The position numbers and the translations under genes are program-made. The notes below the pieces were generated by a model that saw only the letters and a program-made list of their open reading frames with translations, did no database searches and was not told where the DNA came from. A DNA stretch of 64,000 bases from Streptomonospora salina. GTDB taxonomy: Bacteria > Actinomycetota > Actinomycetes > Streptosporangiales > Streptosporangiaceae. Position 1 is the stretch's first letter. Each line of letters begins with the position of its first letter. Location: NCBI RefSeq assembly GCF_014204715.1, contig NZ_JACHLY010000001.1, positions 3,990,501 through 4,054,500 on the forward strand, in the 5' to 3' direction. Below are positions 1-64,000 of this stretch, in pieces.

Positions 1-168
1 CGCGTCGGTCTCGCCAACCCGATCGGCGCGGTCGCGGACGCGCTCGGCGGTGTCTCGCCGTGGATCGTGCCGGGGGTGTGGGTGGCGGCGGCGGCCGTAC
101 TGGTCCGGCGGCGGGTGTGTGCGGGCCGAGCCGACAGGCCCGCCGATCGGGACACCGTGCGCAGCTGA
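1..168 (+). CDS. C-terminal end of an unidentified membrane protein (partial)
   Basis: The first frame is open from the window edge to a TGA at 166-168 and encodes 55 residues. A hydrophobic stretch (PWIVPGVWVAAAAVLV, about residues 20-35) is followed by an Arg-rich tail, as in a last membrane helix with a cytoplasmic end. No domain can be named from so short a piece. The LuxR-type gene downstream starts about 180 bp later on the same strand. Confidence 0.5.
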   Translation, partial: RVGLANPIGAVADALGGVSPWIVPGVWVAAAAVLVRRRVCAGRADRPADRDTVRS

Positions 169-351
169 AACGCCGGGTGGGCGGTGCCGTCCGGTGCCGA
201 CGTGCGCGTCCGCTGCTTCCCGGGGGCTGCCACGGCCGCGGAGGTGCCACTAATCTGGCGAGAGGGAGCGGATACCTGCCCGTCGGTCGCCGGGCCGCGC
301 ACCGCCCGGCGACCCGCGGTGCTCGCGGAGCGCGAAGTGGGGAGGTGGCCG

Positions 352-2001
352 ATGGAAGCCCCGCTCGAACAGGCGCGTGACGCCTACGCCGATCTCCGCT
401 GGCACGACGCCTACGTGCAGTTCCGCGCTGCGCGGGAGGCCGGGGAACTCGGCGTCGACGACCTGGCAGCGCTGGCCGACGCGGCGTGGTGGCTGGGCCG
501 CAACGACGAGTCCCTGACGCTGTCGGAGCGGGTGTACCGCTGCCGCCTGCAGCACGACGATGCGGCTCGAGCCGCGCAACTCGCTGTCGAGGTCGGCTTC
601 CTCTGGCTGATCCGGGGAGAACCGACCATCGGCTCGGGCTGGATCAGCCGCGCCGCCCGCCTCCTCCAGGACGTACCCGAGTGCGGGGCGCACGGCTACC
701 TGCGCTATCTTGAGGCGGCCCAAGCTCTGGACCAGGGCCGCTTCGCTGACGCGCTCGACGCGGCCCGGCACATCCGACAGCTGGCCGACCGGTGCGACGA
801 TCGCACGCTGTACGCCGGAGGACTCGTCACCGAGGGCATCGCGGTCGTCAAGGAAGGGCGCGTCGGCGAAGGCCTCGCGGTGCTCGACGAAGCGATGCTG
901 CCGGTACGCGCAGGAGAGGTCGCGCCCAAATGGGCGGGAAACCTGTACTGCCAGCTGATGAGTCTCTTCATCGAAACGGCCGACCTCCGCCGTGCCCGCG
1001 ACTGGACCGCTGCGACGGAGCGCTGGTGCGACTGGCACAGCAGCCCCGCGATGTTCGCGGGCGTCTGCCGGGTGCACCGTGCCCAGCTACTGCGCCTCGC
1101 CGGGGCGTGGGGCGACGCCGAGCAGCACGCGACCCAGGCGTGCCGCGACCTCGCCGACATGAACGTCGGTGTGGTCGCGGAGGGCCACTACGTACTCGGC
1201 GATCTGTGCCGGCTCCGTGGCGACCTCGCCGGCGCCCGAGCCGCCTACGATCGGGCGGATGAACTCGGCCGGGATCCGCAGCCCGGCCGGGCCCTGCTAC
1301 GGCTCGCCGAAGGCTGCTGCGCCCCGGCCGGCAGGGAGCTCCGTACCGCCCTGGCCGGTACCGACCAGCCGCTCGGCCGGGCGCCGCTGCTCAGTGCACA
1401 GGTCGATGTCGCGGCGGCCGCAGGCGACGCCGACCTGGCCCGCCGAGCCGCCGGCGAGCTGGGGGACGTCGCCTCCACCTACGGCACGGCCGGTCTCGTG
1501 GCCGCCGCGCGGCAAGCCGCGGGAACGGCACGACTGGTCGCGGGCGAGGCGGAGCGCGCCCTGCCGCTGCTGCGGGACGCGATGCGCCGGTGGCGCGCAC
1601 TGGACGCCCGATTCGACGCGGCGCGGGCCCGGTTCCTTCTCGCGCGAGCGCTCCACGCCCTCGGCGACGTCGACGCGGCGGCCCGCGCGAGTGCCGCGGC
1701 CGCAGCGGTGTTCGCGGAACTGGGAGCGGCAGGCGCCCGGTGTGCGTTCGCCGCGCCGCCCGAGGCCGGCGCCGCGGGCGAGGGGGCGCTCCCCGGCGGC
1801 CTGTCGCCGCGGGAAGCCGAGGTGCTCACGTGCGTGGCGGCGGGCCACGCGAACCGCAGGATCGCCCACGCACTGGCGATCAGCGAGCGGACGGTCGAAC
1901 GCCACCTCGCCAACATCTTCCGCAAGCTCGACGTCGCCTCGCGCACGGAAGCGGCATGCTACGCGTTCGAGCACGGGCTGGCCCACCCCCGCGGCTCCTA
2001 G
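352..2001 (+). CDS. LuxR-family transcriptional regulator with TPR-like N-terminus
   Basis: The protein has 549 residues. About 470 Ala/Leu/Arg-rich helical residues resemble tetratricopeptide repeats. A C-terminal LuxR/GerE helix-turn-helix follows at about 483-545 (LSPREAEVL, then SERTVERHLANIFRKL). No Walker A motif is visible, so it is not a full LAL ATPase regulator; it looks like the repeat and DNA-binding half of that class. The start is the ATG at 352, preceded by GGGAGG; longer in-frame starts upstream have no good ribosome site. It probably controls a nearby gene, perhaps the methyltransferase that follows 155 bp later; the target is an inference. Confidence 0.85.
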   Translation: MEAPLEQARDAYADLRWHDAYVQFRAAREAGELGVDDLAALADAAWWLGRNDESLTLSERVYRCRLQHDDAARAAQLAVEVGFLWLIRGEPTIGSGWISRAARLLQDVPECGAHGYLRYLEAAQALDQGRFADALDAARHIRQLADRCDDRTLYAGGLVTEGIAVVKEGRVGEGLAVLDEAMLPVRAGEVAPKWAGNLYCQLMSLFIETADLRRARDWTAATERWCDWHSSPAMFAGVCRVHRAQLLRLAGAWGDAEQHATQACRDLADMNVGVVAEGHYVLGDLCRLRGDLAGARAAYDRADELGRDPQPGRALLRLAEGCCAPAGRELRTALAGTDQPLGRAPLLSAQVDVAAAAGDADLARRAAGELGDVASTYGTAGLVAAARQAAGTARLVAGEAERALPLLRDAMRRWRALDARFDAARARFLLARALHALGDVDAAARASAAAAAVFAELGAAGARCAFAAPPEAGAAGEGALPGGLSPREAEVLTCVAAGHANRRIAHALAISERTVERHLANIFRKLDVASRTEAACYAFEHGLAHPRGS

Positions 2002-2156
2002 CGTGGGCCGCCCGCCGGTGCGCCGGTCGATGCGTGGAAACACCCACGGCGCGACCGGGCGTGTGCGTGGTTTCGCGGAAGCCGCCGTGCGGCTCCGGCG
2101 CGCATGCTGGACCCGACTCGGAACCGACCGAGCTCCGACGAACCGGAGGTGCCGCC

Positions 2157-3230
2157 ATGACCGCGACGATCGACGGGCAGCGGGTCCAGCAGTGCGCCGA
2201 GCGCGTGTTCGGGGCGTACGTGGAGAGCATGCTCGTGCTGATGATCGACCTGGCCGACCGGACCGGCCTGCTGGACGCGCTGGCCGAGGCACCCGGAACC
2301 AGTGCGGAGGTGGCCGACCGCGCGGGCCTCGCCGAACGCTACACGCGCGAGTGCCTCGGCGCGCTGGTGACCGGAGGCCTCGTCGAGTACGATCCCGCCG
2401 CCGAGCGGTACACGCTCCCGCCCGAGCACGCCCTGTGCCTCACCGGGGACGGGGCGAGGAACGTGGCCCCGGTGAGCCGGGTGCCGACGCTGCTCGCCCA
2501 CTACGTCGCCGACGCGGCGAGCGTGGCCCGCGACGGCGGCGGCATCCCCTACGAGCGGTTCCGGCCCGACTTCACCGCGGTCATGGACGGGCTCTCCCGC
2601 GCGACGTTCGACCAGCACCTCGTCGGCTCCGTCCTGCCCGCCGCCGACGGTCTGGTCACCGACCTGCACCGCGGTATCCGCGTCGCCGACATCGGCTGCG
2701 GAACCGGCCACAGCACCGTCGTCCTCGCACGCGGGTTCCCGGAGTCGACCTTCGTCGGCTACGACGTGAGCGACGACGCACTTGCCGCCGGCCGCGCCGA
2801 GGCCGCCCAGGCCGGGACCGCGAACGTGCGGTTCGAGAACCTCGACATCGCCCGGCTCCCGGACGACCCGCCGTTCCACGCGGTCGTCGGCTTCGACGTC
2901 ATCCACGACCAGGCCGACCCGGCCGGCGTCCTCCGGCGGGTGCACCGCGCGCTCGTACCGGGCGGGGTGTTTTTGATGATGGACATCAAGGCCTCCAGCC
3001 GCCTGGAGAACAACATCGCGAATCCGCTGGGGCCGCTCCTGTACTCCGTGAGTACGCTGCACTGCATGACCGTCTCGCTCGCCCAGGGCGGCGCCGGGCT
3101 CGGCACGGTGTGGGGCGAGGAGCTGGCCCTGCGGATGCTCGCCGACGCCGGCTTCGCGGACGTCACCGTCCACGAGGTTCCCGACGACCCGCTGAACCAG
3201 GTCTACGCGGCGCGTGCGGCGGCCGCCTGA
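2157..3230 (+). CDS. SAM-dependent class I methyltransferase, Rv2258c-like
   Basis: The protein has 357 residues. An N-terminal winged-helix-like region (about 20-85, with ADRTGLLDAL and ERYTRECLGAL) is followed by a Rossmann methyltransferase domain with motif I VADIGCGTG at 176-184, an acidic residue after the second strand (FVGYDVSD) and a post-I region FHAVVGFDVIHD. This architecture is that of the Rv2258c-type methyltransferases; the substrate is unknown. The ATG at 2157 is preceded by GGAGGT. Confidence 0.85.
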   Translation: MTATIDGQRVQQCAERVFGAYVESMLVLMIDLADRTGLLDALAEAPGTSAEVADRAGLAERYTRECLGALVTGGLVEYDPAAERYTLPPEHALCLTGDGARNVAPVSRVPTLLAHYVADAASVARDGGGIPYERFRPDFTAVMDGLSRATFDQHLVGSVLPAADGLVTDLHRGIRVADIGCGTGHSTVVLARGFPESTFVGYDVSDDALAAGRAEAAQAGTANVRFENLDIARLPDDPPFHAVVGFDVIHDQADPAGVLRRVHRALVPGGVFLMMDIKASSRLENNIANPLGPLLYSVSTLHCMTVSLAQGGAGLGTVWGEELALRMLADAGFADVTVHEVPDDPLNQVYAARAAAA

Positions 3231-3445
3231 ACCGGACGCCGCCAGACGGCCGGGCGGACCGGCCGCGCGATCCCGGGCAGGTGGACCGGGACAAGCAGGG
3301 TGTGCCGGTCCGGCGCCGTTGCTCGCGAGGTGCCGGGGAAGGACGGCATCCACCGTTCGGCGGATGCCGGGGTCGGCCGGATCCGCGGCGCATCGGAACC
3401 GGACGGGCGATTCGCTCCGGACCCCGGCCCGCCAGGCTTGCGGGC

Positions 3446-4363
3446 ATGGCGATCATCGAGGTCGAAGAGCTCGGCAAGAGGTACGGCGGCCAGGCGGTCC
3501 TGGACCGGGTCTCCTTTTCCGTTGAGGAGGGGGAGGTCTTCGGGATACTCGGTCCCAACGGGGCCGGTAAGACGACCGCGGTCGAGTGTGTGGAGGGGCT
3601 GCGGCGTGCCGACTCCGGGGCGGTGCGGGTCCTCGGGTTCGATCCGTTCCGCCAGGGCTCGGAGCTTCGGGAGCACATTGGCGTCCAGCTCCAGCACACG
3701 CAGCTGCCCGACAACATCAAGGTGTGGGAGGCGCTCGACCTCTACGCGTCGTTCTACGCCAAGCCCCGGGACTGGCGGGAGCTGCTGGAGCGGTGGGGCC
3801 TCGCGGACAAGCGGAACGCGCGGTTCGCGAAGCTGTCCGGAGGGCAGAAGCAGCGCCTGTTCATCGCCCTGGCCCTGGTCGGGGACCCGACGGTCGCGTT
3901 CCTCGACGAACTCACCACCGGACTCGACCCTCAGGCCCGCCGGGCCACCTGGGAGCTGGTCAAGCGGGTACGCGCCGAGGGCGTGACCGTGGTCCTGGTC
4001 AGCCATTTCATGGACGAAGTCGAAGAGCTGTGCGACCGGGTCGCGGTCCTCGACGAGGGGAGCGTCGTCGCGCTCGACAGCCCCGCAGGGCTGATCGACG
4101 GTGTCGACACCGAATATCGGATGAGTCTCCGGCTCATGGAGGGCGACACCGCCGATCCGGGCCACCTGCTGGAGAACCTCGACGGGGTGGCCTCGGTGTC
4201 GCGCTCGGGCGACCTGGTCGTCGTGACCGGGCGGGGCGACTTCGCCACCGCCGTCTCCGCCCGCCTGGCCCGCGAGGGTGTTCTCGTTCGCGACCTGCGC
4301 GTCGACAAGCGCACTCTGGACGACGCCTTCATCGCGCTGACCGGCCGCTCCCTGCAGGTCTGA
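3446..4363 (+). CDS. ABC transporter ATP-binding protein (DrrA/CcmA-like)
   Basis: The protein has 305 residues. Walker A is GPNGAGKT at 36-43, the signature LSGGQKQR is at 130-137 and Walker B is AFLDEL at 151-156. The usual Pro after the catalytic Glu is replaced by Leu (DELTTGLDP). The switch His is in VSHFMDE. The C-terminal ~90 residues form the extension typical of DrrA-type export ATPases. It begins a run of ATPase, permease, histidine kinase and response regulator on one strand, so it is most likely the motor of an ABC-2 exporter controlled by, or signalling to, that kinase. Confidence 0.93.
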   Translation: MAIIEVEELGKRYGGQAVLDRVSFSVEEGEVFGILGPNGAGKTTAVECVEGLRRADSGAVRVLGFDPFRQGSELREHIGVQLQHTQLPDNIKVWEALDLYASFYAKPRDWRELLERWGLADKRNARFAKLSGGQKQRLFIALALVGDPTVAFLDELTTGLDPQARRATWELVKRVRAEGVTVVLVSHFMDEVEELCDRVAVLDEGSVVALDSPAGLIDGVDTEYRMSLRLMEGDTADPGHLLENLDGVASVSRSGDLVVVTGRGDFATAVSARLAREGVLVRDLRVDKRTLDDAFIALTGRSLQV

Positions 4364-4444
4364 CGCCTGATCCGACCGACTCGACCGACCCGGCCCGAAT
4401 CGGGCCCCGGACGGCCCGCCACCCCGAGAACGGAACGAACCGCC

Positions 4445-5146
4445 GTGAAGATCCTCGCCAAGCTCACCACCGTCGAGACCAAGCTGCTGGTGCGCGAACC
4501 CGGCGCCGTGTTCGCTCTGCTCCTCCCGCTCTTCATCCTCGTGGCCTTCGGGGGCGCGATCGAGGAGGGAGACACCGTCCTCCTGCCGATCGCGGTCACC
4601 ATGGCGATCAGCCTGGTCGGCCTGTACCTGCTGCCCACGACCCTCGCGACCTATCGGGAAAGGGGCGTGCTGCGCAGGCTCTCGGTGACCCCGGTCCGCC
4701 CCGGCAACCTCCTCACCGTGCAGCTCCTGCTCCAACTGGTCCTCTCCGTACTCGGGGTCACCCTGCTGCTCGTCGTCGGAATCGGTTTTCTCGGGGCCCA
4801 CGGGCCCGGGGCCCTGCGGTTCCTGACAGCCTTCGCGCTCGGCACGGCCGCGATGTTCTCCGTCGGTCTGCTCATCGCGGCGCTCGCCTCCAACGGGCGC
4901 TCCGCCAACGGCTTCGGCGTGCTGCTCTTCTTCCCGCTGGCCTACCTGGGCGGAGTCATGCAGCCCGTCGACCGGATGCCCGATATCCTGGCGCTCATCG
5001 GCGAGTACACCCCGATGGGCGCTCTGCGGCAGAGCCTCGACGATGTCTGGAGCGGCGGAGTCCTCGCCCTGTCGCCGTTGGTCACCATGGCCGTCTACGC
5101 CGTGGTCGTCAGCCTCGTCGCGGCCAGGTCCTTCCGCTGGGAGTGA
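4445..5146 (+). CDS. ABC-2 type transporter permease
   Basis: The 233-residue protein has about six membrane segments and the ABC-2 layout: an N-terminal cytoplasmic lead (TKLLVREPGAVF), a first helix at about 22-40, a loop with TYRERGVLRRLSVTPV and the C-terminal motif ARSFRWE shared by DrrB-like permeases. The start is a GTG, 81 bp after the ATPase stop. It partners the ATPase at 3446; the exported substrate cannot be told. Confidence 0.9.
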   Translation: MKILAKLTTVETKLLVREPGAVFALLLPLFILVAFGGAIEEGDTVLLPIAVTMAISLVGLYLLPTTLATYRERGVLRRLSVTPVRPGNLLTVQLLLQLVLSVLGVTLLLVVGIGFLGAHGPGALRFLTAFALGTAAMFSVGLLIAALASNGRSANGFGVLLFFPLAYLGGVMQPVDRMPDILALIGEYTPMGALRQSLDDVWSGGVLALSPLVTMAVYAVVVSLVAARSFRWE

Positions 5147-5148
5147 AC

Positions 5149-6546
5149 ATGGAGACGGTGCCGGAACGCGACCTCGACCTGCGGGAGGAGCGGCTGCGCC
5201 GTCTCACCGGCGCCGTGCCCTACGCTCTCCTGGCGGCCTCCACCGTCCTGACCCTGGCCACCCAGGACCTTCCCCTGGTGCGGCTCCTGGAGACGCTCGG
5301 AATCGTGGCCCTCACGGCGGCCCTCGTCTGGACGATGACCGGGCTGAACCGCGACTGGGTTTTTCGACCGGGGGCGCGGGCGGCCTTCGTCGCCGCCCTG
5401 GTCGTGATGATCGCCGTGCTCAGCACCCGCGGCGTCTGGTTCGCGAGCTTCTTCGGCTTCATGGGATACGTGTACTCCTGGCAGTTCCTCCTGGGCCGGT
5501 GGAGATTCGCGGGGGTGACCGCCACCGCCGCCGTCACCGTCACCGCCTACATGGGCGGGTTCCCCGTCACCCCTTCGTCGCTCCTGCTGTATCTGTTCTT
5601 CGTCGCCTCCGTGGTCCCCCTGGTCGCGGTGTTCAGCCACCTCGGCGAAGTCACCGCGGAACGCAGCGACGAGCGCAAGCGGACGGTGGAGCGGCTGCGG
5701 GAAACGATCCGGGAGAACGACGGACTCCACGCCCAACTGCTGGTTCAGGCCCGCGAGGCCGGGGCGCACGACGAACGCGAGCGCATGGCCCGGGAGATCC
5801 ACGACACCCTGGCCCAAGGGTTCGTCGGCATCATCACCCAGCTCCAGGCGGCCGAACGGGCCGAGGGCGGAGCCGGAGGACGGGGCGGGAGCACTTCGGA
5901 ACCCGCCGAGTCCACCGAGTCCGGCGAGTCCGCCGAGAGCGCCGCCGGTGTCGCCGACGCGGCGGAGAGGGACCGTGCCGAGTGGCGGCTGCGGGTCGCC
6001 AACGCCATCCGACTGGCCCGAAAGAACCTGGCGGAGGCCCGCAGGTCCGTGCACGCCCTGGGACCGGCGCCGCTGGAGACCGCTCCGCTGCCCGACGCCC
6101 TGGCCGATTCCACGGCCGAGTGGTCCCGGCTCAACGGGGTACGCGCGGACTTCGCCGCGACGGGACCGGTCCGCCCCCTGCACGCGGAGGTCGAGGCGGT
6201 CCTGCTCCGCGCCGTCCAGGAGTCCCTGGCCAACGTAGCCGGGCACGCCGGTGCCACCCGGGTCGGGGTGACCCTCTCCTACATGGAGGACCTGGTCGTC
6301 CTGGACGTGCGCGACGACGGTGCGGGCTTCGAACCGGCCCCGGTGCCCGCGTCGGCTCCGGGCCCGGAACCGGGCCCGGGGAGCACACCCGGTGGCGGCG
6401 GCGCGGACGGCGGGTTCGGCCTGACGTCGATGCGGCAGCGGGTGGCCCGTCTGGCGGGCACACTGGGGATCGAGTCCGAACCAGGAGCCGGTACGGCGGT
6501 CTCCGCCGCCCTTCCCGCCGTTCCGAGGGAGCCCCGCGGTGAGTGA
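5149..6546 (+). CDS. Sensor histidine kinase, NarL-type partner (HisKA_3)
   Basis: The protein has 465 residues. About five or six membrane helices occupy residues 20-165, followed by a coiled linker (170-210), the HisKA_3 box MAREIHDTLAQG with the phospho-acceptor His at 218, and a HATPase_c domain with DVRDDGAGF and GFGLTSMRQRV. A Ser/Glu/Gly-rich low-complexity insert (about 240-275) splits the dimerisation helices, and a Pro/Gly-rich one lies within the ATP lid; both are unusual. The ATG lies two bases after the permease stop, so translation is probably coupled, and the end overlaps the response regulator by 8 bp. Confidence 0.93.
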   Translation: METVPERDLDLREERLRRLTGAVPYALLAASTVLTLATQDLPLVRLLETLGIVALTAALVWTMTGLNRDWVFRPGARAAFVAALVVMIAVLSTRGVWFASFFGFMGYVYSWQFLLGRWRFAGVTATAAVTVTAYMGGFPVTPSSLLLYLFFVASVVPLVAVFSHLGEVTAERSDERKRTVERLRETIRENDGLHAQLLVQAREAGAHDERERMAREIHDTLAQGFVGIITQLQAAERAEGGAGGRGGSTSEPAESTESGESAESAAGVADAAERDRAEWRLRVANAIRLARKNLAEARRSVHALGPAPLETAPLPDALADSTAEWSRLNGVRADFAATGPVRPLHAEVEAVLLRAVQESLANVAGHAGATRVGVTLSYMEDLVVLDVRDDGAGFEPAPVPASAPGPEPGPGSTPGGGGADGGFGLTSMRQRVARLAGTLGIESEPGAGTAVSAALPAVPREPRGE

Positions 6547-7180
6547 AGCACCCGTCCGTGTCCTGATCGTCGACGACCACCCCGTCGTCCGGGACGGTAT
6601 CCGCGGCATGTTCGCCGGCGACCCGGGGTTCGAGACGGTCGGGGAGGCCGGGGACGGCGCTCGTGCCGTCGAGCTCGCCCGATCTCTGGAGCCCGACGTG
6701 GTCCTCATGGACCTGCGCATGCCGGGGACGGGCGGTGTGGACGCCATCAGCGAGCTGGCCCGATTGGGGCTCGGCGCCCGCGTCCTGGTCCTCACCACCT
6801 ACGCCTCCGACAGCGACGTCGGTCCCGCCATCGAGGCCGGAGCCACCGGCTACCTCCTCAAGGACACGTCGCCCGACGAGCTGATGCGCGCCGTCCGCCT
6901 CGCCGCTCGCGGCGAGACCGTGCTCTCCCCGCTGGTCGCGAGCCGCCTGGTCGGCCGGGTCCGCGAGCCCGCCGTGCCACTGAGCGACCGGGAATCGGAG
7001 ATCCTGAGGCTCATCGCCGGCGGCTTCACCAACCGGGAGGCGGCGGCCCGCCTGTTCATCAGCGAGGCCACGGTCAAGACCCACGTCCTGCACATCTACG
7101 GCAAGCTCGGCGTCAACGACCGGGCCGCCGCCGTCGCGGCCGGTTTCCGGCGCGGTCTGCTGGACCCGGGCGAGGGGTGA
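6539..7180 (+). CDS. Response regulator, NarL/LuxR family
   Basis: The protein has 213 residues. The receiver domain has acidic residues VDDHP and phospho-acceptor Asp58 (VLMDLRMPG), the Thr in LTTYASD and Lys in YLLKDTSPDEL. The LuxR-type helix-turn-helix at about 145-205 contains LSDRESEILRLI and EATVKTHVLHIYGKLGV. The GTG start lies inside the 3' end of the kinase gene (8-bp overlap), giving a cognate pair. It probably controls the ABC exporter genes just upstream. Confidence 0.95.
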   Translation: MSEAPVRVLIVDDHPVVRDGIRGMFAGDPGFETVGEAGDGARAVELARSLEPDVVLMDLRMPGTGGVDAISELARLGLGARVLVLTTYASDSDVGPAIEAGATGYLLKDTSPDELMRAVRLAARGETVLSPLVASRLVGRVREPAVPLSDRESEILRLIAGGFTNREAAARLFISEATVKTHVLHIYGKLGVNDRAAAVAAGFRRGLLDPGEG

Positions 7181-7260
7181 TGTCCCGGCGGGGCCCTGCG
7201 GCCCGTCGACGACCTCGCGGCCGCCGCTTCGAGTGCGGCGCCCAGACCCGGAAGGCACTA

Positions 7261-7941
7261 GTGTCCCGGTGCGTGACCGAACCTTTCGCGCACCTCGACG
7301 CCACAGCCGAGGCCTACGATGCCGTGGCCGTTCGCTACACCGAATTCGCCCGCGACGAACTCGACGCACTGCCGCTGGACCGGGCGGTGCTCACCGCGTT
7401 CGCCGAACTCGCGCGGACCGGCGCTGCCGGACCCGTCGCCGATCTGGGCTGCGGATCCGGACGGGTGACCGCATACCTGAGAAACCTCGGACTGGAGGCC
7501 TTCGGCGTCGACCTGTCGCCGGCGATGATCGATCTCGCCCGCCGGGCCTACCCGGATCTGCGGTTCGACGTCGGATCCATGGACGCCCTGGACGTGGCCG
7601 ACGACGCGCTGCACGGCGTCGTGTCCTGGTACTCGGTCATCCACGCCCCACCGCGGGACATGCCGTCCTACATCGCCGAGTTCCGGCGGGTCCTCATCCC
7701 CGACGGCCCCCTCCTCCTCGCGTTCTTCGAGTCGGAGGGGGACCCGGTCGCGGCGTTCGACCACCGAGTCGCGGCCGCCTACCGGTGGCCCGTCGACGAT
7801 CTCGCCCGGCTGGCCGGCGACGCCGGCTTCGCCGAAGTCGGCCGGATGCTGCGTGAGCCGCGCCACGGGGAGCGGTACCGCCGCGGGCATCTGCTGATGC
7901 GCAAGGACGGCACGGCGGTCCAGGGGCGTTTCGCGCGGTGA
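7261..7941 (+). CDS. SAM-dependent methyltransferase, class I
   Basis: The protein has about 226 residues. Motif I is VADLGCGSGRVTAYL, followed by FGVDLSPAMIDLARR, then the DVGSMDALDVADDALHGVV region and a conserved late strand (FRRVLIPDGPLLLAFFE). This is the Methyltransf_11/25 pattern; the substrate is unknown. The GTG at 7261 is chosen because GGAAGG lies just upstream; GTG 7273 and an ATG at 7177 are possible. The 3' end is overlapped on the other strand by the read-through end of the damaged MFS gene. Confidence 0.82.
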   Translation: MSRCVTEPFAHLDATAEAYDAVAVRYTEFARDELDALPLDRAVLTAFAELARTGAAGPVADLGCGSGRVTAYLRNLGLEAFGVDLSPAMIDLARRAYPDLRFDVGSMDALDVADDALHGVVSWYSVIHAPPRDMPSYIAEFRRVLIPDGPLLLAFFESEGDPVAAFDHRVAAAYRWPVDDLARLAGDAGFAEVGRMLREPRHGERYRRGHLLMRKDGTAVQGRFAR

Positions 7942-9123
7942 CCCCCGAGGCCGTGCCGTGCGGTGGGCTGCGATCGCAGCGGTACTACCGTCCGGTGGGC
8001 GCCGTCGGATCCGCAGCGGGACGGCGCGACGGCGCTGCCGCCCAGCGCGCCGGCGACCGCGATACCCGCATAGAGACCGCTGGTATTGAGCGCCACCGCC
8101 TCGGTTCCGGCGTCGCCGGCCAGCCGCAGCGCCCGGGTGTTCATCGGCGGGTTGAAGCCCCACCCGGCGAAGCCGTACACGGCCAGCGCGGCGGCCACCA
8201 GCCACACCGGGGCCGACCCGCCTCCGGCCAGCCCGATAGCGGCGAGCCCGAGGGTGGCCGCCACCAGCAACCCGAAAGTGGCCAGCAGCGCCGCATCGGC
8301 TCCCCACCGGTCGGTCAACCGTCCGCCGACGAACGTGCCCACCGCACCGGCCGCGCCGACGACCCCGATGAAGCCGGCGAGGATCCACCCGCTCTGCCCG
8401 CTCAGGTCATGGCTGATCGGGCCGATGTAGGTGTAGGTGAGCATTCCGCCGCCGGCACCCAGCACGGTGCCGAGTACGCAGGTCAGCACCGCCGGGCGGC
8501 TCAGGATCCGCAGTTGTTCGCGTACCCCGATCTCCGGCGCTCCGGGCAGGCGCGGCAGCAGCAGGGCGCCCGCGGCCGCGACCGCGCACGTGGCCAGGGC
8601 TACCGCGACGAACGTCGAGCGCCAACCGAACGCCGCGCCCAGCGACGAACCGACGGGGACGCCGACGAACAGCGAGGCGGTCAAGCCGGCGGCGACGACG
8701 CCCACGGCCGCCCCGACCCGGTCCCCGGTCGGGACGGGCCAGCCGCGCGGCCGTCGCGAAGACGGCGGGCGTGATCGACGCGGCGATCAGGGCTGCCAGC
8801 ACCCGCAGCGCCATCAGCGCCGCATAGGACGGCGCCAGGGCGGTCAGGAGGTTGAGCGCGGCGAACACCGTGAGGCCGCCCACCACCAGGGCCTTGCGCG
8901 GCCAGCGAGCGGTGGCGACAGCGATCGGGGGCGCCGCTGCTGCGTAGGTGATCGAGAATACGGTGACCAGCTGCTCGGCCGCTGCCTCGCTGATCGCCTG
9001 CTCTTCGGCGATCGCGGGCAGCACGCCCGCGATCACGAAATCGTCCGTGCCGATGACGAAGGCGGCCAGCAGCAGGCACACCAGCCATCCGCTGCCGCCG
9101 GAACCACTGTTACGAGAAACCAT
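7779..9123 (-). pseudogene. MFS transporter (DHA1/AraJ-like), frameshifted
   Basis: Two overlapping frames on the minus strand together encode one major facilitator. The 5' frame starts at ATG 9123 (MVSRNSG) and carries helices 1-5 with IGTDDFVIAGVLPAIA and the loop ATARWPRKALVVGG. It leaves register near 8700-8735, in a GC-rich run after ATAARLARPDRG. The other frame then carries on with GVVAAGLTASLFVG and helices to about 8040. The last helix is missing: after AGIAVAGALGG the reading runs into non-hydrophobic sequence that ends at 7779 inside the convergent methyltransferase gene. Both lesions suggest a pseudogene, or one assembly error plus a deleted tail. The MerR gene behind it was probably its regulator. 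Confidence 0.75.
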
Positions 9124-9138
9124 GCCGGGAACGTAGGA

Positions 9139-9166
9139 GGTTGACGTCAGTGTCAAGGTCAACCCG
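9139..9166 (-). promoter_or_regulatory. Candidate MerR-type operator/promoter of the MFS gene
   Basis: Just upstream of the MFS start the minus strand reads GTTGAC, then CTTGACACT, then GACGTCAAC. The outer GTTGAC/GTCAAC arms are inverted repeats around a TTGACA-like -35. Dyads lying in a long -35/-10 spacer are the usual MerR-family target, and a MerR gene lies next to the MFS gene. Direct binding is inferred. Confidence 0.55.
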
Positions 9167-9398
9167 ACCGGCCACGGCATCGCGGGGTCCGGCCCGTCGC
9201 CGGAGGCGGTCCTGCCGCTGCGGGAGGGCGGCGGCCCCGACGTGGGGACCGTCCGCCGGACGGCGGAACCGCGGGCACGGCGGGAGTCCGCGGGCGTGGC
9301 GCCGCGGGTGCAGGGCGGCGTGCGGCGGTTCGGTGCGTATCGGCCGCGCCCGGGCCGGGATCGTGGCTCCGCGTGCTGCGCGCGTGCCGGTTGCGGGG

Positions 9399-9794
9399 TC
9401 AGGCGCTTCCCTCCGCGGCGATCCTCCTTTCGATGGCGGTGCCGTGCGACGCCAAGCGGTCCCGGAGGCGCTGCAGCAGCGTGATGCGCTCGTCCAGCCC
9501 TTCCAACCGCTCCCGGACCGTGTCCAACTCCGCGTGGCAGGGCGGCGACTCGGTCAGCGGCCGGTCCAGGCAGCCGTTCTCGATGTAGTGGCGGACGTCT
9601 TCGTAGGTGAGCCCGACGTCGAAGAGCGCCTTGATGTTGCCGGCCCGGGTGACGGAGACCCGGTCGTAGACCCGATAACCGTTCCCGTTCCGCGGTGGCG
9701 ACAGGAGCCCTCGCTGCTCGTAGTAGCGCAATGAGCGTGTACTGACGCCGATGTGTGTAGCGAGTTCACCGATCTGCATCGTCACCTGAGGCAT
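9399..9794 (-). CDS. MerR-family transcriptional regulator
   Basis: The protein has 131 residues. A MerR winged helix at about 6-75 has IGELATHIGVSTRSLRYYEQRGLL, interrupted wing residues GNGYRVYD, then a dimerisation coiled coil (about 85-120). The effector part is short with one Cys in each of NGCLDRP and SPPCHAEL, so metal, thiol or small-molecule sensing cannot be decided. ATG 9794 and ATG 9779 (MQIGEL, the family-typical beginning) are both possible. It lies upstream of the damaged MFS gene on the same strand. Confidence 0.9.
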   Translation of the reverse strand: MPQVTMQIGELATHIGVSTRSLRYYEQRGLLSPPRNGNGYRVYDRVSVTRAGNIKALFDVGLTYEDVRHYIENGCLDRPLTESPPCHAELDTVRERLEGLDERITLLQRLRDRLASHGTAIERRIAAEGSA

Positions 9795-10530
9795 ACCCGC
9801 AATCTAACCGCGAAGGGCTCCGTGCGGCACGGCGGACGGCCCTGAACTGAGAGGGGGAACGGCTGTTTCACACCTTGCCGCGGGGACCGGCAGGATTCAT
9901 TGCCACGACCCCTTGTCCGCAGGACGGGATTCGAAACCGGTTCCGCTGCTTTCGTGTACCGCGGAATTCGGGGAAGCTGGCCTGGTGGTGCGCCATTCGA
10001 TCCCGATGATCGGTCGTTCGTGCCGGTGCGTTCGAGAAATCCGGAATGCGAGCGGAAACCATACGGGCCGATCGTTTCCCGAAGGCCTGCCGGCGGCCCG
10101 GTGCGGTCGAAACGGCGAAGAAGCGCCGGCCGGAGGGAACCGATCCGGTTCCGGGATCGTTGGGCCCGGTGACCGCGCGGTGTCCGGCTGCGGTAATCGG
10201 GAGGGTGCCAGGACGGCAGACGAGGTCGGTGAGCTGATGATCAAAGGTGTCGACTACGATGTCGGAACGGAATACGATCCGGGTACAGCGACGCGGAGGG
10301 CGAGGACTCCCCTCGCTCCTATTCCGGCGACCACCGAGAGCCCGCGAAGGCGTTCCACGCAGTGCCGGATACGCATGCGCGCAGATGAAACCTTTTTGTT
10401 CGGCGCGGACCGCTGCCGATCCGGAGTATCCGGGCGCCGGTTCCTCCGGGAACACCGGGTCGCCGACCCTTCCGCGTGCCGGCGGAGGCGCGTTGCGTTG
10501 CCCCCCGAATGATCGTGGAGGACCCCGTCC
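9795..10530. other. Gene-free stretch, 736 bp
   Basis: No reading frame here has domain-like composition. Base composition is a little lower in GC than its surroundings. It should hold the promoters of the MerR gene (leftwards) and of the PH-domain operon (rightwards). A TTCGAATCC-like string near 9930 on the minus strand is not part of a tRNA cloverleaf. Confidence 0.5.
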
Positions 10531-11085
10531 ATGACCGAATCCCGAACCCCGGTCCCGCGGTCGCGCGGTGCACCGAGCCCGGAGAGTCCGCGTACAGCCA
10601 CGATCCGGCTGCGGCCGCCGGCGAACCGGGTCGAACGCCGGGCGATCGCCTGGTGGGCGATGCGCGCCGCGGTCTTCGCCCTCATCCCCTGCGGAGCCGC
10701 CGGGATCGCCTACGCGGTCGTCGAGCAGGCCCGGGAGTGGCTCGGTCCGCCCCTGGTGGTCGCGGTGGCGACCGGCATCCTTCTCACCGCCGTGACGCCG
10801 TGGATCCGTTACGCGGTCCACCGCTGGGAGACCACCGAGGAGGCCGTTTACGCCCGATCCGGCTGGTGGGTCCGGGAGTGGCGCGCGGCACCGATCTCTA
10901 GGATCCAGACCGTCGACACGCTGCGCGGCCCCTTCGCGCAGCTCCTCGGATTGTCGACGCTCGTGGTCACCACCGCCTCCGCCCGCGGGGCGGTTCGCAT
11001 CGGCGGATTGGACACGGCCGTCGCCGACGAGGAGGCCGAGCGGCTCACCGAGATCACCCGGCGGACCCCGGGGGACCGGACGTGA
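10531..11085 (+). CDS. Bacterial PH-domain membrane protein, YdbS-like
   Basis: The protein has 184 residues. Two membrane helices (about 40-62 and 70-90) are followed by a bPH_2 domain with WETTEEAVYARSGWWVREW and APISRIQTVDTLRGP. This fits YdbS-family proteins, which work in pairs with a larger YdbT-like protein. ATG 10531 is preceded by GGAGGA, and the stop overlaps the next gene's GTG as GTGA, so the two are translationally coupled. Confidence 0.88.
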   Translation: MTESRTPVPRSRGAPSPESPRTATIRLRPPANRVERRAIAWWAMRAAVFALIPCGAAGIAYAVVEQAREWLGPPLVVAVATGILLTAVTPWIRYAVHRWETTEEAVYARSGWWVREWRAAPISRIQTVDTLRGPFAQLLGLSTLVVTTASARGAVRIGGLDTAVADEEAERLTEITRRTPGDRT

Positions 11086-12641
11086 CCGCGGAAGCCGGCC
11101 CGGCGGACCGGACCGAGGGCCAAGACTCCGCACGGGAGAAGGCCCAGGCGCAGCGGCCGTGGCTGCGCCTGGACAAGCGCCTGATCGCCGTCGACCTCGT
11201 CCAACTGGTGGCTGCCCAACTGCCCACGCTCGTCGCCGTCGCGGTGTTCGACGTCCCGCCGACCCTGGAGTCGCTGTGGCCGGTCGTGATCATCGCCGGA
11301 ATCGGCGTCGCCACCTCGGTGAACAACATCGTGCGCTGGATCAAGACGCGCTACCGGGTCACCGAGGAGTACGTGGAGCGGCGCACCGGGCTGTTCGTGC
11401 GCAGGTACCGCTCGGTGCGCCGGGACCGCATTCGCAGCGTGGACAGCCAAGCGAACCTGCGCATGCGCGTGGCGGGCCTGCGGGTGGTCTACTTCGGCGC
11501 GGGGCAGCAGAACACCGCGGGGGAGCAGGCGCTGTCGCTGAACGCCGTCTCCAAGAAGACCGCCCAACGCCTGCGCCGCGAACTGACCGGCGCGGGCGAG
11601 GAACCGGCCGGCACCGAACCGGACGGGGACGTCTTCGCGAGGGTCCGATACCGCTGGGTCGTCTACAACATCTTCAACGTGTGGGCCTACGCCGCGGCGG
11701 TCGGTTTGCTGGTGAGCGCGTTCGTGCTCGCGACCACCTTCGGCATCGACCTGTGGGGACCGGCCGCCCGCGTGTTCGACCCGGACGTCCTGGGGTGGGG
11801 CGGGGCGGTGGCCCTCGCATTGCCGGCGGTCGGCGCCGTCGGTGTCGGCAGCCTCGCCGTCAGCTTCTTCACCGGATACTGGAAGTTCACGCTCAGCCGG
11901 GTGACGACCGACGGCGGGACTGTTCTCCGCACGAGGCAGGGGCTGCTCCGCACGCGCGAGGTCAACCGGGACGACGCACGGCTCCGAGGCGCGAAGCTGA
12001 CCGAACCGCTGCTGTGGCGCTGGATGGGGCTGACCGAGACCTCGGTCATCACCACCGGGCTGTCCGTCTGGAGCGATGCGCCGGTGATCCTTCCCCGCGG
12101 GCCCCGGAGCGTGGCCCGCCAGGTGGTGGATCGTGTCCTGGGGGAGGAGGAGCGCCCGCTCGACGCGGGGCTCGCCCGCCATCCGGCGGGAGCCCTCCGG
12201 CGCCGCCTTCTGTGGGCGAGCCTGTTCACGGGGACCGTCGTCGCGGGTACCGCCTGGTCGGGGGCGATGACGGATGCGGTCGGTCCCGATGCCTGGTGGA
12301 TCACCGCGGTCGTGCTCGGGCCGGTGGCCCTGCTTTTGGCGCTGGCGGCCTATCGGGCGCTGGGGCACGCTGTCGCCGGCGCGTATCTGGTGATGCGTTC
12401 GGGGATGATGAGCCGCGGCACGGCGGCTCTGCGGCGCCACGCGGTGAGCGGAGTCGCGGTGCGCCAGTCGCTGCTTCAGCGGAGGATGGGGCTGGCTTCG
12501 GTCACGGTCACCACCGCGGCCGGCGAGGGTGCGTACGAGGCGCTCGATATGGCGGTGGACGACGCGTTGTCGTTCGCGGCCGACGGTCCGCCGGGCATCC
12601 TCGAACCGTTCCTCGTCCGGGAGGGACCGCGCAACCGGTGA
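11082..12641 (+). CDS. Bacterial PH-domain membrane protein, YdbT-like
   Basis: The protein has 519 residues. Three bPH_2 modules can be seen: VTEEYVERRTGLFVRRYRSV with IRSVDSQANL near 90-150, a second around TTDGGTVLRTRQGLLRTREV near 280-330, and a third around LVMRSGMMSRGTAALRRHAV near 435-490. Paired hydrophobic helices separate them. This is the YdbT arrangement, the partner of YdbS. In Bacillus these proteins have been tied to tolerance of competitor antimicrobials; a role here is inference. The GTG start overlaps the YdbS-like stop. Confidence 0.88.
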   Translation: MTAEAGPADRTEGQDSAREKAQAQRPWLRLDKRLIAVDLVQLVAAQLPTLVAVAVFDVPPTLESLWPVVIIAGIGVATSVNNIVRWIKTRYRVTEEYVERRTGLFVRRYRSVRRDRIRSVDSQANLRMRVAGLRVVYFGAGQQNTAGEQALSLNAVSKKTAQRLRRELTGAGEEPAGTEPDGDVFARVRYRWVVYNIFNVWAYAAAVGLLVSAFVLATTFGIDLWGPAARVFDPDVLGWGGAVALALPAVGAVGVGSLAVSFFTGYWKFTLSRVTTDGGTVLRTRQGLLRTREVNRDDARLRGAKLTEPLLWRWMGLTETSVITTGLSVWSDAPVILPRGPRSVARQVVDRVLGEEERPLDAGLARHPAGALRRRLLWASLFTGTVVAGTAWSGAMTDAVGPDAWWITAVVLGPVALLLALAAYRALGHAVAGAYLVMRSGMMSRGTAALRRHAVSGVAVRQSLLQRRMGLASVTVTTAAGEGAYEALDMAVDDALSFAADGPPGILEPFLVREGPRNR

Positions 12642-13226
12642 GGCGGGCGCGGCATGCCCCGCGCGCCGCCCTGCCCGGTCTCGCGCTACGTGTCGCGTAC
12701 AGCATCGTCACTTCATCGGTGCTTCTCTATCCTCGCGAACGCATAAAGGAGATGGGGAAACCGGTGAATTCGTGTTGACGAGGGCTCTGTGATCGGCGGA
12801 GTCGACGGCGCCGTCGGCGGCCACGGTGAATCGGTCCTGCTCGGCCGGATCGGTCCCCGCGTACGGGGGATCGGGGCATGATCACCGTGTCGTTCCTCCC
12901 TCGCGGGAAGATCAGAAGAAATCGGGAAACGCGTCTTTCGGCGCCGCCGTCGTGATCGTCTATATCCACGTGGGGCCCGACCGGTGTTGTCACGGGGGCA
13001 CGGGGGCGGCCGCGGGTTCCCCGCTCTCACGGGTGTCCGAGAAGACCGGGCAGCATCCCGCGGCGCGACGGCGACCCGACGCGGGCCATCGCCGCTCGGG
13101 GACCGGGTCCCCGGATGCGGTCCCCGAGCCGTATTCCGGCGGTGATCGTTTCCCGCACCGGAAAACGTCTCCGCCGAGCGTCACGATGACCCGAGAAGCA
13201 CACGCCCTCCTCTGAAGGACTTTCCT
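12642..13226. other. Gene-free stretch, 585 bp
   Basis: No convincing gene is seen. Around 12740-12780 the sequence is locally AT-richer and has AAAGGAG directly against an ATG that opens only an 8-codon frame (MGKPVNSC, 12752-12778). This is too short and too badly spaced to call a gene. The right end leads into the small membrane-peptide gene at 13227. Confidence 0.4.
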
Positions 13227-13319
13227 ATGGCTCCTCGCAACTTCAGCGGATAGTTCTCCGACTGGCCGTCCCTGGTGATCTTCCTGTTCTTCCTCCTCTT
13301 CATCAACGTCATCGACTAG
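13227..13319 (+). pseudogene. Small single-helix membrane peptide gene with in-frame TAG
   Basis: ATG 13227 is preceded by GAAGGA at good spacing. The frame reads MAPRNFSG, then TAG at 13251-13253, then FSDWPSLVIFLFFLLFINVID and a second TAG at 13317-13319. With one sense codon at the amber position it would be a 30-residue protein with a short polar head and one membrane helix. TGG (Trp) differs from TAG by one base and would suit FSG-W-FSDW. The ribosome site, head and helix all fit one gene, so this is either a recent nonsense mutation, a base-call error or stop-codon read-through. Confidence 0.55.
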
Positions 13320-13401
13320 CCGCCCCCGAGACACGCGACGAGCCGCCTCCCAGAAGCCGTTCAGCGGGGTTCCTCCCCTCCGCACCGCTTGGAGACCAGC
13401 G

Positions 13402-14151
13402 ATGATGGCGCCCTCCCACGCCGCGACCGGCCTGCTGGTCGGCGTCCTCACCACCGCGGCCATGGCCCCCGCCATGTCCGTCGGCCCGCCCGAACTGCTC
13501 GCGGGCGCCGCGCTCGGCGCCGGGGCCGCACTGCTGCCCGACATCGACCATCCCGACTCCACCGTGGCCCGCGCCCACGGCCCGCTGACCCGCGGCCTCG
13601 CGCACGGTGCGCGGTGGGTCTCGGCCGAGATCCACCGCCGCACGGCCACCCCCGAGGACGCGGTCGCCGACGGTGCCCACCGGTTCCTCTGGCATACGCC
13701 CGTCGCCGCAGTCGCGACCGGCGTCCTGGTCGGCCTGGGGGCCGCCGCGAGCGGCGTCGTCCTCGGCGCAGTGCTGTGGTTCACCCTGGGCCTGGGGCTG
13801 CTGGGGCTGGCCCAGAACCTGCCGCGCGGGCGCCGCCGGAAGCGGCTGATGAGCTGGCCCGTCGTCACGCTCGGGGCGGCGCTGGGCGCCGCGGCACTGG
13901 TCCACGGCGGGGTCGCGCACGGGCCCTTCGCCGGCGCCGTCGTGGGCGTCGGCATGCTCACCGGAGCGCTCGGCGACGGGCTGACCCGTTCCGGGGTCCC
14001 ACTGGCGTGGCCCTTCGCGGTCAAGGGGCGCCGCTGGGCGATGATCGGCCTGCCGCGGCGCACCCGCTTCGCCACGGGCACATGGCCCGAGCGCCTCGTG
14101 TGCTGGGGATCGCTGATCTCCGCGCCTCTGGCGGTTCTGGCCCTGGCGTGA
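13402..14151 (+). CDS. YdjM-like membrane-bound metal-dependent hydrolase (DUF457)
   Basis: The protein has 249 residues. It opens with MMAPSHAATGLLVG, has LLPDIDHPDST near 50 and a histidine in HRFLWHTPV, the residues conserved in the YdjM/LexA-regulated inner-membrane family, which is predicted to bind metal. Several hydrophobic segments fill the rest. Biochemical function in this family is poorly known. A TTGGAGA sequence lies upstream of the ATG. Confidence 0.85.
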   Translation: MMAPSHAATGLLVGVLTTAAMAPAMSVGPPELLAGAALGAGAALLPDIDHPDSTVARAHGPLTRGLAHGARWVSAEIHRRTATPEDAVADGAHRFLWHTPVAAVATGVLVGLGAAASGVVLGAVLWFTLGLGLLGLAQNLPRGRRRKRLMSWPVVTLGAALGAAALVHGGVAHGPFAGAVVGVGMLTGALGDGLTRSGVPLAWPFAVKGRRWAMIGLPRRTRFATGTWPERLVCWGSLISAPLAVLALA

Positions 14152-14653
14152 ACGGTTCGCCTGTAGCGCATGCACCCGAACCGGGTCGAGGTGCGGGGGT
14201 TCACGGTGTTGCCGGAGACGGCCCCTCATCCCGCCGGTAAGAAGCCCCGGACCGGTGCCGCCCGTCAGCGTGCGGGAATCCAGGGGCCGATCCGGAAGGT
14301 TTGCGACCGTGCGGACGTTGGATCCGGAACCGGTGGGCGCCGCGCAGTTCGGTGCCGCCGATGACGAGAAGGGGCACGGGCGGTCAGCCTACAGCCGGCC
14401 GGCCTCCCCGCTTGGCGGCCGGTTCGGCACTGGGTGCGGTGGGTGCCTTCGATCCGTCAGCTTCAGCGGGCAGTCCGCCGACCGGCCTTCCGGACGCACA
14501 CGGGTTCCCTCTGCAACGGGACCGTGGCATCATGTCGTCGGTCGTCTGTATGTGGTATGCGTCGCCGGGTCCACTATCGGCACGCGGCGCGTGCCGGGTG
14601 CACAAGCTCACCCTCCGGGCCGCGGCGGCCCGAGGCCGTGCCAAGGGGGCCGC
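14152..14653. other. Gene-free stretch, 502 bp
   Basis: Frames open through this stretch but have no domain-like composition. It should contain the promoter of the OFA-family carrier. No operator-like palindrome was recognised. Confidence 0.4.
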
Positions 14654-16207
14654 TTGTCCGCGCTGAGCGTGCTGGACCGTGGGAGATCGGTCGCGTCCCG
14701 GAGCTACAACCGCTGGCTGATCCCTCCCGCTGCGCTGGCGGTGCATCTGTCGATCGGGCAGGCCTACGCCACCAGCGTCTACAAGAACTCGCTGGTCGCG
14801 CATTTCGACGCCAGCCAGACCCAGATCGGCATCATCTTCTCCATCGCCATCGTGATGCTGGGGCTGTCCGCGGCGGTGGGAGGCACCTGGGTCGAGCGCA
14901 ACGGGCCGCGCAAAGCGATGCTCGTCGCGGCGCTGTTCTGGAGCGGCGGGTTCCTCGTCGGGGCGTTGGGTATCGCCACTGCGCAACTGTGGCTGCTCTA
15001 CCTCGGCTACGGCTTCCTCGGCGGCATCGGCCTGGGCATCGGCTACATCTCTCCGGTGTCCACCCTCATGAAATGGTTCCCCGACCGACCCGGGCTGGCC
15101 ACCGGCATGGCGATCATGGGCTTCGGCGGCGGGGCGCTCGTGGCCTCGCCGGTGTCCAACCAGCTCATGGCACTCTACGATCCCGATTACGACGCCACCG
15201 TCTCCGGTTCGGCGGCCTCCGGCGGAGCGCTCGTCGGCCTGTTCATCACCCTGGGGCTGGGGTATTTCGCGCTCATGATGATGGGCGTGCTGCTGGTGCG
15301 CGTTCCCCCGAAAGGCTGGCGGCCCGACGGCTACGATCCCGCCTCGGACACTCGCGCGCCGGTGGCCGGATCCGAGGGCGTATCCGCCGGCAACGCCCTG
15401 CGCACCCCGCAGTTCTGGCTGCTGTGGACCGTGCTGTTCACCAACGTCACCGCGGGTATCGGCATTCTGGAGCACGCCAGCCCGCTGCTGCAGGACTTCT
15501 TCCGCGACGCATCGGGTACCTCGGCCGTCACCGCGGCGGCGGCCGGCGGGTTCGTCGGGGTGCTGTCGCTGTTCAACATGGCCGGGCGGTTCGTGTGGTC
15601 CTCGACCTCCGACATCGTGGGGCGCAAGCCGATCTACGCGTTCTACCTGGGTGCCGGCGCGATCCTCTACATCCTGACAGCCACCGTCGGCGGAACCTCC
15701 ACCGTCGTCTTCGTCGTGACCGCCGGCATCATCACCTCCTTCTACGGCGGCGGATTCGCCACCGTTCCCGCCTACCTGCGCGACCTCTTCGGAACCTTCG
15801 AGGTCGGTGCCATCCACGGCCGGCTGCTGACCGCGTGGTCGGCGGCGGGCATCGCCGGACCGCTCATCATCAACGCCTTCCTGGACGCTCAGGGCGAGCC
15901 CGGGACTCTGACGCGCGACGCCTACCAGGCTCCGCTGTTCACGATGGTCGGGCTGCTGGTCGTGGGATTCGTCGCCAATCTGCTGATCAGGTCGGTCGCC
16001 GCGCGCTTCTACGAGCCCGCCGCGACGCACCCCGTTTCCGCGGGCGCACCCGCGGAAACCGCTGGGGCGGTGTCCGAACCGACCGGTCCCGCCGCCCAGC
16101 GGAGCCGCACCCCGCTGCTGGTGGTGTCGTGGACGATCGTCGCGGTCCTGCTGGGCTACGCGGTGGTCAGCGTCGTCGTCACCGCTTCGCGCCTGTTCAC
16201 CGGCTGA
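14654..16207 (+). CDS. MFS transporter, oxalate/formate antiporter (OFA) family
   Basis: The protein has about 517 residues and 12 membrane helices. The N-terminus NRWLIPPAALAVHLSIGQAYATSVYKNSL and the loop WVERNGPRKAM are typical of the OFA/monocarboxylate branch of the major facilitators. GLGIGYISPVSTLMKWFPDRPG is the conserved helix 4-5 region. The C-terminal ~45 residues carry an extra hydrophobic segment after a Pro/Ala/Thr linker. Start TTG 14654 is chosen because AAGGGGG sits just upstream; GTG 14669 is an alternative. Substrate is probably a carboxylate or an amino-acid derivative (inference). Confidence 0.87.
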   Translation: MSALSVLDRGRSVASRSYNRWLIPPAALAVHLSIGQAYATSVYKNSLVAHFDASQTQIGIIFSIAIVMLGLSAAVGGTWVERNGPRKAMLVAALFWSGGFLVGALGIATAQLWLLYLGYGFLGGIGLGIGYISPVSTLMKWFPDRPGLATGMAIMGFGGGALVASPVSNQLMALYDPDYDATVSGSAASGGALVGLFITLGLGYFALMMMGVLLVRVPPKGWRPDGYDPASDTRAPVAGSEGVSAGNALRTPQFWLLWTVLFTNVTAGIGILEHASPLLQDFFRDASGTSAVTAAAAGGFVGVLSLFNMAGRFVWSSTSDIVGRKPIYAFYLGAGAILYILTATVGGTSTVVFVVTAGIITSFYGGGFATVPAYLRDLFGTFEVGAIHGRLLTAWSAAGIAGPLIINAFLDAQGEPGTLTRDAYQAPLFTMVGLLVVGFVANLLIRSVAARFYEPAATHPVSAGAPAETAGAVSEPTGPAAQRSRTPLLVVSWTIVAVLLGYAVVSVVVTASRLFTG

Positions 16208-16464
16208 CCCGAGTGGTGCAGCGGCGGCCGGAGGAACGGACCCCGTGTATCGGGTGCTGCCTTCCTCCGCGATGGTGGGAGCGCGCAGGTCTGCGCGTCT
16301 GCGAGCTCCAGGACGGGCCGCGGCAGCTGCGGCCCGCAGCCCGGGCGCGGAACACGAGGGGAGCCCTCGTTCGTTCCCCGAACCGAGTGCGGGGCGACAT
16401 GCCGCATGACCGGGCATGCCGAGGGGCGTGCTCCCCGAGAGCCGTCGAGGACGAGGTGAGCACC

Positions 16465-16752
16465 ATGGCCAACCTGCAGCGCCTGCTCCGGCAGGCACTC
16501 GGTTTCATCCGCAAGAATCCCCGGAAGGCGAACCGGTATCTGCACACGGCGAGCGAGACCGTGAAGAAGCGCACCGGCGGCCGGTACAACCGGCACATCG
16601 ACAAGGCCACCGGCATGGCCTCGAAGCACCTCGCCAAGCAAAGCGGCCGCCCGGACCAGCGTGCTCGGGACGACCGAAACCTTCAGCACCGATCCGGGGG
16701 ATCGGTGCCGGAGTACCGCCCCGACGGCCCCGATCACCGGCGGGACCGCTGA
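16465..16752 (+). CDS. MT0933/Rv0909-like antitoxin-family protein
   Basis: The protein has 95 residues. The core NPRKANRYLHTASETVKKRTGGRYNRHIDKATGMASKHL matches the pattern of the MT0933_antitox family: charged helix, K-K/R-TGG-K/R-Y, then HIDKA. A basic/acidic low-complexity tail follows. Family members are annotated as antitoxins, but no toxin-like frame lies beside this copy, so a housekeeping or stress role is equally possible. GAGGTGAG precedes the ATG. Confidence 0.75.
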   Translation: MANLQRLLRQALGFIRKNPRKANRYLHTASETVKKRTGGRYNRHIDKATGMASKHLAKQSGRPDQRARDDRNLQHRSGGSVPEYRPDGPDHRRDR

Positions 16753-16998
16753 CACGTTTCCCGGCCCCCACCGGGCGACGAGTACGACGATCAGCCCGGC
16801 GCGCCTGCGCGCTGGCGCTCGTGGACGGGCTTGTGCATTCACCGGCGGGGAGACCGGTGGGAGACGCGCACTTTACCGAGGAGGGCGTTGACCGGGCGAC
16901 GTCGGTGACGGCCGGTACGGACCGGCACTCGCCCGGATACGGGGCCGAGGGCCGGTGCGGCGTGTGTCCGGTGCAGGCCGATCGGCGATGTGGGCGGG

Positions 16999-17619
16999 TC
17001 ACCCGATCAGACGGGCGTATACGACGATGTTGGCCGTGTAGTGCCCGGTCGTGGTGTCGAACGCGCCGCCGCAGGTGATCAGTCGGAGTTCGGCCCGCTC
17101 GCGCGACGGGGCGTACACCCGTTGTGTGGGGAAGTCGTTCTTGGCGTGCGATTCGACGCGTTCGACCGCGAAATCCGCCGTGGTGCCGTCGGCGCGGCCG
17201 ACTCGAATCCGGTGCCCGCGCTGCAACGACTCGAGGCCGAAGAACACGGCAGGTCCGGTGCGAGAGTCGACGTGGCCGGCGAGGACGGCGGCGCCCATCT
17301 GGCCAGGGGCGGGGCCGCCGCTCCACCAGCCGACCGCCTGCCAGGGACCGGGGGCCGCCAACTGCCCTCCATCGGTGAGTCCGAGGCGGACGAAGCGGCT
17401 GGTGTCCAGGCCCAGTGCGGGGATCTCCAGTGACACCGGCCGCGCCGGGGCCATGGGGGAGGCGTACTCGAGCATCGGGGGCGGTTCGGGAACCGCCGTC
17501 GGGCCGGCGCCGGGTTCGAGGGTGGCCCCGCCCATGAGCAGACCGGCCACCCCCATACCGGCCGCCAGGGTCCCCGCCGAGCGGCGGGAACCCTTCGAGC
17601 GGGTGCGGTGTGCCTTCAC
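16999..17619 (-). CDS. Class F-like sortase
   Basis: The protein has 206 residues. After a basic N-terminus and a membrane anchor (about 14-33) comes a sortase barrel with His116 (LAGHVDS), Cys183 (LITCGGAFD) and an Arg at about 203 (YARLIG), the catalytic triad of sortases. The short TCGG form is usual in the class F/E actinobacterial enzymes. Its GTG start overlaps the stop of the Excalibur surface protein (GTGA, 17616-17619), so the two are coupled and the neighbour is its likely substrate. Confidence 0.92.
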   Translation of the reverse strand: MKAHRTRSKGSRRSAGTLAAGMGVAGLLMGGATLEPGAGPTAVPEPPPMLEYASPMAPARPVSLEIPALGLDTSRFVRLGLTDGGQLAAPGPWQAVGWWSGGPAPGQMGAAVLAGHVDSRTGPAVFFGLESLQRGHRIRVGRADGTTADFAVERVESHAKNDFPTQRVYAPSRERAELRLITCGGAFDTTTGHYTANIVVYARLIG

Positions 17620-18278
17620 CGGCGCCCTGCCGGTGCGCGGCCGGTACGCCACCGGATGAGCGCGACGCCGAGTCCGGCGAGTAGCGCAACCGCCGCTGCG
17701 GCCAGTGCTGCCGCCCGGTCGAACTCGGATGCTGCACCGCCACCGGTGTCGACGCCGCCCGCAGGCATGTCGCCGGTGCCGTCGTCGGCCCCGGTGTCGG
17801 ACCCGCTGTCTGCGCCTGTGTCTGCGCCTGTGTCGGTGCCGTCGTCGCTTTCGTCGGATGCGTCCTCGCCGGCTTCGTTGCCGCCGCCGTTGTCGCTGGC
17901 GTCGTCGCTTTCGTCGTCTTCGCAGCCGATGCCGTCGTTGTCGGCGTCGAAGCGGTGCGGGTCGCCTGGACTGACCTCGAAGTTGTCTTGCTCGACGTCG
18001 GGACAGTCCAGGTCGGGCGGCGGAGACGGTACCGGGACCTCTGCGCCGTCGTCGCTTTCGTCGTCTTCGCAGCCGATGCCGTCGTTGTCGGCGTCGAAGC
18101 GGTGCGGGTCGCCTGGACTGACCTCGAAGTTGTCTTGCTCGACGTCGGAGCAGTCCAGGTCGGGCGGCGGAGACGGTATCGATTCCTGCGCCAATGCCGC
18201 GCCGGGTGCGGCGACGGAGAGTGCTGCTCCCAGTGTCAGGCTCGCGGTGGCCGCCGCGGTCGTGCGCCAGAGTTTCAT
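17616..18278 (-). CDS. Sortase-anchored surface protein with two Excalibur domains
   Basis: The protein has 220 residues. A signal peptide (1-30, ending ALA-Q) is followed by two Excalibur-type units (about 39-71 and 88-120), each with a Cys pair and the calcium-binding-like loop DADNDGIGCE. A Ser/Asp/Gly/Thr linker follows, then the sorting sequence PAGGVDTGGG (172-181), a hydrophobic helix (about 188-208) and an Arg-rich tail. VDTGGG-type signals accompany class F sortases in other actinobacteria (from memory), and the sortase is encoded directly after it. AGGAAGGAG precedes the ATG. Confidence 0.88.
   Translation of the reverse strand: MKLWRTTAAATASLTLGAALSVAAPGAALAQESIPSPPPDLDCSDVEQDNFEVSPGDPHRFDADNDGIGCEDDESDDGAEVPVPSPPPDLDCPDVEQDNFEVSPGDPHRFDADNDGIGCEDDESDDASDNGGGNEAGEDASDESDDGTDTGADTGADSGSDTGADDGTGDMPAGGVDTGGGAASEFDRAAALAAAAVALLAGLGVALIRWRTGRAPAGRR
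17901..18178 (-). repeat. Tandem duplication encoding the two Excalibur units
   Basis: Bases 17901-18031 and 18048-18178 are almost identical; the clearest difference is GACAGTCC against GAGCAGTCC. The offset of 147 bp is exactly 49 codons, so the reading frame is kept. This identity at the DNA level points to a recent in-frame duplication or gene conversion. Confidence 0.85.
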
Positions 18279-18810
18279 GCGATGCGGCTCCTTCCTCTGA
18301 TCGGCGACCCGCGGTCCCCGTCCGGAAGCCGGAGAGTGTGCCGCCGCGTTGGCGCGTCGTCCCGGCATAACCGGGCAATCAGGGTCACCAACAGGGATAA
18401 CTACCCTTAGTGCGCAATTGAATGCGAATAGTTTGATCATGGCATTGCGCAGCATTTTCCGCCGACGCCGCACCATCCCGTACAGCCGCGGTCGAACCTC
18501 GAGCGGGCTGTTCCGAAGGCCGTGGCACGTGCGGCGCGCGGACTGAGTGCTGCTGGGGCCGGAGTGGCCACCCGTCACTACACCCGCGGGCGGCTACAAC
18601 GTCGCGGCGTGCCGTTGCAGTACCAGCCGCCCCCCGCTCGGCTGCTGTCGCGCCGACACGGCGCCGCCTTCACAGGTTTCTCCTACACATTCCCCAGGCT
18701 TGTGCCACACCCCGTCTCTAACGTGCTGCCCCAGTACCGCGCAGAACTTCCGCTCCGGCAGACCCGGGGCGAGCAGCCGCAGGCACCGCGACCCGAAGGC
18801 AGATGCATCC
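18279..18810. other. Gene-free stretch, 532 bp, with AT-richer centre
   Basis: Bases 18395-18460 are clearly AT-richer than their surroundings (GGGATAACTACCCTTAG, then ATTGAATGCGAATAG). They probably contain the promoter of the Excalibur-sortase operon (leftwards). The right half precedes the ABC exporter operon. No gene is seen. Confidence 0.45.
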
Positions 18811-20340
18811 ATGTTCTTCACCTATCTGAGGCGTGAGCTGGCCAACCGCCGAAAGCAGTCCATACTCGTCGCCGCCGGAATGGCTCTGGCTATCACGCTC
18901 GTGATGGTCGTGAACAGTCTGTCGGCGGGCGTCGAGGACGCGCAGGAGAGCTCCTTGGAGGCGGTCTACGGCGTCGGCACCGACATCACCGTCTCCCAGG
19001 AAGCCTCGGCGCCCGCCGGAGGCGGCGACGGCGCCGGAGGCGGCGAAGGCGGCGGCCGTGGGCCGGGGAGGTTCGAGTTCGGCTCCGGCGAGGGGACGAG
19101 CGAGGACGGGCGCACCAGTCTCGCCGAATCCCAGCTGACCACCGCGCCGGGAACCGCCACCTTCGACGCCGCAGCTCTGGAGACAGTGCTCGGCGTGGAC
19201 GGCGTCGAGCGTGCCGCGGCCACCCTCTCGCTGAACAACACCAGCTTCCAGGGCGAGATGCCCGACATGGCCCAGAGCCAGGGCCAGGGTCAGGGAGGCC
19301 CGCCGACCGGCGGCGACGGAGGCGGCGGCGAGGGCGGCAGTTCCTTCGACGTCGGCTCCTTCTCCGTGCTGGGGCTGGACCCCGGGAAGTCCTCGATCGG
19401 CCCGATGTCGGCGGTCGAAGCCGCCGACGGGCGCTCACTGACGGAGGACGACGCCGGCAAGCAGAAGGCCGTCGTCGACTCCGACTATGCGACCGGAGCC
19501 GAACTCGCCACCGGCGACACCGTGGAGATCGGCGGTGAGGAGTTCGAGATCGTCGGGCTGGTCTCCTCGACCTCGGCCACCGGCGAAGGCACGACCGACG
19601 TCTACGTCCCCCTCGGCAGCGCCCAGCAGATCGCCGAGTTGGACGGCGAGGTCAGCGACATCTACGTGCAGGCCGCATCGTCGACGGAGATCGACGGGGT
19701 CAGCGCGGGCATCGAGGAAGAGCTGCCCGACGCAGCGGTCAGCACCCAGCAGGAGCTGGCCTCGACCGTTTCGGGATCGCTGGCCACGGCCTCCTCCCTG
19801 CTTGCGCAACTCGGTACCTGGCTGTCGGTGATCGTGCTGGCCGCGGCGTTTTTGATCGCTGCGCTGCTGACCGGCTCGGGTGTGGCGCGGCGGACCCGCG
19901 AGTTCGGCACACTCAAGGCCCTGGGCTGGTCCAACGGCCGGGTGGTGCGCCAGGTCGCCGGCGAGTCGGTGGTGCAGTCGCTGATCGGCGGTGTGGTCGG
20001 CGCTGCCGTCGGCGTCGCGGGAGTGCTGGCCGTCAACGCCGCGGAGTTCACACTCACCTCGGGTACCTCGGGCGGCGGGTCCGGGCGGGGACCCGGCGGC
20101 GCGGGCGGACCCGGCGGCGCAGGCGGCGGCACGTCCTCGGCTCCCGGCGGGGGCATGGGGGCGATGCCCGGTCAGGGCGGCGACCAGGCCTCCGACGTCG
20201 TTCTCACCGCGCCGATCTCCGTGCAGCTGATCGTCGTCGCGGTAGCGCTGGCGGCTCTCGGCGGGCTTCTCGCCGGGGCCTTCGGCGGCTGGCGCGCGTC
20301 CCGGCTGCGCCCGGCCGAAGCGCTGCGGTCCCTGGCCTGA
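18811..20340 (+). CDS. ABC transporter permease, FtsX/MacB-like
   Basis: The protein has 509 residues. An N-terminal helix (about 15-38) is followed by a large extracytoplasmic domain (40-330) that holds several Gly-rich runs. Three C-terminal helices with TREFGTLKALGWSNGRVVRQ give the FtsX-like permease signature. A further long Gly/Pro-rich loop (about 425-460) lies between the last two helices. MacB-type permeases couple to a LolD-like ATPase, which follows 29 bp downstream. ATG 18811 follows an A/G-rich weak ribosome site. Confidence 0.9.
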   Translation: MFFTYLRRELANRRKQSILVAAGMALAITLVMVVNSLSAGVEDAQESSLEAVYGVGTDITVSQEASAPAGGGDGAGGGEGGGRGPGRFEFGSGEGTSEDGRTSLAESQLTTAPGTATFDAAALETVLGVDGVERAAATLSLNNTSFQGEMPDMAQSQGQGQGGPPTGGDGGGGEGGSSFDVGSFSVLGLDPGKSSIGPMSAVEAADGRSLTEDDAGKQKAVVDSDYATGAELATGDTVEIGGEEFEIVGLVSSTSATGEGTTDVYVPLGSAQQIAELDGEVSDIYVQAASSTEIDGVSAGIEEELPDAAVSTQQELASTVSGSLATASSLLAQLGTWLSVIVLAAAFLIAALLTGSGVARRTREFGTLKALGWSNGRVVRQVAGESVVQSLIGGVVGAAVGVAGVLAVNAAEFTLTSGTSGGGSGRGPGGAGGPGGAGGGTSSAPGGGMGAMPGQGGDQASDVVLTAPISVQLIVVAVALAALGGLLAGAFGGWRASRLRPAEALRSLA

Positions 20341-20369
20341 TCCGAGCCCACCCGTCGAAGGAGTCCGAC

Positions 20370-21080
<711 letters not shown>

Positions 21081-21183
21081 CGGGCGCAGCCCGTCTGCAA
21101 GCCCTGCCCCCCTGACGGGCGGCCGGCCGGCGACATGTTCACGGTGGGGCCTCGTCTCGGAGGACGGGATACAGCCCGAGCTG

Positions 21184-22458
21184 TCAGCCATCGCGGTCTC
21201 CGGCCGCGGTGGTGCTGACGGGGCGGCTCCGGGCGACGGTGGAGTGAACGGGGCGCCGGTCGCCGCGGATGTTCACGTTCGCCGACAGGCCGAGGAGCAG
21301 CGCGAGGACGCCCAGGACGGCTGCGAGGGCGGTGACCGCTGCCGGCAGGCCCCATCCGCTGATGGCATAGCCGGTGGCGACGGTGAGAATCGCGGCAGGC
21401 AGGTAGGCGCTGATGTTCAACGCGGCGTTGGCTTCGGCACGACGGCTGCCGTCGACGCGGTGGGCGATGAGCCGCAGGCCGCCCAGCTGGCCGAGACCTT
21501 GCCCGCAGCCGGACAGGAGCGCGGCGGCGAGGAACACGGCCGGCTCTTCGGTGGAGAGTGTGGCCACGACCGCGGCCATCGCCAGGACCGTGCTGCCGGC
21601 CCCGAGCGCGAACAGGCGCTGCACGCCGAGCCGGGTCAGGACGATCTGCGACCCGGTCGCGGCGAGGAACATCAGGCACGCCGCGCCACCGGCCAGCAGG
21701 GGCGAGGTGTTTCCGACCGCAAGCACCAGCAGCGAGGGTCCCAGGGAGAGCACGAACGACGTCGCCGTCAGCCCGGGGGCGAAAACCGCCGCGCCCCGGA
21801 ACACATCGATCCGGTTGCGCGTGGGCACATGCGGCAGTCGCGGCCACAGGAACCCCCGGTCGCGGTCAGCGGGGCGCTCCAGCGGCAGTCCGAGGTATCC
21901 GAGCAGGGCAAGGACGAGCAGCACGATGTTGACCGTGAACACCGCGCCGACCGGGTGCGATGTCGCCTGGTAGACCACACCGCCCAGGAGCGGGCCGAGT
22001 CCGGCGCCCGAAACCATCGCGGTGGAGGCGAGCATCGATGTCGTGTGGCGCCGCTCCGTGCCGCCGAGATCGACCACCGCGGCCATTCCGGCAGAGACCA
22101 CGATGCCGACGGCCACACCGACCAGCAGTCTCGCGACGACCAGCGTCGCTACGCTGCCGGCGGTGATGAACAATCCCGCTGAGACCAGCGCGATCACGAT
22201 CCCCGGCACGACGACCGCCGTGCGGCCGTACCGGTCCGCCGCCCGTCCTGCGATCAGCAGTGCCAGTACCAGCCCCGCGATGTAAGCGGCGAACACCACC
22301 GTCAGGGTTCCCGAGGAGAAGCCCAGTTCACGCTGCCAGTACACGTACAGCGGGGTTGGCGAGTTCGACAAAGCGAACACCGCCGTCACCGCCCACGCCG
22401 CCCGGAGCAGGTGCCACACCGACGCGGTTCGCATCGGCGCCTCCGCCGCTACTGCCAT
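21184..22458 (-). CDS. MFS transporter, drug-efflux-like
   Basis: The protein has about 424 residues and 12 helices. Motif A appears as GRAADRYGRTAVVV and motif C-like residues as SGAGLGPLLGGVVY, suggesting a 12-helix drug:proton antiporter. ATG 22458 is preceded by GGGGGA at good spacing; an ATG at 22473 would be directly against the operator. It is divergent from the ArsR-like gene, with two palindromes between them, so its expression is probably repressed by that protein. Confidence 0.9.
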   Translation of the reverse strand: MAVAAEAPMRTASVWHLLRAAWAVTAVFALSNSPTPLYVYWQRELGFSSGTLTVVFAAYIAGLVLALLIAGRAADRYGRTAVVVPGIVIALVSAGLFITAGSVATLVVARLLVGVAVGIVVSAGMAAVVDLGGTERRHTTSMLASTAMVSGAGLGPLLGGVVYQATSHPVGAVFTVNIVLLVLALLGYLGLPLERPADRDRGFLWPRLPHVPTRNRIDVFRGAAVFAPGLTATSFVLSLGPSLLVLAVGNTSPLLAGGAACLMFLAATGSQIVLTRLGVQRLFALGAGSTVLAMAAVVATLSTEEPAVFLAAALLSGCGQGLGQLGGLRLIAHRVDGSRRAEANAALNISAYLPAAILTVATGYAISGWGLPAAVTALAAVLGVLALLLGLSANVNIRGDRRPVHSTVARSRPVSTTAAGDRDG

Positions 22459-22479
22459 GGCCGTCCCCCGCATACACGG

Positions 22480-22525
22480 TACGAGAATTTTCGTATTTGA
22501 CCGTAGCAGTACGAAAAATTTCGTA
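22480..22525. promoter_or_regulatory. Two palindromic operators between MFS pump and ArsR regulator
   Basis: TACGAGAATTTTCGTA (22480-22495) and TACGAAAAATTTCGTA (22510-22525) share TACGA...TCGTA arms and have centres 30 bp apart, about three helical turns. The AT-rich cores stand out from the GC-rich surroundings. They lie in the divergent promoter region; binding by the ArsR-family protein encoded at 22546 is inferred. Confidence 0.85.
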
Positions 22526-22545
22526 CAACGCGGTAGGGTGGGGGC

Positions 22546-22923
22546 ATGCGAAACGCAGGAGCCCCGACGGAGAGGCCGCCGCTGCTTCCGGAACCGGCAG
22601 TCGACGAACTACGCCTGGAGGCGGTGATGGGGGCGCTTGCCGACCCGCTCCGCATGACCGTGGCGCGCAAACTCCTGTGCGAATCCGACGAGTTCGACCA
22701 CCCGTGCGGCTGGTTCGGGTTCGACCGCCCCAGATCCAGCCTCACCCACCACTTCAAGGTCCTCCGCGAAGCAGGCGTCATCCATCAACGGCAGTACGGC
22801 CTCGAACGCCGCAGCCGCATCCGCAGCGAAGGTCTGAACCAGCGGTTCCCCGGGCTGCTCGACCTCGTCGCCGCAACAGGGACCGACCGACCGGCCACCG
22901 GCACCCGCGCCGAGCCGTCCTGA
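22546..22923 (+). CDS. ArsR-family helix-turn-helix regulator
   Basis: The protein has 125 residues. The winged helix (about 22-95) has VMGALADPLRMTVARKLL, RSSLTHHFKVLREAGVIHQRQ and a wing GLERRSRIR. The insert CESDEFDHPCGW holds two Cys and a His before the recognition helix and could bind metal or be redox-active; this is inference. A TAGGGT -10-like hexamer (22534-22539) seven bases before the ATG suggests a leaderless mRNA. It is divergent from the MFS pump and probably autoregulated through the palindromes. Confidence 0.85.
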   Translation: MRNAGAPTERPPLLPEPAVDELRLEAVMGALADPLRMTVARKLLCESDEFDHPCGWFGFDRPRSSLTHHFKVLREAGVIHQRQYGLERRSRIRSEGLNQRFPGLLDLVAATGTDRPATGTRAEPS

Positions 22924-23193
22924 CCCGCGACATCCAGACATATGCCAGCGGTTCCGGAGGCAGGCATGCGCGGAGCGGCCGGTTGCGGTCGGAGCTGCGT
23001 GATTTCGCGGGCCCGCCGGTGGAATCCACGGGTATCGAGACGGCGGCTCGGGATCTGCGTCCTCACGCCGGGACGGAGGCCGGCCCGCGGGCGGATGAGC
23101 GGTCCGCCGTCCCAGAAGACCGGATTCCGAACGGCCGGCGGCGAAGACCGTGTGGCCGACCGGCGCCGCGCCTCGTCCCCGGCTCACGGCGCG

Positions 23194-23955
23194 TCAACGC
23201 CGCAGGAAGGCCCTGACCATCGGCAGCACCAGGTCGGCCCGCGCGGCGACCTCCATGTGCGTGGTCCCAGGCAGGATGGCCAGCTGCGAGTCCGGCAACC
23301 GACGGTGCATCTCGACCGCGTGCTCGGGCCGGACGAAGTCGGTGTCCCCGATGATCATCAGGATCGGCATGGTCAGCTGAGCCAGTTGCCCGTCGGTCCA
23401 CGGTTGGAGTCCGTGCACGGCCGGCTGGATCTTCTCCAGGAACGCGAAGAAGTGGTCCGGGTCGGGAGCCACCTCGGTGTAGGCCCGGTGCATGGCCGCG
23501 AACTGTTCTTCGGTCGGCAGCCGCGGCGAGTCCTGCTCCGGCGCCGTGATCTCCGGGTAGTACGCATCCGGCCGGAAGTGCGACGCGGCCAGCACCACCC
23601 GGCCGACCCGTTCCGGGTGGCCGGTGGCGACCTCGGTCGAGACCAGTCCGCCCAGGCTGTAGCCGAAGAAATCGGCCCGTTCGAGATTCAGGTGGTCCAG
23701 CAGCGCCACCACGTCGTCCGCGCACTGCCGGATACTGAACGGCCGCTCGCCGTCGACGGTATGACCGTGCCCCTGCAGTTCGACACCGATCACCTGCCGA
23801 TCGGCGGCCAGCCCCGGAAGCACCGCATCGAAGCTCAAGTGGAACGTCTGCACGCCTCCATGCAGCATGATCAGCGGAGGTCCGGGCCGGTCCGCTCCAT
23901 GCACCTCGTAGTAGAGGTCGATACCGTTCACCGGTGCGTAGGCGCCCTGCGTCAT
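23194..23955 (-). CDS. Alpha/beta hydrolase
   Basis: The protein has 253 residues. It has the oxyanion HGG loop (LHGGVQTF), nucleophile Ser100 in GYSLGG, Asp near 199 in IGDTDFVRP and His near 228 in GTTHMEVA, a complete catalytic triad. A helical lid lies between strands 6 and 7. The fold fits esterases, haloperoxidase-like and C-C hydrolases; the substrate is unknown. ATG 23955 is chosen for GGAAGG upstream; an ATG at 24006 would lengthen it. Confidence 0.88.
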   Translation of the reverse strand: MTQGAYAPVNGIDLYYEVHGADRPGPPLIMLHGGVQTFHLSFDAVLPGLAADRQVIGVELQGHGHTVDGERPFSIRQCADDVVALLDHLNLERADFFGYSLGGLVSTEVATGHPERVGRVVLAASHFRPDAYYPEITAPEQDSPRLPTEEQFAAMHRAYTEVAPDPDHFFAFLEKIQPAVHGLQPWTDGQLAQLTMPILMIIGDTDFVRPEHAVEMHRRLPDSQLAILPGTTHMEVAARADLVLPMVRAFLRR

Positions 23956-24171
23956 CTGTCGATCCTTCCACTGGAGCGGGTGGTCGCTGGTTCTGACCGC
24001 CGACACAGCCGGAAATCATCGGGATCGGATCCGGTTTCCGCACTGCTTAGGGCATGTTTGCAGATCACGGTGCCATCGCGGGGATACGGCTCAGTATGGG
24101 GCCGGAACACCGCAGGTGTCCCGGCCCCACCGCGGGCGCAGGGCCGAGCCCGTCCCTAGGCGACGGCCTCA

Positions 24172-25172
24172 GAGACTGTTGGGTAGCTGAGGGGTGGCCG
24201 TGGGTCACCGCCCGGAACACGGCGGAATCACGATCGGCGCGCCCCGTCGACAAACAGGACATCCCCGCCACGATGCCTTTGTGTGTGCAAATGCGAACCC
24301 GGCGGGGATGCCCGCCCATGCTATCCGTCCGACCTCTCCGACGCCGCCTGGGCGATCATCGGCCCCCTCATGCCCGCCCGCGACCCGGCCAAAGGCGGCG
24401 CCGCCCGCAAGTACGGCGACCGGCTCGTGCTCGACGGGATCCTGTTCGTGCTGCGCTCGGGCTGCCAGTGGCGGATGATCCCCCGCGACCTGCTGCCCTG
24501 GGACGCGGCCTACCGCTGGTACCGCGCCTGGACCGCCGACGGCACCCGGGACCGCATCCACGACCACCTGCGCGAGCTGGTGCGCACCGCCGAGGGCCGC
24601 GAGGCCCCGCCCTCGGCCGCGGTGCTGGACGCCCAGTCGATCAAATCCGGCGAAGGCGGCCCCGACCGCGGGTTCGACGCAGGCAAGAAGACCACCGGCC
24701 GCAAGCGCCACCTGATCACCGACACCCTCGGGCTCGTCCTGGTGGTCGCGGTGACCTCCGCCTCGGTCCAGGACCGGCCCGGCGGGCGCCGTGTGCTGGC
24801 GCGGCTGGCCGCGGCCTTTCCGTCGGTCGGCCTGGTTTGGGCCGATGCCGGCTATGCCAACAGGATCGACAGCAACCTGCTGAACTGGGCTTATGAGAAG
24901 TGGCGGCTGGTGGTCGAGATCGTGCGGCGCCCCGAGGGCGCCAAAGGGTTTCAGGTGCTGCCGCGCCGCTGGGTGGTGGAGCGCACCTTCGGGTGGCTGG
25001 TGCGCAACCGGCGCCTGGCCCGCGATTACGAACGTCTGACCGGCAACTCCGAGACCATGGTCAAGATCGCGATGATCCGGCTGATGGCGACCCGGCTGGC
25101 CGGTCAGAGCGCATGCTGGAGCAACCGCCTGCCCGACCAAGCCGCGTAATCACCCGCATACCCAACAGTCAC
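24172..25172 (+). mobile_element. IS5-family insertion sequence (1001 bp), intact
   Basis: Imperfect terminal inverted repeats begin GAGACTGTTGGGTA (24172) and, on the other strand, GTGACTGTTGGGTA (25172). The element is flanked by TCA on both sides (24169-24171 and 25173-25175), a 3-bp TNA target duplication as made by the IS1031 group of the IS5 family. It contains one transposase gene. The right copy of the TCA is the stop codon (TGA) of the neighbouring minus-strand gene. Confidence 0.85.
24283..25149 (+). CDS. IS5-family transposase (DDE)
   Basis: The protein has 288 residues. The N-terminal CYPSDLSDAAWAIIGPLMP and the motif LFVLRSGCQWRMIPRDL are typical of the IS5 family. The DDE residues are Asp in VLDAQSIKSG, Asp in WADAGYAN and Glu in VVERTFGWLVRNRRLARDYE. 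The gene is a single frame without damage, so the element may be active. GTG 24283 is taken as start; upstream in-frame sequence shows nothing family-like. Confidence 0.93.
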   Translation: MCKCEPGGDARPCYPSDLSDAAWAIIGPLMPARDPAKGGAARKYGDRLVLDGILFVLRSGCQWRMIPRDLLPWDAAYRWYRAWTADGTRDRIHDHLRELVRTAEGREAPPSAAVLDAQSIKSGEGGPDRGFDAGKKTTGRKRHLITDTLGLVLVVAVTSASVQDRPGGRRVLARLAAAFPSVGLVWADAGYANRIDSNLLNWAYEKWRLVVEIVRRPEGAKGFQVLPRRWVVERTFGWLVRNRRLARDYERLTGNSETMVKIAMIRLMATRLAGQSACWSNRLPDQAA

Positions 25173-26862
25173 TCAGGCGCGTGCCCCCTTACCTGCTGAG
25201 GTCGGACCTTCGGAGGCCTCTCCGGATCGGGTTCCCACGGCTTCCGCGACGCTCTGGTGGTACTCCACCGCTTCGGAGATCTCGGTGCACTGGAGAAGAT
25301 CGCCCGCAACGTCGGTGAGTGGGTCGCGGACCTCCGCGGGAGTGGTGTAGAAGAATTCACGGCGCTGGTTTACCCGGTTCACGTGCTTGCCAGCCAGTCG
25401 GCGGTGCATCTCCGCTTCGACTCCTACGGCGTCTTCAGAGAAGTGGATGGCGTGAACGTCGAAGTTGAACGGAACGGAGGCGTCACTGAGTTCGCGGACG
25501 CGGTCCATCGGTTCCAGGCGCCGGGTCATGCCGACTTTGACCATGCGCTCCCCGAAGGAGCCGAGGTTGGAGATCACGTAGACGTATCCGGTGCGGACGT
25601 TGGCGGCGCGCTGCTCGACGTCCTCCATAGCCTGGGCGAGGCCGTCGATCTGGTTCTGCAGCCGCTGGGCGCCGTCGTGGTCGCCCTTGTCGCGTAGCGC
25701 CGCCAGAGCGTTCTCGTAGTGACTGCGCTCCTTCTCCAGGCGGGCCTTCTCGCGGTCGAGTTCGGCTTGGGCCTGGCGCTCTTCGCGCAGCCGCGCCCGC
25801 TCTTCGCGTTCGCGCTCCTTCTCCTCGGCCACCTTGTTGAGGTGGTCGGCGGTCAGCTCCAATTCCCGCACGCGCAGGAGGTGGTACGTGTGCGAAATGC
25901 GGATGTCCATGGACCGCCCGAGTTTCTCGACGGTCGCGCGGGTCTTGGTCAGCCGGTCCGTGGCGGAGGCGAGCTTGTAGGGCTTCATCGCGCGCACGAG
26001 GGTGTCGGCCTCGTTGTTGTAGGCGCGCAGGAGTAGCTTTCGAGAACTCGGCGACCGTCTTCTTGCCCTCGGCGAGGGAGCCGTTCACGGTGAAAGCCGT
26101 GGTTGCCTCGACGGCGCCGCCATCCTTACGGTTCATAGCCTTGACGTGGTCTTTGAGCTTGGCCAGCTCGGCCTTGTAAGCCACGGAGTCGTCCAGTGGG
26201 TGGGAATACCGGTAGACGCCGGCCTCCTGAAGGGCGGCCAGGTCCTCGGTGTCGACGATGCCCTGCCGTAGGGCGGCCAGATGCGATTCCAGGCGCGCGA
26301 TCTCGGCGGCCCGGTGCGACTCGGCCGCCTGGCGGGCCGCTTCAGCCTGCTCCCGCTCGGCGCGTCGCTTGGTCTTCAGTGTTTCGATCACGTCGGTGAG
26401 GTGCTGTTTCGTGTGCTCCAGTTCAGCAGCGTCCATCGCACCCAGGCGGGTGAGTTCCGACCTCAGGCGCGCGTTCTCGTCCATCAGCCGGTTGACGTGT
26501 ACGGCCAGCTCGCGGGCTTTGGAGCGGGCCCCGAACACACCGATATCCGTGTCGACGTGCCCGACGACAGGCGCCGGGGCGGGTGCAGGACCGTGGTGCC
26601 CGGTCGGTCGGGTGGCGGAGGTCGAGGGTCGGCCCGCTTGAGGTGCAGATACACCTGTCGGCAGGACGGTCGGAGCCTCGGCAGGGACCCAGAACTGCCA
26701 ACCGGCGGGCGGCGGTCCCCAGGCGGGGTCGGGGTACCAGTCTGGCGGCGGCACCCATTCGGGCGGCGGGACGGGCCAGTTCGGCGGTGAGTTGTACCGG
26801 TAGCCGTTAACCGAGGCAGCCGGTGGAAGGTCGGCGGCGGGGTTGTCGCGGTCGGCGTTCAT
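25173..26862 (-). pseudogene. DUF4041 / T5orf172 (GIY-YIG-like) protein gene, frameshifted
   Basis: Two minus-strand frames form one gene of about 562 codons. The 5' frame (from ATG 26862) has a Pro/Trp-rich start (PPPEWVPPPDWYPDPAW), a coiled coil (about 120-220) and YKAELAKLKDHVKAMNRKDGGA, the DUF4041 beginning. Register is lost in an AAA run at 26038-26040 after AEFSK; dropping one A restores SKLLLRAYNNEADT. The 3' frame completes DUF4041, a long charged coiled coil and a T5orf172 domain with GYVYVISNLGSFGERMVKVGMT. Such genes occur on phages and mobile elements (nuclease-like, function unknown). Whether this is a mutation, read error or programmed shift is open. Confidence 0.8.
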
Positions 26863-27060
26863 GCAGAGGCCGCCGACAGGACAGTCGGGATGGCGTCGCG
26901 GCGCTGGTGATCGGGTGCAGGCACACGACTCCCCGGGGACGAGGGGGCGACCGAGCGGGGGACGCGGCGGGCAGTGCGGACTCGCAGAGGATACGTCGCG
27001 TACCTCCGCGCGGGTGGGTTACCGGCAGAAAGCGGCCGTGTGCGGTCGTCATCCGTTCGA

Positions 27061-27504
27061 CTACTCGCATCCCACACCGTCGCGGTCGCGGTCGAGGTGT
27101 GGCCCGTAGCCGGGGTCGCCTTCGTGCACGGGGGCGGCGCCTGCCGCGCGGGCTGCGTCGCAGTTCTCGTAGTACTCGCTGAGACCGCCGTCTGGGGCGG
27201 GCGCTTGCTCGGTGACGGTCCGGCGCACGGTCGCGGTGGTGGTGACGTCGACTTCGAGGGTTTCGGTGGAGGTCACTTCGACCTCGTGGGTGCGGGTGGC
27301 GGTGGCGCTCGCCGTGACGGTGACCGTCGTCGTCGGTGCGGGAGACGGTGCCGGCGCACCCCCGGCGGCCCCGGTGTCCCCGCCCGCGCAGCCTTGGGTG
27401 GTCGCGGCGATCAGACCGGCCGTGATGAGGGTGCCGATGATGGATACGGACACGCGAGTTCCGTGCCTGCCGCGTTCGGGGGATCCGCTGGAAGAGGGCT
27501 GCAT
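27061..27504 (-). CDS. Excalibur-domain lipoprotein
   Basis: The protein has 147 residues. A lipoprotein-like signal ends at AATTQGC (Cys about 39), followed by a Thr/Val-rich linker with repeated TVT and TATV and a C-terminal Excalibur domain: YYENCDAARAAGAAPVHEGDPGY, then DRDRDGVGCE at the very end. The domain is a predicted extracellular calcium-binding module. It lies between the damaged DUF4041 gene and the locus A signalling genes; no operon partner is evident. Confidence 0.82.
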   Translation of the reverse strand: MQPSSSGSPERGRHGTRVSVSIIGTLITAGLIAATTQGCAGGDTGAAGGAPAPSPAPTTTVTVTASATATRTHEVEVTSTETLEVDVTTTATVRRTVTEQAPAPDGGLSEYYENCDAARAAGAAPVHEGDPGYGPHLDRDRDGVGCE

Positions 27505-28055
27505 CCCCCGAGGATGCCCTTGTTAGGTGGGATTGTCAGTCCATATGAGGAAAAAGCGTCGTGCCTTCGGAGTGACGTGAGGTGACGGGGGTGACTCAGA
27601 CGGGAGAGGTGCTTGGCGTCGGTGTCCTGGTTCGGCGCCGAGTGCGCTGCCGAGCCGAGCGACGATGTGGGACAGCCCGAGGCCGCACTCCGCGGACCGG
27701 TAGAACATCTCTTCACGGCCACGCCTGCGCCGATGAGAACGCCGGCCGTCCTCGGGCGGATGTCTCCTTACCTGCCGGCGACTCGCGTCGGCCGCGCAAC
27801 CTCACCGCCGTGGGCGCAAGCCTTCCGGACACCGTCGACTTCATCGAGGGCGCGGACACGGAGGGGAGGATCCTGGTCGGCCGAGGCGAACTCCTTACCG
27901 CTCTGCGTCGCGTGACCGACCTCGAAGGAGTCCGAGCCGAACTCCTCGATGAGGTACTCGACGGGCCGGTGGTCACCCCCCTGCGACGCACGACAGGGTC
28001 GATGTCCTCGTTGGACGGAGACTGACTGCTCCGCTGTCGCGACCGTTGTGGAGGC
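27505..28055. other. Region without a clear gene, 551 bp; possible kinase debris
   Basis: No intact gene is seen. On the minus strand near 27650-27708 the words FYRSAE and GLGLSHIVARL resemble the G2 end of a histidine kinase ATPase domain, but no N or G1 box can be joined to them. It may be a decayed kinase fragment. Confidence 0.3.
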
Positions 28056-28077
28056 GTGTCGCGGTTGTGTCACAGAA
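28056..28077 (+). promoter_or_regulatory. Candidate OmpR-type direct-repeat box upstream of the regulator
   Basis: GTGTCGCGGTT and GTGTCACAGAA stand in direct repeat with an 11-bp period, the usual geometry of OmpR/PhoB-family sites. Nearly the same box occurs at 54047-54068, and a related one at 57138-57159. It lies 60-80 bp before the start of the response regulator gene, consistent with autoregulation. Confidence 0.6.
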
Positions 28078-28136
28078 CCGGCTGACGCCGCTCGATTGCC
28101 ACGGCAGGGGCAGAGGTGTCTTCTAGCATCGGCGGC

Positions 28137-28811
28137 GTGGCTACTGTTCTGCTGATCGAAGACGACGCGCTCGTCAGGCGCGGCCTGCAGCTCGCTCTGA
28201 AACGCCACGGGCACCGTGTCGAGGCCGTCGAAGACGGCGAGGACGGCCTGGCGCGGTTCGGCACCGGTGATGTGGACATGCTCGTGCTGGATCTGATGCT
28301 TCCCGGCATCGACGGTTTCGAGGTCTGCCGCCGGATCCGAGAGTCGTCGCAGGTTCCGATCATCGTGCTGACCGCCCGCGGCGACGATTTCGACGTGATC
28401 ACCGGGCTGGAGGCGGGCGCGGACGATTACGTCATCAAGCCGGTGCAGCCCACCGTGCTGGATGCGCGCATCCGTGCCATCCTGCGCCGGTCGGTGAGCG
28501 ATCCCGACGGCGTGCGCACGCACCGAGGTCTGCGCATCGACACCGAGTCTCTGGCAGTCACCGTCGACGGCAGGGAAGTCGGTCTCACGCCCACGGAGTT
28601 GCGCCTGCTGCTGACCCTGTCGAAAGCACCTGGGCGGGTGTTCAGCCGCGAACAGCTTCTGGAAGAGGTGTGGGATCAGGGGTATCTCGGGGATTCCCGG
28701 CTGGTGGACAACGGTGTGATGCGGCTGCGGTCGAAGATCGAAACCAGCCCGGCACGACCGGAATACGTACAGACCGTGCGCGGATTCGGGTACAGGTTCG
28801 GCCCGGTGTGA
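28137..28811 (+). CDS. Response regulator, OmpR/PhoB family
   Basis: The protein has 224 residues. The receiver has LIEDDALVRRGL, phospho-acceptor Asp52 (LVLDLMLPG), VLTARGDD and Lys in YVIKPV. A winged-helix effector domain at about 127-222 ends in EYVQTVRGFGYRFGPV. GTG 28137 is preferred: TAGCAT (28124-28129) lies at the -10 position of a leaderless transcript. GTG 28116 with a weak GGGG site is the alternative. It overlaps the kinase gene by 4 bp (GTGA). A copy of its first ~37 codons lies at 54128. Confidence 0.93.
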   Translation: MATVLLIEDDALVRRGLQLALKRHGHRVEAVEDGEDGLARFGTGDVDMLVLDLMLPGIDGFEVCRRIRESSQVPIIVLTARGDDFDVITGLEAGADDYVIKPVQPTVLDARIRAILRRSVSDPDGVRTHRGLRIDTESLAVTVDGREVGLTPTELRLLLTLSKAPGRVFSREQLLEEVWDQGYLGDSRLVDNGVMRLRSKIETSPARPEYVQTVRGFGYRFGPV

Positions 28812-30325
28812 GAACCTCCAGGATCCGACGGTTCCTCCGCAGCATGTCGGGGCTGCGGGGGCGGCTGATCGTCACGGTCGTCGTCGCCGCCGCACTCGGT
28901 GCGACCGCAGCCGCCTGGGCCGGGGTGCAGCAGTCCACGGCGTCGCTGATCGAGGCGAACCGGCGCTACCACACCGAAGACCTCGCCGAGAGGATCACTC
29001 AGGCGGCCCCGTCTGCGCAGTACCCACCCGGCCGCGGATCCCTCGACCGGCTGCGGATCGCAGCGGGCGAGAATTCGCTCGTGCGCTACGACGACGCGAT
29101 GTCCGGCGACGGCATCTTCGCCTCGGGTGCGCAGGCGGTTCCGGCCGAACTGCGTCAGGCGCTGAACGCCCAAGCCGCTAGCGAGGACCCTGGCGTGCTG
29201 ACCCAGCGGGTAGATATCGACGGGAGACCGTGGCTGCTGATCGGTGCCCCGGTGATGATCACCGCCCCCGACGGGACCCTGACTCCCTCGGGGATCGAGG
29301 TATATGCGGCGCGCGACCTCACGGACGTAGAGGAACAGGTCGACGGCCTCGCCCGCGGCGCGGCGACCACGACGCTGGTGGCGCTGCCGTTGGCGGTGCT
29401 GCTCGCGCTGCTGGCTTCGCAGGGGGTGCTGCGCCCGGTGGCACGGTTGCGGGACACGGCCCAGCGTCTCGCGCAGGGAGACCTGGACGCGCGTACCGAC
29501 CCCGCCGGGGTCGACGAGTTGGCTCGGCTGACCCGCTCCGTCAACGACATGGCCGCATCGCTGCAGGACTCGATGGAGTCGATGGCCAGGATGGAAGAAG
29601 GGTCCCGCCGTTTCGCCGCCGACGTCTCCCACGAGCTGCGCACGCCGCTGACGACCCTGACCGCTACCGTCGAAGTCTTGAACGACATACTGACGCACAC
29701 GAACAGCATCCGTTCCTCGGATGAGCAGGAGGCTCGGGAATCCGCACAGCTGGCCGTCATCGAGACACGCCGCCTGGTGGAGCTCGTCGAGGACATTCTG
29801 GACATCGCTCGGATCGACGCCGGCACAGCGCAGCTGCGTCGGGAGGAGACCGATCTCTTCGAGGTGGTCAGCACCTGCGTGCACACCCGCGGCTGGTCCG
29901 ACGACGTCACCATCGCCCGGCCCGCCTCCGCCCCGGGCGACACCACGGTGGTGGCTGACCGGCGCCGCATCGACGTGATCATGGCGAACCTCATCGGCAA
30001 CGCCCTCACACACGGCGGCGCCCCGGTGCGAGTGGTTATCACGGCGACGACCGAAGAGGCGAGTGTGCAGGTGATCGATTCCGGTCCCGGGATACCCGAG
30101 GATGTTCTGCCGCATGTCTTCTCCCGGTTCTACAAGGCCGACGCCGTACGGACCCGCACCCCCGGCAGCGGCCTCGGCCTGGCGATCGCGTGGGAGAACG
30201 CCCGAATCCACGGCGGGACGATCAGCGCCGCGAACCACCCCGACGGCGGCGCGGTCCTGACCCTCCGGCTCCCACAGGCACCGGAACAAGCCACCCGCGA
30301 GGACGGTCGGGAGCAGATCCCATGA
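28808..30325 (+). CDS. Sensor histidine kinase, HisKA type
   Basis: The protein has 505 residues. A first helix (about 19-40), an extracellular sensor of ~145 residues and a second helix (about 186-206) are followed by HAMP (207-262), the HisKA box FAADVSHELRTPL with His276, and HATPase_c with the N box (MANLIGNALTHGG), DSGPGIPEDVLPHVFSRFYKAD and GSGLGLAIAWENARIHGG. GTG 28808 overlaps the regulator stop, making a cognate pair. Its end overlaps the lipoprotein ATG, so three genes are coupled. Confidence 0.95.
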   Translation: MRTSRIRRFLRSMSGLRGRLIVTVVVAAALGATAAAWAGVQQSTASLIEANRRYHTEDLAERITQAAPSAQYPPGRGSLDRLRIAAGENSLVRYDDAMSGDGIFASGAQAVPAELRQALNAQAASEDPGVLTQRVDIDGRPWLLIGAPVMITAPDGTLTPSGIEVYAARDLTDVEEQVDGLARGAATTTLVALPLAVLLALLASQGVLRPVARLRDTAQRLAQGDLDARTDPAGVDELARLTRSVNDMAASLQDSMESMARMEEGSRRFAADVSHELRTPLTTLTATVEVLNDILTHTNSIRSSDEQEARESAQLAVIETRRLVELVEDILDIARIDAGTAQLRREETDLFEVVSTCVHTRGWSDDVTIARPASAPGDTTVVADRRRIDVIMANLIGNALTHGGAPVRVVITATTEEASVQVIDSGPGIPEDVLPHVFSRFYKADAVRTRTPGSGLGLAIAWENARIHGGTISAANHPDGGAVLTLRLPQAPEQATREDGREQIP

Positions 30326-30804
30326 AGCGCCGCATGATCGCAGCGGCCCTGGTCGGCGGTGCCTCCGCCTTGTTGGCGGGCTGCGGGGTGCAGCCGTCGG
30401 GCGTCGAAGACGGCCCCTCGGCACCCACGGGTGTCGCGCCCGGAACGACCCTGTACTTCCTCGACCACGACGGCAACCTGACCGCGCAGCAGCGGAAGAC
30501 CGGACGGCTGGGGACCGCGTCCGAGGCCGTGTCGCTGCTGCTGACCGGCCCCGGCGACTCCGACGTACACACCGACATCGACGACCCCGCATCCGTGACC
30601 CGGACCGAGGTCACCGTCAGCGGTGAGCGCATGAGCGTGCGGGTGCCGATCGCCTCCACCGAACTGACAGCCGACGGTGTCGATCAGATCGTCTGTACCG
30701 CCCTCGCCAGCCACATCCAGGCCGGAGGATCAACGGAAACCCGCGTGGGCATCCGGTTCACCGATCGCGCCCAAGACTCGCGAACCTGCCCCGTGCTGGA
30801 CTGA
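30322..30804 (+). CDS. GerMN-like lipoprotein
   Basis: The protein has 160 residues. The lipobox is LLAGC with Cys21. The mature part, TTLYFLDHDGNL, then SEAVSLLLTGP and ELTADGVDQIVCTALAS, resembles the GerMN/LpqB N-terminal sporulation-type module that occurs with two-component systems such as MtrAB. ATG 30322 overlaps the kinase stop (ATGA). It is probably an accessory of the kinase at the cell surface (inference). Confidence 0.83.
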   Translation: MKRRMIAAALVGGASALLAGCGVQPSGVEDGPSAPTGVAPGTTLYFLDHDGNLTAQQRKTGRLGTASEAVSLLLTGPGDSDVHTDIDDPASVTRTEVTVSGERMSVRVPIASTELTADGVDQIVCTALASHIQAGGSTETRVGIRFTDRAQDSRTCPVLD

Positions 30805-30877
30805 CCCGCCCCTTGGCTTGTGGCTGAGACAGGCCCCGTTCCCGCCCCCATCCGTCGCCGCCCAGACGTCCGTGGGG

Positions 30878-31083
30878 CTACCCTGCGCCGCTGTCGATCG
30901 ACGGTGCCGCGGGCGTCGGCAGCGCGAACCACATCACGAGGAGTGCGGCCGAGGCGACGAAAAACGTGACCAGTCCGGTGCGTCCTCGCACCCACCGCAC
31001 CCGGAACCGGATCACCGCCCGATCGACCGCGCCGATGACGAACGGCCACACCGGATAGAACTGCTCGTCGACCGCGATGCTCC
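30878..31083 (-). pseudogene. Acyltransferase-3 (OafA-type) remnant with internal deletion
   Basis: About 67 codons remain. SIAVDEQFYPVWPFVIGAVDRAV is the middle of the intact acyltransferase at 55787-57094, and it runs directly into RFRVRWVRGRTGL and the family C-terminus. The missing ~200 codons are bounded in the intact gene by two copies of CGGTTCCGG, and the remnant has one copy at the join, so a deletion between short repeats explains it. The 5' half is gone as well. Confidence 0.8.
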
Positions 31084-31173
31084 GTCTCGCAAGGCCACAG
31101 GTAGGCACCGATTGCGACGGGATCGCGACATGACGACGACGGCACGGACGAAGGCCGGCGAAACACTGAGGGC

Positions 31174-31941
31174 ATGCGTCAGGAAGAGCCCGCACGACCC
31201 CGTGCCACCGATCGTCGTCGAAGGATCGCCGGTGCCACTCTCGCCGCTTCGCTCGCCGTCACGATCACCGGAATCGCGGCGATCGGCCTCGCCCCAGACC
31301 GGTTCGACGCTGTACGCGTCGAATTGGACGACTCCACGTCCGGATCGTCATCCGACGGCGGTCCTTCCGGAGCGGGCGTCTACCGGGTCGACACCGACGA
31401 TCCCGTCGTATTCGTCACCATCGACGACGGGCACCATCCCAGCAGCGAAGCTCTCGACATCATCCGAGAGCACGAGATGCCCGTCTCTGTGTTCCTCAAC
31501 GAAGATCCGGTCGTCTACAACCATTCCTACTTCGCCGAGTACGTTGAGATGGGCAACTATGTCCACTCACACACGCTCTCTCATCCCGATCTCACTCGGC
31601 TCGACACCGCTCGGCAGGAGAACGAGATCTGCGGCATGGTCGACATTCTCGACGACCGCTACAGCGAGGCCGGACACGTCGGCTCGCTGCTGCGACCCCC
31701 CTACGGCGCCTCGAACGAGGCGACCGCCGCGGCGGCTCAACGCTGCGGCCTGGACACCATCGTCCACTGGACCGTCACCGCAGAAGACGGCCGACTCTCC
31801 TTCGCAGCCGGAGACGGGCTCCAACCGGGCGACATCATCTTGACCCACTTCACCGAAGACCTCCCCGACAACCTCGACCGGATCCGTGAACTCGCCGACG
31901 ACTCAGGCCTAACAATCGCACGTCTGGAAGACCGCCTTTGA
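31174..31941 (+). CDS. Polysaccharide deacetylase (NodB homology domain)
   Basis: The protein has 255 residues. An N-terminal anchor or signal helix (about 18-40) precedes the NodB domain. Motif 1 is TIDDG (82-86, catalytic and metal Asp), motif 2 is HSHTLSH (131-137, metal His) and motif 3 is RPPYG near 173; WTV and ILTHF follow. All catalytic residues appear present, so it should remove acetyl groups from peptidoglycan or another surface glycan outside the membrane. The upstream ~65 bp are shared with the region before the acyltransferase of locus B. Confidence 0.93.
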   Translation: MRQEEPARPRATDRRRRIAGATLAASLAVTITGIAAIGLAPDRFDAVRVELDDSTSGSSSDGGPSGAGVYRVDTDDPVVFVTIDDGHHPSSEALDIIREHEMPVSVFLNEDPVVYNHSYFAEYVEMGNYVHSHTLSHPDLTRLDTARQENEICGMVDILDDRYSEAGHVGSLLRPPYGASNEATAAAAQRCGLDTIVHWTVTAEDGRLSFAAGDGLQPGDIILTHFTEDLPDNLDRIRELADDSGLTIARLEDRL

Positions 31942-32200
31942 GCTCCTCCCTTCCTCTGCGGGCCCCGCCTGCTCTCCGGTGGGCTCGACGGGCGCGTGGA
32001 GTCGGGACGGGCGAGGGAGCCGGTCCACCCAGTGCACGTCGGCCGGGAGCGGGCGGTCCTCCTCGCGAAGGCCGCGCAGGCAGTCCAGGACCCCGCGGGC
32101 GGGCGGGGGCACGCAGGCGCCCCGCTCGGGTCGCCGGGCAGGCTCTAGCCTGGGCGAGACCGCCCCGCCTGTTCGACTCCCCGGAAGACCTCCTGGGTCC

Positions 32201-33039
32201 ATGACCGAGATCTACACCTCCCCGGCCGGCGAGCGCGAGCTCCAGCGCCACTACCGCACTGCCCTGGATTCCTGGCCGGTGCCCGCCGAGCACCTGCGCA
32301 TCCCCACCGGCCAAGGCGAGACCTTCGTGCTGGCCTGCGGACCTCAGGACGCGCCTCCGGTCCTGCTCCTGCACGGATCGGGCGCCAACGCCACCGCCTG
32401 GAGCGCGGACATCACCGAACTGGCGCGCCGCGCACGCGTGTACGCTGTCGACGTCATCGGCGAACCCGGGCTGAGCGCCCCCGCGCGCCCGCCCCTGGAC
32501 TCCGACGCCCACGCACGATGGCTGACAGAGGTCCAGGACAGACTCGGGCTCACCGGCGCCGCGGTGGTGGGGATGTCGTTCGGCGGATGGCTGGCCCTGG
32601 ACCTCGCTACCCGCTACCCGGAGCGGGTACGGCGCTTGGTCCTGCTGTGCCCGGGCGGACTGGGGCGGCAACGCACCGCGAAGATCCTCCTGAACACGGC
32701 GCTGCGCGTCTTCGGCGCCTGGGGCCGGCGCAGGTCCGTCCAGGCCATGACCGGCCTCTCGGCAACCGAGGCTCCCGCCACCCTGGAGACGGTGGAGCGC
32801 ACCTTCGCCCACTTCCGGCCGCGTACCGAAACGCTGCCCCGCTTCTCCGACCAGGATCTGGGCCGCCTGACCATGCCCGTTTCGGCGATCGTCGGCCAGC
32901 GCGACGCCATGTTCGACTCGCGCCAGAGCGCCCGGCGCCTGCGGGATCGGGCCCCCACGCCACGGTGACCGTCCTGCCCGGTACCGGTCACGCCCTCGTG
33001 GGCCAGGGCGCGGCGATCGCGGCGTTCCTGGATACCTGA
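32201..33039 (+). pseudogene. Alpha/beta hydrolase, frameshifted before the catalytic His
   Basis: ATG 32201 opens a hydrolase with LLLHGSGANATAW, nucleophile Ser126 in GMSFGG and an Asp in VGQRDAMF. The frame stops at 32968, just after RLRDRAP. Adding one C to the C5 run at 32952-32956 restores HATVTVLPGTGHALVGQ and about 25 more codons to 33039, including the catalytic His. As it stands the product lacks His and is probably inactive; a base-call error in the C run is equally possible. Confidence 0.8.
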
Positions 33040-33124
33040 GACCACCACCTGCTGTGGCGGGTGCCCAGCGCCCACCGGTGGCGGTACGGCGTGTGCGGTC
33101 GCTGGTCCTGGCGGCGGGGCGGAC

Positions 33125-33250
33125 GTGAAGGTGGGCTCCTCCGAACTCGGCCACTCCGCGACCTCCTCCACTCAGGACACATGCCAGAGCGTTGTCCCCG
33201 GCGTCGCGCAGGCGGTGGAGGAGGCCACGGCCGCGCCCTCCTCCACCGGT
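33125..33250 (+). pseudogene. Tyrosine recombinase C-terminal remnant
   Basis: VGSSELGHSATSSTQDTCQSVVPGVAQAVEEATA matches the end of actinobacterial integrases (LGHSS..T.DTYTSV.PEVA.AAAEA). The catalytic Tyr is Cys here (TGC). Nothing of the upstream recombinase survives. A second remnant with the same QDT.QSV words is at 40402. Confidence 0.65.
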
Positions 33251-33306
33251 TCCAGCATCGGCGAACATCACACGAGCCGGGCGTTCCACTGGAGCTTTCG
33301 AGCAGA

Positions 33307-33326
33307 TACGCTATTCCAATGAATAG
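33307..33326 (+). promoter_or_regulatory. Operator-like palindrome over the ArsR-rhodanese start codon
   Basis: CTATTC-CAAT-GAATAG (33311-33326) has perfect 6-bp arms and covers the ATG at 33319. TACGCT (33307-33312) could be the -10 of a leaderless transcript starting at that ATG. ArsR proteins often bind ATTC-N-GAAT-type dyads, so autorepression is likely (inference). Confidence 0.65.
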
Positions 33327-34011
33327 TGGAACAGATGGCCGAGAGGCGGGGCGTGCCGAATTGTGGGGTGAGTTCGCCCGGGTCGGCAAGGCGCTGGGCA
33401 GCGGCACCCGCTTGCAGATGCTGGACCTGCTGGCCCAAGGCGAGCGCTCGGTGGAGTCGCTGGCCCAGGCGTTGGGGTTGGGCGTCTCCACCGCCTCGGC
33501 GCACCTGCAGACCCTCAAACGCGCACAACTCGTGCGCACCCACCGCGTGAAGAACCACGTCTTCTACGCGCTGGCGGGCGACGACGTCGCCGCCCTGCTG
33601 TCGCTGGTGCAGGGGGTCGCCGGCACCCACCTGGCCGAAGTCGAACGGGCCTGGCACCACTTCACCGGCCCAGGCCCCGGCCACGGCGAGGTGGAGGAGG
33701 TCGACCGCGCCGAGTTGCTGGCCCGCCTCGATGAGGGCAGTGCCCTGGTGCTCGATGTGCGCCCCGAGGACGAGTTCGCCGCGGGACATCTGCCCGGGGC
33801 GGTGTCCATCCCCGTCGACGATCTGACCCGGCGCCTGGACGAGGTGCCCGAGGACACCGACATCGTGGCCTACTGCCGCGGCGACTACTGCGTGATGGCC
33901 GTGGACGCGGTGCGTGTCCTGCGCTCCCACGGCCGTCGCGCCTACCGCCTGAACGAAGGACTGCTGGAGTGGCGCGCCTCCGGAGGCCCGGTCCACACCG
34001 CCTCCGCATGA
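33319..34011 (+). CDS. ArsR-type regulator fused to a rhodanese domain
   Basis: The protein has 230 residues. An ArsR winged helix (about 15-95; LGSGTRLQMLDLLAQGERSV, TASAHLQTLKRAQLV) is joined to a rhodanese domain (about 125-225) with DVRPEDEFAAGHLPGAVSIP and active-site Cys186 in YCRGDYCVMA. The fusion is a known architecture thought to sense sulfane sulfur, thiols or arsenic-like species. The stop overlaps the MFS start (ATGA), giving an operon of regulator, transporter and methyltransferase. Confidence 0.92.
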   Translation: MNSGTDGREAGRAELWGEFARVGKALGSGTRLQMLDLLAQGERSVESLAQALGLGVSTASAHLQTLKRAQLVRTHRVKNHVFYALAGDDVAALLSLVQGVAGTHLAEVERAWHHFTGPGPGHGEVEEVDRAELLARLDEGSALVLDVRPEDEFAAGHLPGAVSIPVDDLTRRLDEVPEDTDIVAYCRGDYCVMAVDAVRVLRSHGRRAYRLNEGLLEWRASGGPVHTASA

Positions 34012-35342
34012 CCTCCGGCGCGCACCGTCCCGTCCGCCGCCCCGCGAAAGGCAAGCTCGCCGTGGCCGCCACGACCGCCCCCGACGTCCGCGATACCGGC
34101 ACCGCTCCCAGCGCGCCGCAGCGCCGCACCCTGGTCACCGTGGCCGCCGCCCAAATCCCGGGCGGCGCCGGGCTGGCCGCCGGAGTCACCGTCGGCGCGC
34201 TGCTGGCTCAGGACATGCTGGAGACCAGCAGCCTGTCCGGGCTGCCCGCCGCCCTGTTCACCCTGGGCTCGGCCGGCGCCGCGTTCCTGGTGGGCCGGAT
34301 CTCCCACCGGAAGGGCCGGCGCACGGGGCTCGTCGCGGGCTATGCCGCAGGCGCTGCGGGCGGCGCGGGGGTGGTGGCCGCGGCCGCACTCGACAGCATC
34401 GGGCTGTTCTTCGCCGCCCTGCTGGTCTACGGCGCGGGTACGGCCACCAACCTGCAGGCCCGCTACGCCGCAGCCGACCTCGCCAAGCCCCACCGGCGGG
34501 GGCGCGCGATCAGCACCGTCCTGGTCGCCACCACCCTGGGCGCGGTGGCCGGACCCAACCTCACCGAGGCCACCCAGCCACTCGGACGCGTCGTCGGGGC
34601 GCCGGCCCTGGCCGGCCCGTTCGTTCTGGCCGCGGCCGCCTACGGCATGGCCGCCCTGGTCCTGTGGGGGTTCCTGCGCCCCGACCCGCTGCTGCACGCC
34701 CGGAACATCGCGCTTACGCCGGCAGGCGCGGGAGCACCCGCGGGTGAGGAGGCGTCCGGACCTGCGGCGCCCGCGCGTGGGCGCGTCAACCCGGGTATCG
34801 CGCTGGGCGGGGCCGCGATGGTGCTCACCCAGATCGTGATGCTGGCCATCATGACCATGACCCCCATCCACATGCAGGCCCACGGTCACGGACTGGGCGC
34901 CACCGGGCTGGTCATCGCCGTGCATATCGCCTTCATGTACCTGCCCTCGCCGCTGACCGGCGTCCTGGTGGACCGCCTCGGCCGCGAACCCGTGCTGGTC
35001 GCCTCGGGCACCACCCTGCTCGCCGCCGGCCTGGTGGCCGCCACGGCCCCGGTCGACTCGGTGGCCGTGCTCGCCATCGCGCTGGCCCTGCTGGGGCTGG
35101 GCTGGAACTTCGGCCTGCTCGCCGGTACCGCGATGGTCACCGACGCCGCCGCCCCGGCCACCCGGGCCCGCACCCAGGGCGCCGTGGACGTGGGCGTGGC
35201 CCTGGCCGGTGCCGGCGGCGGAATGCTCAGCGGCGTGGTGGTCGCCGCCGCAGGGTTCCCCGCCCTGGCCGTGGGCGGGGGCGTGCTCGCGCTGGCGATC
35301 GTGCCCTTCGCCGCCCGGCGGACCCGCCGCCCGGCAGGCTGA
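34008..35342 (+). CDS. MFS transporter
   Basis: The protein has about 444 residues and 12 helices. It has the loop GRISHRKGRRTGLVAG between helices 2 and 3 and GVLVDRLGREPVLVASG in the second half. ATG 34008 overlaps the regulator stop; GTG 34062 is a possible later start. The operon with an ArsR-rhodanese regulator and a methyltransferase suggests export of a toxic sulfur-, metal- or metalloid-type compound or its methylated product (inference). Confidence 0.88.
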   Translation: MTSGAHRPVRRPAKGKLAVAATTAPDVRDTGTAPSAPQRRTLVTVAAAQIPGGAGLAAGVTVGALLAQDMLETSSLSGLPAALFTLGSAGAAFLVGRISHRKGRRTGLVAGYAAGAAGGAGVVAAAALDSIGLFFAALLVYGAGTATNLQARYAAADLAKPHRRGRAISTVLVATTLGAVAGPNLTEATQPLGRVVGAPALAGPFVLAAAAYGMAALVLWGFLRPDPLLHARNIALTPAGAGAPAGEEASGPAAPARGRVNPGIALGGAAMVLTQIVMLAIMTMTPIHMQAHGHGLGATGLVIAVHIAFMYLPSPLTGVLVDRLGREPVLVASGTTLLAAGLVAATAPVDSVAVLAIALALLGLGWNFGLLAGTAMVTDAAAPATRARTQGAVDVGVALAGAGGGMLSGVVVAAAGFPALAVGGGVLALAIVPFAARRTRRPAG

Positions 35343-35392
35343 CGCGGTCCCGCACCCACCGTCCACCGCCCCCCTTCGAGAGGAGTTTCGCC

Positions 35393-36061
35393 ATGCCCGC
35401 CGACCCGGACCCGGATCTGGCCCAGCAGCAGCGCACGCACTGGCAGCACACCTACGGCGACCATCCGCGCATGTACGGCCGCGCCCCTTCGTCCCCGGCC
35501 GAGCACGCCGCCGCGCTCTTCGCCGAGACGGGGGCACGCGACGTGGTGGAGCTGGGCGCGGGCCACGGCCGCGACGCCCTGCACTTCGCCCGCGCGGGCT
35601 TTCGCGTCACCGCAACCGACATCAGCCCGACCGGCCTGGCCCAGCTCCGACACGACGCCGAGACCGAACAGCTCACCGGCCGTCTGGCGACCGCGGCCCA
35701 CGACGCACGCGCCCCCCTGCCCCTGGCCGCGGGCAGCGTGGACGGGGTGTTCGCGCACATGCTGCTGTGCATGGCCCTGTCCACCGCCGAGATCACCGCC
35801 CTGGTGGAGGAGGTCGCGCGCGTGCTGCGCCCCGGCGGCACCTTCGTCTACACCGTCCGCCACACCGGCGACACCCACTACGGCGCCGGCACCGCCCACG
35901 GCGACGACATCTTCGAACACGGCGGATTCGCCGTGCACTTCTTCTCCCGGGACCTGGTCGGGCGCCTCGCCCGCGGCTGGGACCTCGACGAGGTGCATCC
36001 TTTCGAGGAGGGCGATCTGCCGCGCCGCCTCTGGCGCATCACCCAGCGGCGCCCCCGGTGA
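35393..36061 (+). CDS. SAM-dependent methyltransferase, class I
   Basis: The protein has 222 residues. Motif I is VVELGAGHGRDALHFARAGF, then VTATDISPTGL, and later VLRPGGTFVYTVRHTGD. The N-terminal HWQHTYGDHPRMYGR and the GHGRD form of motif I resemble TehB/thiopurine-type methyltransferases that act on small toxic molecules. GAGAGGAG precedes the ATG. It is the third gene of the ArsR-rhodanese/MFS operon and probably detoxifies what the regulator senses. Confidence 0.87.
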   Translation: MPADPDPDLAQQQRTHWQHTYGDHPRMYGRAPSSPAEHAAALFAETGARDVVELGAGHGRDALHFARAGFRVTATDISPTGLAQLRHDAETEQLTGRLATAAHDARAPLPLAAGSVDGVFAHMLLCMALSTAEITALVEEVARVLRPGGTFVYTVRHTGDTHYGAGTAHGDDIFEHGGFAVHFFSRDLVGRLARGWDLDEVHPFEEGDLPRRLWRITQRRPR

Positions 36062-36518
36062 GCGCTTCGGCGATCCCGAAGTCCGCAACCGAGCAACCCC
36101 CGGCGACCTTCCGAGCGAACTCCGGAATCGCCGCGCGAGCGGAGCCGACCGCCCCCTTGACGGCGCAGCCGCTCCCACTCCCGCAGCCGACGGGAAAAGC
36201 CGACGTTGGCTCCGGTGTGTGACGCGGCGGCGTGCAGCATCGCGGCCGATCCCGTCGATCGGGTCGCCTTGTCGCCGCTGCCGGACCGTGGGCCCACGTC
36301 GATGCCGGCACGCAAGCGCAGCCGCGGTTCCCGGTCGTGGACGGCCAGACCCGGCTGGGTGTCCTCCAGGGCCTTCTGCAAGCGACCGAGCATCGGGTGG
36401 TGCTTCCGGGCGCAGGCTCCGATCCGGCGCCCCGCCGCGGTCGAAGCACCCGAGGATCCTCCGGTGTGGTGCGCGGACCGGTGCCGGGGGACGGGCGACG
36501 GCTTCGGCGAGCCCGGCC
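36062..36518. other. Gene-free stretch, 457 bp; possible decayed gene
   Basis: No intact gene is seen. On the minus strand around 36240-36400 one frame reads LGRLQKALEDTQPGLAVHD and LRLRAGIDVGP, which looks protein-like but has no start, ribosome site or recognised domain and runs on into Arg-rich noise. It may be a relic. Confidence 0.35.
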
Positions 36519-37445
36519 TCAGTATCCGCGATCCGGGTCGACGACACCGACAAGGTCCTCGCCCGCCGTCCAGCGCCGGACGTTCTCGGCCAGCCGCCGG
36601 CGGAATCCCCGCAGCGTCAGCGCCGCGTCGGCTACGTGCGGCGTCACCACGGCTCTGGGGTGCCCCCACAGCGGATGGCCGGCCGGGAGCGGCTCCGGGT
36701 CGGTCACATCGAGGCCTGCGCCGGCGATGCCGGCGCTGTCCAGGGCCCTGACGAGCGCCTCGGTGTCCACGACGGGTCCGCGCCCGACGTTGATGAGCCA
36801 GGCGGTCGGCTTCATCGCAGCGAGCTCGGCCGAGCCGACCAGACGACGGGTGTCGGAGGTGTCCGGGGCGGCGACGACCACATGGTCCACCGCCTCCCAG
36901 AAATCGCCGATCTCCGCTATCGGCCGGGTTTCGGCGGCTCCGGGCACGGGACGGCCGCCGCGGTTCACGACCCGCGCCTCGGCGCCCAGAGCGGCGAGGG
37001 ACGGGACGAGGGCGCGGGCGATGCTCCCGCCGCCGACGATCCCCACCACGGCCCCGGCCAGAGTCCCCGTGCGGGGCAGCAGCTCCGTCCTCGCCCATTC
37101 GGTGGACCGAAGGCACTCCGGAAGCGCCCGGACCCCCGCCAGCAGCAGCGTCAGCGCGTGTTCGGCCACCGGGGCCGCGCACACTCCCGCGGCCGACGTC
37201 CATACGCGCGCCCGGTCGATGATCCCTGCCTCCACCCACCGTTCGACGCCGGCGGAGGGAAGCTGCACCCACGCGATTCCGGCGGGAAGCGGTTGCGGAA
37301 AGCCGGCCGGATCAGTCCATGCGGTCCAGGCGAGCGCCTGGGCGTCGGCGAGGTCGACCAGGACGGCACCCGCCTCGCGGACCGTCTCGACGACGGCCGC
37401 GTCCGCGTCCGGTGCGACGGCGAGGCGCAACGGTTCCGACCGCAT
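36519..37445 (-). CDS. D-isomer-specific 2-hydroxyacid dehydrogenase
   Basis: The protein has 308 residues. The NAD-binding domain has VGIVGGGSIARAL (about 132-144), and the catalytic set is Arg in NVGRGPVVD, Glu in DPEPLPAGHPLW and His in VTPHVA. Position and order match the family of D-lactate, phosphoglycerate and glyoxylate reductases; exact substrate is unknown. ATG 37445 follows GAGAAAGGGGG. Confidence 0.92.
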   Translation of the reverse strand: MRSEPLRLAVAPDADAAVVETVREAGAVLVDLADAQALAWTAWTDPAGFPQPLPAGIAWVQLPSAGVERWVEAGIIDRARVWTSAAGVCAAPVAEHALTLLLAGVRALPECLRSTEWARTELLPRTGTLAGAVVGIVGGGSIARALVPSLAALGAEARVVNRGGRPVPGAAETRPIAEIGDFWEAVDHVVVAAPDTSDTRRLVGSAELAAMKPTAWLINVGRGPVVDTEALVRALDSAGIAGAGLDVTDPEPLPAGHPLWGHPRAVVTPHVADAALTLRGFRRRLAENVRRWTAGEDLVGVVDPDRGY

Positions 37446-37914
37446 GGGCTGGGCCCCCTTTCTCCACCGATCGGCCCTGCTGATGCACCGGCGCTTTCGC
37501 CGGGAGGTCCCCGGCGTGGGACCGGTTCGAGGGGCGGCATTCACCGTGCTGCGCGTAGCTGGAGCGCCGCCGCCGCACGGGGCGGCCCGAGGCTCCCTCG
37601 AAACTACCCCGGACGCGACACTCCGGAAGGGCGGCGCGGCGGCGCGCGCAGGGGGCTCCGCGTGCGCCGGGGTACCTCGCAAGCGTTCGCCCAGGTAAAG
37701 GTCGCTTCAGCGTCTGGATCGGTCCAGGTTTCGGAAAAGTCGGTTTCCGCGGTGGACCGCCGGAAAGCCCCTGCGTTGAGGTGGTACCCCCGTGCCAGTC
37801 CCGGTGGTGCGCCGGTCCTGGCCCCTTCACGTGCTTCGGGCATCGCCGGCGGGTGCTTGCCCGTGCGATCGAGATTCGCTCCCGCGCAACGCCGACCGGA
37901 TCGGAGAAGAAGAC
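37446..37914. other. Gene-free divergent region, 469 bp
   Basis: This lies between the divergent dehydrogenase and esterase genes and should hold both promoters. No clear palindrome or small gene was recognised. Confidence 0.4.
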
Positions 37915-38928
37915 ATGTCCGAGAACAAGGTGGTCCTGGAGCAGGCGGCCCAGGAGTTCGCCGACGCCAATGCGAGCGAGCCCTTCATCTACCAGCTCCC
38001 GCCCGAGCAGGGCCGGGAGATCCTGGAGGACGTCCAGAGCGGAGAGGGCGTAGCCAAGCCCGAGATCAACGACGAGTGGATCACCGTGGAGGGCGGGCCC
38101 ACCGGGCAGGTGCCGGTGCGGATCGTGCGCCCCGCTGGGGCGACCGGGGGCCTTCCGGTGATCTTCTACATCCATGGGGCCGGCTGGGTGTTCGGCAGCG
38201 CGAACACCCATGACCGGCTGGTGCGGGAACTGGCGGTGCGGACCGGCGCCGCGGTGGTCTTCCCCGAGTACGACCGGGCGCCGGAGGCCAAGTACCCCAC
38301 GGCGATCGAGCAGAACTACGCGGCGGCCCGGTGGGTGGTCGAGCACGGGGGTGAGAAGGACCTGGACGGGTCCCGTATGGCGGTGTGCGGGGACTCGGTG
38401 GGCGGAAACATGTCCGCGGTGCTGGCGCTGATGTGCAAGGACCGCGGGGAGGTGGAGCTCCAGGGACAGGTCCTGCTGTACCCGGTGACCGACGCCGACT
38501 TCGACACCGGCTCTTATCACGAGTTCGCGACGGGGTACTTCCTGAACCGGGACGGCATGATCTGGTTCTGGGACCAGTACACGACCGACCCCGGGCAGCG
38601 GGCGCAGGTCTACGCCTCGCCGCTGCGGGCGCCACTGGACCGGCTGCGCGGCCTGCCCCCGGCGATGGTGCTCAACGGTGAGGCGGACGTGCTGCGCGAC
38701 GAGGGAGAGGCGTACGCCAACCGGTTGCGGGAGGCGGGGGTGCCGGTCACGGCGGTCCGCTTCCAGGGGATGATCCACGACTTCATGATGATCGACAGCA
38801 TGCGCGACACCCATGCGAACACGACCGCGCTGCTACTGGCGACGGACTTCCTGGCCGACGTGCTGGAGGCGCGGTCGACCGTGCCTCGCCAGCAGGCAGG
38901 TCAGCGCACTGGAGCGTACGTGCGCTGA
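37915..38928 (+). CDS. HSL-family alpha/beta hydrolase (esterase/lipase)
   Basis: The protein has 337 residues. It has the hormone-sensitive-lipase oxyanion region YIHGAGWVFGSANTHDRLV (HGGGW variant), nucleophile Ser in CGDSVGGNMSAVLA, Asp in GEADVLRDEGEAYA and His in GMIHDFMM. The N-terminal ~60 residues form a helical cap. Acyl-ester substrates are likely. ATG 37915 follows GGAGAAGA. Confidence 0.93.
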   Translation: MSENKVVLEQAAQEFADANASEPFIYQLPPEQGREILEDVQSGEGVAKPEINDEWITVEGGPTGQVPVRIVRPAGATGGLPVIFYIHGAGWVFGSANTHDRLVRELAVRTGAAVVFPEYDRAPEAKYPTAIEQNYAAARWVVEHGGEKDLDGSRMAVCGDSVGGNMSAVLALMCKDRGEVELQGQVLLYPVTDADFDTGSYHEFATGYFLNRDGMIWFWDQYTTDPGQRAQVYASPLRAPLDRLRGLPPAMVLNGEADVLRDEGEAYANRLREAGVPVTAVRFQGMIHDFMMIDSMRDTHANTTALLLATDFLADVLEARSTVPRQQAGQRTGAYVR

Positions 38929-38997
38929 CCTGGCCGTCGGCGGGGACGTGGCCGTCCCCGCCGACGCCGATCCGGACGCTGTGCCGGGCACTGTCGA

Positions 38998-39200
38998 TCA
39001 GGCCGGGGTGAGGCCGATGGCGGTGCAGGCCTCGCGGAGGGCGTCGAGGCCGAAAGCGTCGATGGGCCGACGACACCCGGCGCGGCTTCGGCGCCGTCGG
39101 CCAGGCTCTGGGCAGCCCAGGCCATGAGCTCGCCGGTGAGGCTGTAGGGGTTGGGCCCCGTGAGATGGACCTCCGCAAGCGGGCGGCGCAGTCCCATGAC
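38998..39200 (-). pseudogene. C-terminal remnant of a saccharopine-dehydrogenase-like (enoyl reductase) gene
   Basis: The minus strand encodes GPNPYSLTGELMAWAAQSLADGAEAAPGVVGP and, after a one-base shift near 39060-39066, IDAFGLDALREACTAIGLTPA and a stop at 38998-39000. Such a C-terminus is usual in the saccharopine-dehydrogenase-like trans-acting enoyl reductases. The rest of the gene is missing; the next gene ends at 39233. Confidence 0.6.
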
Positions 39201-39232
39201 AGTTCGAGGCTGAGCGCGTCCGGGGTTCTCCG

Positions 39233-40270
39233 CTATGGCTTCAGGATCTCCAGCACGGCGCCCACGTTCGTTTCGAGGGCACCGACCAATTCCGGACCGC
39301 CGGCGTCGCCGGGCACCTCCAGCGGCACCCACGCGTGGCGATCATCGCGTCGGACCTTGCGAGACAGTTCCGACGTCATGAGTCGCTGCAGGGCCGCCTG
39401 GAATCCACCGGATCCCTTGTCGTCCTTGTGGAGCATGAGCCAGAACGGGGTCAGCCCCTCGTCGGCGAACTTGCGCCAGACCCCGACCTGCACCCAGGTG
39501 TCCTGACTGATCATCGGCAGATACCGATACGCCCATGGCTTCGACACCGCGTCGCCTTGCATCGGCAGGTCGCTGGGTCGCAGCGACCCCAGAAACCGTC
39601 TCGTGACGCGGTCCACGATCGTGGCGAGGTCGCTCGCCCGCCTTTGCCAGTCGCGGCCGGTGGCGGTTCCAGCGAGCGGCGGTACCACGCCTGCGCCCAG
39701 CGTGTGGCACATGGCCCTCAACTGACGCAGGTCCCCGAGGAGCCCGGAATCACCGGACTCCTCGGCGACGGCAGCCCACACGTTGAGCCACTCGTCCCAG
39801 GTGACGACAGCGTGTGCCGGCGCCTCGGCCCGAGGGTCGATCGTCCGCTCAAGGGTCCGCTGCGCCTCGCCCGCTCTGGCGGGCGGGACGAGCACGAACA
39901 GGGCACCGCGGTGGGGTCCGGAACGCCGGTCGAGGACCTCGAGATAGGCAGCTGCCTGCTCGTCGGTCAGATGTGCACCGAACTTGGCCTCGACGAGGGC
40001 GACGGCGTGGCGGTTTGCATCGAGCATCCCGATGTCGGGCCGGGCCCCGCTGGTGTGCACTGGCTCGGAAACGAACCGTTCCACGCTGGTGAGGTCCGTG
40101 CCGGCCCGTGTCCCCAGGTGCGCAAGTATCGCAGCGCGCAGCCCCGGGTCGGACGCCAGCCAGGTCAGCGACTTGGTTGCCGCGACCTCGCCCATGCTCA
40201 TGAACCAGCCCTCGCCGGCGAGCTGGCCCAGCAGCGGGACCCGGCCATCCGCGGAGTCGGTGTCTGCCAT
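39233..40270 (-). CDS. PD-(D/E)XK nuclease superfamily-like protein
   Basis: The protein has 345 residues. Residues 65-112 contain a PD-(D/E)XK-like core: RPDIGM (Asp79), then a hydrophobic strand and LVEAKFGAHL (Glu95, Lys97), then Gln105 in a helix. The C-terminal ~150 residues (WAYRYLPMISQDTWVQVGVW and WVPLEVPG) are not recognised. It looks like a stand-alone restriction-like or defence-type nuclease and sits among integrase and IS481 remnants, which suggests transfer. No methyltransferase partner is nearby. ATG 40270 begins MADTDSADGR. Confidence 0.65.
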   Translation of the reverse strand: MADTDSADGRVPLLGQLAGEGWFMSMGEVAATKSLTWLASDPGLRAAILAHLGTRAGTDLTSVERFVSEPVHTSGARPDIGMLDANRHAVALVEAKFGAHLTDEQAAAYLEVLDRRSGPHRGALFVLVPPARAGEAQRTLERTIDPRAEAPAHAVVTWDEWLNVWAAVAEESGDSGLLGDLRQLRAMCHTLGAGVVPPLAGTATGRDWQRRASDLATIVDRVTRRFLGSLRPSDLPMQGDAVSKPWAYRYLPMISQDTWVQVGVWRKFADEGLTPFWLMLHKDDKGSGGFQAALQRLMTSELSRKVRRDDRHAWVPLEVPGDAGGPELVGALETNVGAVLEILKP

Positions 40271-40401
40271 AGCCACACGGTAGACCGTCGCCGTCAATCG
40301 GCCGGGGAGAGGTGGCGGAGGCGGGTGCGGGCGTCGGCCGGTGGTCAAGCGCCAGTCGACCAGGCAGCTGGTCGGCGGTCGCGTCGGTCGGCCGGACGAT
40401 G

Positions 40402-40515
40402 AGCTTCTCCCGCTTGCACACACGCGTCGCCGAGGCTCTGGCCCATTCGGCGACCGCGATTACCCAGGACACGTATCAGAGCGTGTTCCCGGATGTGGAT
40501 AAGGCGGCGGTGTAG
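40402..40515 (+). pseudogene. Tyrosine recombinase C-terminal remnant
   Basis: HTRVAEALAHSATAITQDTYQSVFPDVDKAAV and a stop match the end of phage-type integrases, here with the catalytic Tyr kept. The upstream part is absent; the divergent nuclease-like gene begins at 40270. It shares the words QDTYQSV with the remnant at 33125, so both may derive from related integrative elements. Confidence 0.7.
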
Positions 40516-40609
40516 GCAACAGCGGCCCTGGTGCCGTTGAAATCGGCGATGCGGCAGCGGCCGGTGAGAGAGGGGCTTGGCGGGTGCCCGGATTGCGGCA
40601 GGGGTGATT

Positions 40610-41390
40610 CAAAGTCGTTGATCGTCTCAGGTCTCGCTGGTCAGGCGATCCCGATGAGATCCAGCTGTATGAGGGCTGGACGCTGGTGACAGCGGCATGG
40701 AGGCGTGAGGCCGGAGGCCGACCGCCGGCGGCGCTGCGCGGCCGATGGTGGTCGTCGTGGATGTTCCAGGTCGCCAGCGCGGCTGCGCGTTCCTCCTCGC
40801 TGTCGTAGGACCGGGCGTAGAGGACCTCTTCGGCCATGATCCGCTGGTAGCGCTCGGCCTTGCCGTTGTGGCGGGGCGTGAACGGCCGGGTCCGGGGGTG
40901 CTTGGTGCCGCATTCCTGGCGCGGGCGAAGGTGTTCTTCGCCGCCCACGGCATCACCCGCCTGCATCGGGTGGTCACCGACAACGGGGCTTGCTACCGCT
41001 CGCAGGTGTTCTCCCGAATCGTCGGCCGGCGGCCGCGGCGGTGCCCTTCTCGTCGTCCAGCGCCTCGGTGCAGGCCAGGCGGGATGGGCCGAGGGCGGCG
41101 AGGTGGCGGGTGACGGTGCGCCGGTCGAGCACGATGCCCCGGGCGGCGAGTTCGGCGGTGATGTGGGCCGCGGACCGTTTGTGCTCGTGCCGCAGGGCCT
41201 CGATGGTGGCGACGGTCGCGCCGGATGCGGCCTGCGGCCTGCGGGCAGTGGTGCGGGGCGGAGGAGCGCTCGACGAGGCGGCGTCGTTCCTCGACGGGCA
41301 GGGGCGCATTGCGGTGGGACACGAGAGCAGGTCCTTTCCGGCGGCTCGATGCGCGGTTGGCGCTTCTCACCATCGCCGCCGGGGACCTGC
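40610..41390 (-). mobile_element. IS481-like element remnant with an internal inversion
   Basis: Reading leftwards, an N-terminal part (SHRNAPLPVEERRRLVER; then ATIEALRHEHKRSAAHITAEL in a shifted frame, about 41340-41030) and a C-terminal part (GTKHPRTRPFTPRHNGKAERYQ and ARSYDSEEERAAALATWNIH, about 40910-40670) are on the minus strand. The piece that should join them, AKVFFAAHGITRLHRVVTDNGACYRSQVF, is at about 40915-41010 on the plus strand. An inversion of ~100 bp inside the transposase gene explains this. An end-like sequence GATTCAAAGTCGTTGATCGTC is near 40607 and recurs at 49020. Confidence 0.75.
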
Positions 41391-41441
41391 TCTCCTCATG
41401 TCACCCCGTGCCAGTGTCAACAACCTCCCACCCCGCGACGC

Positions 41442-42044
41442 CTAGAGCCAGTCGTGTTCGCGCGCGTACCGCGCCGCCTCGTGCCGGGTCCGTGCCTGGG
41501 TCTTCTGCATCGCGTTGGAGAGGTAGTTGCGCACCGTGCCCTCCGCCAAGTGGAGCCGGGTGGCGATGTCGGCGGCCGAGTAGCCTGCACCCGTCGCCCG
41601 CAGTACGTCCATCTCCCGGTCGGTGAGCGGATTGTCGTCGACGACCGCGAGCGCGGAGACGTCCGGGTCGACCCACCGCCTGCCATTGCGCAGTGTCGTG
41701 ATGACCGACGCGATGTGGGCCGGTTCCGCGGACTTGCTGACGAAGCCCTGCACACCGAGCTTGAGCGCCCGGCGGAGCACCCCGGGCCGGGCGTGACGGG
41801 TCAGCATCAGGATCACCTGGTCCGGCAGTTCGCGGCGGATCGCCGCAACGGCGCCCAGCCCGTCCACGCCGGGCATCTCCAGGTCGATGACGAGCACGTC
41901 GGGCCGGTGGCGCAGTGTGGCCGCCACGGCCGACTCCCCGTCCTCGCCCTCGGCCAGTACGGTGATCTCGCCCTCGAGCGGCAGCAACGAAGCCAGCGCC
42001 TTGCGGAGGAGAGCCTCGTCGTCGGCGAGCACCACGGTGGTCAT
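41442..42044 (-). CDS. Response regulator, DesR/NarL family
   Basis: The protein has 200 residues. The receiver has VLADDEALLRKAL, Asp54 (LVIDLEMPG), and Lys in GFVSKSAEPAHI. A LuxR-type helix-turn-helix (about 135-195) has LTDREMDVLRAT and EGTVRNYLSNAMQKTQA, typical of the DesR group. ATG 42044 overlaps the kinase stop (ATGA). It probably acts on the divergent region before the ABC exporter at 43356. Confidence 0.94.
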   Translation of the reverse strand: MTTVVLADDEALLRKALASLLPLEGEITVLAEGEDGESAVAATLRHRPDVLVIDLEMPGVDGLGAVAAIRRELPDQVILMLTRHARPGVLRRALKLGVQGFVSKSAEPAHIASVITTLRNGRRWVDPDVSALAVVDDNPLTDREMDVLRATGAGYSAADIATRLHLAEGTVRNYLSNAMQKTQARTRHEAARYAREHDWL

Positions 42045-43192
42045 CGGTCGTCCTTCCGCTGGGGGAGTGTCGCGGCGGTCAGGAACCGCCCGTCCTTCTG
42101 CTCCACGGTTAGCGTGCCGCCGTCGCGCTCCACCCGGTCCCGGAGAGCGGAGAGCCCACTGAGGTCGGGCGGCGCGGTCTCGTGCACGCCGTCGTTGACG
42201 ATGGTGATGCCCGTGCCCGAGAGCGTGATCCGCACCTGCTCGGCCTGGGCGTGTCGCAGGATGTTGGTGGTCGTCTCCCGCAGGACCTGGCCGAGCAGCT
42301 CGCCCGCGGGGGTGCCGGCCCCGGGCCCGGCCCCGCTCTCGGTCTCGCCTTCGACGGGAGCCTCGCGGTCGACGCGGACGCGGATGCCCGCGGCCTCGAA
42401 GAGGTTCTTCGCGTTCTCCACCTCCGCGGACAGGTTGAGCCGCCGCTGCGCGTAGGCGAGCTCCTTGGTCTGGGCGATGGTGTCGCCGACCAGGTCGTGC
42501 ACCTCGCTCAGCTCCCGCTCCACCTGGTCGGTGTCTCTGTGTACCAGCTTCCGGGCCAACGCGACCTTCAGCTTCACCACGTGGAGGGTATGGCCCTGGA
42601 TATCGTGCAGGTCGTTGGCGAAACGCACGCGTTCCCGGGCCACGGCCAGCTCCGCGTCGCGCTCCCGGGCCCTCTCCAGTTCTGCGATGAGGTCGGAGAC
42701 CATGTGGTTGAGGGTCGCGAAGACGACCCCCAGCACGGCGACGCTCAAGGAGCCGACGGGGTATTCGAGCAGGGCGCCGGAAACGTCTTCCGGTGTCCTC
42801 AGCGTCTTCACGGCGATCACGACCACGACGAGGGCGACCAGCCCCAGGGCGGCGGCGCGGCGGTGGCGCGGCAGTTGGAAAACGACGACGGTGCCCACGA
42901 CGGAGATGCCGAAGGACGCGGACGCGCTGTCCAGCGCCAGTACTCCGAAGATCCACACGGCCGAGGCGACGACCAGACTGGGAAGCGTGAGGCGATAGTG
43001 ATGGCCCCCCGACCGCCCCCGGACGGCCAGCACGGCCGCCACCACGCCCAGGACCAGGACTATGACCTGGCCCAGGTTCTCCGCGTTCATCGAGATCAGC
43101 AGTGCCCCTACGGCGGAGAGTGACGCGAACACGATGTTGAGGTTGAGCGTCCGCAGTTGTACCTGCGTCACTTCGGTGCGCTCGAACGTCAT
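42041..43192 (-). CDS. Sensor histidine kinase, DesK-like
   Basis: The protein has 383 residues. Five or six membrane helices (about 18-165) are followed by a coiled linker and the HisKA_3 box FANDLHDIQGHTLHVVKLKV with His196. The HATPase_c domain has TTTNILRHAQA and a short GITIVNDG motif. DesK-type kinases sense membrane state or peptide stress. It forms a pair with the downstream regulator and is divergent from an ABC exporter, a common arrangement. Confidence 0.93.
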   Translation of the reverse strand: MTFERTEVTQVQLRTLNLNIVFASLSAVGALLISMNAENLGQVIVLVLGVVAAVLAVRGRSGGHHYRLTLPSLVVASAVWIFGVLALDSASASFGISVVGTVVVFQLPRHRRAAALGLVALVVVVIAVKTLRTPEDVSGALLEYPVGSLSVAVLGVVFATLNHMVSDLIAELERARERDAELAVARERVRFANDLHDIQGHTLHVVKLKVALARKLVHRDTDQVERELSEVHDLVGDTIAQTKELAYAQRRLNLSAEVENAKNLFEAAGIRVRVDREAPVEGETESGAGPGAGTPAGELLGQVLRETTTNILRHAQAEQVRITLSGTGITIVNDGVHETAPPDLSGLSALRDRVERDGGTLTVEQKDGRFLTAATLPQRKDDR

Positions 43193-43275
43193 GTGGGCCC
43201 TTCCGGGAACGAGCAGCGGGGCGCGTCCCAGTATTCTGCCGCCCCCGCCGGGCCACCAGTGACCCCATGTCATGT

Positions 43276-43311
43276 CGTCACTTGGAGAAACGTCATGGCG
43301 AAGTGGTGACG
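43276..43311. promoter_or_regulatory. Dyad in the divergent kinase/ABC promoter region
   Basis: CGTCAC (43276-43281) and GTGACG (43306-43311) are perfect inverted arms with centres 30 bp apart, and GTCATG occurs repeatedly between and beside them. The dyad lies between the DesK-like gene and the ABC ATPase gene and is a candidate binding site for the DesR-like regulator. Confidence 0.45.
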
Positions 43312-43355
43312 TGGCCGCACTGCCGGGCAGGCGCCCTGAGCGCTGGAATAGGGGC

Positions 43356-44258
43356 ATGAGCTCCACAGCGACCACACCAGTCATCGACGTCGAACGTCTG
43401 AACGTCGAGTACGGCGGCTTCCACGCCGTCAAAGACCTGTCCTTCCAGGTGCAGCGCGGGGAGCTCTACGCCCTGCTCGGCACGAACGGTGCGGGCAAGA
43501 CCTCCACTCTGGAAACGGTCGAAGGCCACCGCGCCGCCTCCTCGGGCACCGTGCGGGTCTTCGGGCAGACCCCGCGCGATCGGGCGGCCGTCCGGCCCCG
43601 CACCGGAATCATGCTGCAGGAGAGCGGATTCTCACCGGACCTGACCGTAAAGGAGTCGGTCCGGCTGATCGGCAGGCTCACCCAGCGCACCGACCGGGTC
43701 GAGCGTCTGCTCGACATCGTCGCTCTCACGAGCAAGGCCGGGACCAAGGTGTCCCAGCTCTCCGGCGGTGAGAAGCGGCGCCTGGACTTCGCCACCGCCG
43801 TCTACGGGGCCCCGGAACTGGTCTTCTTGGACGAGCCCACCACCGGCCTGGACATCCAGTCCCGAGACGCCCTGTGGGACGAAGTGGGCCGGCTGCGCGA
43901 GGACGGCTCCACCATCGTCCTGACCACGCACTACCTGGAGGAAGCCCAGCAGCGCGCCGACCGGATCGGGCTCATGCACCAGGGGGTCTTCCACCGTGAA
44001 GGGACCGTCTCCGAACTCACGCGGACTCTGCCCGCCACGGTTCGCTTCTCCCTTCCGCCCTCCGCTCCGGACCTTCCGCTCCCGGCCACACGCGAGAGTG
44101 ACGGGACGTTCCTCGTCGAGACCACCAGTCTGCAGAAGGACCTGCACGTGCTCCTGAACTGGGCACAGGACCGCGTTGTGGAACTGGGCGAACTCCAGGC
44201 CGGACCGACCCGGCTCGACGACGTCTTCCGCTCCATCGGCAGCGAGCAGAACGCGTAG
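43356..44258 (+). CDS. ABC transporter ATP-binding protein
   Basis: The protein has 300 residues. Walker A is GTNGAGKT (42-49), the signature is LSGGEKRR and Walker B is LVFLDEPTTGLD, with switch His in TTHYLEEA. The C-terminal ~90 residues form a DrrA-like extension. It is divergent from the DesKR-like pair and is followed by its permease 89 bp downstream. Confidence 0.94.
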   Translation: MSSTATTPVIDVERLNVEYGGFHAVKDLSFQVQRGELYALLGTNGAGKTSTLETVEGHRAASSGTVRVFGQTPRDRAAVRPRTGIMLQESGFSPDLTVKESVRLIGRLTQRTDRVERLLDIVALTSKAGTKVSQLSGGEKRRLDFATAVYGAPELVFLDEPTTGLDIQSRDALWDEVGRLREDGSTIVLTTHYLEEAQQRADRIGLMHQGVFHREGTVSELTRTLPATVRFSLPPSAPDLPLPATRESDGTFLVETTSLQKDLHVLLNWAQDRVVELGELQAGPTRLDDVFRSIGSEQNA

Positions 44259-44347
44259 ACCGCCGGCCGGTCCGGCCGCCGGCGCCGCTCGCGCCGTCCG
44301 AGCAGTCCGCCACCCACCCCGCACCTTCCGACAAGGGGATTCTCACC

Positions 44348-45064
44348 ATGTTCGCGATCGCTCAGAGTGAGTTGATCCAGGTCTTCCGGAACCGGCTGGT
44401 TCTGGTCACCATGCTCATCGTTCCCGCCGCGTCCAGCGCGTTCTACATGTATTTGCACGACCGCATCCCGGGCCTGGACCTGGGGGCCGTCGCCGCGGTG
44501 CTGATGTTCCTCGTGGTGGCGATGGGGCTTTACACCACCGCCGTGACCACGCTCGCCTCGCGCCGCCAGAACCTCTTCCTCAAGCGTCTGCGCTCCACGG
44601 CGGTGGACGACACCCGCATCCTCTCCGGGCTGCTGCTCCCGGTCACCGCCATCACGATCGTCCAGGTCGCCGTGATCCTGACCGTGCTGTCCGTGGTCGC
44701 CGACCCGCCGGCCGAGCTGCTCCTTTTGGTGGCGGCCGTCCTCGCGACGGTGATCATGATGCTCGGCCTGGCGTTGGCCACAGCCGGGGTGACCAACTCG
44801 CCCGAACACGCCCAGGTGACCACGCTGCCCGTCCTCGTCGGCGTACTCGCCGTGTCCGGCTGGGTCGGGTTCAGCGGCACCGAGGAGTTTTCCCTGGTCA
44901 AGCGGATTCTTCCCGGCGGCTCTGCCACCGAGTTGGTCGTCAATGCCTGGAACGGCGGGGTCGCCATCGCGGACTCGCTGGTCCTTCTGGTGCCCATTCT
45001 GGCCTGGGTCGTCGTCGCCGGCGTCCTGGCCACGCGGGTCTTCCGCTGGGAGCCGCGTCGCTGA
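44348..45064 (+). CDS. ABC-2 type transporter permease
   Basis: The protein has 238 residues and about six helices. The N-terminal AIAQSELIQVFRNRLVLV, the loop ASRRQNLFLKRLRST and the end ATRVFRWEPRR follow the ABC-2 permease pattern. It partners the ATPase at 43356. The substrate is unknown; lipid, peptide or antibiotic export is usual for DesK-linked systems. Confidence 0.92.
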   Translation: MFAIAQSELIQVFRNRLVLVTMLIVPAASSAFYMYLHDRIPGLDLGAVAAVLMFLVVAMGLYTTAVTTLASRRQNLFLKRLRSTAVDDTRILSGLLLPVTAITIVQVAVILTVLSVVADPPAELLLLVAAVLATVIMMLGLALATAGVTNSPEHAQVTTLPVLVGVLAVSGWVGFSGTEEFSLVKRILPGGSATELVVNAWNGGVAIADSLVLLVPILAWVVVAGVLATRVFRWEPRR

Positions 45065-45177
45065 CGAGCCCGCGAGGGGCGGTCGGCCGGGTGGTACCGG
45101 CACCTGCGCCCACACACGTCCGCGACCGCGCTGCGGTCACCGTCCCCGTGCAATCCGAGGAACCTGAGGAAGGCGAC

Positions 45178-45246
45178 ATGGAACCGCCCCCGCCGCAAAC
45201 GCGGGCGCAACGCTTCTACACGCCAGTTGCAGAGGAGAGGTCATGA
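45178..45246 (+). CDS. 22-codon upstream peptide coupled to the CPBP gene
   Basis: ATG 45178 is preceded by GAGGAAGG at ideal spacing and encodes MEPPPPQTRAQRFYTPVAEE and two more residues. Its TGA overlaps the ATG of the CPBP gene (ATGA, 45243-45246), and a GAGGAGAGG ribosome site for that gene lies inside it. The layout is that of a leader peptide or translational-coupling frame; its tetraproline run could stall ribosomes. Function is inference. Confidence 0.5.
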   Translation: MEPPPPQTRAQRFYTPVAEERS

Positions 45247-45956
45247 TCGACGACACACCCGGCGAAACGGTGCCCGGAAACGCCCGGCCGAAAGCGCCGG
45301 GATGGCTGGAGATACTGGCGGGAGGCGCCGCCTACGCGGCGTCGTTCCTCCTCGTGGCCGTGCTGCTGCCACTCGTTGAGAACGTCGCGATCCAGGGCGT
45401 CGTGGGGCTCTTCGTGTCGGGCGCGATGGGGCTCATCGCCTTCGCGGTCGCGGCGGTCGTCCGGATCCGCGGCCTGGCGGCCTTCGGCGTCCGCCGCGCG
45501 AAGCCCCACCATATTCTCGTCGCCGCACTGCTCGGCCTTGTCGCCTATCTCCTGGGCACGGTCACCGCGATCGTCTACATGACCGTGAGCGGTGATGTGC
45601 AGAACGTGCAGACCAGCTATCAGGCAGCCGCGGACGCTGGCTGGTGGTCGCTCGCCCTCGTGTTCGTCGCCGGTGCGACCATCACGCCGCTCGGTGAAGA
45701 AGCGTTCTTCCGCGGCGTGCTCGCCAACGCGGTTTTCGCCCGCTACCGCGCTTGGATCGCGGTACTCGTCAGCGCCGCGATCTTCGCTGTCGCGCACGGC
45801 ATCAACCCCGTCCTGCCGGTGGCGTTCGTCGTGGGGGTGCTCACCGCCCTGTTGTTCCGGTGGTCGGGATCGATCTGGCCGGGCGTCGTGCTGCACGGCG
45901 TCAACAACGCGACCGCGTTGCTCGTCCCGCTCCTCGTCGCGCCTGCCGGGGTGTGA
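45243..45956 (+). CDS. CPBP-family intramembrane metalloprotease
   Basis: The protein has 237 residues and about eight helices. The CAAX-protease/bacteriocin-processing motifs are TPLGEEAFFRGVL (EExxxR), AIFAVAHGINP and VVLHGVNN. Members act as intramembrane proteases or as immunity factors for peptides; which applies is not visible. It follows the ABC exporter and a coupled 22-codon frame. AGAGGAGAGG precedes the ATG. Confidence 0.92.
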   Translation: MIDDTPGETVPGNARPKAPGWLEILAGGAAYAASFLLVAVLLPLVENVAIQGVVGLFVSGAMGLIAFAVAAVVRIRGLAAFGVRRAKPHHILVAALLGLVAYLLGTVTAIVYMTVSGDVQNVQTSYQAAADAGWWSLALVFVAGATITPLGEEAFFRGVLANAVFARYRAWIAVLVSAAIFAVAHGINPVLPVAFVVGVLTALLFRWSGSIWPGVVLHGVNNATALLVPLLVAPAGV

Positions 45957-46037
45957 CGAGAGACGCGTATGCGTCGCCGGAACAGGGCGTTCAACTCGCG
46001 GGCGCTTCCTCGTCACGGCAACAGGTGGGCACGACCG

Positions 46038-46320
46038 ATGAACCAGGACGCGGACGAGCCGCTCTCCGAGGCCGAGACACTCGGTGCGCCGAAGGATCTC
46101 GAAGGCCCGATCCTCGCGGAGGACCTTCTGCTTCTCCTGTTCCAGCCGAACGCCGGTCTTCGGTCCGGCACCGGGACCACCGCGGGTGAGAACACGCTCT
46201 TGTCCACCCTCGCGGGAGCGGTGTCGGCCGGCCCTCGGGCTCGGCGAAGAGGTGCGGACCGCGGCGGAGGTGCCGCGAGCAGCTCGACCACGAAGCTCCT
46301 GGCCGGGCGCATGCGGGCGC
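46038..46320 (+). pseudogene. GPP34-family gene remnant, frameshifted
   Basis: ATG 46038 opens MNQDADEPLSEAETLGAPKD, followed by LAEDLLLLLFQPNAG and LSTLAGAV, the N-terminus of GPP34 (GOLPH3-like) proteins that bind phosphoinositides in eukaryotes and are common in actinobacteria. Register is lost near 46220; the next frame gives LGLGEEVRTAAEVPRAA, the expected continuation. The remaining two thirds of the family length is absent. Confidence 0.65.
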
Positions 46321-46368
46321 TTCAGGTGGGGCACGCCACCGCCCCACCGGCTGCTGCCTGAACAGCCC

Positions 46369-46983
46369 TCATTCTGCACTCGTCGAGTTCTGGAGAACGG
46401 CGGAGACCGCGGTAGCAAGCGTCTCCTCTTCGGCCTGCGAGAGTGCATCAATCGCGGGAAGCGCTCTTTGTAGTGCGAGGCCTTTGAGAACGGTTCCGAG
46501 GAAGCGCGCATGCCGAGGCACTTCGGACCGCGAAAGGAATCCCTCGTCCGCCAGTGTGTTCAGCCATCCCTCGATGCGCCGCTGGCCATCGCTTTCGATT
46601 GAGAGGTAGGACTCACGTACCGCTGGTGTCTGTTCGACGGCGACGAACGTGCTGATGGTCGTGAGCATGGCGTCACGTGCCTGCTGGCCTGCGCCGGCCT
46701 GGGCCAGTACCTGGCGGAGGCTTCGGAGGAGGCGCTGGTGTGCGGGCAGCGATGCGTCGAGCATCCATTCCGCGGGGGCCAGCCAGTCGCCGATGCGCTC
46801 CATGACCCGGTCTCTGAGTTGCTGTTGCGTGGGGAAGTGGTGGCGCATCGATCCGATGCTGACCCCGGCACGGGCAGAGACGGCCCGCACGCTCAGGCGT
46901 GCGGTGACGCCGTCCTCGGCGATGATCATCGCAGCTGCGGCGAGGATCCGCTCTCGGGTATCGAGCGGTGACCGTTCAGTCAT
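46369..46983 (-). CDS. TetR-family transcriptional regulator
   Basis: The protein has 204 residues. The N-terminal helix-turn-helix (about 8-55) has RERILAAAAMIIAEDG, LSVRAVSARAGVSIGSMRHHFP; an all-helical ligand domain follows. An ideal AGGAGG precedes ATG 46983. It is divergent from a membrane protein/CPBP operon, with a 30-bp palindrome between them, and so is the likely repressor of that operon and of itself. Confidence 0.93.
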   Translation of the reverse strand: MTERSPLDTRERILAAAAMIIAEDGVTARLSVRAVSARAGVSIGSMRHHFPTQQQLRDRVMERIGDWLAPAEWMLDASLPAHQRLLRSLRQVLAQAGAGQQARDAMLTTISTFVAVEQTPAVRESYLSIESDGQRRIEGWLNTLADEGFLSRSEVPRHARFLGTVLKGLALQRALPAIDALSQAEEETLATAVSAVLQNSTSAE

Positions 46984-47002
46984 ATCGACCTCCTGTTGCC
47001 CA

Positions 47003-47032
47003 CTAGTATACCGTACTAGTACGGTGTACTAG
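47003..47032. promoter_or_regulatory. 30-bp palindromic TetR operator
   Basis: The stretch reads CTAGTATACCGTA-CTAG-TACGGTGTACTAG. The inner 16 bp, ACCGTACTAGTACGGT, are a perfect palindrome and the whole is near perfect. It is directly upstream of both divergent genes, so a bound TetR would block both promoters. Confidence 0.88.
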
Positions 47033-47075
47033 CTGGTGGCGAGTCCCCAGCGCACGCTTGAAGCCAGGGGGAGCA

Positions 47076-47726
47076 ATGATCGATCGCCTGCAGAAGCGCC
47101 TTGCCCTTGCGCGTGCCGAACCAGGGGACGGCCGCGATCTTGCGCGGTACCGGTGGTGGCAGGTCCCCGGTCGCGCGCTGTTCCACCTGGATCCGGGCGG
47201 CTCGGGCCCACCGGTTCATTACACGGTGGACGTGAGGCATTGGGGGAACCAGGCCGCCGGAACCGTGCGGGCGCAACTCTTCCGCGACGGGCGGCAACAG
47301 GCCGTCAGCAAACTGCCCGCAGCCTTCGCCGTCGAGGGCGGGGTGATTGAGGTTGCGATGAGCGCTGTGGGGATGAAGCGCTGCCACTACGTGACCCACC
47401 ACGGTGCCGCACGACAGCTACGCCCCGATCCTCGATCTGCCGAGGGCCTGCGAGCGCGCTTCGAAGACCGCCACCCCGCGGCCAGCCGATGGGTCGGTGT
47501 CGCCTCCGTCCTGGCCCTGACGGTCGGTATCGGGCTTTTGGCGTTACAGGTTATCGACCCGCTATCGAATGTGCCGCCGGTCGAGGAGTATTTCGGTCAT
47601 ATCGAGGTGCCGTTCACGCCTCCGCTCTGGTTCACCACCACTTCGGCGGTACTGGCGGCGACAGCAAGCACGGAGCGGGCGTTGAGACTGCGCTACCGCT
47701 CGTGGATCGACGCGATTGGGAACTGA
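47076..47726 (+). CDS. Membrane protein of unknown function
   Basis: The protein has 216 residues. Residues 15-115 form a soluble beta-rich domain (YTVDVRHWGNQAAGTVRAQLFRDG). Two hydrophobic helices follow at about 138-157 and 182-197. No family was recognised. AGGGGGAG precedes the ATG. The gene is two bases ahead of a CPBP-protease gene and is under the same TetR palindrome, so the two proteins probably act together in the membrane. Confidence 0.75.
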   Translation: MIDRLQKRLALARAEPGDGRDLARYRWWQVPGRALFHLDPGGSGPPVHYTVDVRHWGNQAAGTVRAQLFRDGRQQAVSKLPAAFAVEGGVIEVAMSAVGMKRCHYVTHHGAARQLRPDPRSAEGLRARFEDRHPAASRWVGVASVLALTVGIGLLALQVIDPLSNVPPVEEYFGHIEVPFTPPLWFTTTSAVLAATASTERALRLRYRSWIDAIGN

Positions 47727-47728
47727 TC

Positions 47729-48613
47729 ATGCCTTCCAATGACAATGGAACTAACACGCGGCGATTCGGGGCGCACCTCTCCCTGAGCCGGTGGAAGCCG
47801 ATTATCGTGATCGCCATCCCCCCGATCGCGATGATCGCATTGCAGATCGCCTTGTTCCAGGTGGCCGGACTGATTGACGGAAGCGGCGGTCAGTCCGGGA
47901 AAGTTACTCCACTGCAACTGCTTGCAGTGAATCTCAGCATGAGCCTCACCGGTTTGCTCACCGTGCCGCTCATTGCGCGGTTGGCGAACGTTCCCTGGCG
48001 TGCGGTGCTGAGCTATCCGCGGAAATTCGACCGCCGTCGCCTCACTGTGTACTTGCTCTGGGCGCTTTTGTTCACCGTTCTCGGAAACGCGGGATTGGCG
48101 ACCTTTGCTCTCGATCACACCCCTTGGGTGGGATTCGGTGTAACCGGAACCACGATAGCTCTGCTCGTGGTCATTTTGTTGACCACTCCGTTCACGGCGG
48201 CAGCAGAGGAGCTCATGTTCCGGGGGGCGATGATGCCGGCCGTGGCCTCGTGGGTGAGACCCGAGCGACTTGCGCTGGGGGCGGGCGCTGTGGTTTCCAG
48301 CTTCGTGTTCGCTGCTTCCCATTTCGCATCGGATCCGTGGCTGTTCGGCTACCACGTCTTCTTGGGGTTGGCCACGGCTGTGATGGCCATCCGCAGCCAA
48401 GGGCTGGAGGCGCCGATCGCGTTCCACGTGGCCAACAACGCCTTCACCGCGGTCCTGAACGTCTTCCTCGCAGACGGGGGCGCCTTCTCCGTTGAACGCG
48501 GCTCCGGATCCGGTGGGCCGCATCTGTTCATCCCCGTCGTCTTCGTGCTGGCGACGCTGGTTGTCGTCTGGGTGCGCGAGGGGCGGGCGAGGACGGCGAG
48601 CGTGAACGGATGA
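47729..48613 (+). CDS. CPBP-family intramembrane metalloprotease
   Basis: The protein has 294 residues and about eight helices. The motifs are AAEELMFRGAM (EExxxR), FVFAASHFASDPW and IAFHVANNAF. The start follows the preceding gene's stop by two bases, so translation is coupled. Control by the TetR palindrome at 47003 is likely. A decayed relative is at 49080-49190. Confidence 0.92.
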   Translation: MPSNDNGTNTRRFGAHLSLSRWKPIIVIAIPPIAMIALQIALFQVAGLIDGSGGQSGKVTPLQLLAVNLSMSLTGLLTVPLIARLANVPWRAVLSYPRKFDRRRLTVYLLWALLFTVLGNAGLATFALDHTPWVGFGVTGTTIALLVVILLTTPFTAAAEELMFRGAMMPAVASWVRPERLALGAGAVVSSFVFAASHFASDPWLFGYHVFLGLATAVMAIRSQGLEAPIAFHVANNAFTAVLNVFLADGGAFSVERGSGSGGPHLFIPVVFVLATLVVVWVREGRARTASVNG

Positions 48614-49070
48614 GATCGATTCTCCTCGACCGTTCTGGAGCGCGAAGTGGCCGCCGTATCGGCGGTCGTCTCCGTCTGAGTACAGGTCGTCGCGAGCAGG
48701 ACGGAGACGGTGACGGGGACGCCGCGCCATGCCGCGCGGCGCCGGTGGCGGTCGGCCCGTTTCGTTGTGGACCAGCGCTGGTGCCGGAGAAGGAGCGGAG
48801 CCGACCAGGGCCGTCCGCGCGCTCGGCCTGCACACACGCGCAGCGTCAAGGTGATGAACCGGCGCGGCCTGCCGGATCGGTTCCTCGCCTGCGGCCGGCG
48901 GGACCCGCTCGGCGGAGGCTTCGCCGGTGCCAGAAAGCCGCCTCCGGAGCGGCTCGGCACCGCACATCCCTCCATGGTCGCGATCCCTCAGCCCACCACC
49001 GGCCGCCTGCTGATCAGAGCTGATTCAAAGTCGGTGATCGTCTTGGTTGTATGAGGGCTGGACGTTGCGC
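48614..49070. other. Gene-free stretch with an IS481-end remnant
   Basis: Most of the stretch has no recognisable gene. At 49020-49066, GATTCAAAGTCGGTGATCGTCT and then GTATGAGGGCTGGACG repeat sequence at the left end of the IS481 remnant (40607-40690), with ~35 bp missing between the two parts. It is probably a trace of an IS481-type element that cut the CPBP relic beside it. Confidence 0.5.
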
Positions 49071-49191
49071 GGAAGGTGCTCTCCTCGTCTGCGGCCTGGA
49101 GCGGTGTGGTCAGGAGCACCACCACCAGCAGTGCCGCTGTCGTCCCCGTGATCGCGAAGGCGGAGCGGTCAAGGGGGTGAGAGGAGGTCAT
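49071..49191 (-). pseudogene. CPBP-protease gene remnant
   Basis: The minus strand reads AFAITGTTAALLVVVLLTTPLQAADEESTFRA. It matches GFGVTGTTIALLVVILLTTPFTAAAEELMFRG of the intact CPBP protein at 47729, including the active-site region, with the EE altered to DEE. The rest is lost, apparently at the IS481-end sequence on its left. This is the third CPBP locus within 4 kb. Confidence 0.7.
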
Positions 49192-49238
49192 GTCGGTCCT
49201 TCCGGTCGGGGAGGCGGGGCGCGCAAAAGACATTCGGC

Positions 49239-51134
49239 TCAGGCCAGGTGCTGGGCGAGATGCGTGGCGATCGCGCGCTGCAGGCGGATCTCGTTCTCAG
49301 GGTTGCCGAAGCCGTGGCCCTCGTCCTGGACTAGCAGGTATTCGACAGGGACCCCCCGATCGCGCAGCGAGGTGACGATCCGGTCCGACTCCTCGCGCCG
49401 CACCCGGGCGTCGTTCGCGCCGTGGGCGATCAGCAGCGGAGTCGTGATCGCCTCGACCCTGCTCATCGGGGAGCGGGCGAGCATGTCCGCCTCCTGCGCG
49501 GGGTCGTCGGGGTCGCCGACGTAGGCGAGCCAGCCGCTCGCGATGTACGGACGGCTCACGGGCGGGAAGCTGCGCAGGAAGCTCGACAGGTCCGCGATGC
49601 CGACGAGATCCACGGCTGCGGCGAAGCGCTCCGGGGTGAAGGCCGCACCGACGAGAGCGGCGTACCCGCCGTAGGAGCCGCCGATGATCCCCACGCGGTC
49701 CGGGTCGGCGATGCCGCGGTCGACGGCCCAGTCGACCGCGTCCAGGAGGTCCGTGTGCATGGCGCCGGCGAACTCGCCCCGCGCTGCGAGGGTGTGGCGC
49801 CTGCCGTAGCCGGAGGATCCGCGGAAGTTCACCTGCAGCACGGCGTGGCCGCGGTCGGCCAGGAACTGGACCTGTGCGCTGAAGCCCCAACTGTCGTGCG
49901 CCCACGGTCCGCCGTGGACCACGAGCGCCAGCGGCAGCTTCCTGGCGGGAATGCCGACGGGAAGGGTGAGGTAGCCATGCAGCGGCAGCCCGTCCCGGGC
50001 GAGGAGCCGGATCGGCTCCATGGGCGCGAGATGTGCGGTGTCCAGGTGCTGGTAGGGCTGGAACAGGCGGCGGCTGCGGCCGGTGGCGTGGTTGTACAGC
50101 CAGGCCTCCGGTTCGCGGTCGTGGAGGAAGGTGGCGACCCAGCGCGTCCCGGAGGTGTCCGAGCTCAGGGAGTCGAGCACGCCGTCCGAGAGCGCGGCCA
50201 GCGCCGCGTGCACCTCGGCGAAGCGCGGGTCGACCACCTCGATGTGGGGACGGGGCCCCGTGAACCGGGCGGCGAGGATCTCCCCGGTCGCACGATCGGT
50301 GAACAGGGTGGGTGGCAGCACACCGGGGGCCAGCACGCTCATGATGTCCAGGCTCCGCCCCGGGACGGCGGCCAGCACGCTCACCTCCGCGGTCTCCCGG
50401 TCGATGCGCACCAGCTGTAGGTCATCGCCCTCGAGATAGAGGCTCAGGATGAGGCCCGTGCCATCGGGGGTGGAGCGCTGCACCTCGACCCCCACGGGCT
50501 GCTCGGCCCCGCCGGCGCGCAGCAGCAGGCGCTGCTGCCCGGAATCCGGGTCGATCGTGCAGAACTCGGTGCTCCCGTCTTCGGTGACCCGGGAGACGAA
50601 TGCCGGTTCGCCATCCCGGTCCAGCAGCAGGTCCACCCCGGCCTCGGTCTGCTCGTGCAGAAGAGTGATCTCGCCGGAGCCCACGTCGATCAGGAACATG
50701 TCCAGGCGCGCGGGCCGCTGGTTCATGGTGGCCAGCACTGTCCCGGGCCGAGAGGGCATCGGCTCCGCGGAGAACACCCGCGACCCCGGCTCCAGAGGGG
50801 TCAGGTCCTGCGGTGCGGCCTCGGGATGCTCGAGGTCCACCCGGAACAGGTGCCAATCCTCGTTCCCGTCGGTGTCCTGGAGGTAGAGCAGCCAGCGGGG
50901 ATCGTCGCACCAGAAGAAGGTGAGGATCCCTCGTCGGGAGTCGTGGGTGACGCAGCGGGCCTCCTCGTGCTCCTGATCGATCCCCCGCACCCAGACGTTC
51001 TTCCGCCCACCTGCCGGCGCCAAATATGCGAGCCAGGCTCCGTCGGGGGAGATCACGGGGTGGGAGAAGGCGGGGTCGCGGAACAGGTCCTCGGCCTCGA
51101 ATCGGCGGGGGACTGACGTGGCACGCACGGTCAT
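49239..51134 (-). CDS. S9-family prolyl oligopeptidase-like peptidase
   Basis: The protein has 631 residues. An N-terminal beta-propeller (about 1-370; ISPDGAWLAYLAP, WLLYLQDTDGNEDWHLFRVDL) is followed by an alpha/beta hydrolase peptidase domain with Ser487 (GGSYGGY), Asp575 (HGANDARV) and His607 (DEGHGF). The propeller limits access to short peptides or acyl-peptides. There is no signal peptide, so it is cytoplasmic. GAAGGAG precedes the ATG. A MerR gene is divergent from it. Confidence 0.95.
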   Translation of the reverse strand: MTVRATSVPRRFEAEDLFRDPAFSHPVISPDGAWLAYLAPAGGRKNVWVRGIDQEHEEARCVTHDSRRGILTFFWCDDPRWLLYLQDTDGNEDWHLFRVDLEHPEAAPQDLTPLEPGSRVFSAEPMPSRPGTVLATMNQRPARLDMFLIDVGSGEITLLHEQTEAGVDLLLDRDGEPAFVSRVTEDGSTEFCTIDPDSGQQRLLLRAGGAEQPVGVEVQRSTPDGTGLILSLYLEGDDLQLVRIDRETAEVSVLAAVPGRSLDIMSVLAPGVLPPTLFTDRATGEILAARFTGPRPHIEVVDPRFAEVHAALAALSDGVLDSLSSDTSGTRWVATFLHDREPEAWLYNHATGRSRRLFQPYQHLDTAHLAPMEPIRLLARDGLPLHGYLTLPVGIPARKLPLALVVHGGPWAHDSWGFSAQVQFLADRGHAVLQVNFRGSSGYGRRHTLAARGEFAGAMHTDLLDAVDWAVDRGIADPDRVGIIGGSYGGYAALVGAAFTPERFAAAVDLVGIADLSSFLRSFPPVSRPYIASGWLAYVGDPDDPAQEADMLARSPMSRVEAITTPLLIAHGANDARVRREESDRIVTSLRDRGVPVEYLLVQDEGHGFGNPENEIRLQRAIATHLAQHLA

Positions 51135-51177
51135 GGGGCTCCTTCGGCGAGGTGCGATCGGTGCCCTCAGCCAAAAC

Positions 51178-51199
51178 GATGCCCTGGGGGCAGAGTCAA
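51178..51199 (-). promoter_or_regulatory. MerR-type operator between peptidase and MerR genes
   Basis: On the minus strand TTGACT (51199-51194) is followed by TGCCCCCAGGGCA (51192-51180), a palindrome with TGCCC/GGGCA arms lying where the spacer of the peptidase promoter would be. This is the MerR-family arrangement; the divergent MerR gene is the natural candidate regulator. Confidence 0.55.
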
Positions 51200-51268
51200 A
51201 GACGGCCTTCCCTTCCCCGGTCCGAGCGGGGAGGATGGCCTCATGCCCGACCTGCTGAGCGACCGCTG

Positions 51269-52009
51269 ATGGCCTGGAGCACGCGCCGGCTCGCTGAGCT
51301 CGCGGGCACGACTGTGAAGACCGTCCGGCACTATCACGCGATCGGACTCCTCGAGGAGCCCGCCCGGGCCGGGAACGGCTACAAGCAGTACGGCACGTCC
51401 CATCTCGTGCGCCTGCTGCAGATCGCGCGCCTGCGGGAGCTGGGGATGCCGCTGTCGGGCGTCGCAGAGCTCGAGGAATCCGGTGAGGCCTTCACGCAGA
51501 CGCTCCGCACCCTCGATTCCCAGCTCTCCGCCTCCATCGCCCACCAGCAGGAGCTGCGCGCCGAGATCGCCGACCTCCTGCGCCATCGCCCCGATCCCGA
51601 CGTCCCCGCCGGGTTCGCCGACGTCGCGGACGATCTCACGCCTGCCGACCGCGCGATGGTCATGATCAGCGCCCGGGTCTACGACGAGCAGGGCCTGCAG
51701 GACATGCGGGCCATCGTCGCGCACCACCGGGAGGCCGACGATGCCTTTGACGAGCTGGCGTCGGACGCCACCGCCGACGAGATCCGGGCCGTCGCCGCGC
51801 GTCTGGCTCCCGCGCTCCGCACGATCCACGAGCAGTACCCGGGTATGCGGACCCCACCGCTGGGCGTCGGCAGTCGCACCTCGTTGCAGGACCTCGTCCA
51901 GGCGGTCACCGAGCTCTACAACCCCGCCCAGGTCGAGGTGCTGCGCCAGGCGTACCGGCTCGCGCTCGACGACCCCACGGACTCCGCCCGGGACGCCGAA
52001 GGACAGTAG
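51269..52009 (+). CDS. MerR-family transcriptional regulator with long effector domain
   Basis: The protein has 246 residues. The MerR winged helix (about 4-70) has STRRLAELAGTTVKTVRHYHAIGLL and wing GNGYKQYG. A coiled coil (about 78-110) follows and then a ~130-residue helical domain of the kind that binds organic ligands. It is divergent from the S9 peptidase and probably controls it in response to a peptide or drug-like ligand (inference). Confidence 0.9.
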   Translation: MAWSTRRLAELAGTTVKTVRHYHAIGLLEEPARAGNGYKQYGTSHLVRLLQIARLRELGMPLSGVAELEESGEAFTQTLRTLDSQLSASIAHQQELRAEIADLLRHRPDPDVPAGFADVADDLTPADRAMVMISARVYDEQGLQDMRAIVAHHREADDAFDELASDATADEIRAVAARLAPALRTIHEQYPGMRTPPLGVGSRTSLQDLVQAVTELYNPAQVEVLRQAYRLALDDPTDSARDAEGQ

Positions 52010-53176
52010 ATGTCCAGCACCGTCTGGCGAGCATCCACGAGACGGATCGCGCCGACATCACCGTGACCGGACACGACGAGAGCCGTGCAGGATCGCAAGG
52101 GTCTCCATATCGGAAGGACAGTCTCATGCCTCGTGGCCCGAAGAAGGGCTGGTGGCAGACGTTGTCTCCGGACGTTCCGGATCGTGTGGGCAGCTCGGAT
52201 CCCTCGTTGCTCGACATGAGGGGAGGGCACCGAGCGAGAGTCCGAGGAAGCCGTCCGCACGGCGGGCGCGACGAGCAGCTTCCCCGTACCGGATCGGCAG
52301 AGCCAGCGACCACCTCGCAGATGGCTGTCGGGTGCCGAACGCGGCGGAGATCCGCTTTAACGTGTAGCGGCCTCGTGTCGGTGTGAGGTCTCAGGACGTC
52401 CTTTGCCGTTCGTATTCAGGACACGGTTGACCACCATGCGGCATGACCGCCGGTGAATCCAGGACCGGCGTCGTGGGACGAGTGTGGATCAGCCGACACT
52501 GGCGGAACTACCGCTACAGGGCGGTATGCGAGGTTCCGGGCGGATCACCGATCGGTGAGGTCGCAGCGCGCTACGGGACGTCCGCCAGTCACGGCACACC
52601 TGGAAGAACCGGTTCCGACAGGACGGCATGGAAGGTCTCGCCGACCGTTCCAGGCGCCCCCGCACCAGCCCGAGCCGCGTCTCCGCCGGGGAGGACTCGC
52701 TAGTCCACCGCTCGGCCCTCGAGCACTATCTGACGACCTACGGCTCGCCCGAGCCGCCGCCGTCGTCGTGGCTCATGGTCGAAACACTGACCATCGGAAC
52801 GTTGGCCAACGCGTACTGCACCCTGAGCAGTCGGGCCGACCGGACCGCGGTCGCCAAGAGTATCGGGCTGACCGCCCCGGTGCTCGTGTCACTGCAGTCG
52901 GTTCTCGATTCTGTGTCTCCGCGCAGTGCCTGGGCGAGGCGACTACCACGACCTCCTCGCCAGCCGCCCGCCGATGAACCTCCGCGGCATGGGCGTCCCC
53001 GATGGCTGGGCGGACGACGGCTTCTGGAACAAGCACCTCGCCTGAGCCCCGCCCAGCGCTCGAGGAGCAGGACACGGTCGAGCAGGGATGCGCTCTCGTC
53101 CTCGCTGCCGGCGTCGCGGGTGTCGGTGCCGGCTACAACGACATCCCGCTGGCCAAGTCCCGGAACGTCGGGAGTC
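52010..53176. other. Debris region without an intact gene, 1167 bp
   Basis: Several broken pieces occur. GGAAGGA before ATG 52126 opens MPRGPKKGWWQTLSPDVPDRV, which soon loses protein character. An IS481-like N-terminus lies at 52490-52700. A minor frame at about 52930-53044 reads DYHDLLASRPPMNLRGMGVPDGW, then ADDGFWNKHLA and a stop; it looks like the end of a real protein that was not identified. Confidence 0.5.
52490..52700 (+). pseudogene. IS481/IS3-like transposase N-terminal remnant
   Basis: YRYRAVCEVPGGSPIGEVAARYGTS is the first helix-turn-helix of IS481-type transposases. After a frame loss near 52600 the neighbouring frame continues with RQDGMEGLADRSRRPRTSPSRVS, the expected following sequence. 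The catalytic part is missing. Confidence 0.7.
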
Positions 53177-54004
53177 TCAGCAGCCGTGGAAGAGTTCGCT
53201 GTCGGCCCAACCTGTGTTCGCCCAGCTGTCGGGGTCCGCCGGGGCGAGGCCGTCGTAGCGGTCGGCGAGCTGTTCGAGGATCCAGCTGGTGAATCGGGCC
53301 GCCCCCTGAGGGCAGGTGTGGATCCCGTCGTCGCTGCGGTCGATCACGCCGTCGCGCTCCCTCGCGTACTCGTCGCCCCACACCTCGGAGGCATCGAGGT
53401 AGTCGACGTCGGCGAGGTCGTCTGCGACCTGTCGAGCGGCATCGTCGGCGGTGGCGAGCTCCTCCATGTGAGGCTCGTAGAACTCGTCGGGCTCGATGGG
53501 AGGCATCGACACGAGGAGAAGGTCGGCGTCGAGATCTGCGGTGGTCTCGGCGAGGCGTTCGTAGGTGGCGCGCTGTTCGTCGGAGGTGCCCCAGTCGTAG
53601 GTGGTGATCTGGTAGAGCACGACGCCGCCTGCGGCCTGTTCGAGTGCTTCGGGGATAGCCTTCCATTGTTCTTCGGCGTTCGGTCCGACGAGGTTTCCGC
53701 CTCCAGTGGAGGTGGCGTCGATGAATTTCGCGCCGCTTTCTTCCAGCCCTTGCCGGAGGGCGACTGCTTGGCCGGCGGCGACGGAGTCACCGAGGAAGAG
53801 TACAGGCGACAGGTTGGCATCGGCGCCCTGCGTAGATTGCGTCGATCCCTCGCTAGCGGCGTCGTCGGTTTGACCGGTTCCGCAGGCGGCCAGTGGCAGG
53901 GCTGCAATAGCGACCGAGGCGATTCCTGTCGCGCGGCGGACCCGACCGCGGAGTCTCTGGAGAACGGTGGCCGGTGTGGCGGTATTCGTCGTGTCTGTTC
54001 GCAT
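53177..54004 (-). CDS. SGNH/GDSL-hydrolase lipoprotein
   Basis: The protein has 275 residues. The lipobox is PLAAC with Cys41. The mature protein has the block I motif LFLGDSVAAG (Ser74), Gly/Asn-like residues in the GGGNLVG region and the block V pair Asp226/His229 (SDDGIHTCPQG). SGNH proteins next to OafA-type acyltransferases often transfer or remove acetyl groups on surface glycans, which fits this locus. A direct-repeat RR box lies 43-64 bp before its start. Confidence 0.9.
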   Translation of the reverse strand: MRTDTTNTATPATVLQRLRGRVRRATGIASVAIAALPLAACGTGQTDDAASEGSTQSTQGADANLSPVLFLGDSVAAGQAVALRQGLEESGAKFIDATSTGGGNLVGPNAEEQWKAIPEALEQAAGGVVLYQITTYDWGTSDEQRATYERLAETTADLDADLLLVSMPPIEPDEFYEPHMEELATADDAARQVADDLADVDYLDASEVWGDEYARERDGVIDRSDDGIHTCPQGAARFTSWILEQLADRYDGLAPADPDSWANTGWADSELFHGC

Positions 54005-54046
54005 GGTGCGACTCTTACAACCTGCTGTCGCGACCGTTGTGGAGGC

Positions 54047-54068
54047 GTGTCGCGGTTGTGTCGCAGAA
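54047..54068. promoter_or_regulatory. OmpR-type direct-repeat box, locus B
   Basis: GTGTCGCGGTT and GTGTCGCAGAA repeat with an 11-bp period. It differs by one base from the box at 28056-28077 before the intact regulator. Here it lies upstream of the SGNH gene (leftwards) and of the response-regulator fragment (rightwards). Confidence 0.6.
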
Positions 54069-54183
54069 CCGGCTGACGCCGCTCGATTGCCACGGCAGGG
54101 GCAGAGGTGTCTTCTAGCATCGGCGGCGTGGCTACTGTTCTGCTGATCGAAGACGACGCGCTCGTCAGGCGGGGCCTGCAGCT

Positions 54184-55675
54184 CAACACCGTTGTTTTAG
54201 GGTGTTTTCGCTGGTGGGGTGAGGCGCCAGATGTGGACGCGATGTCGGGTTCTACCCGAGGCGGGTGTGGCGCGCTTGCGGGTGGGGAACCGGAAGGAGC
54301 GCCGGGTGACCTCACGGGGTGCGGACCGCCGGCGCCGCCGGGGCAGCAGGTCGTCCCAGAGCTCGTCGAAGGCCCACACGTCCAGTACGGCCAGGTCCTC
54401 AGGGGGAAAAACGCCCACCGGTCCGGTTGACCGAGCGGCGGGCGGTGTTGAGCGCGGTGGTGAAGCTGATGCGGTCGGGATCGAGCTGTGCGTACCCGGC
54501 GGCGCGGGTGATCAGGTCCGAGACCGCCTGATAGACCAGCAGCAGCGCCCAGGCCTCCTGACGGATGAGGTCGGGACTCTGGGAGCGGAACCGCACCGTC
54601 GTTCCGCCGCGCAGTTCGGTCTTGACCGCGTCGTAGAGGATCTCCGATTCCCAGCGGGCCGCGTACAGCCCCGGGAAGTCGGCGATGGGGTGGAGCACCG
54701 GGTCGATCAGGCTGGTGACCAGGGTGATCGTCTCCCCGGCCGTGGTGTGGCCGCCGTGTGCGGTGACGGTGTCGGTGTAGACGGTGTACTCGACCACACG
54801 CACCAGCGGACCGCCCTTGGACAGGTGCGCGGTGTAGGAGCCGTCGGCCAGGACCTCGACGGGGGCCAGGGCGAACTGGGCGCCGGCGCGCATGATGACC
54901 TGGGCGCCGGTGGCGGTGATCGTGCAGTACAGGTCGCTGCCGCAAAACCCCGAGTCGAAGACCGTGAGCATGTCGGGCGCGAACGAGGCCGCCATGCGCT
55001 CGCACAGGGCTTTCTCGCTGGTGGTGTAGGCGTCGAAGGACGCGTCGATGAGGCAGCGGGTGCCGATCTCGCAGTGGGCGACCAGACGCAGTTGAGGGAA
55101 GGCCCCCTCAGAGGGGCCGCCGAACGCGGCCCGGTTCGCGGTGGTGTCGGGGGTGTCCAGGCAGGTGCCGTCCACCGCAGTCAGGCGGTAGCCGCGCCAC
55201 CATGCTCCCGGGGTGTCGCTCTCGGCCAGGGGCCCGGCGGTGCGGGCGAAGAGCAGCGTGAGGGGTTCGGTGCCCAGCCGCTGCCGGGCCCGGCTCACGC
55301 TGGAGGCCTCGGGCGCGCCCGAGGCCGGCACGGCCAACTCCCGGGCCCCGCCGCTGAACGCGCAGCCGTCAGCCAGCCTGCGCCAGACCTCTTTGTAGGA
55401 GAGGTTGCGCCACAGCCACAGCGCCAGGACCAAGTACAGGGTCAGCCGTGCGGGCAGCTCGCGCCGCCGTTGCTGGAGGGCGCCGCCCCGGGTGGCCACC
55501 TCCTCGACCAGGTGCGGGTCGAAGGTCTGGGTCAGCACCCCGAAAGAGGCGCGGTCAGCCGCGTTCGTCACGCCATCGAGTATCCCGCGGGTAGAGGCGG
55601 CCGCGAACCCTCGGTGCCAGGCTCGCACCACCCCGAGGCCCTTACCAGCGAAGATGCCCTAAAACAACGGTGTTG
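54184..55675 (-). mobile_element. IS4-family insertion sequence (1492 bp), intact
   Basis: The ends are inverted repeats starting CAACACCGTTGTTTTAGGG on both sides. The element is flanked by an 11-bp direct repeat, GGCCTGCAGCT (54173-54183 and 55676-55686), the size of target duplication made by the IS4 family. The single transposase gene is undamaged. It inserted into the already truncated response-regulator copy. Confidence 0.92.
54399..55631 (-). CDS. IS4-family transposase (DDE)
   Basis: The protein has 410 residues. The catalytic core has Asp in TAVDGTCLD, Asp in TVFDSGFCGSDLY and the IS4 signature Y-(2)-R-(3)-E-(6)-K in YAARWESEILYDAVK, a perfect fit. An N-terminal helical domain (about 30-115) contains ARLTLYLVLALWLWRNLSYKEV. 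The frame is complete, so transposition competence is likely. Confidence 0.95.
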   Translation of the reverse strand: MVRAWHRGFAAASTRGILDGVTNAADRASFGVLTQTFDPHLVEEVATRGGALQQRRRELPARLTLYLVLALWLWRNLSYKEVWRRLADGCAFSGGARELAVPASGAPEASSVSRARQRLGTEPLTLLFARTAGPLAESDTPGAWWRGYRLTAVDGTCLDTPDTTANRAAFGGPSEGAFPQLRLVAHCEIGTRCLIDASFDAYTTSEKALCERMAASFAPDMLTVFDSGFCGSDLYCTITATGAQVIMRAGAQFALAPVEVLADGSYTAHLSKGGPLVRVVEYTVYTDTVTAHGGHTTAGETITLVTSLIDPVLHPIADFPGLYAARWESEILYDAVKTELRGGTTVRFRSQSPDLIRQEAWALLLVYQAVSDLITRAAGYAQLDPDRISFTTALNTARRSVNRTGGRFSP

Positions 55676-55786
55676 GGCCTGCAGCTCGCTCTGAAACGCC
55701 ACGGGCACCGTGTCGAGGCCGCCGAAGACGGCTGCTCCCGTGAGACAGTCCCTGTTCTCATCCGTGGGCGCCCAGACATCCGCGGG

Positions 55787-57094
55787 TCAGAGTGCGCCGG
55801 TGTCGATCGGCGGTTCTGAGGGCGTCGGCAGCGCGAACCACATGACGAGGAGCGCGGCGGAGGCGACGAGGAACATGATCAGTCCGGCGCGTCCTCGCGC
55901 CCACCGCATCCGGAACCGGATCGGATCCTCCACCAAATGCTTCGACGCGACGGCGAAGGCGACCGATATCCCGATGACGATCGCGGAGTGCAGCCAGTGC
56001 GGCAACTCCGGATGCTCCGGCACAGAGAAGAGTACGATCACCGGCCAATGCCACAGATAAAGGCTGTACGAGATCTCGCCGAGCCGGGTAAGCGGTTTCG
56101 CCTGCAGCATCCGCATGGGCAACAGAAAGCGATCCGACCCCGCCGTGTTCTGCGTCTGCACGGTGGTGACGGCGGCGCACAAGCCGATGAGAATCGCGCA
56201 GGAGATCGCGTGCGCGAAAAGGCCGCCGGTGAACAATCCCAGCGTGGAGGTCCCCTCCGTGAGCACCCAGAACGTGAGGATCCCCACCGTGAGGATCCCG
56301 ATCGCCCACGTGGTGGCACCGCGACACGACCGCACGATGTGTTGGAACGCGCGTCGGGCCGGGGCCGTCGCCGCTGCGGCGCCCAAAAGCAGAGAGAACG
56401 CTCTCGTGTCGGTGCCCGTGTACACACGCGTGGGGTCGGCAGGATCGAGCAGGGCGACCATCAGGACGAGCGAGCCGGCTGAGACGGCGATCGCGAACGT
56501 CAGCACAGCGACATCGACATGCCCGACACGTCGCCGGAACCGTTCCACCGCCCAAGCGACCGCGCCGATGACGAACGGCCACACCACATAGAACTGCTCC
56601 TCGACCGCGATACTCCACAGGTGCTCGAAGACCCGCGACTGACCGAGGGCGTCCCAGTAGCTCGCGTCCTGCGCCAGCAGATGCCAATTGACCAGATTCA
56701 ACTGCACCCACAGGCCGTCCGCCAGTGTTGTGGAGACCATGCCGCGATCGGTGACCGGGTAGCCGAACCGTTGCAGTGTCCAGACCGCCACGGTCACCAC
56801 GACCAGCACCAGCGCCAGTGCGGGAAACAGGCGCCGGAGTCGACGCCCCCAGAATGACACGAGCGAGATCCCGCCGGCCGCCCCCGCTTCGCTAAGAAGC
56901 AGCCCCGTGATGAGGAACCCCGATAACACGAAGAACAGGTCGACGCCGAGGAAACCGCCGGGCATGTTGCCGGTATGGAACAACAGCACCCCCGACACAG
57001 CGAGGCCGCGCAACCCGTCCAGGGCCGGAATGTGCGAAGGAGTGTGGACGGCTCCGGGAGGCCGGACGGAGGAAGCCGGGTGTGAAGAGCGCAT
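55787..57094 (-). CDS. Acyltransferase-3 (OafA/YrhL-type) membrane protein
   Basis: The protein has 435 residues and about ten helices. The family residues are PALDGLRGLAVSGVLLFHTG (RGLA..V..FH), GGFLGVDLFFVLSGFLITGLL, FWGRRLRRLFPAL (the Arg pair) and HLWSIAVEEQFYVVWP. It should transfer O-acetyl or similar groups to surface glycans across the membrane. No SGNH domain is fused, so the separate SGNH lipoprotein of this locus could be its partner. A decayed copy is at 30878. Confidence 0.95.
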   Translation of the reverse strand: MRSSHPASSVRPPGAVHTPSHIPALDGLRGLAVSGVLLFHTGNMPGGFLGVDLFFVLSGFLITGLLLSEAGAAGGISLVSFWGRRLRRLFPALALVLVVVTVAVWTLQRFGYPVTDRGMVSTTLADGLWVQLNLVNWHLLAQDASYWDALGQSRVFEHLWSIAVEEQFYVVWPFVIGAVAWAVERFRRRVGHVDVAVLTFAIAVSAGSLVLMVALLDPADPTRVYTGTDTRAFSLLLGAAAATAPARRAFQHIVRSCRGATTWAIGILTVGILTFWVLTEGTSTLGLFTGGLFAHAISCAILIGLCAAVTTVQTQNTAGSDRFLLPMRMLQAKPLTRLGEISYSLYLWHWPVIVLFSVPEHPELPHWLHSAIVIGISVAFAVASKHLVEDPIRFRMRWARGRAGLIMFLVASAALLVMWFALPTPSEPPIDTGAL

Positions 57095-57137
57095 ACCGCC
57101 GACAGTGCCGACCCGGGGTCACCGGTGCCTCGCCGTC

Positions 57138-57159
57138 ATGTCGCAGCCGTGTCGCAGGG
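57138..57159. promoter_or_regulatory. OmpR-type direct-repeat box upstream of the acyltransferase
   Basis: ATGTCGCAGCC and GTGTCGCAGGG repeat with the same 11-bp period as the boxes at 28056 and 54047. It is 44-65 bp before the acyltransferase ATG. Confidence 0.55.
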
Positions 57160-57220
57160 CCACAGGTAGGTACCGATTGCGACGGGATCGCGACATGACG
57201 ACGACGGCGCGGACGAATCT
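57152..57220. repeat. Promoter segment shared with locus A (31084-31151)
   Basis: About 65 bp (from TCGCAGGGCCACAGGTAGG through ACCGATTGCGACGGGATCGC to GACGACGACGGC) recur at 31087-31151 with only about four differences. Here the segment precedes the acyltransferase; in locus A it precedes the deacetylase and the acyltransferase remnant. Confidence 0.75.
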
Positions 57221-57769
57221 CGATGGCGTCGCCGTCGATTTCGAGCCGAACGGCCGGGCGGGGCTCGGCACGCTCGCACCAGGCCCGGAGGCTCCCCACG
57301 ATCCGGCTGAGTATCTCGACCGAGGCGTCGGCGACGACGGCCAGGCCGCCCAGGTCGATGCCCCAGTCCGCGCGGGCGCCGGCCGGAGGCGGTCCCGTCC
57401 GGAGAGGGCGCACCTCCTCGACGTCCAACTGCAGCAGTTCGCTGTGCAACGCCGTGACCAGTTCGGCCAGGTCTTCTGCGTGCGTGTCGTCACTGGAGAC
57501 GTGGATCCGCATGGTGGTGTCCATCGAGCAGCCCCCACTGCCCGGTGCCGCCCCCCGGATGCGGGAGCCGACCCGGTGTCAGATCACCCGGGTTCCAGTC
57601 TGCGCCGCCGATTCTGCCCAGGGCAACCTCTCACCTGCGGCTTCGTGCTCCGGTCGGGGTCTGCCGCTGACCGGTGCTTCGGTCGGGTCGCAGGGTTCGA
57701 GGGAGCGCCTGCCGGTGCAGTAGAGGCAGGCTGCCGGGTTCGGGCAGGTGGATCCAGCCTTCGCGGGCG

Positions 57770-57956
57770 GCCAAGTCGGCCTCGGCGTCGGTGGGCGGCC
57801 TGCGCCGCGACTGGGACGCCGTCGTGGGGACTGACCCTGCCGCACAGCTCCGGCGTGGCCGAAGGCCACGTCAACCGGCTCAAGCTGCTCAAACGGCAGA
57901 TGTATGGGCGCGCCAACCCTGCCCTGCTGCGCAAGCGCGTGCTACTCGCGGCCTGA
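57770..57956 (+). pseudogene. ISL3-family transposase C-terminal remnant
   Basis: LRRDWDAVV and, after a frame loss near 57825, GLTLPHSSGVAEGHVNRLKLLKRQMYGRANPALLRKRVLL match the conserved end of ISL3-family transposases. The upstream part is not recognisable. Sequence after the stop (57975-58010) could be the old element's end. Confidence 0.78.
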
Positions 57957-58246
57957 CTGCAGCAGAGCGAGGCTTCACCGAATCCGTGCCAGAGCCCGCT
58001 TTCGAACGACGTCGACAGCTGGTCCTTCAGCTACGCGAAGCACGATGAAAAGCGCTTACCGTGCGGTGACGCCGTGTTCCGCCCGCGTCCATGACAGCCG
58101 AGCACCGATGGAGCACACAACCTCGTTCGGGGCGGCGTCGTTCATCGCCTGCGGCCCGGAGTTGGTGCCGATAGCCGGGCGCGGAGCCCGCCCGGGGCCG
58201 CTTGCGGGGTGAACGGGCCCGGTTTCCGGAAGAACGATAGGGATTT

Positions 58247-61200
58247 GTGGGCGTTATGCCCCTCTGGCAGATTGGCGGCGTGCGTGTCTCGATGCTGGGG
58301 CCCTTCCAGGTCCGGGACGGGAAAGGGCGACCTCTCCCGCTCGGGGGGAGGCGCATGTCCGTCCTTCTCGCACGATTGGCCCTGTCGCCGGGGCGGGCGG
58401 TCGGGGCGGAGACGCTCATGGACGATCTGTGGAGCGACGGTCCACCCGCCGGCGGCGCCGATACCCTCCGGCGCCTCGTCTCGCGCACACGAGCCCGGAT
58501 GCTCGAGCACGGTCTCGCGATCGGACCGACCGCCGTCGGCGGCGGGTACCGCCTGGATGTTCCGCCCGACGAAGTCGACGCCCACGCATTCGAGCGTCTC
58601 GCCGCCGACGGGGCCCGGCTGCTGCGCGAGCACGCCCCGGAGCGGGCGGTGGAGACCTTGGAGGAGGCCCTCGCACTGTGGCGCGGAGCCCCCTTCGGCG
58701 GGGTGGGGGCCGACTTCGCCCGGCAGGAGGCCCCGCGCCTGGAGGACCTGCGTCTCGCCGCCGCCGAGGACAGGATCGAGGCACTGTCCCGCACCGGTGA
58801 CCCCACCGGGCTCGTGCCCGAACTGCGCACCCTCTGCGCAGCCCATCCCATCCGGGAGCGCTGCCACGGCCTGCTCATGCGGGTCCTGCACGAGACGGGC
58901 CAGAACGGTGCCGCCCTGGCCGCCTATGAGGACCTGCGCCGGGCCCTGAGCGAGGAGCTGGGCGCCGACCCTTCCCCGTGGATCGGCGAACTCCACGCAG
59001 AGATCCTCCGCGACCGCACCCCGTCCCCGGCCCGGGGGTGGTCCAACCCCTACCTCACCCGCTTCGTCGGCCGCCGCGAGGAACTCGTCTCCATCGACGG
59101 CCTCATGGATCGCACACGCCTGGTGACCCTGCTCGGCCCGGGAGGGGTGGGCAAGACCCGCCTCGCCGCCGAGTACGCCGACCGGACCGCCGCGGCCCGT
59201 GTGTGCTTCGTCGAGCTGGCACCCCTGCGTGAGGGGGACAGCCTGGTCGAGGCCGTCGCCGCCACCCTCAGCGTCGGCAACGCCCCCCTCGCAGCCCCGG
59301 GCCGCGATCGGACTGCCCGGCTGGTGTCCGCCCTCTCCGCTGCGCCCACTCTGCTGGTCCTGGACAACTGCGAGCACCTGCTCGACACGGCCGCCGACCT
59401 CGCGATCCGCCTACTCGGCAGCTGCCCCGACCTGAACGTCCTGACCACCAGTCGCGAACCCCTGGCGGCCGACGGCGAGGGCCTGGTGCGGGTCGAGCCT
59501 CTGGAAGTCCCCGGAGACGCATCCGAGGGCGCCTCTCGGGGCGACGGCGGCGAAGCCGTCGCGATGTTCGTCGAACTCGCGTCCCTGGCGCGCCCCGGGT
59601 TCGCCGTCGACGCCGACAACGCCGGCGCGGTCGCCGAGATCTGCCGCCGGCTGGACGGGCTCCCCCTGGGCATCGAGCTGGCGGCGGCCCGCACCCGGTC
59701 GATGACGGTCCAGCAGATCGCCCGCCACCTCAACGAGCGCTTCCGGCTGCTATCCGGGCCGCGGCGCGTCGGCAGCGCCCGGCACCGGACCCTGCGCGCG
59801 GTCCTGGACTGGACCTGGAACCTGCTGACCGAGCACGAGCGACTGCTGGCGCGCCGCCTGTCGGTGCTGCCCGGCGGTGTCACCATGAGCAGCGCGCAGG
59901 AGATCGGCGGAAGCAGCGGTGTATCCGCCGCCGACGTCCCCTTCCTGCTCTCTTCGCTCACCGACAAGTCCCTGCTGGTGGCCGTCGAGTCGCCGTGGGA
60001 GGAGCCCCGGCACCGGCTCATGGAGACTCCGCGGGTCTACTTGGAGGAGCGGCTGCGCGAGTCCGGCGAGGAAGGGCGGGTGCGCGACGCCGCCGCCCGC
60101 TACTTCGCCGACCTGGCCGAGGACTCCTTCACGATGCTCCTCGGCTGCGACCAGCCGCGTGGCCTGGCGATCCTGGACACCGAGCATGACAACCTGCTGG
60201 AAAGCGTCCGGCACGCCTGCCGGGGCGGGGATGCGGCTTCGGCGGTACGGACCGTCACCGCGCTCAGCTGGTACTGGGTCATCCGGGGCCGCTATGAAGA
60301 GGCCGATCGTTGGTTCGGGGAGCTCGACCGCCATCCCGACGCGCTCACCCGTTCGGCGCGGACGGTCTCGGCGGCGGTCCGCTCCATCCTCCCCCGGCCG
60401 GCGGCGGGCCCGCAGGCGGAAACGGAGTCCCTGGAGGAAGAGCCGCCGGGTTCGGGGCGTGCCGGCGCCATGGACTCGGGCGTTCGTCCGCCGAGGGAGG
60501 GGCACGCGGGGGCGGGAGCATACGTCACCGGGCAGCCGGCCATCGACGCAGCGGTCCTGGCCGACTATCCCCCGCTGGCGATGATCACCCCGAACCACCG
60601 CCTTCTGGCCGGGGACCACGAGGGCGTGCGGGCGGACGCCGAGACCGCCCTGGCCCACCCGCACCGCTGGGTGCGCGCCGCAGGCAGGGCCACCTTCGCC
60701 CTGGTCGCCGAGGCCGCCGGCGACGCGGCCAGGGCCGAGCAGGACACGGAGGCCGCCGTGGCGGACTTCCGCGAGCTGGGCGATTTGTGGACCACGGCAC
60801 AGCTGGCCGCCGCCCTGGCCGGGTTCCGCTCCGCCCGCGGCGATGTGGACAGCGCGGTCGCCAGTTTGCGTTGGGCCCTGGACCTGGAGCGTTCGCTGGG
60901 CGCCTCGGAGCGGTTCACCCCCATCCTGAACCGGCTGGGTGGCGAGCTCATCCGCGCCGGGCGGGCCGATGAGGCCGAGGGGGTCTTCTGGGAGGCTCTG
61001 AACGCCTCCGAGGCCCCGACTGCCGAACACCGGATCATGAGCCTGACCGGGCTGGCCGACTTGGCGCTGCTCCGAGGGCGGACGGCCGACGCCCGCGACC
61101 TGCTCGCCCGGGCCCGGCACCTGCTCGTCGGGCCGCTGGCGGATTCCGACTACCTGCGGGTGGTGATCCTGTGCCGGGAGGGTGCGCTCGCGCTGGCCGA

Positions 61201-61501
61201 GGACGTACCGGAGCGGGCGCGTGCGACAGCGCTGCGGGCCTGGGAAGCGGCCGGGCTCCTCGGGGTCGCCGCCGTGCGGGCGGAGGCGGCCGAGCTGCTC
61301 GCCGACACCCTGTGGCACGCGGGGGACCCGGAAGGGGCGATCCGCGCGCTCGGCGCCGCCACCGGGATCCGGGGGAGGCGCGACGACGGTAGCCCCCGGG
61401 TTCGTGCCCTGGTGCGGGCCTTGGCCAGGGCGCTTGGCGAGGACGGCTTCGAGCGCGGCTATGGCGAAGGAGTGTCCGGGGCAGCGCCGCCGCCCGGGTA
61501 G
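58247..61501 (+). CDS. AfsR/SARP-type regulator with NB-ARC and TPR regions
   Basis: The protein has 1084 residues. The order is an OmpR-like winged helix (about 10-100; VSMLGPFQVRDGKGRPLPLGGRR), a bacterial transcriptional activation domain (about 105-255; VDAHAFERL, ALWRGAPFGGVG, ELGADPSPW), an NTPase with P-loop LLGPGGVGKTRLA near 300 and LLVLDNCEHLLD, the GLPLGIELAAARTRSM motif, then TPR-like helices to the end. This is the AfsR class of antibiotic and development regulators. GTG 58247, ATG 58256 and GTG 58280 are all possible starts; the last gives the family-typical beginning. Its targets may include the neighbouring exporter. Confidence 0.92.
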   Translation: MGVMPLWQIGGVRVSMLGPFQVRDGKGRPLPLGGRRMSVLLARLALSPGRAVGAETLMDDLWSDGPPAGGADTLRRLVSRTRARMLEHGLAIGPTAVGGGYRLDVPPDEVDAHAFERLAADGARLLREHAPERAVETLEEALALWRGAPFGGVGADFARQEAPRLEDLRLAAAEDRIEALSRTGDPTGLVPELRTLCAAHPIRERCHGLLMRVLHETGQNGAALAAYEDLRRALSEELGADPSPWIGELHAEILRDRTPSPARGWSNPYLTRFVGRREELVSIDGLMDRTRLVTLLGPGGVGKTRLAAEYADRTAAARVCFVELAPLREGDSLVEAVAATLSVGNAPLAAPGRDRTARLVSALSAAPTLLVLDNCEHLLDTAADLAIRLLGSCPDLNVLTTSREPLAADGEGLVRVEPLEVPGDASEGASRGDGGEAVAMFVELASLARPGFAVDADNAGAVAEICRRLDGLPLGIELAAARTRSMTVQQIARHLNERFRLLSGPRRVGSARHRTLRAVLDWTWNLLTEHERLLARRLSVLPGGVTMSSAQEIGGSSGVSAADVPFLLSSLTDKSLLVAVESPWEEPRHRLMETPRVYLEERLRESGEEGRVRDAAARYFADLAEDSFTMLLGCDQPRGLAILDTEHDNLLESVRHACRGGDAASAVRTVTALSWYWVIRGRYEEADRWFGELDRHPDALTRSARTVSAAVRSILPRPAAGPQAETESLEEEPPGSGRAGAMDSGVRPPREGHAGAGAYVTGQPAIDAAVLADYPPLAMITPNHRLLAGDHEGVRADAETALAHPHRWVRAAGRATFALVAEAAGDAARAEQDTEAAVADFRELGDLWTTAQLAAALAGFRSARGDVDSAVASLRWALDLERSLGASERFTPILNRLGGELIRAGRADEAEGVFWEALNASEAPTAEHRIMSLTGLADLALLRGRTADARDLLARARHLLVGPLADSDYLRVVILCREGALALAEDVPERARATALRAWEAAGLLGVAAVRAEAAELLADTLWHAGDPEGAIRALGAATGIRGRRDDGSPRVRALVRALARALGEDGFERGYGEGVSGAAPPPG

Positions 61502-61603
61502 GAACGGTTCCGCAGGACGGGGTGGCGGCACCCGCCTCTGCGCCGCGGTGCGGGGCGGGCTACTCCACCGGAGCCGTGTCGTCGGGGAGGCGGCCCGGGG
61601 CGG

Positions 61604-62272
61604 CTACTCCGACGGGGCAGCAGGGGAGGTATGGGTGTCCAGGTAGGCCAGTACCGCCTGGACCCGCCGGTGCCCGCTGCCTTCCTGGGTGAGCCCGAGC
61701 TTGACGAAGATCGAACCGATGTGCTTGCCCACCGCCGGGGTAGACAGCCCAAGCAGTTCGCAGATCCGCGTGTTGCCGTGGCCCTCGGCCATGAGACCCA
61801 GTACCTCCGTCTCCCGGTGGCTGAGCGTCGCCAGCGGATCGCCCCGATTCTGGTGGCGCATCAGGTGCGCCACGACCTCCGGGTCGAGTGCGACCCCGCC
61901 CTGGGCCACCCGGTTCAGTGCGTCGGCGAACTCGGCGACGTCGCCGATCCGGTCCTTGAGCAGGTAGCCGACGCCGGTGCTGTGGGCCAGCAGTTCGGCC
62001 GCGTATCCGTCCTCGACGTGGGCCGAGAGCACCAGCACCGGAAAGCCCGGGATGTGGGCGCGGATCCGGGCCGCGGCCTCCAGCCCCTCGCGGCGGAAGT
62101 CCGGCGGTAGGCGGACGTCGAGCACCACGGCGTCGGGGCGCTGCTCGTCGAAGAGGGGCCAGAAGCCGTCGAGGTCCCCGGCCGCCCCGACGACCTCGAA
62201 CCCTTCCGTCTCCAAGAGGAGCACGAGCCCCTGGCGCAGGAGGGCGTCGTCCTCGGCGATCAGAACGCGCAC
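61604..62272 (-). CDS. Response regulator, NarL/LuxR family
   Basis: The protein has 222 residues. The receiver has LIAEDDALLRQGL, Asp52 (VVLDVRLPP), and Lys in GYLLKDRIGD. The LuxR helix-turn-helix (about 150-210) has LSHRETEVLGLMAEGHGNTRI and TPAVGKHIGSIFVKLGL. ATG 62272 lies 13 bp inside the 3' end of the kinase gene, so the two are coupled. The ABC genes beginning at 63616 are the likely target. Confidence 0.94.
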   Translation of the reverse strand: MRVLIAEDDALLRQGLVLLLETEGFEVVGAAGDLDGFWPLFDEQRPDAVVLDVRLPPDFRREGLEAAARIRAHIPGFPVLVLSAHVEDGYAAELLAHSTGVGYLLKDRIGDVAEFADALNRVAQGGVALDPEVVAHLMRHQNRGDPLATLSHRETEVLGLMAEGHGNTRICELLGLSTPAVGKHIGSIFVKLGLTQEGSGHRRVQAVLAYLDTHTSPAAPSE

Positions 62273-63486
62273 GGCAGTCTCACCTCGATCGTGGTCGGCC
62301 CTTCGGGCGGGCTGGTGATCCGGGTCCGTCCTTCGAAGGCCGCCGCCCGCTGCCGAATCCCGGACAGGCCGCCCCCGCCGCGCTCGTCGGCGCCGCCCCG
62401 GCCGTCGTCGGTGACCTCGACGGTGACCTCGCCGCCGTGCTCGCGGATGGCGACGCGGGCGGAGGCGGCCCCGGAGTGCTTGGCGACGTTGGTCAACGCC
62501 TCGGTGACCACGAAGTAGGCGGCGGTCTCCACCGCTGCCGGCAGTCGGGGCAGCTCCCGTACGTCCACTGTGCAGGGGATTGCCGAGCGGGAGGCCAGGG
62601 AGGCCACCGCGGTGGCCAGCCCTTGGTCGGCGAGGATGGGCGGGTAGATGCTGCGTACGACATTGCGCAGCTCCTTGAGGGCGTCCTCGGCGGCGCTCTT
62701 GGTCGCCGCGATCAGCTCCCGGCTGCGGTCGGGGTCCTCGGCGAGCAGGCGCTCCACCAGGCCCAGCTGCATCCGGACCGCGACCAACCGGTTCTGGGTC
62801 CCGTCGTGCAGATCACGCTCGATCCGGCGCAGTTCCAGGCCGTGCGCCTCCAGAGCGGTTTGGCGCAATGCGGTGACTTCGGCGATGCGAGTGCGAAGCC
62901 GGGCCTTGCCGGGGGTGGTCAGCATCCGAAGGGCCAGCAGGGCGTGCCCGGTGGCCAGACGTGGGACGCAGAACACGAACAGGCCCAGGTAGGCGATGCC
63001 GACGAGCGGGGTGAGCAGGGCCGCCGGCCAGGAGTCCACGGGGTAACCGCCGGGGCTGACCGCAATCGACGGCGGCAGCATCCACCACCACAGGGGGCAG
63101 GTCAGGGAGACGATCACCCCCACGGCCAGGACGAACGCCGGGAGCGTGCAGGCCAGGCCGGCCAGAGAATTGACGGCCGACCACCGGACCGCGGTCCAGA
63201 ATTCCGCTCTAGCGTGCGCGGCGCCGTCCGCTTCGGAATCGCGGGCGAGGTGCGCGCGGGCCAATCGGACATCCCTTTCGGAGCTTCGTTCCAGTAGCTC
63301 GGCCAGGCGCCTGAGCACCGGGGCTCCGACGAGCAGGATGACCAGCGCTTGGGTGAACAGAAAACCACTCAGCAGCAACCAGGCGTGCAACGATGAGACC
63401 CCGGTCGACACGGTGTAGCGGGCGCTGCGGGCCGCCCGGGACACCGCCGCTCCGCGGTCGGGCAGGAGTGCGCCCACGCGCTCCAA
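62260..63486 (-). CDS. Sensor histidine kinase, HisKA_3 type
   Basis: The protein has 408 residues. Four hydrophobic segments (about 33-57, 105-128, 130-142 and 158-178) form the sensor; the HisKA_3 box is RIERDLHDGTQNRLVAVRMQL with His227, and HATPase_c has TEALTNVAKHSGA, DDGRGGADERGGGGLSGIRQR. The start is TTG 63486, preceded by AGGGGG at good spacing. It is divergent from a MacB-like ABC gene. Confidence 0.92.
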   Translation of the reverse strand: MERVGALLPDRGAAVSRAARSARYTVSTGVSSLHAWLLLSGFLFTQALVILLVGAPVLRRLAELLERSSERDVRLARAHLARDSEADGAAHARAEFWTAVRWSAVNSLAGLACTLPAFVLAVGVIVSLTCPLWWWMLPPSIAVSPGGYPVDSWPAALLTPLVGIAYLGLFVFCVPRLATGHALLALRMLTTPGKARLRTRIAEVTALRQTALEAHGLELRRIERDLHDGTQNRLVAVRMQLGLVERLLAEDPDRSRELIAATKSAAEDALKELRNVVRSIYPPILADQGLATAVASLASRSAIPCTVDVRELPRLPAAVETAAYFVVTEALTNVAKHSGAASARVAIREHGGEVTVEVTDDGRGGADERGGGGLSGIRQRAAAFEGRTRITSPPEGPTTIEVRLPCAF

Positions 63487-63615
63487 AGAAGCCCCCTGTG
63501 GATCGAAAAAATGAAATAGGTTGCTTTCGGGGGCGATGGTAGCATTCTCCGGAGAAGCGACAAGGGAGGCCCGGTGTTCGGGAGAAGAACCGCGAAGCGG
63601 AGGGGGGGTTCCGGG

Positions 63616-64000
63616 GTGCCCGGAACCCCGGAAAGTGTGCCCGCGCTAAGAATGAGCGAAGTTTATCGGAAATACGGGTCGGGAGAGGGAGAGATCATCG
63701 CCCTTCAGGGTATTTCCGTAGAGCTTGCCAAGGGCGACTTCACTGCGGTAATGGGCCCCTCCGGTTCGGGTAAGAGTACGCTCCTGCACTGCGCCGCCGG
63801 ACTCGACCGGCCTACCAGCGGCCAGGTGCTGCTGAGCGGGACCAGCCTGCCCGGGATGTCGGAAAACCGGCTCACCCGGCTGCGCCGCGAACGCGTGGGC
63901 TTCGTGTTCCAGGCCTACAACCTGCTGTCCGCTCTCACCGTCCAGGACAACATCGCCATGCCGCTGCGGCTGAGCGGAACCGCCCTGGACCCTGCCTGGG
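63616..64000 (+). CDS. ABC transporter ATP-binding protein, LolD/MacB-like (partial)
   Basis: The gene runs off the window. About 128 residues are present: VYRKYGSGEGEIIALQGISVEL, Walker A GPSGSGKST, and the Q-loop FVFQAYNLLSALTVQDNI. This is the MacB/LolD ATPase pattern, so an FtsX-like permease probably follows. GTG 63616 is preferred for AGGGGGGG upstream; ATG 63652 would cut the conserved start. It is divergent from the NarL-type pair. Confidence 0.9.
   Translation, partial: MPGTPESVPALRMSEVYRKYGSGEGEIIALQGISVELAKGDFTAVMGPSGSGKSTLLHCAAGLDRPTSGQVLLSGTSLPGMSENRLTRLRRERVGFVFQAYNLLSALTVQDNIAMPLRLSGTALDPAW

What the first reader, a model, noticed from the sequence alone, without database searches (positions are those of the whole stretch)
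28026..57220. Two paralogous surface-glycan loci with reciprocal decay
Locus A (28.0-31.9 kb) has an intact regulator, kinase, lipoprotein and deacetylase but a gutted acyltransferase. Locus B (53.2-57.2 kb) has an intact acyltransferase and SGNH hydrolase but only ~37 codons of the same regulator. The regulator fragment is ~98-99% identical at the DNA level while the acyltransferase-side sequence is only ~80% alike by eye, so the parts have different ages: an old duplication plus recent copying or conversion of the regulator end.
Basis: partly seen in the sequence, partly recalled or inferred. Interest (0 to 1): 0.72.

Follow-up and report, generated by a model that had tools for sequence, protein, structure and literature searches.

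The report
Envelope-modification gene set split in two
A compact set of bacterial genes that probably senses the cell surface and chemically decorates it is normally kept side by side, but in this genome two old copies have each lost the half that the other kept, so that the sensor now sits at one place and the decorating enzymes at another.

Summary
Loci A (28.03-31.94 kb) and B (53.18-57.22 kb) are colinear. The regulator ends differ at 3 of 206 sites, the acyltransferase remnants at 33 of 247 (Fisher 8e-7), so the parts have different ages. (1) B's regulator is not just truncated: a recent IS4-family element (five near-identical genomic copies) cuts it, and a ~2.6-kb deletion removes the rest. 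(2) The ancestor is a conserved module, SGNH<- / ->response regulator-kinase-GerMN lipoprotein-> / <-AT3 acyltransferase: this layout in 32 of 33 relative loci and in 23 of 23 other family genomes holding the kinase (24 of 341 scanned). Only the window's genome has it split. (3) The losses are complementary: A keeps regulator, kinase, lipoprotein and deacetylase; B keeps SGNH and acyltransferase. A direct repeat TGTCGC-N5-TGTCGC lies ~44 bp before SGNH and AT3 start codons in most loci; its strict form occurs twice in this 5.6-Mb genome, both in B. Most likely A's regulator now controls B's enzymes in trans. Duplication or acquisition, and conversion or not, stay open.

The parts
28033..28136 (+). 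Locus A: promoter region of the regulator; 103 of 104 bases identical to B 54024-54127; operator TGTCGCGGTTGTGTCAC at 28057-28073 (one mismatch, in the second half-site)
28137..28811 (+). Locus A: OmpR/PhoB-class response regulator, intact (224 aa)
   Evidence: PF00072 and PF00486 (on the ORF from 28116); 1 of 87 otherwise invariant residues changed; dN/dS 0.19 against G005
28808..30325 (+). Locus A: sensor histidine kinase, intact (505 aa), start overlaps the regulator stop
   Evidence: HAMP, HisKA, HATPase_c (on the ORF from 28670); dN/dS 0.28; only match in the genome at E<=1e-80
30322..30804 (+). Locus A: small GerMN-type lipoprotein (160 aa), third gene of the regulator-kinase run
   Evidence: Pfam Germane 17.7 bits, below its cut-off of 23; model nearest to B. 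subtilis GerM GerMN domains, E 3e-3; found in 33 of 33 relative loci
30825..31013 (-). Locus A: remnant of the 3' end of the AT3 acyltransferase gene with its 3' flank
   Evidence: 82.5% to B 55741-55922
31001..31083 (-). Locus A: remnant of an internal stretch of the AT3 gene; the 624-bp loss before it lies between sites that in B both read CCGGAACCG
   Evidence: 89.2% to B 56534-56616; junctions
31082..31152 (.). Locus A: remnant of the AT3-deacetylase intergenic region; AT3 operator reduced to one altered half-site, deacetylase operator kept at 31114-31130 (- strand, one mismatch)
31174..31941 (+). Locus A: polysaccharide deacetylase (255 aa), start codon 43 bp from operator 31114-31130
   Evidence: PF01522; beside AT3 in 3 of 33 relative loci, two of which others are cut within 1 kb of AT3
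53177..54004 (-). Locus B: SGNH hydrolase/transferase, probable lipoprotein (275 aa), intact; operator 43 bp upstream of start
   Evidence: DUF459 just above cut-off, GDSL and SGNH hits below theirs; model nearest to Cj0610c/PatB; dN/dS 0.25
54048..54064 (+). Locus B: operator TGTCGCGGTTGTGTCGC, exact
54128..54183 (+). Locus B: start of the dead response regulator up to the IS insertion, including target-duplication copy 54173-54183
54184..55675 (-). IS4-family insertion element (1492 bp), transposase 54399-55631 (-), 19-bp perfect terminal inverted repeats, 11-bp target duplication GGCCTGCAGCT
   Evidence: PF13006, PF01609; NF033592 above cut-off; ends; five copies in the genome
55676..55732 (+). 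Locus B: rest of the dead regulator fragment (to codon 34), then junction of a ~2.6-kb deletion (rest of regulator, kinase, lipoprotein)
55787..57094 (-). Locus B: AT3 acyltransferase (435 aa), intact
   Evidence: PF01757 101 bits; 0 of 86 otherwise invariant residues changed; dN/dS 0.36
57139..57155 (+). Locus B: operator TGTCGCAGCCGTGTCGC, exact, 44 bp upstream of the AT3 start
   Evidence: gap from coordinates
57179..57195 (-). Locus B: counterpart of A's deacetylase operator (one mismatch) with no deacetylase behind it; homology to A ends at 57217

Best explanation
The genome once held two copies of one module: a sensor unit (response regulator, kinase, GerMN lipoprotein) flanked by two enzyme genes (an SGNH acyl-transferase/esterase lipoprotein and an AT3 membrane acyltransferase), with a deacetylase beside AT3. 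The copies had diverged by about 13% in the AT3 pieces, then decayed in a complementary way. A lost SGNH and most of AT3. B lost kinase, lipoprotein and most of the regulator, and its regulator stub was hit by an IS4-family element. One full working set is left, split over two loci 26 kb apart. The A-encoded kinase and regulator most likely switch on B's SGNH and AT3 genes, and A's own deacetylase, through TGTCGC-N5-TGTCGC sites ~44 bp upstream of each start codon. AT3 would then pass an acyl (probably acetyl) group across the membrane to the SGNH lipoprotein, which places it on a wall or surface glycan. Shown here: anatomy, complementarity, conservation of the module, the operator-like repeat and its spacing. 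Inferred: that the repeat is the regulator's site, regulation in trans, its sign, acyl-transfer chemistry, substrate and signal. A recent exchange or re-duplication between the copies renewed the 206-bp regulator end.
For: Five colinear A/B blocks. Congener G005 has one undamaged cassette: A aligns to it over 28033-31013 (88%), B over 53171-54184 (84%), 55676-55731 and 55757-57192 (86%). Same layout in 32 of 33 relative loci, the other rearranged, and in 23 of 23 other family genomes with the kinase (24 of 341 scanned, one kinase match each at E<=1e-100). Retained genes open, dN/dS 0.19-0.37, 0 or 1 otherwise invariant residue changed per gene. Repeat with at most one mismatch upstream of the regulator in 32 of 33 loci and of AT3 in 22 of 33; 59 hits in 18.8 kb of promoter against 2 in 523.6 kb elsewhere in the loci. 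Start codon 41-47 bp from the site: SGNH 28 of 33, AT3 26 of 33, deacetylase 2 of 3, nearly always 43-45. TGTCGCRNNNNTGTCGCA occurs exactly twice in the genome, both in B. SGNH model nearest to Cj0610c and PatB structures.
Against: No expression, binding or activity data. A's regulator operator carries a mismatch in an otherwise nearly invariant half-site position. dN/dS is pairwise and cannot separate selection before the split from selection since. Decay is continuing (near-identical IS copies), so B's enzymes could be on their way out. In one search, 6 of 33 relatives gave no AT3-side and 3 of 33 no SGNH-side site-start pair under the limits used, and start codons were picked from all in-frame candidates. 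One AT3 homologue (L072, 52%) lies without the module although 8 kb downstream was read. A sequence profile of the SGNH protein ranks acyl-CoA thioesterase I first, narrowly ahead of Cj0610c and PatB, so transferase chemistry is not settled.
Confidence: 0.62

Rival explanations
1. No gene conversion: one recent copy was broken at the regulator, with 206 bp duplicated at the break. Its left half (SGNH plus regulator start) became the left part of B, its right half (regulator to AT3) became A. B's AT3 comes from a second, older copy.
For: The near-identical tract ends at A's left homology edge (28033) and at B's deletion edge (28238). Divergence from G005 is compatible for the A part and B's SGNH (84-91%).
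Against: The AT3-upstream block (4 of 69 differences) is also closer than the AT3 pieces (33 of 247), though not significantly (P 0.09), and this reading does not predict that. It needs a staggered break and a second source for AT3.
Confidence: 0.3
2. The second copy was acquired from a related species rather than made by duplication in this lineage; reciprocal loss then followed. (Compatible with the split module itself.)
For: The cassette is patchy: kinase in 2 of 6 genus members and 24 of 341 family genomes, the window's own included. G005 holds it at another place, its right flank matching own C1 2.069-2.071 Mb. Pieces flanking the window loci lie on different contigs or far apart in G002.
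Against: Site patterns make A and B nearer to each other than to G005, which local duplication explains as well.
Confidence: 0.45
3. Both loci are simply dying; B's enzymes have not yet met their first lethal mutation and nothing is controlled in trans.
For: Recent IS insertion, broken gene fragments next to B, kinase absent from 4 of 6 genus members.
Against: All five genes are kept, each once, with invariant residues, and both B operators are exact with canonical spacing, while the AT3 remnant and its operator in A are wrecked.
Confidence: 0.22
4. Misassembly or chance similarity.
For: None found.
Against: Both loci lie on one 5.07-Mb contig of a three-contig, 99.98% complete genome; E-value down to 5.7e-78.
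Confidence: 0.02

Closest known systems
PatA/PatB peptidoglycan O-acetylation (membrane acyltransferase plus separate SGNH protein)
   Same: Separate membrane and SGNH parts; the SGNH model's best matches include PatB structures 8tlb, 7tlv, 7tjb.
   Different: The membrane part is AT3 (PF01757), not MBOAT (that PatA is MBOAT: start of the abstract of PMC12148441, listing). Acceptor untested.
OatA-type AT3-SGNH fusion proteins
   Same: AT3 and SGNH genes coupled; review PMC9558356 (passages) says the SGNH domain is essential in AT3-SGNH fusions and asks whether AT3-only proteins need a partner.
   Different: Here AT3 and SGNH are separate genes flanking a two-component system.
CseB/CseC and MtrA/MtrB-LpqB actinobacterial envelope two-component systems
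   Same: Best NCBIfam hits of regulator (CseB) and kinase (MtrB); regulator-kinase-lipoprotein order recalled as that of mtrAB-lpqB.
   Different: Scores far below curated cut-offs (265 of 350; 271 of 450); dedicated AT3/SGNH neighbours; 160-aa lipoprotein with a single GerMN-like domain.
IS4-family insertion elements
   Same: NF033592 166.7 bits over a cut-off of 115, terminal inverted repeats, 11-bp target duplication.
   Different: Nothing notable; ordinary.

Membership tests
Five-gene SGNH / RR-HK-GerMN lipoprotein / AT3 module (defined here) | All five genes present and open in the genome | tested here: met
Five-gene SGNH / RR-HK-GerMN lipoprotein / AT3 module (defined here) | Side by side as SGNH- RR+ HK+ LIPO+ AT3- | tested here: not met
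   Split over 28.0-30.8 and 53.2-57.1 kb; 32 of 33 and 23 of 23 other loci have this layout (L046 with a 1.7-kb gap)
Five-gene SGNH / RR-HK-GerMN lipoprotein / AT3 module (defined here) | TGTCGC-N5-TGTCGC before both enzyme genes at ~44 bp | tested here: met
CseB/CseC | NCBIfam CseB score at or above cut-off 350 | tested here: not met
   265.2 bits
MtrA/MtrB | NCBIfam MtrB score at or above cut-off 450 | tested here: not met
   270.9 bits
OatA | AT3 and SGNH fused in one chain | tested here: not met
   separate ORFs 55787-57094 and 53177-54004
PatA/PatB | PatB-like SGNH fold | tested here: met
   8gr2, 8tlb, 7tlv, 7tjb, E 1e-8 to 1e-7, TM-score (query) 0.52-0.54; other SGNH hydrolases follow at E 6e-7 and above
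PatA/PatB | MBOAT membrane partner | tested here: not met
   partner is PF01757, no MBOAT hit
SucT | NCBIfam SucT score at or above cut-off 1275 | tested here: not met
   131.5 bits
Peptidoglycan O-acetylation | Acetyl transfer to peptidoglycan | not testable with these tools
   needs biochemistry
IS4 family | IS4 transposase, inverted repeats, target duplication | tested here: met

The most novel reading that the evidence does not exclude
A bacterial case of duplication-degeneration-complementation acting on a whole sensor-effector cassette: complementary loss has made two damaged copies mutually necessary, turned a cis-linked two-component/effector cassette into a trans-acting regulon, and a recent exchange kept the shared promoter and regulator start nearly identical between them. 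The underlying module, a two-component system with an AT3 acyltransferase, a stand-alone PatB-like SGNH partner and one shared operator geometry, was itself not described in any paper that the searches listed.
Probability: 0.4. Interest if true: 0.65.

Novelty: new variant of a known kind. Interest (0 to 1): 0.5.

Why it matters
A module kept together in 23 of 23 other family genomes found with its kinase has been taken apart here with no working gene lost or doubled: a clean natural experiment on how linked sensor-effector cassettes become dispersed regulons. The module also bears on a question put in an AT3 review (PMC9558356, passages), whether AT3-only acyltransferases need a separate SGNH partner: here such a pair is co-inherited and shares an operator-like repeat at a fixed distance, so it can be tested.

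Tried and rejected
Rejected: that B's regulator fragment is a plain truncation (an IS4-family element interrupts it); that the deacetylase is a chance neighbour of A (it lies beside AT3 in 3 of 33 relative loci, and B keeps the counterpart of its operator); that the module is CseBC or MtrAB (below cut-offs); that the M. smegmatis MSMEG_0243-0247 locus is the same module (passages of PMC7516205: haem-binding protein, transmembrane protein and peptidase around the two-component system, no acyltransferase/SGNH pair named).

Led nowhere: finding the ancestral site. G005's right flank maps to own C1 2.069-2.071 Mb, where no cassette was matched; G002 holds pieces of the flanks on different contigs or far apart. 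A three-way MAFFT of the full loci misaligned around the deletions and was replaced by segment-wise alignments. Direction of the presumed conversion cannot be told: of three differences, two are A-derived and one B-derived against G005. The codon-position test on the A remnant (changes at positions 1, 2, 3: 5, 8, 4 in A; 5, 1, 5 in B) hints at relaxed constraint but is small. In one search one relative of the deacetylase has 31 violations, presumably L071, the distant, non-adjacent homologue. One search counted stop codons in some kinase matches; on checking, those in the best tblastn hits lie within the last 10 residues (L134, L135, L150; L043 and L065 in the other set), i.e. natural ends.

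Not in print, as far as searched: no listed paper appeared to describe this module or complementary loss of a bacterial operon (one search had no hit). Only titles and abstract openings were seen, except passages of PMC7516205 and PMC9558356. Most subscription journals are absent from the library. One search (LpqB/MtrAB/GerMN) gave listings only.
Full report
Observation. The two loci are homologous and colinear. Five strong blocks match on one strand. The first two (28033-28193 with 54024-54184, 28182-28238 with 55676-55732) are one 206-base stretch at A that B holds in two pieces, with 3 differences in 206. The acyltransferase blocks are far more diverged (33 of 247), Fisher P = 8e-7 between the two classes. 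The block upstream of the acyltransferase (4 of 69) is intermediate.

What interrupts B. Between the two regulator pieces lies 54184-55675, a 1492-bp element with an IS4-family transposase on the minus strand (PF13006, PF01609; NF033592 166.7 bits over a cut-off of 115). Its ends are 19-bp perfect inverted repeats, flanked by GGCCTGCAGCT on both sides. Five copies at ~100% identity, this one included, lie in the genome, so the insertion is recent. Beyond codon 34 B jumps to the sequence that in A follows the lipoprotein gene: ~2.6 kb is missing.

What is broken in A. Against B, the acyltransferase gene has lost 624 bp between two sites that read CCGGAACCG in B (a multiple of three) and its 5' part together with half of its operator. 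The SGNH gene is absent to the left; homology to B and to G005 starts at the same base, 28033.

Undamaged relatives. The congener G005 holds one intact cassette: A aligns to it over 28033-31013 and two shorter pieces, B over 53171-54184, 55676-55731 and 55757-57192. Of the 80, 31 have an AT3 at 49% identity or more, and 29 of the 31 hold all five genes. The two others are L077, where AT3 runs into the contig end, and L072 (Streptomyces sp. A108), where 8 kb downstream of AT3 shows none of them. None of the other 49, with AT3 at 43% or less, shows all five, though five (L073-L076, L078) have an SGNH homologue next to AT3. From the kinase side, 24 of 341 family genomes have a match at E<=1e-100, one each; leaving out the window's own, 23 of 23 show the five genes in the standard layout (these loci are ~4 kb, so SGNH and AT3 are seen in part). 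The sets overlap: G005, G033, G013 and G015 are in both. The window's genome is the one exception. Only 2 of 6 genus members, itself included, have the kinase.

Complementarity. A keeps regulator, kinase, lipoprotein and deacetylase; B keeps SGNH and AT3. Retained genes have dN/dS 0.19 (regulator), 0.28 (kinase), 0.37 (lipoprotein), 0.25 (SGNH), 0.36 (AT3) against G005 (Nei-Gojobori). At positions invariant in the other loci the window's proteins change 1 of 87, 1 of 86, 0 of 22, 1 of 42 and 0 of 86 residues (regulator, kinase, lipoprotein, SGNH, AT3), within the range of single relatives.

Operator. A direct repeat TGTCGC-N5-TGTCGC with an 11-base period, the kind of site expected for an OmpR/PhoB-class regulator (recalled), lies between SGNH and regulator and upstream of AT3. 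With up to two mismatches it is found in 34 of 35 regulator-upstream and 32 of 35 AT3-upstream regions (33 loci plus A and B), against 1.0 and 1.4 expected per set from mononucleotide shuffles. With at most one mismatch: 32 of 33 and 22 of 33 loci, with 59 hits in 18.8 kb of promoter and 2 in 523.6 kb of the rest. A start codon lies 41-47 bp from the site, nearly always 43-45, for SGNH in 28 of 33 loci, AT3 in 26 of 33 and deacetylase in 2 of 3 (up to one mismatch, two for AT3; start codons were chosen from all in-frame candidates, which favours finding one). In the window the gaps are 43 (SGNH), 44 (AT3) and 43 (deacetylase), from coordinates. The gap to the regulator start falls mostly near 40-41, 50-53 and 61-63, steps of about one helical turn (several loci also offer nearer in-frame starts). 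The stricter form TGTCGCRNNNNTGTCGCA occurs twice in the 5.6-Mb genome and not at all in the backward control; both places are in B. The 64-kb window has five sites with at most one mismatch: two in A, three in B. B's third is the counterpart of the deacetylase operator of A, with no deacetylase behind it.

Function. The SGNH model (mean pLDDT 83; 199 of 275 residues at 90 or more, N-terminal third low) is nearest to Cj0610c and PatB structures (17-19% identity, TM-score by query 0.52-0.54). By sequence profile alone, acyl-CoA thioesterase I ranks first (E 3.4e-4), with Cj0610c and PatB next (4.6e-4, 5.6e-4). The lipoprotein model is nearest to GerMN domains of GerM (weak, E 3e-3). AT3 scores far below the SucT cut-off. 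The most likely work is regulated O-acylation of a wall or surface glycan by a split AT3 + SGNH pair, with a deacetylase in some species. Acyl group, acceptor and signal are not known.

History. In each segment, sites where A and B agree against G005 are the most frequent variable class (19, 6, 25, 5, 14 for the five segments). In the two AT3 segments they number 30, against 17 A-only and 15 B-only (P 0.04 against equal classes), suggesting an A/B split younger than the split from G005. The 17 and 15 private changes mean that A and B were separate for long before the 206-base tract was last shared. Gene conversion between copies, or a break of one copy with a 206-base overlap, both fit. The surroundings are rearranged: window 46.2-52.7 kb matches G002:C34 at 89-99% in three pieces, while 57217-57797 is a fragment matching G002:C100 at 87%, whose longer counterpart in the own genome lies at 4.2446-4.2478 Mb.

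Limits. No expression or binding data. dN/dS is pairwise. Literature searches reach open papers only.

Noticed in passing
window 57217-57797: A 580-bp gene fragment abuts the right edge of cassette B; a longer counterpart lies at own C1 4.2446-4.2478 Mb, so this too looks like a broken duplicate.
   Followed up: partly
window 17900-18181: A 135-bp direct repeat (97.8%) with a spacing of 147 bp.
   Followed up: no
window 24283-25149: A second transposase, IS4/5 type (PF13340, PF01609), 3 kb left of locus A.
   Followed up: no
window 44001-45154 and 46236-52311: These stretches are 96-99% alike in G002 while others (27.1-27.6, 33.2-36.1, 57.2-57.8 kb) are 78-91% alike, suggesting mixed ancestry or recent exchange along the window.
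   Followed up: partly
L073-L076, L078: More distant AT3 genes (41-43%) with an SGNH homologue (27-32%) next to them but no two-component system found: AT3 plus separate SGNH pairs may be widespread.
   Followed up: no
L068 (Actinokineospora fastidiosa) 5338-9857: The same five genes all on one strand, RR HK LIPO AT3 SGNH; repeat kept before AT3, none found before the regulator.
   Followed up: no
window 33213-33248 and 47003-47032: Imperfect palindromes of 36 and 30 bp, possibly terminators.
   Followed up: no
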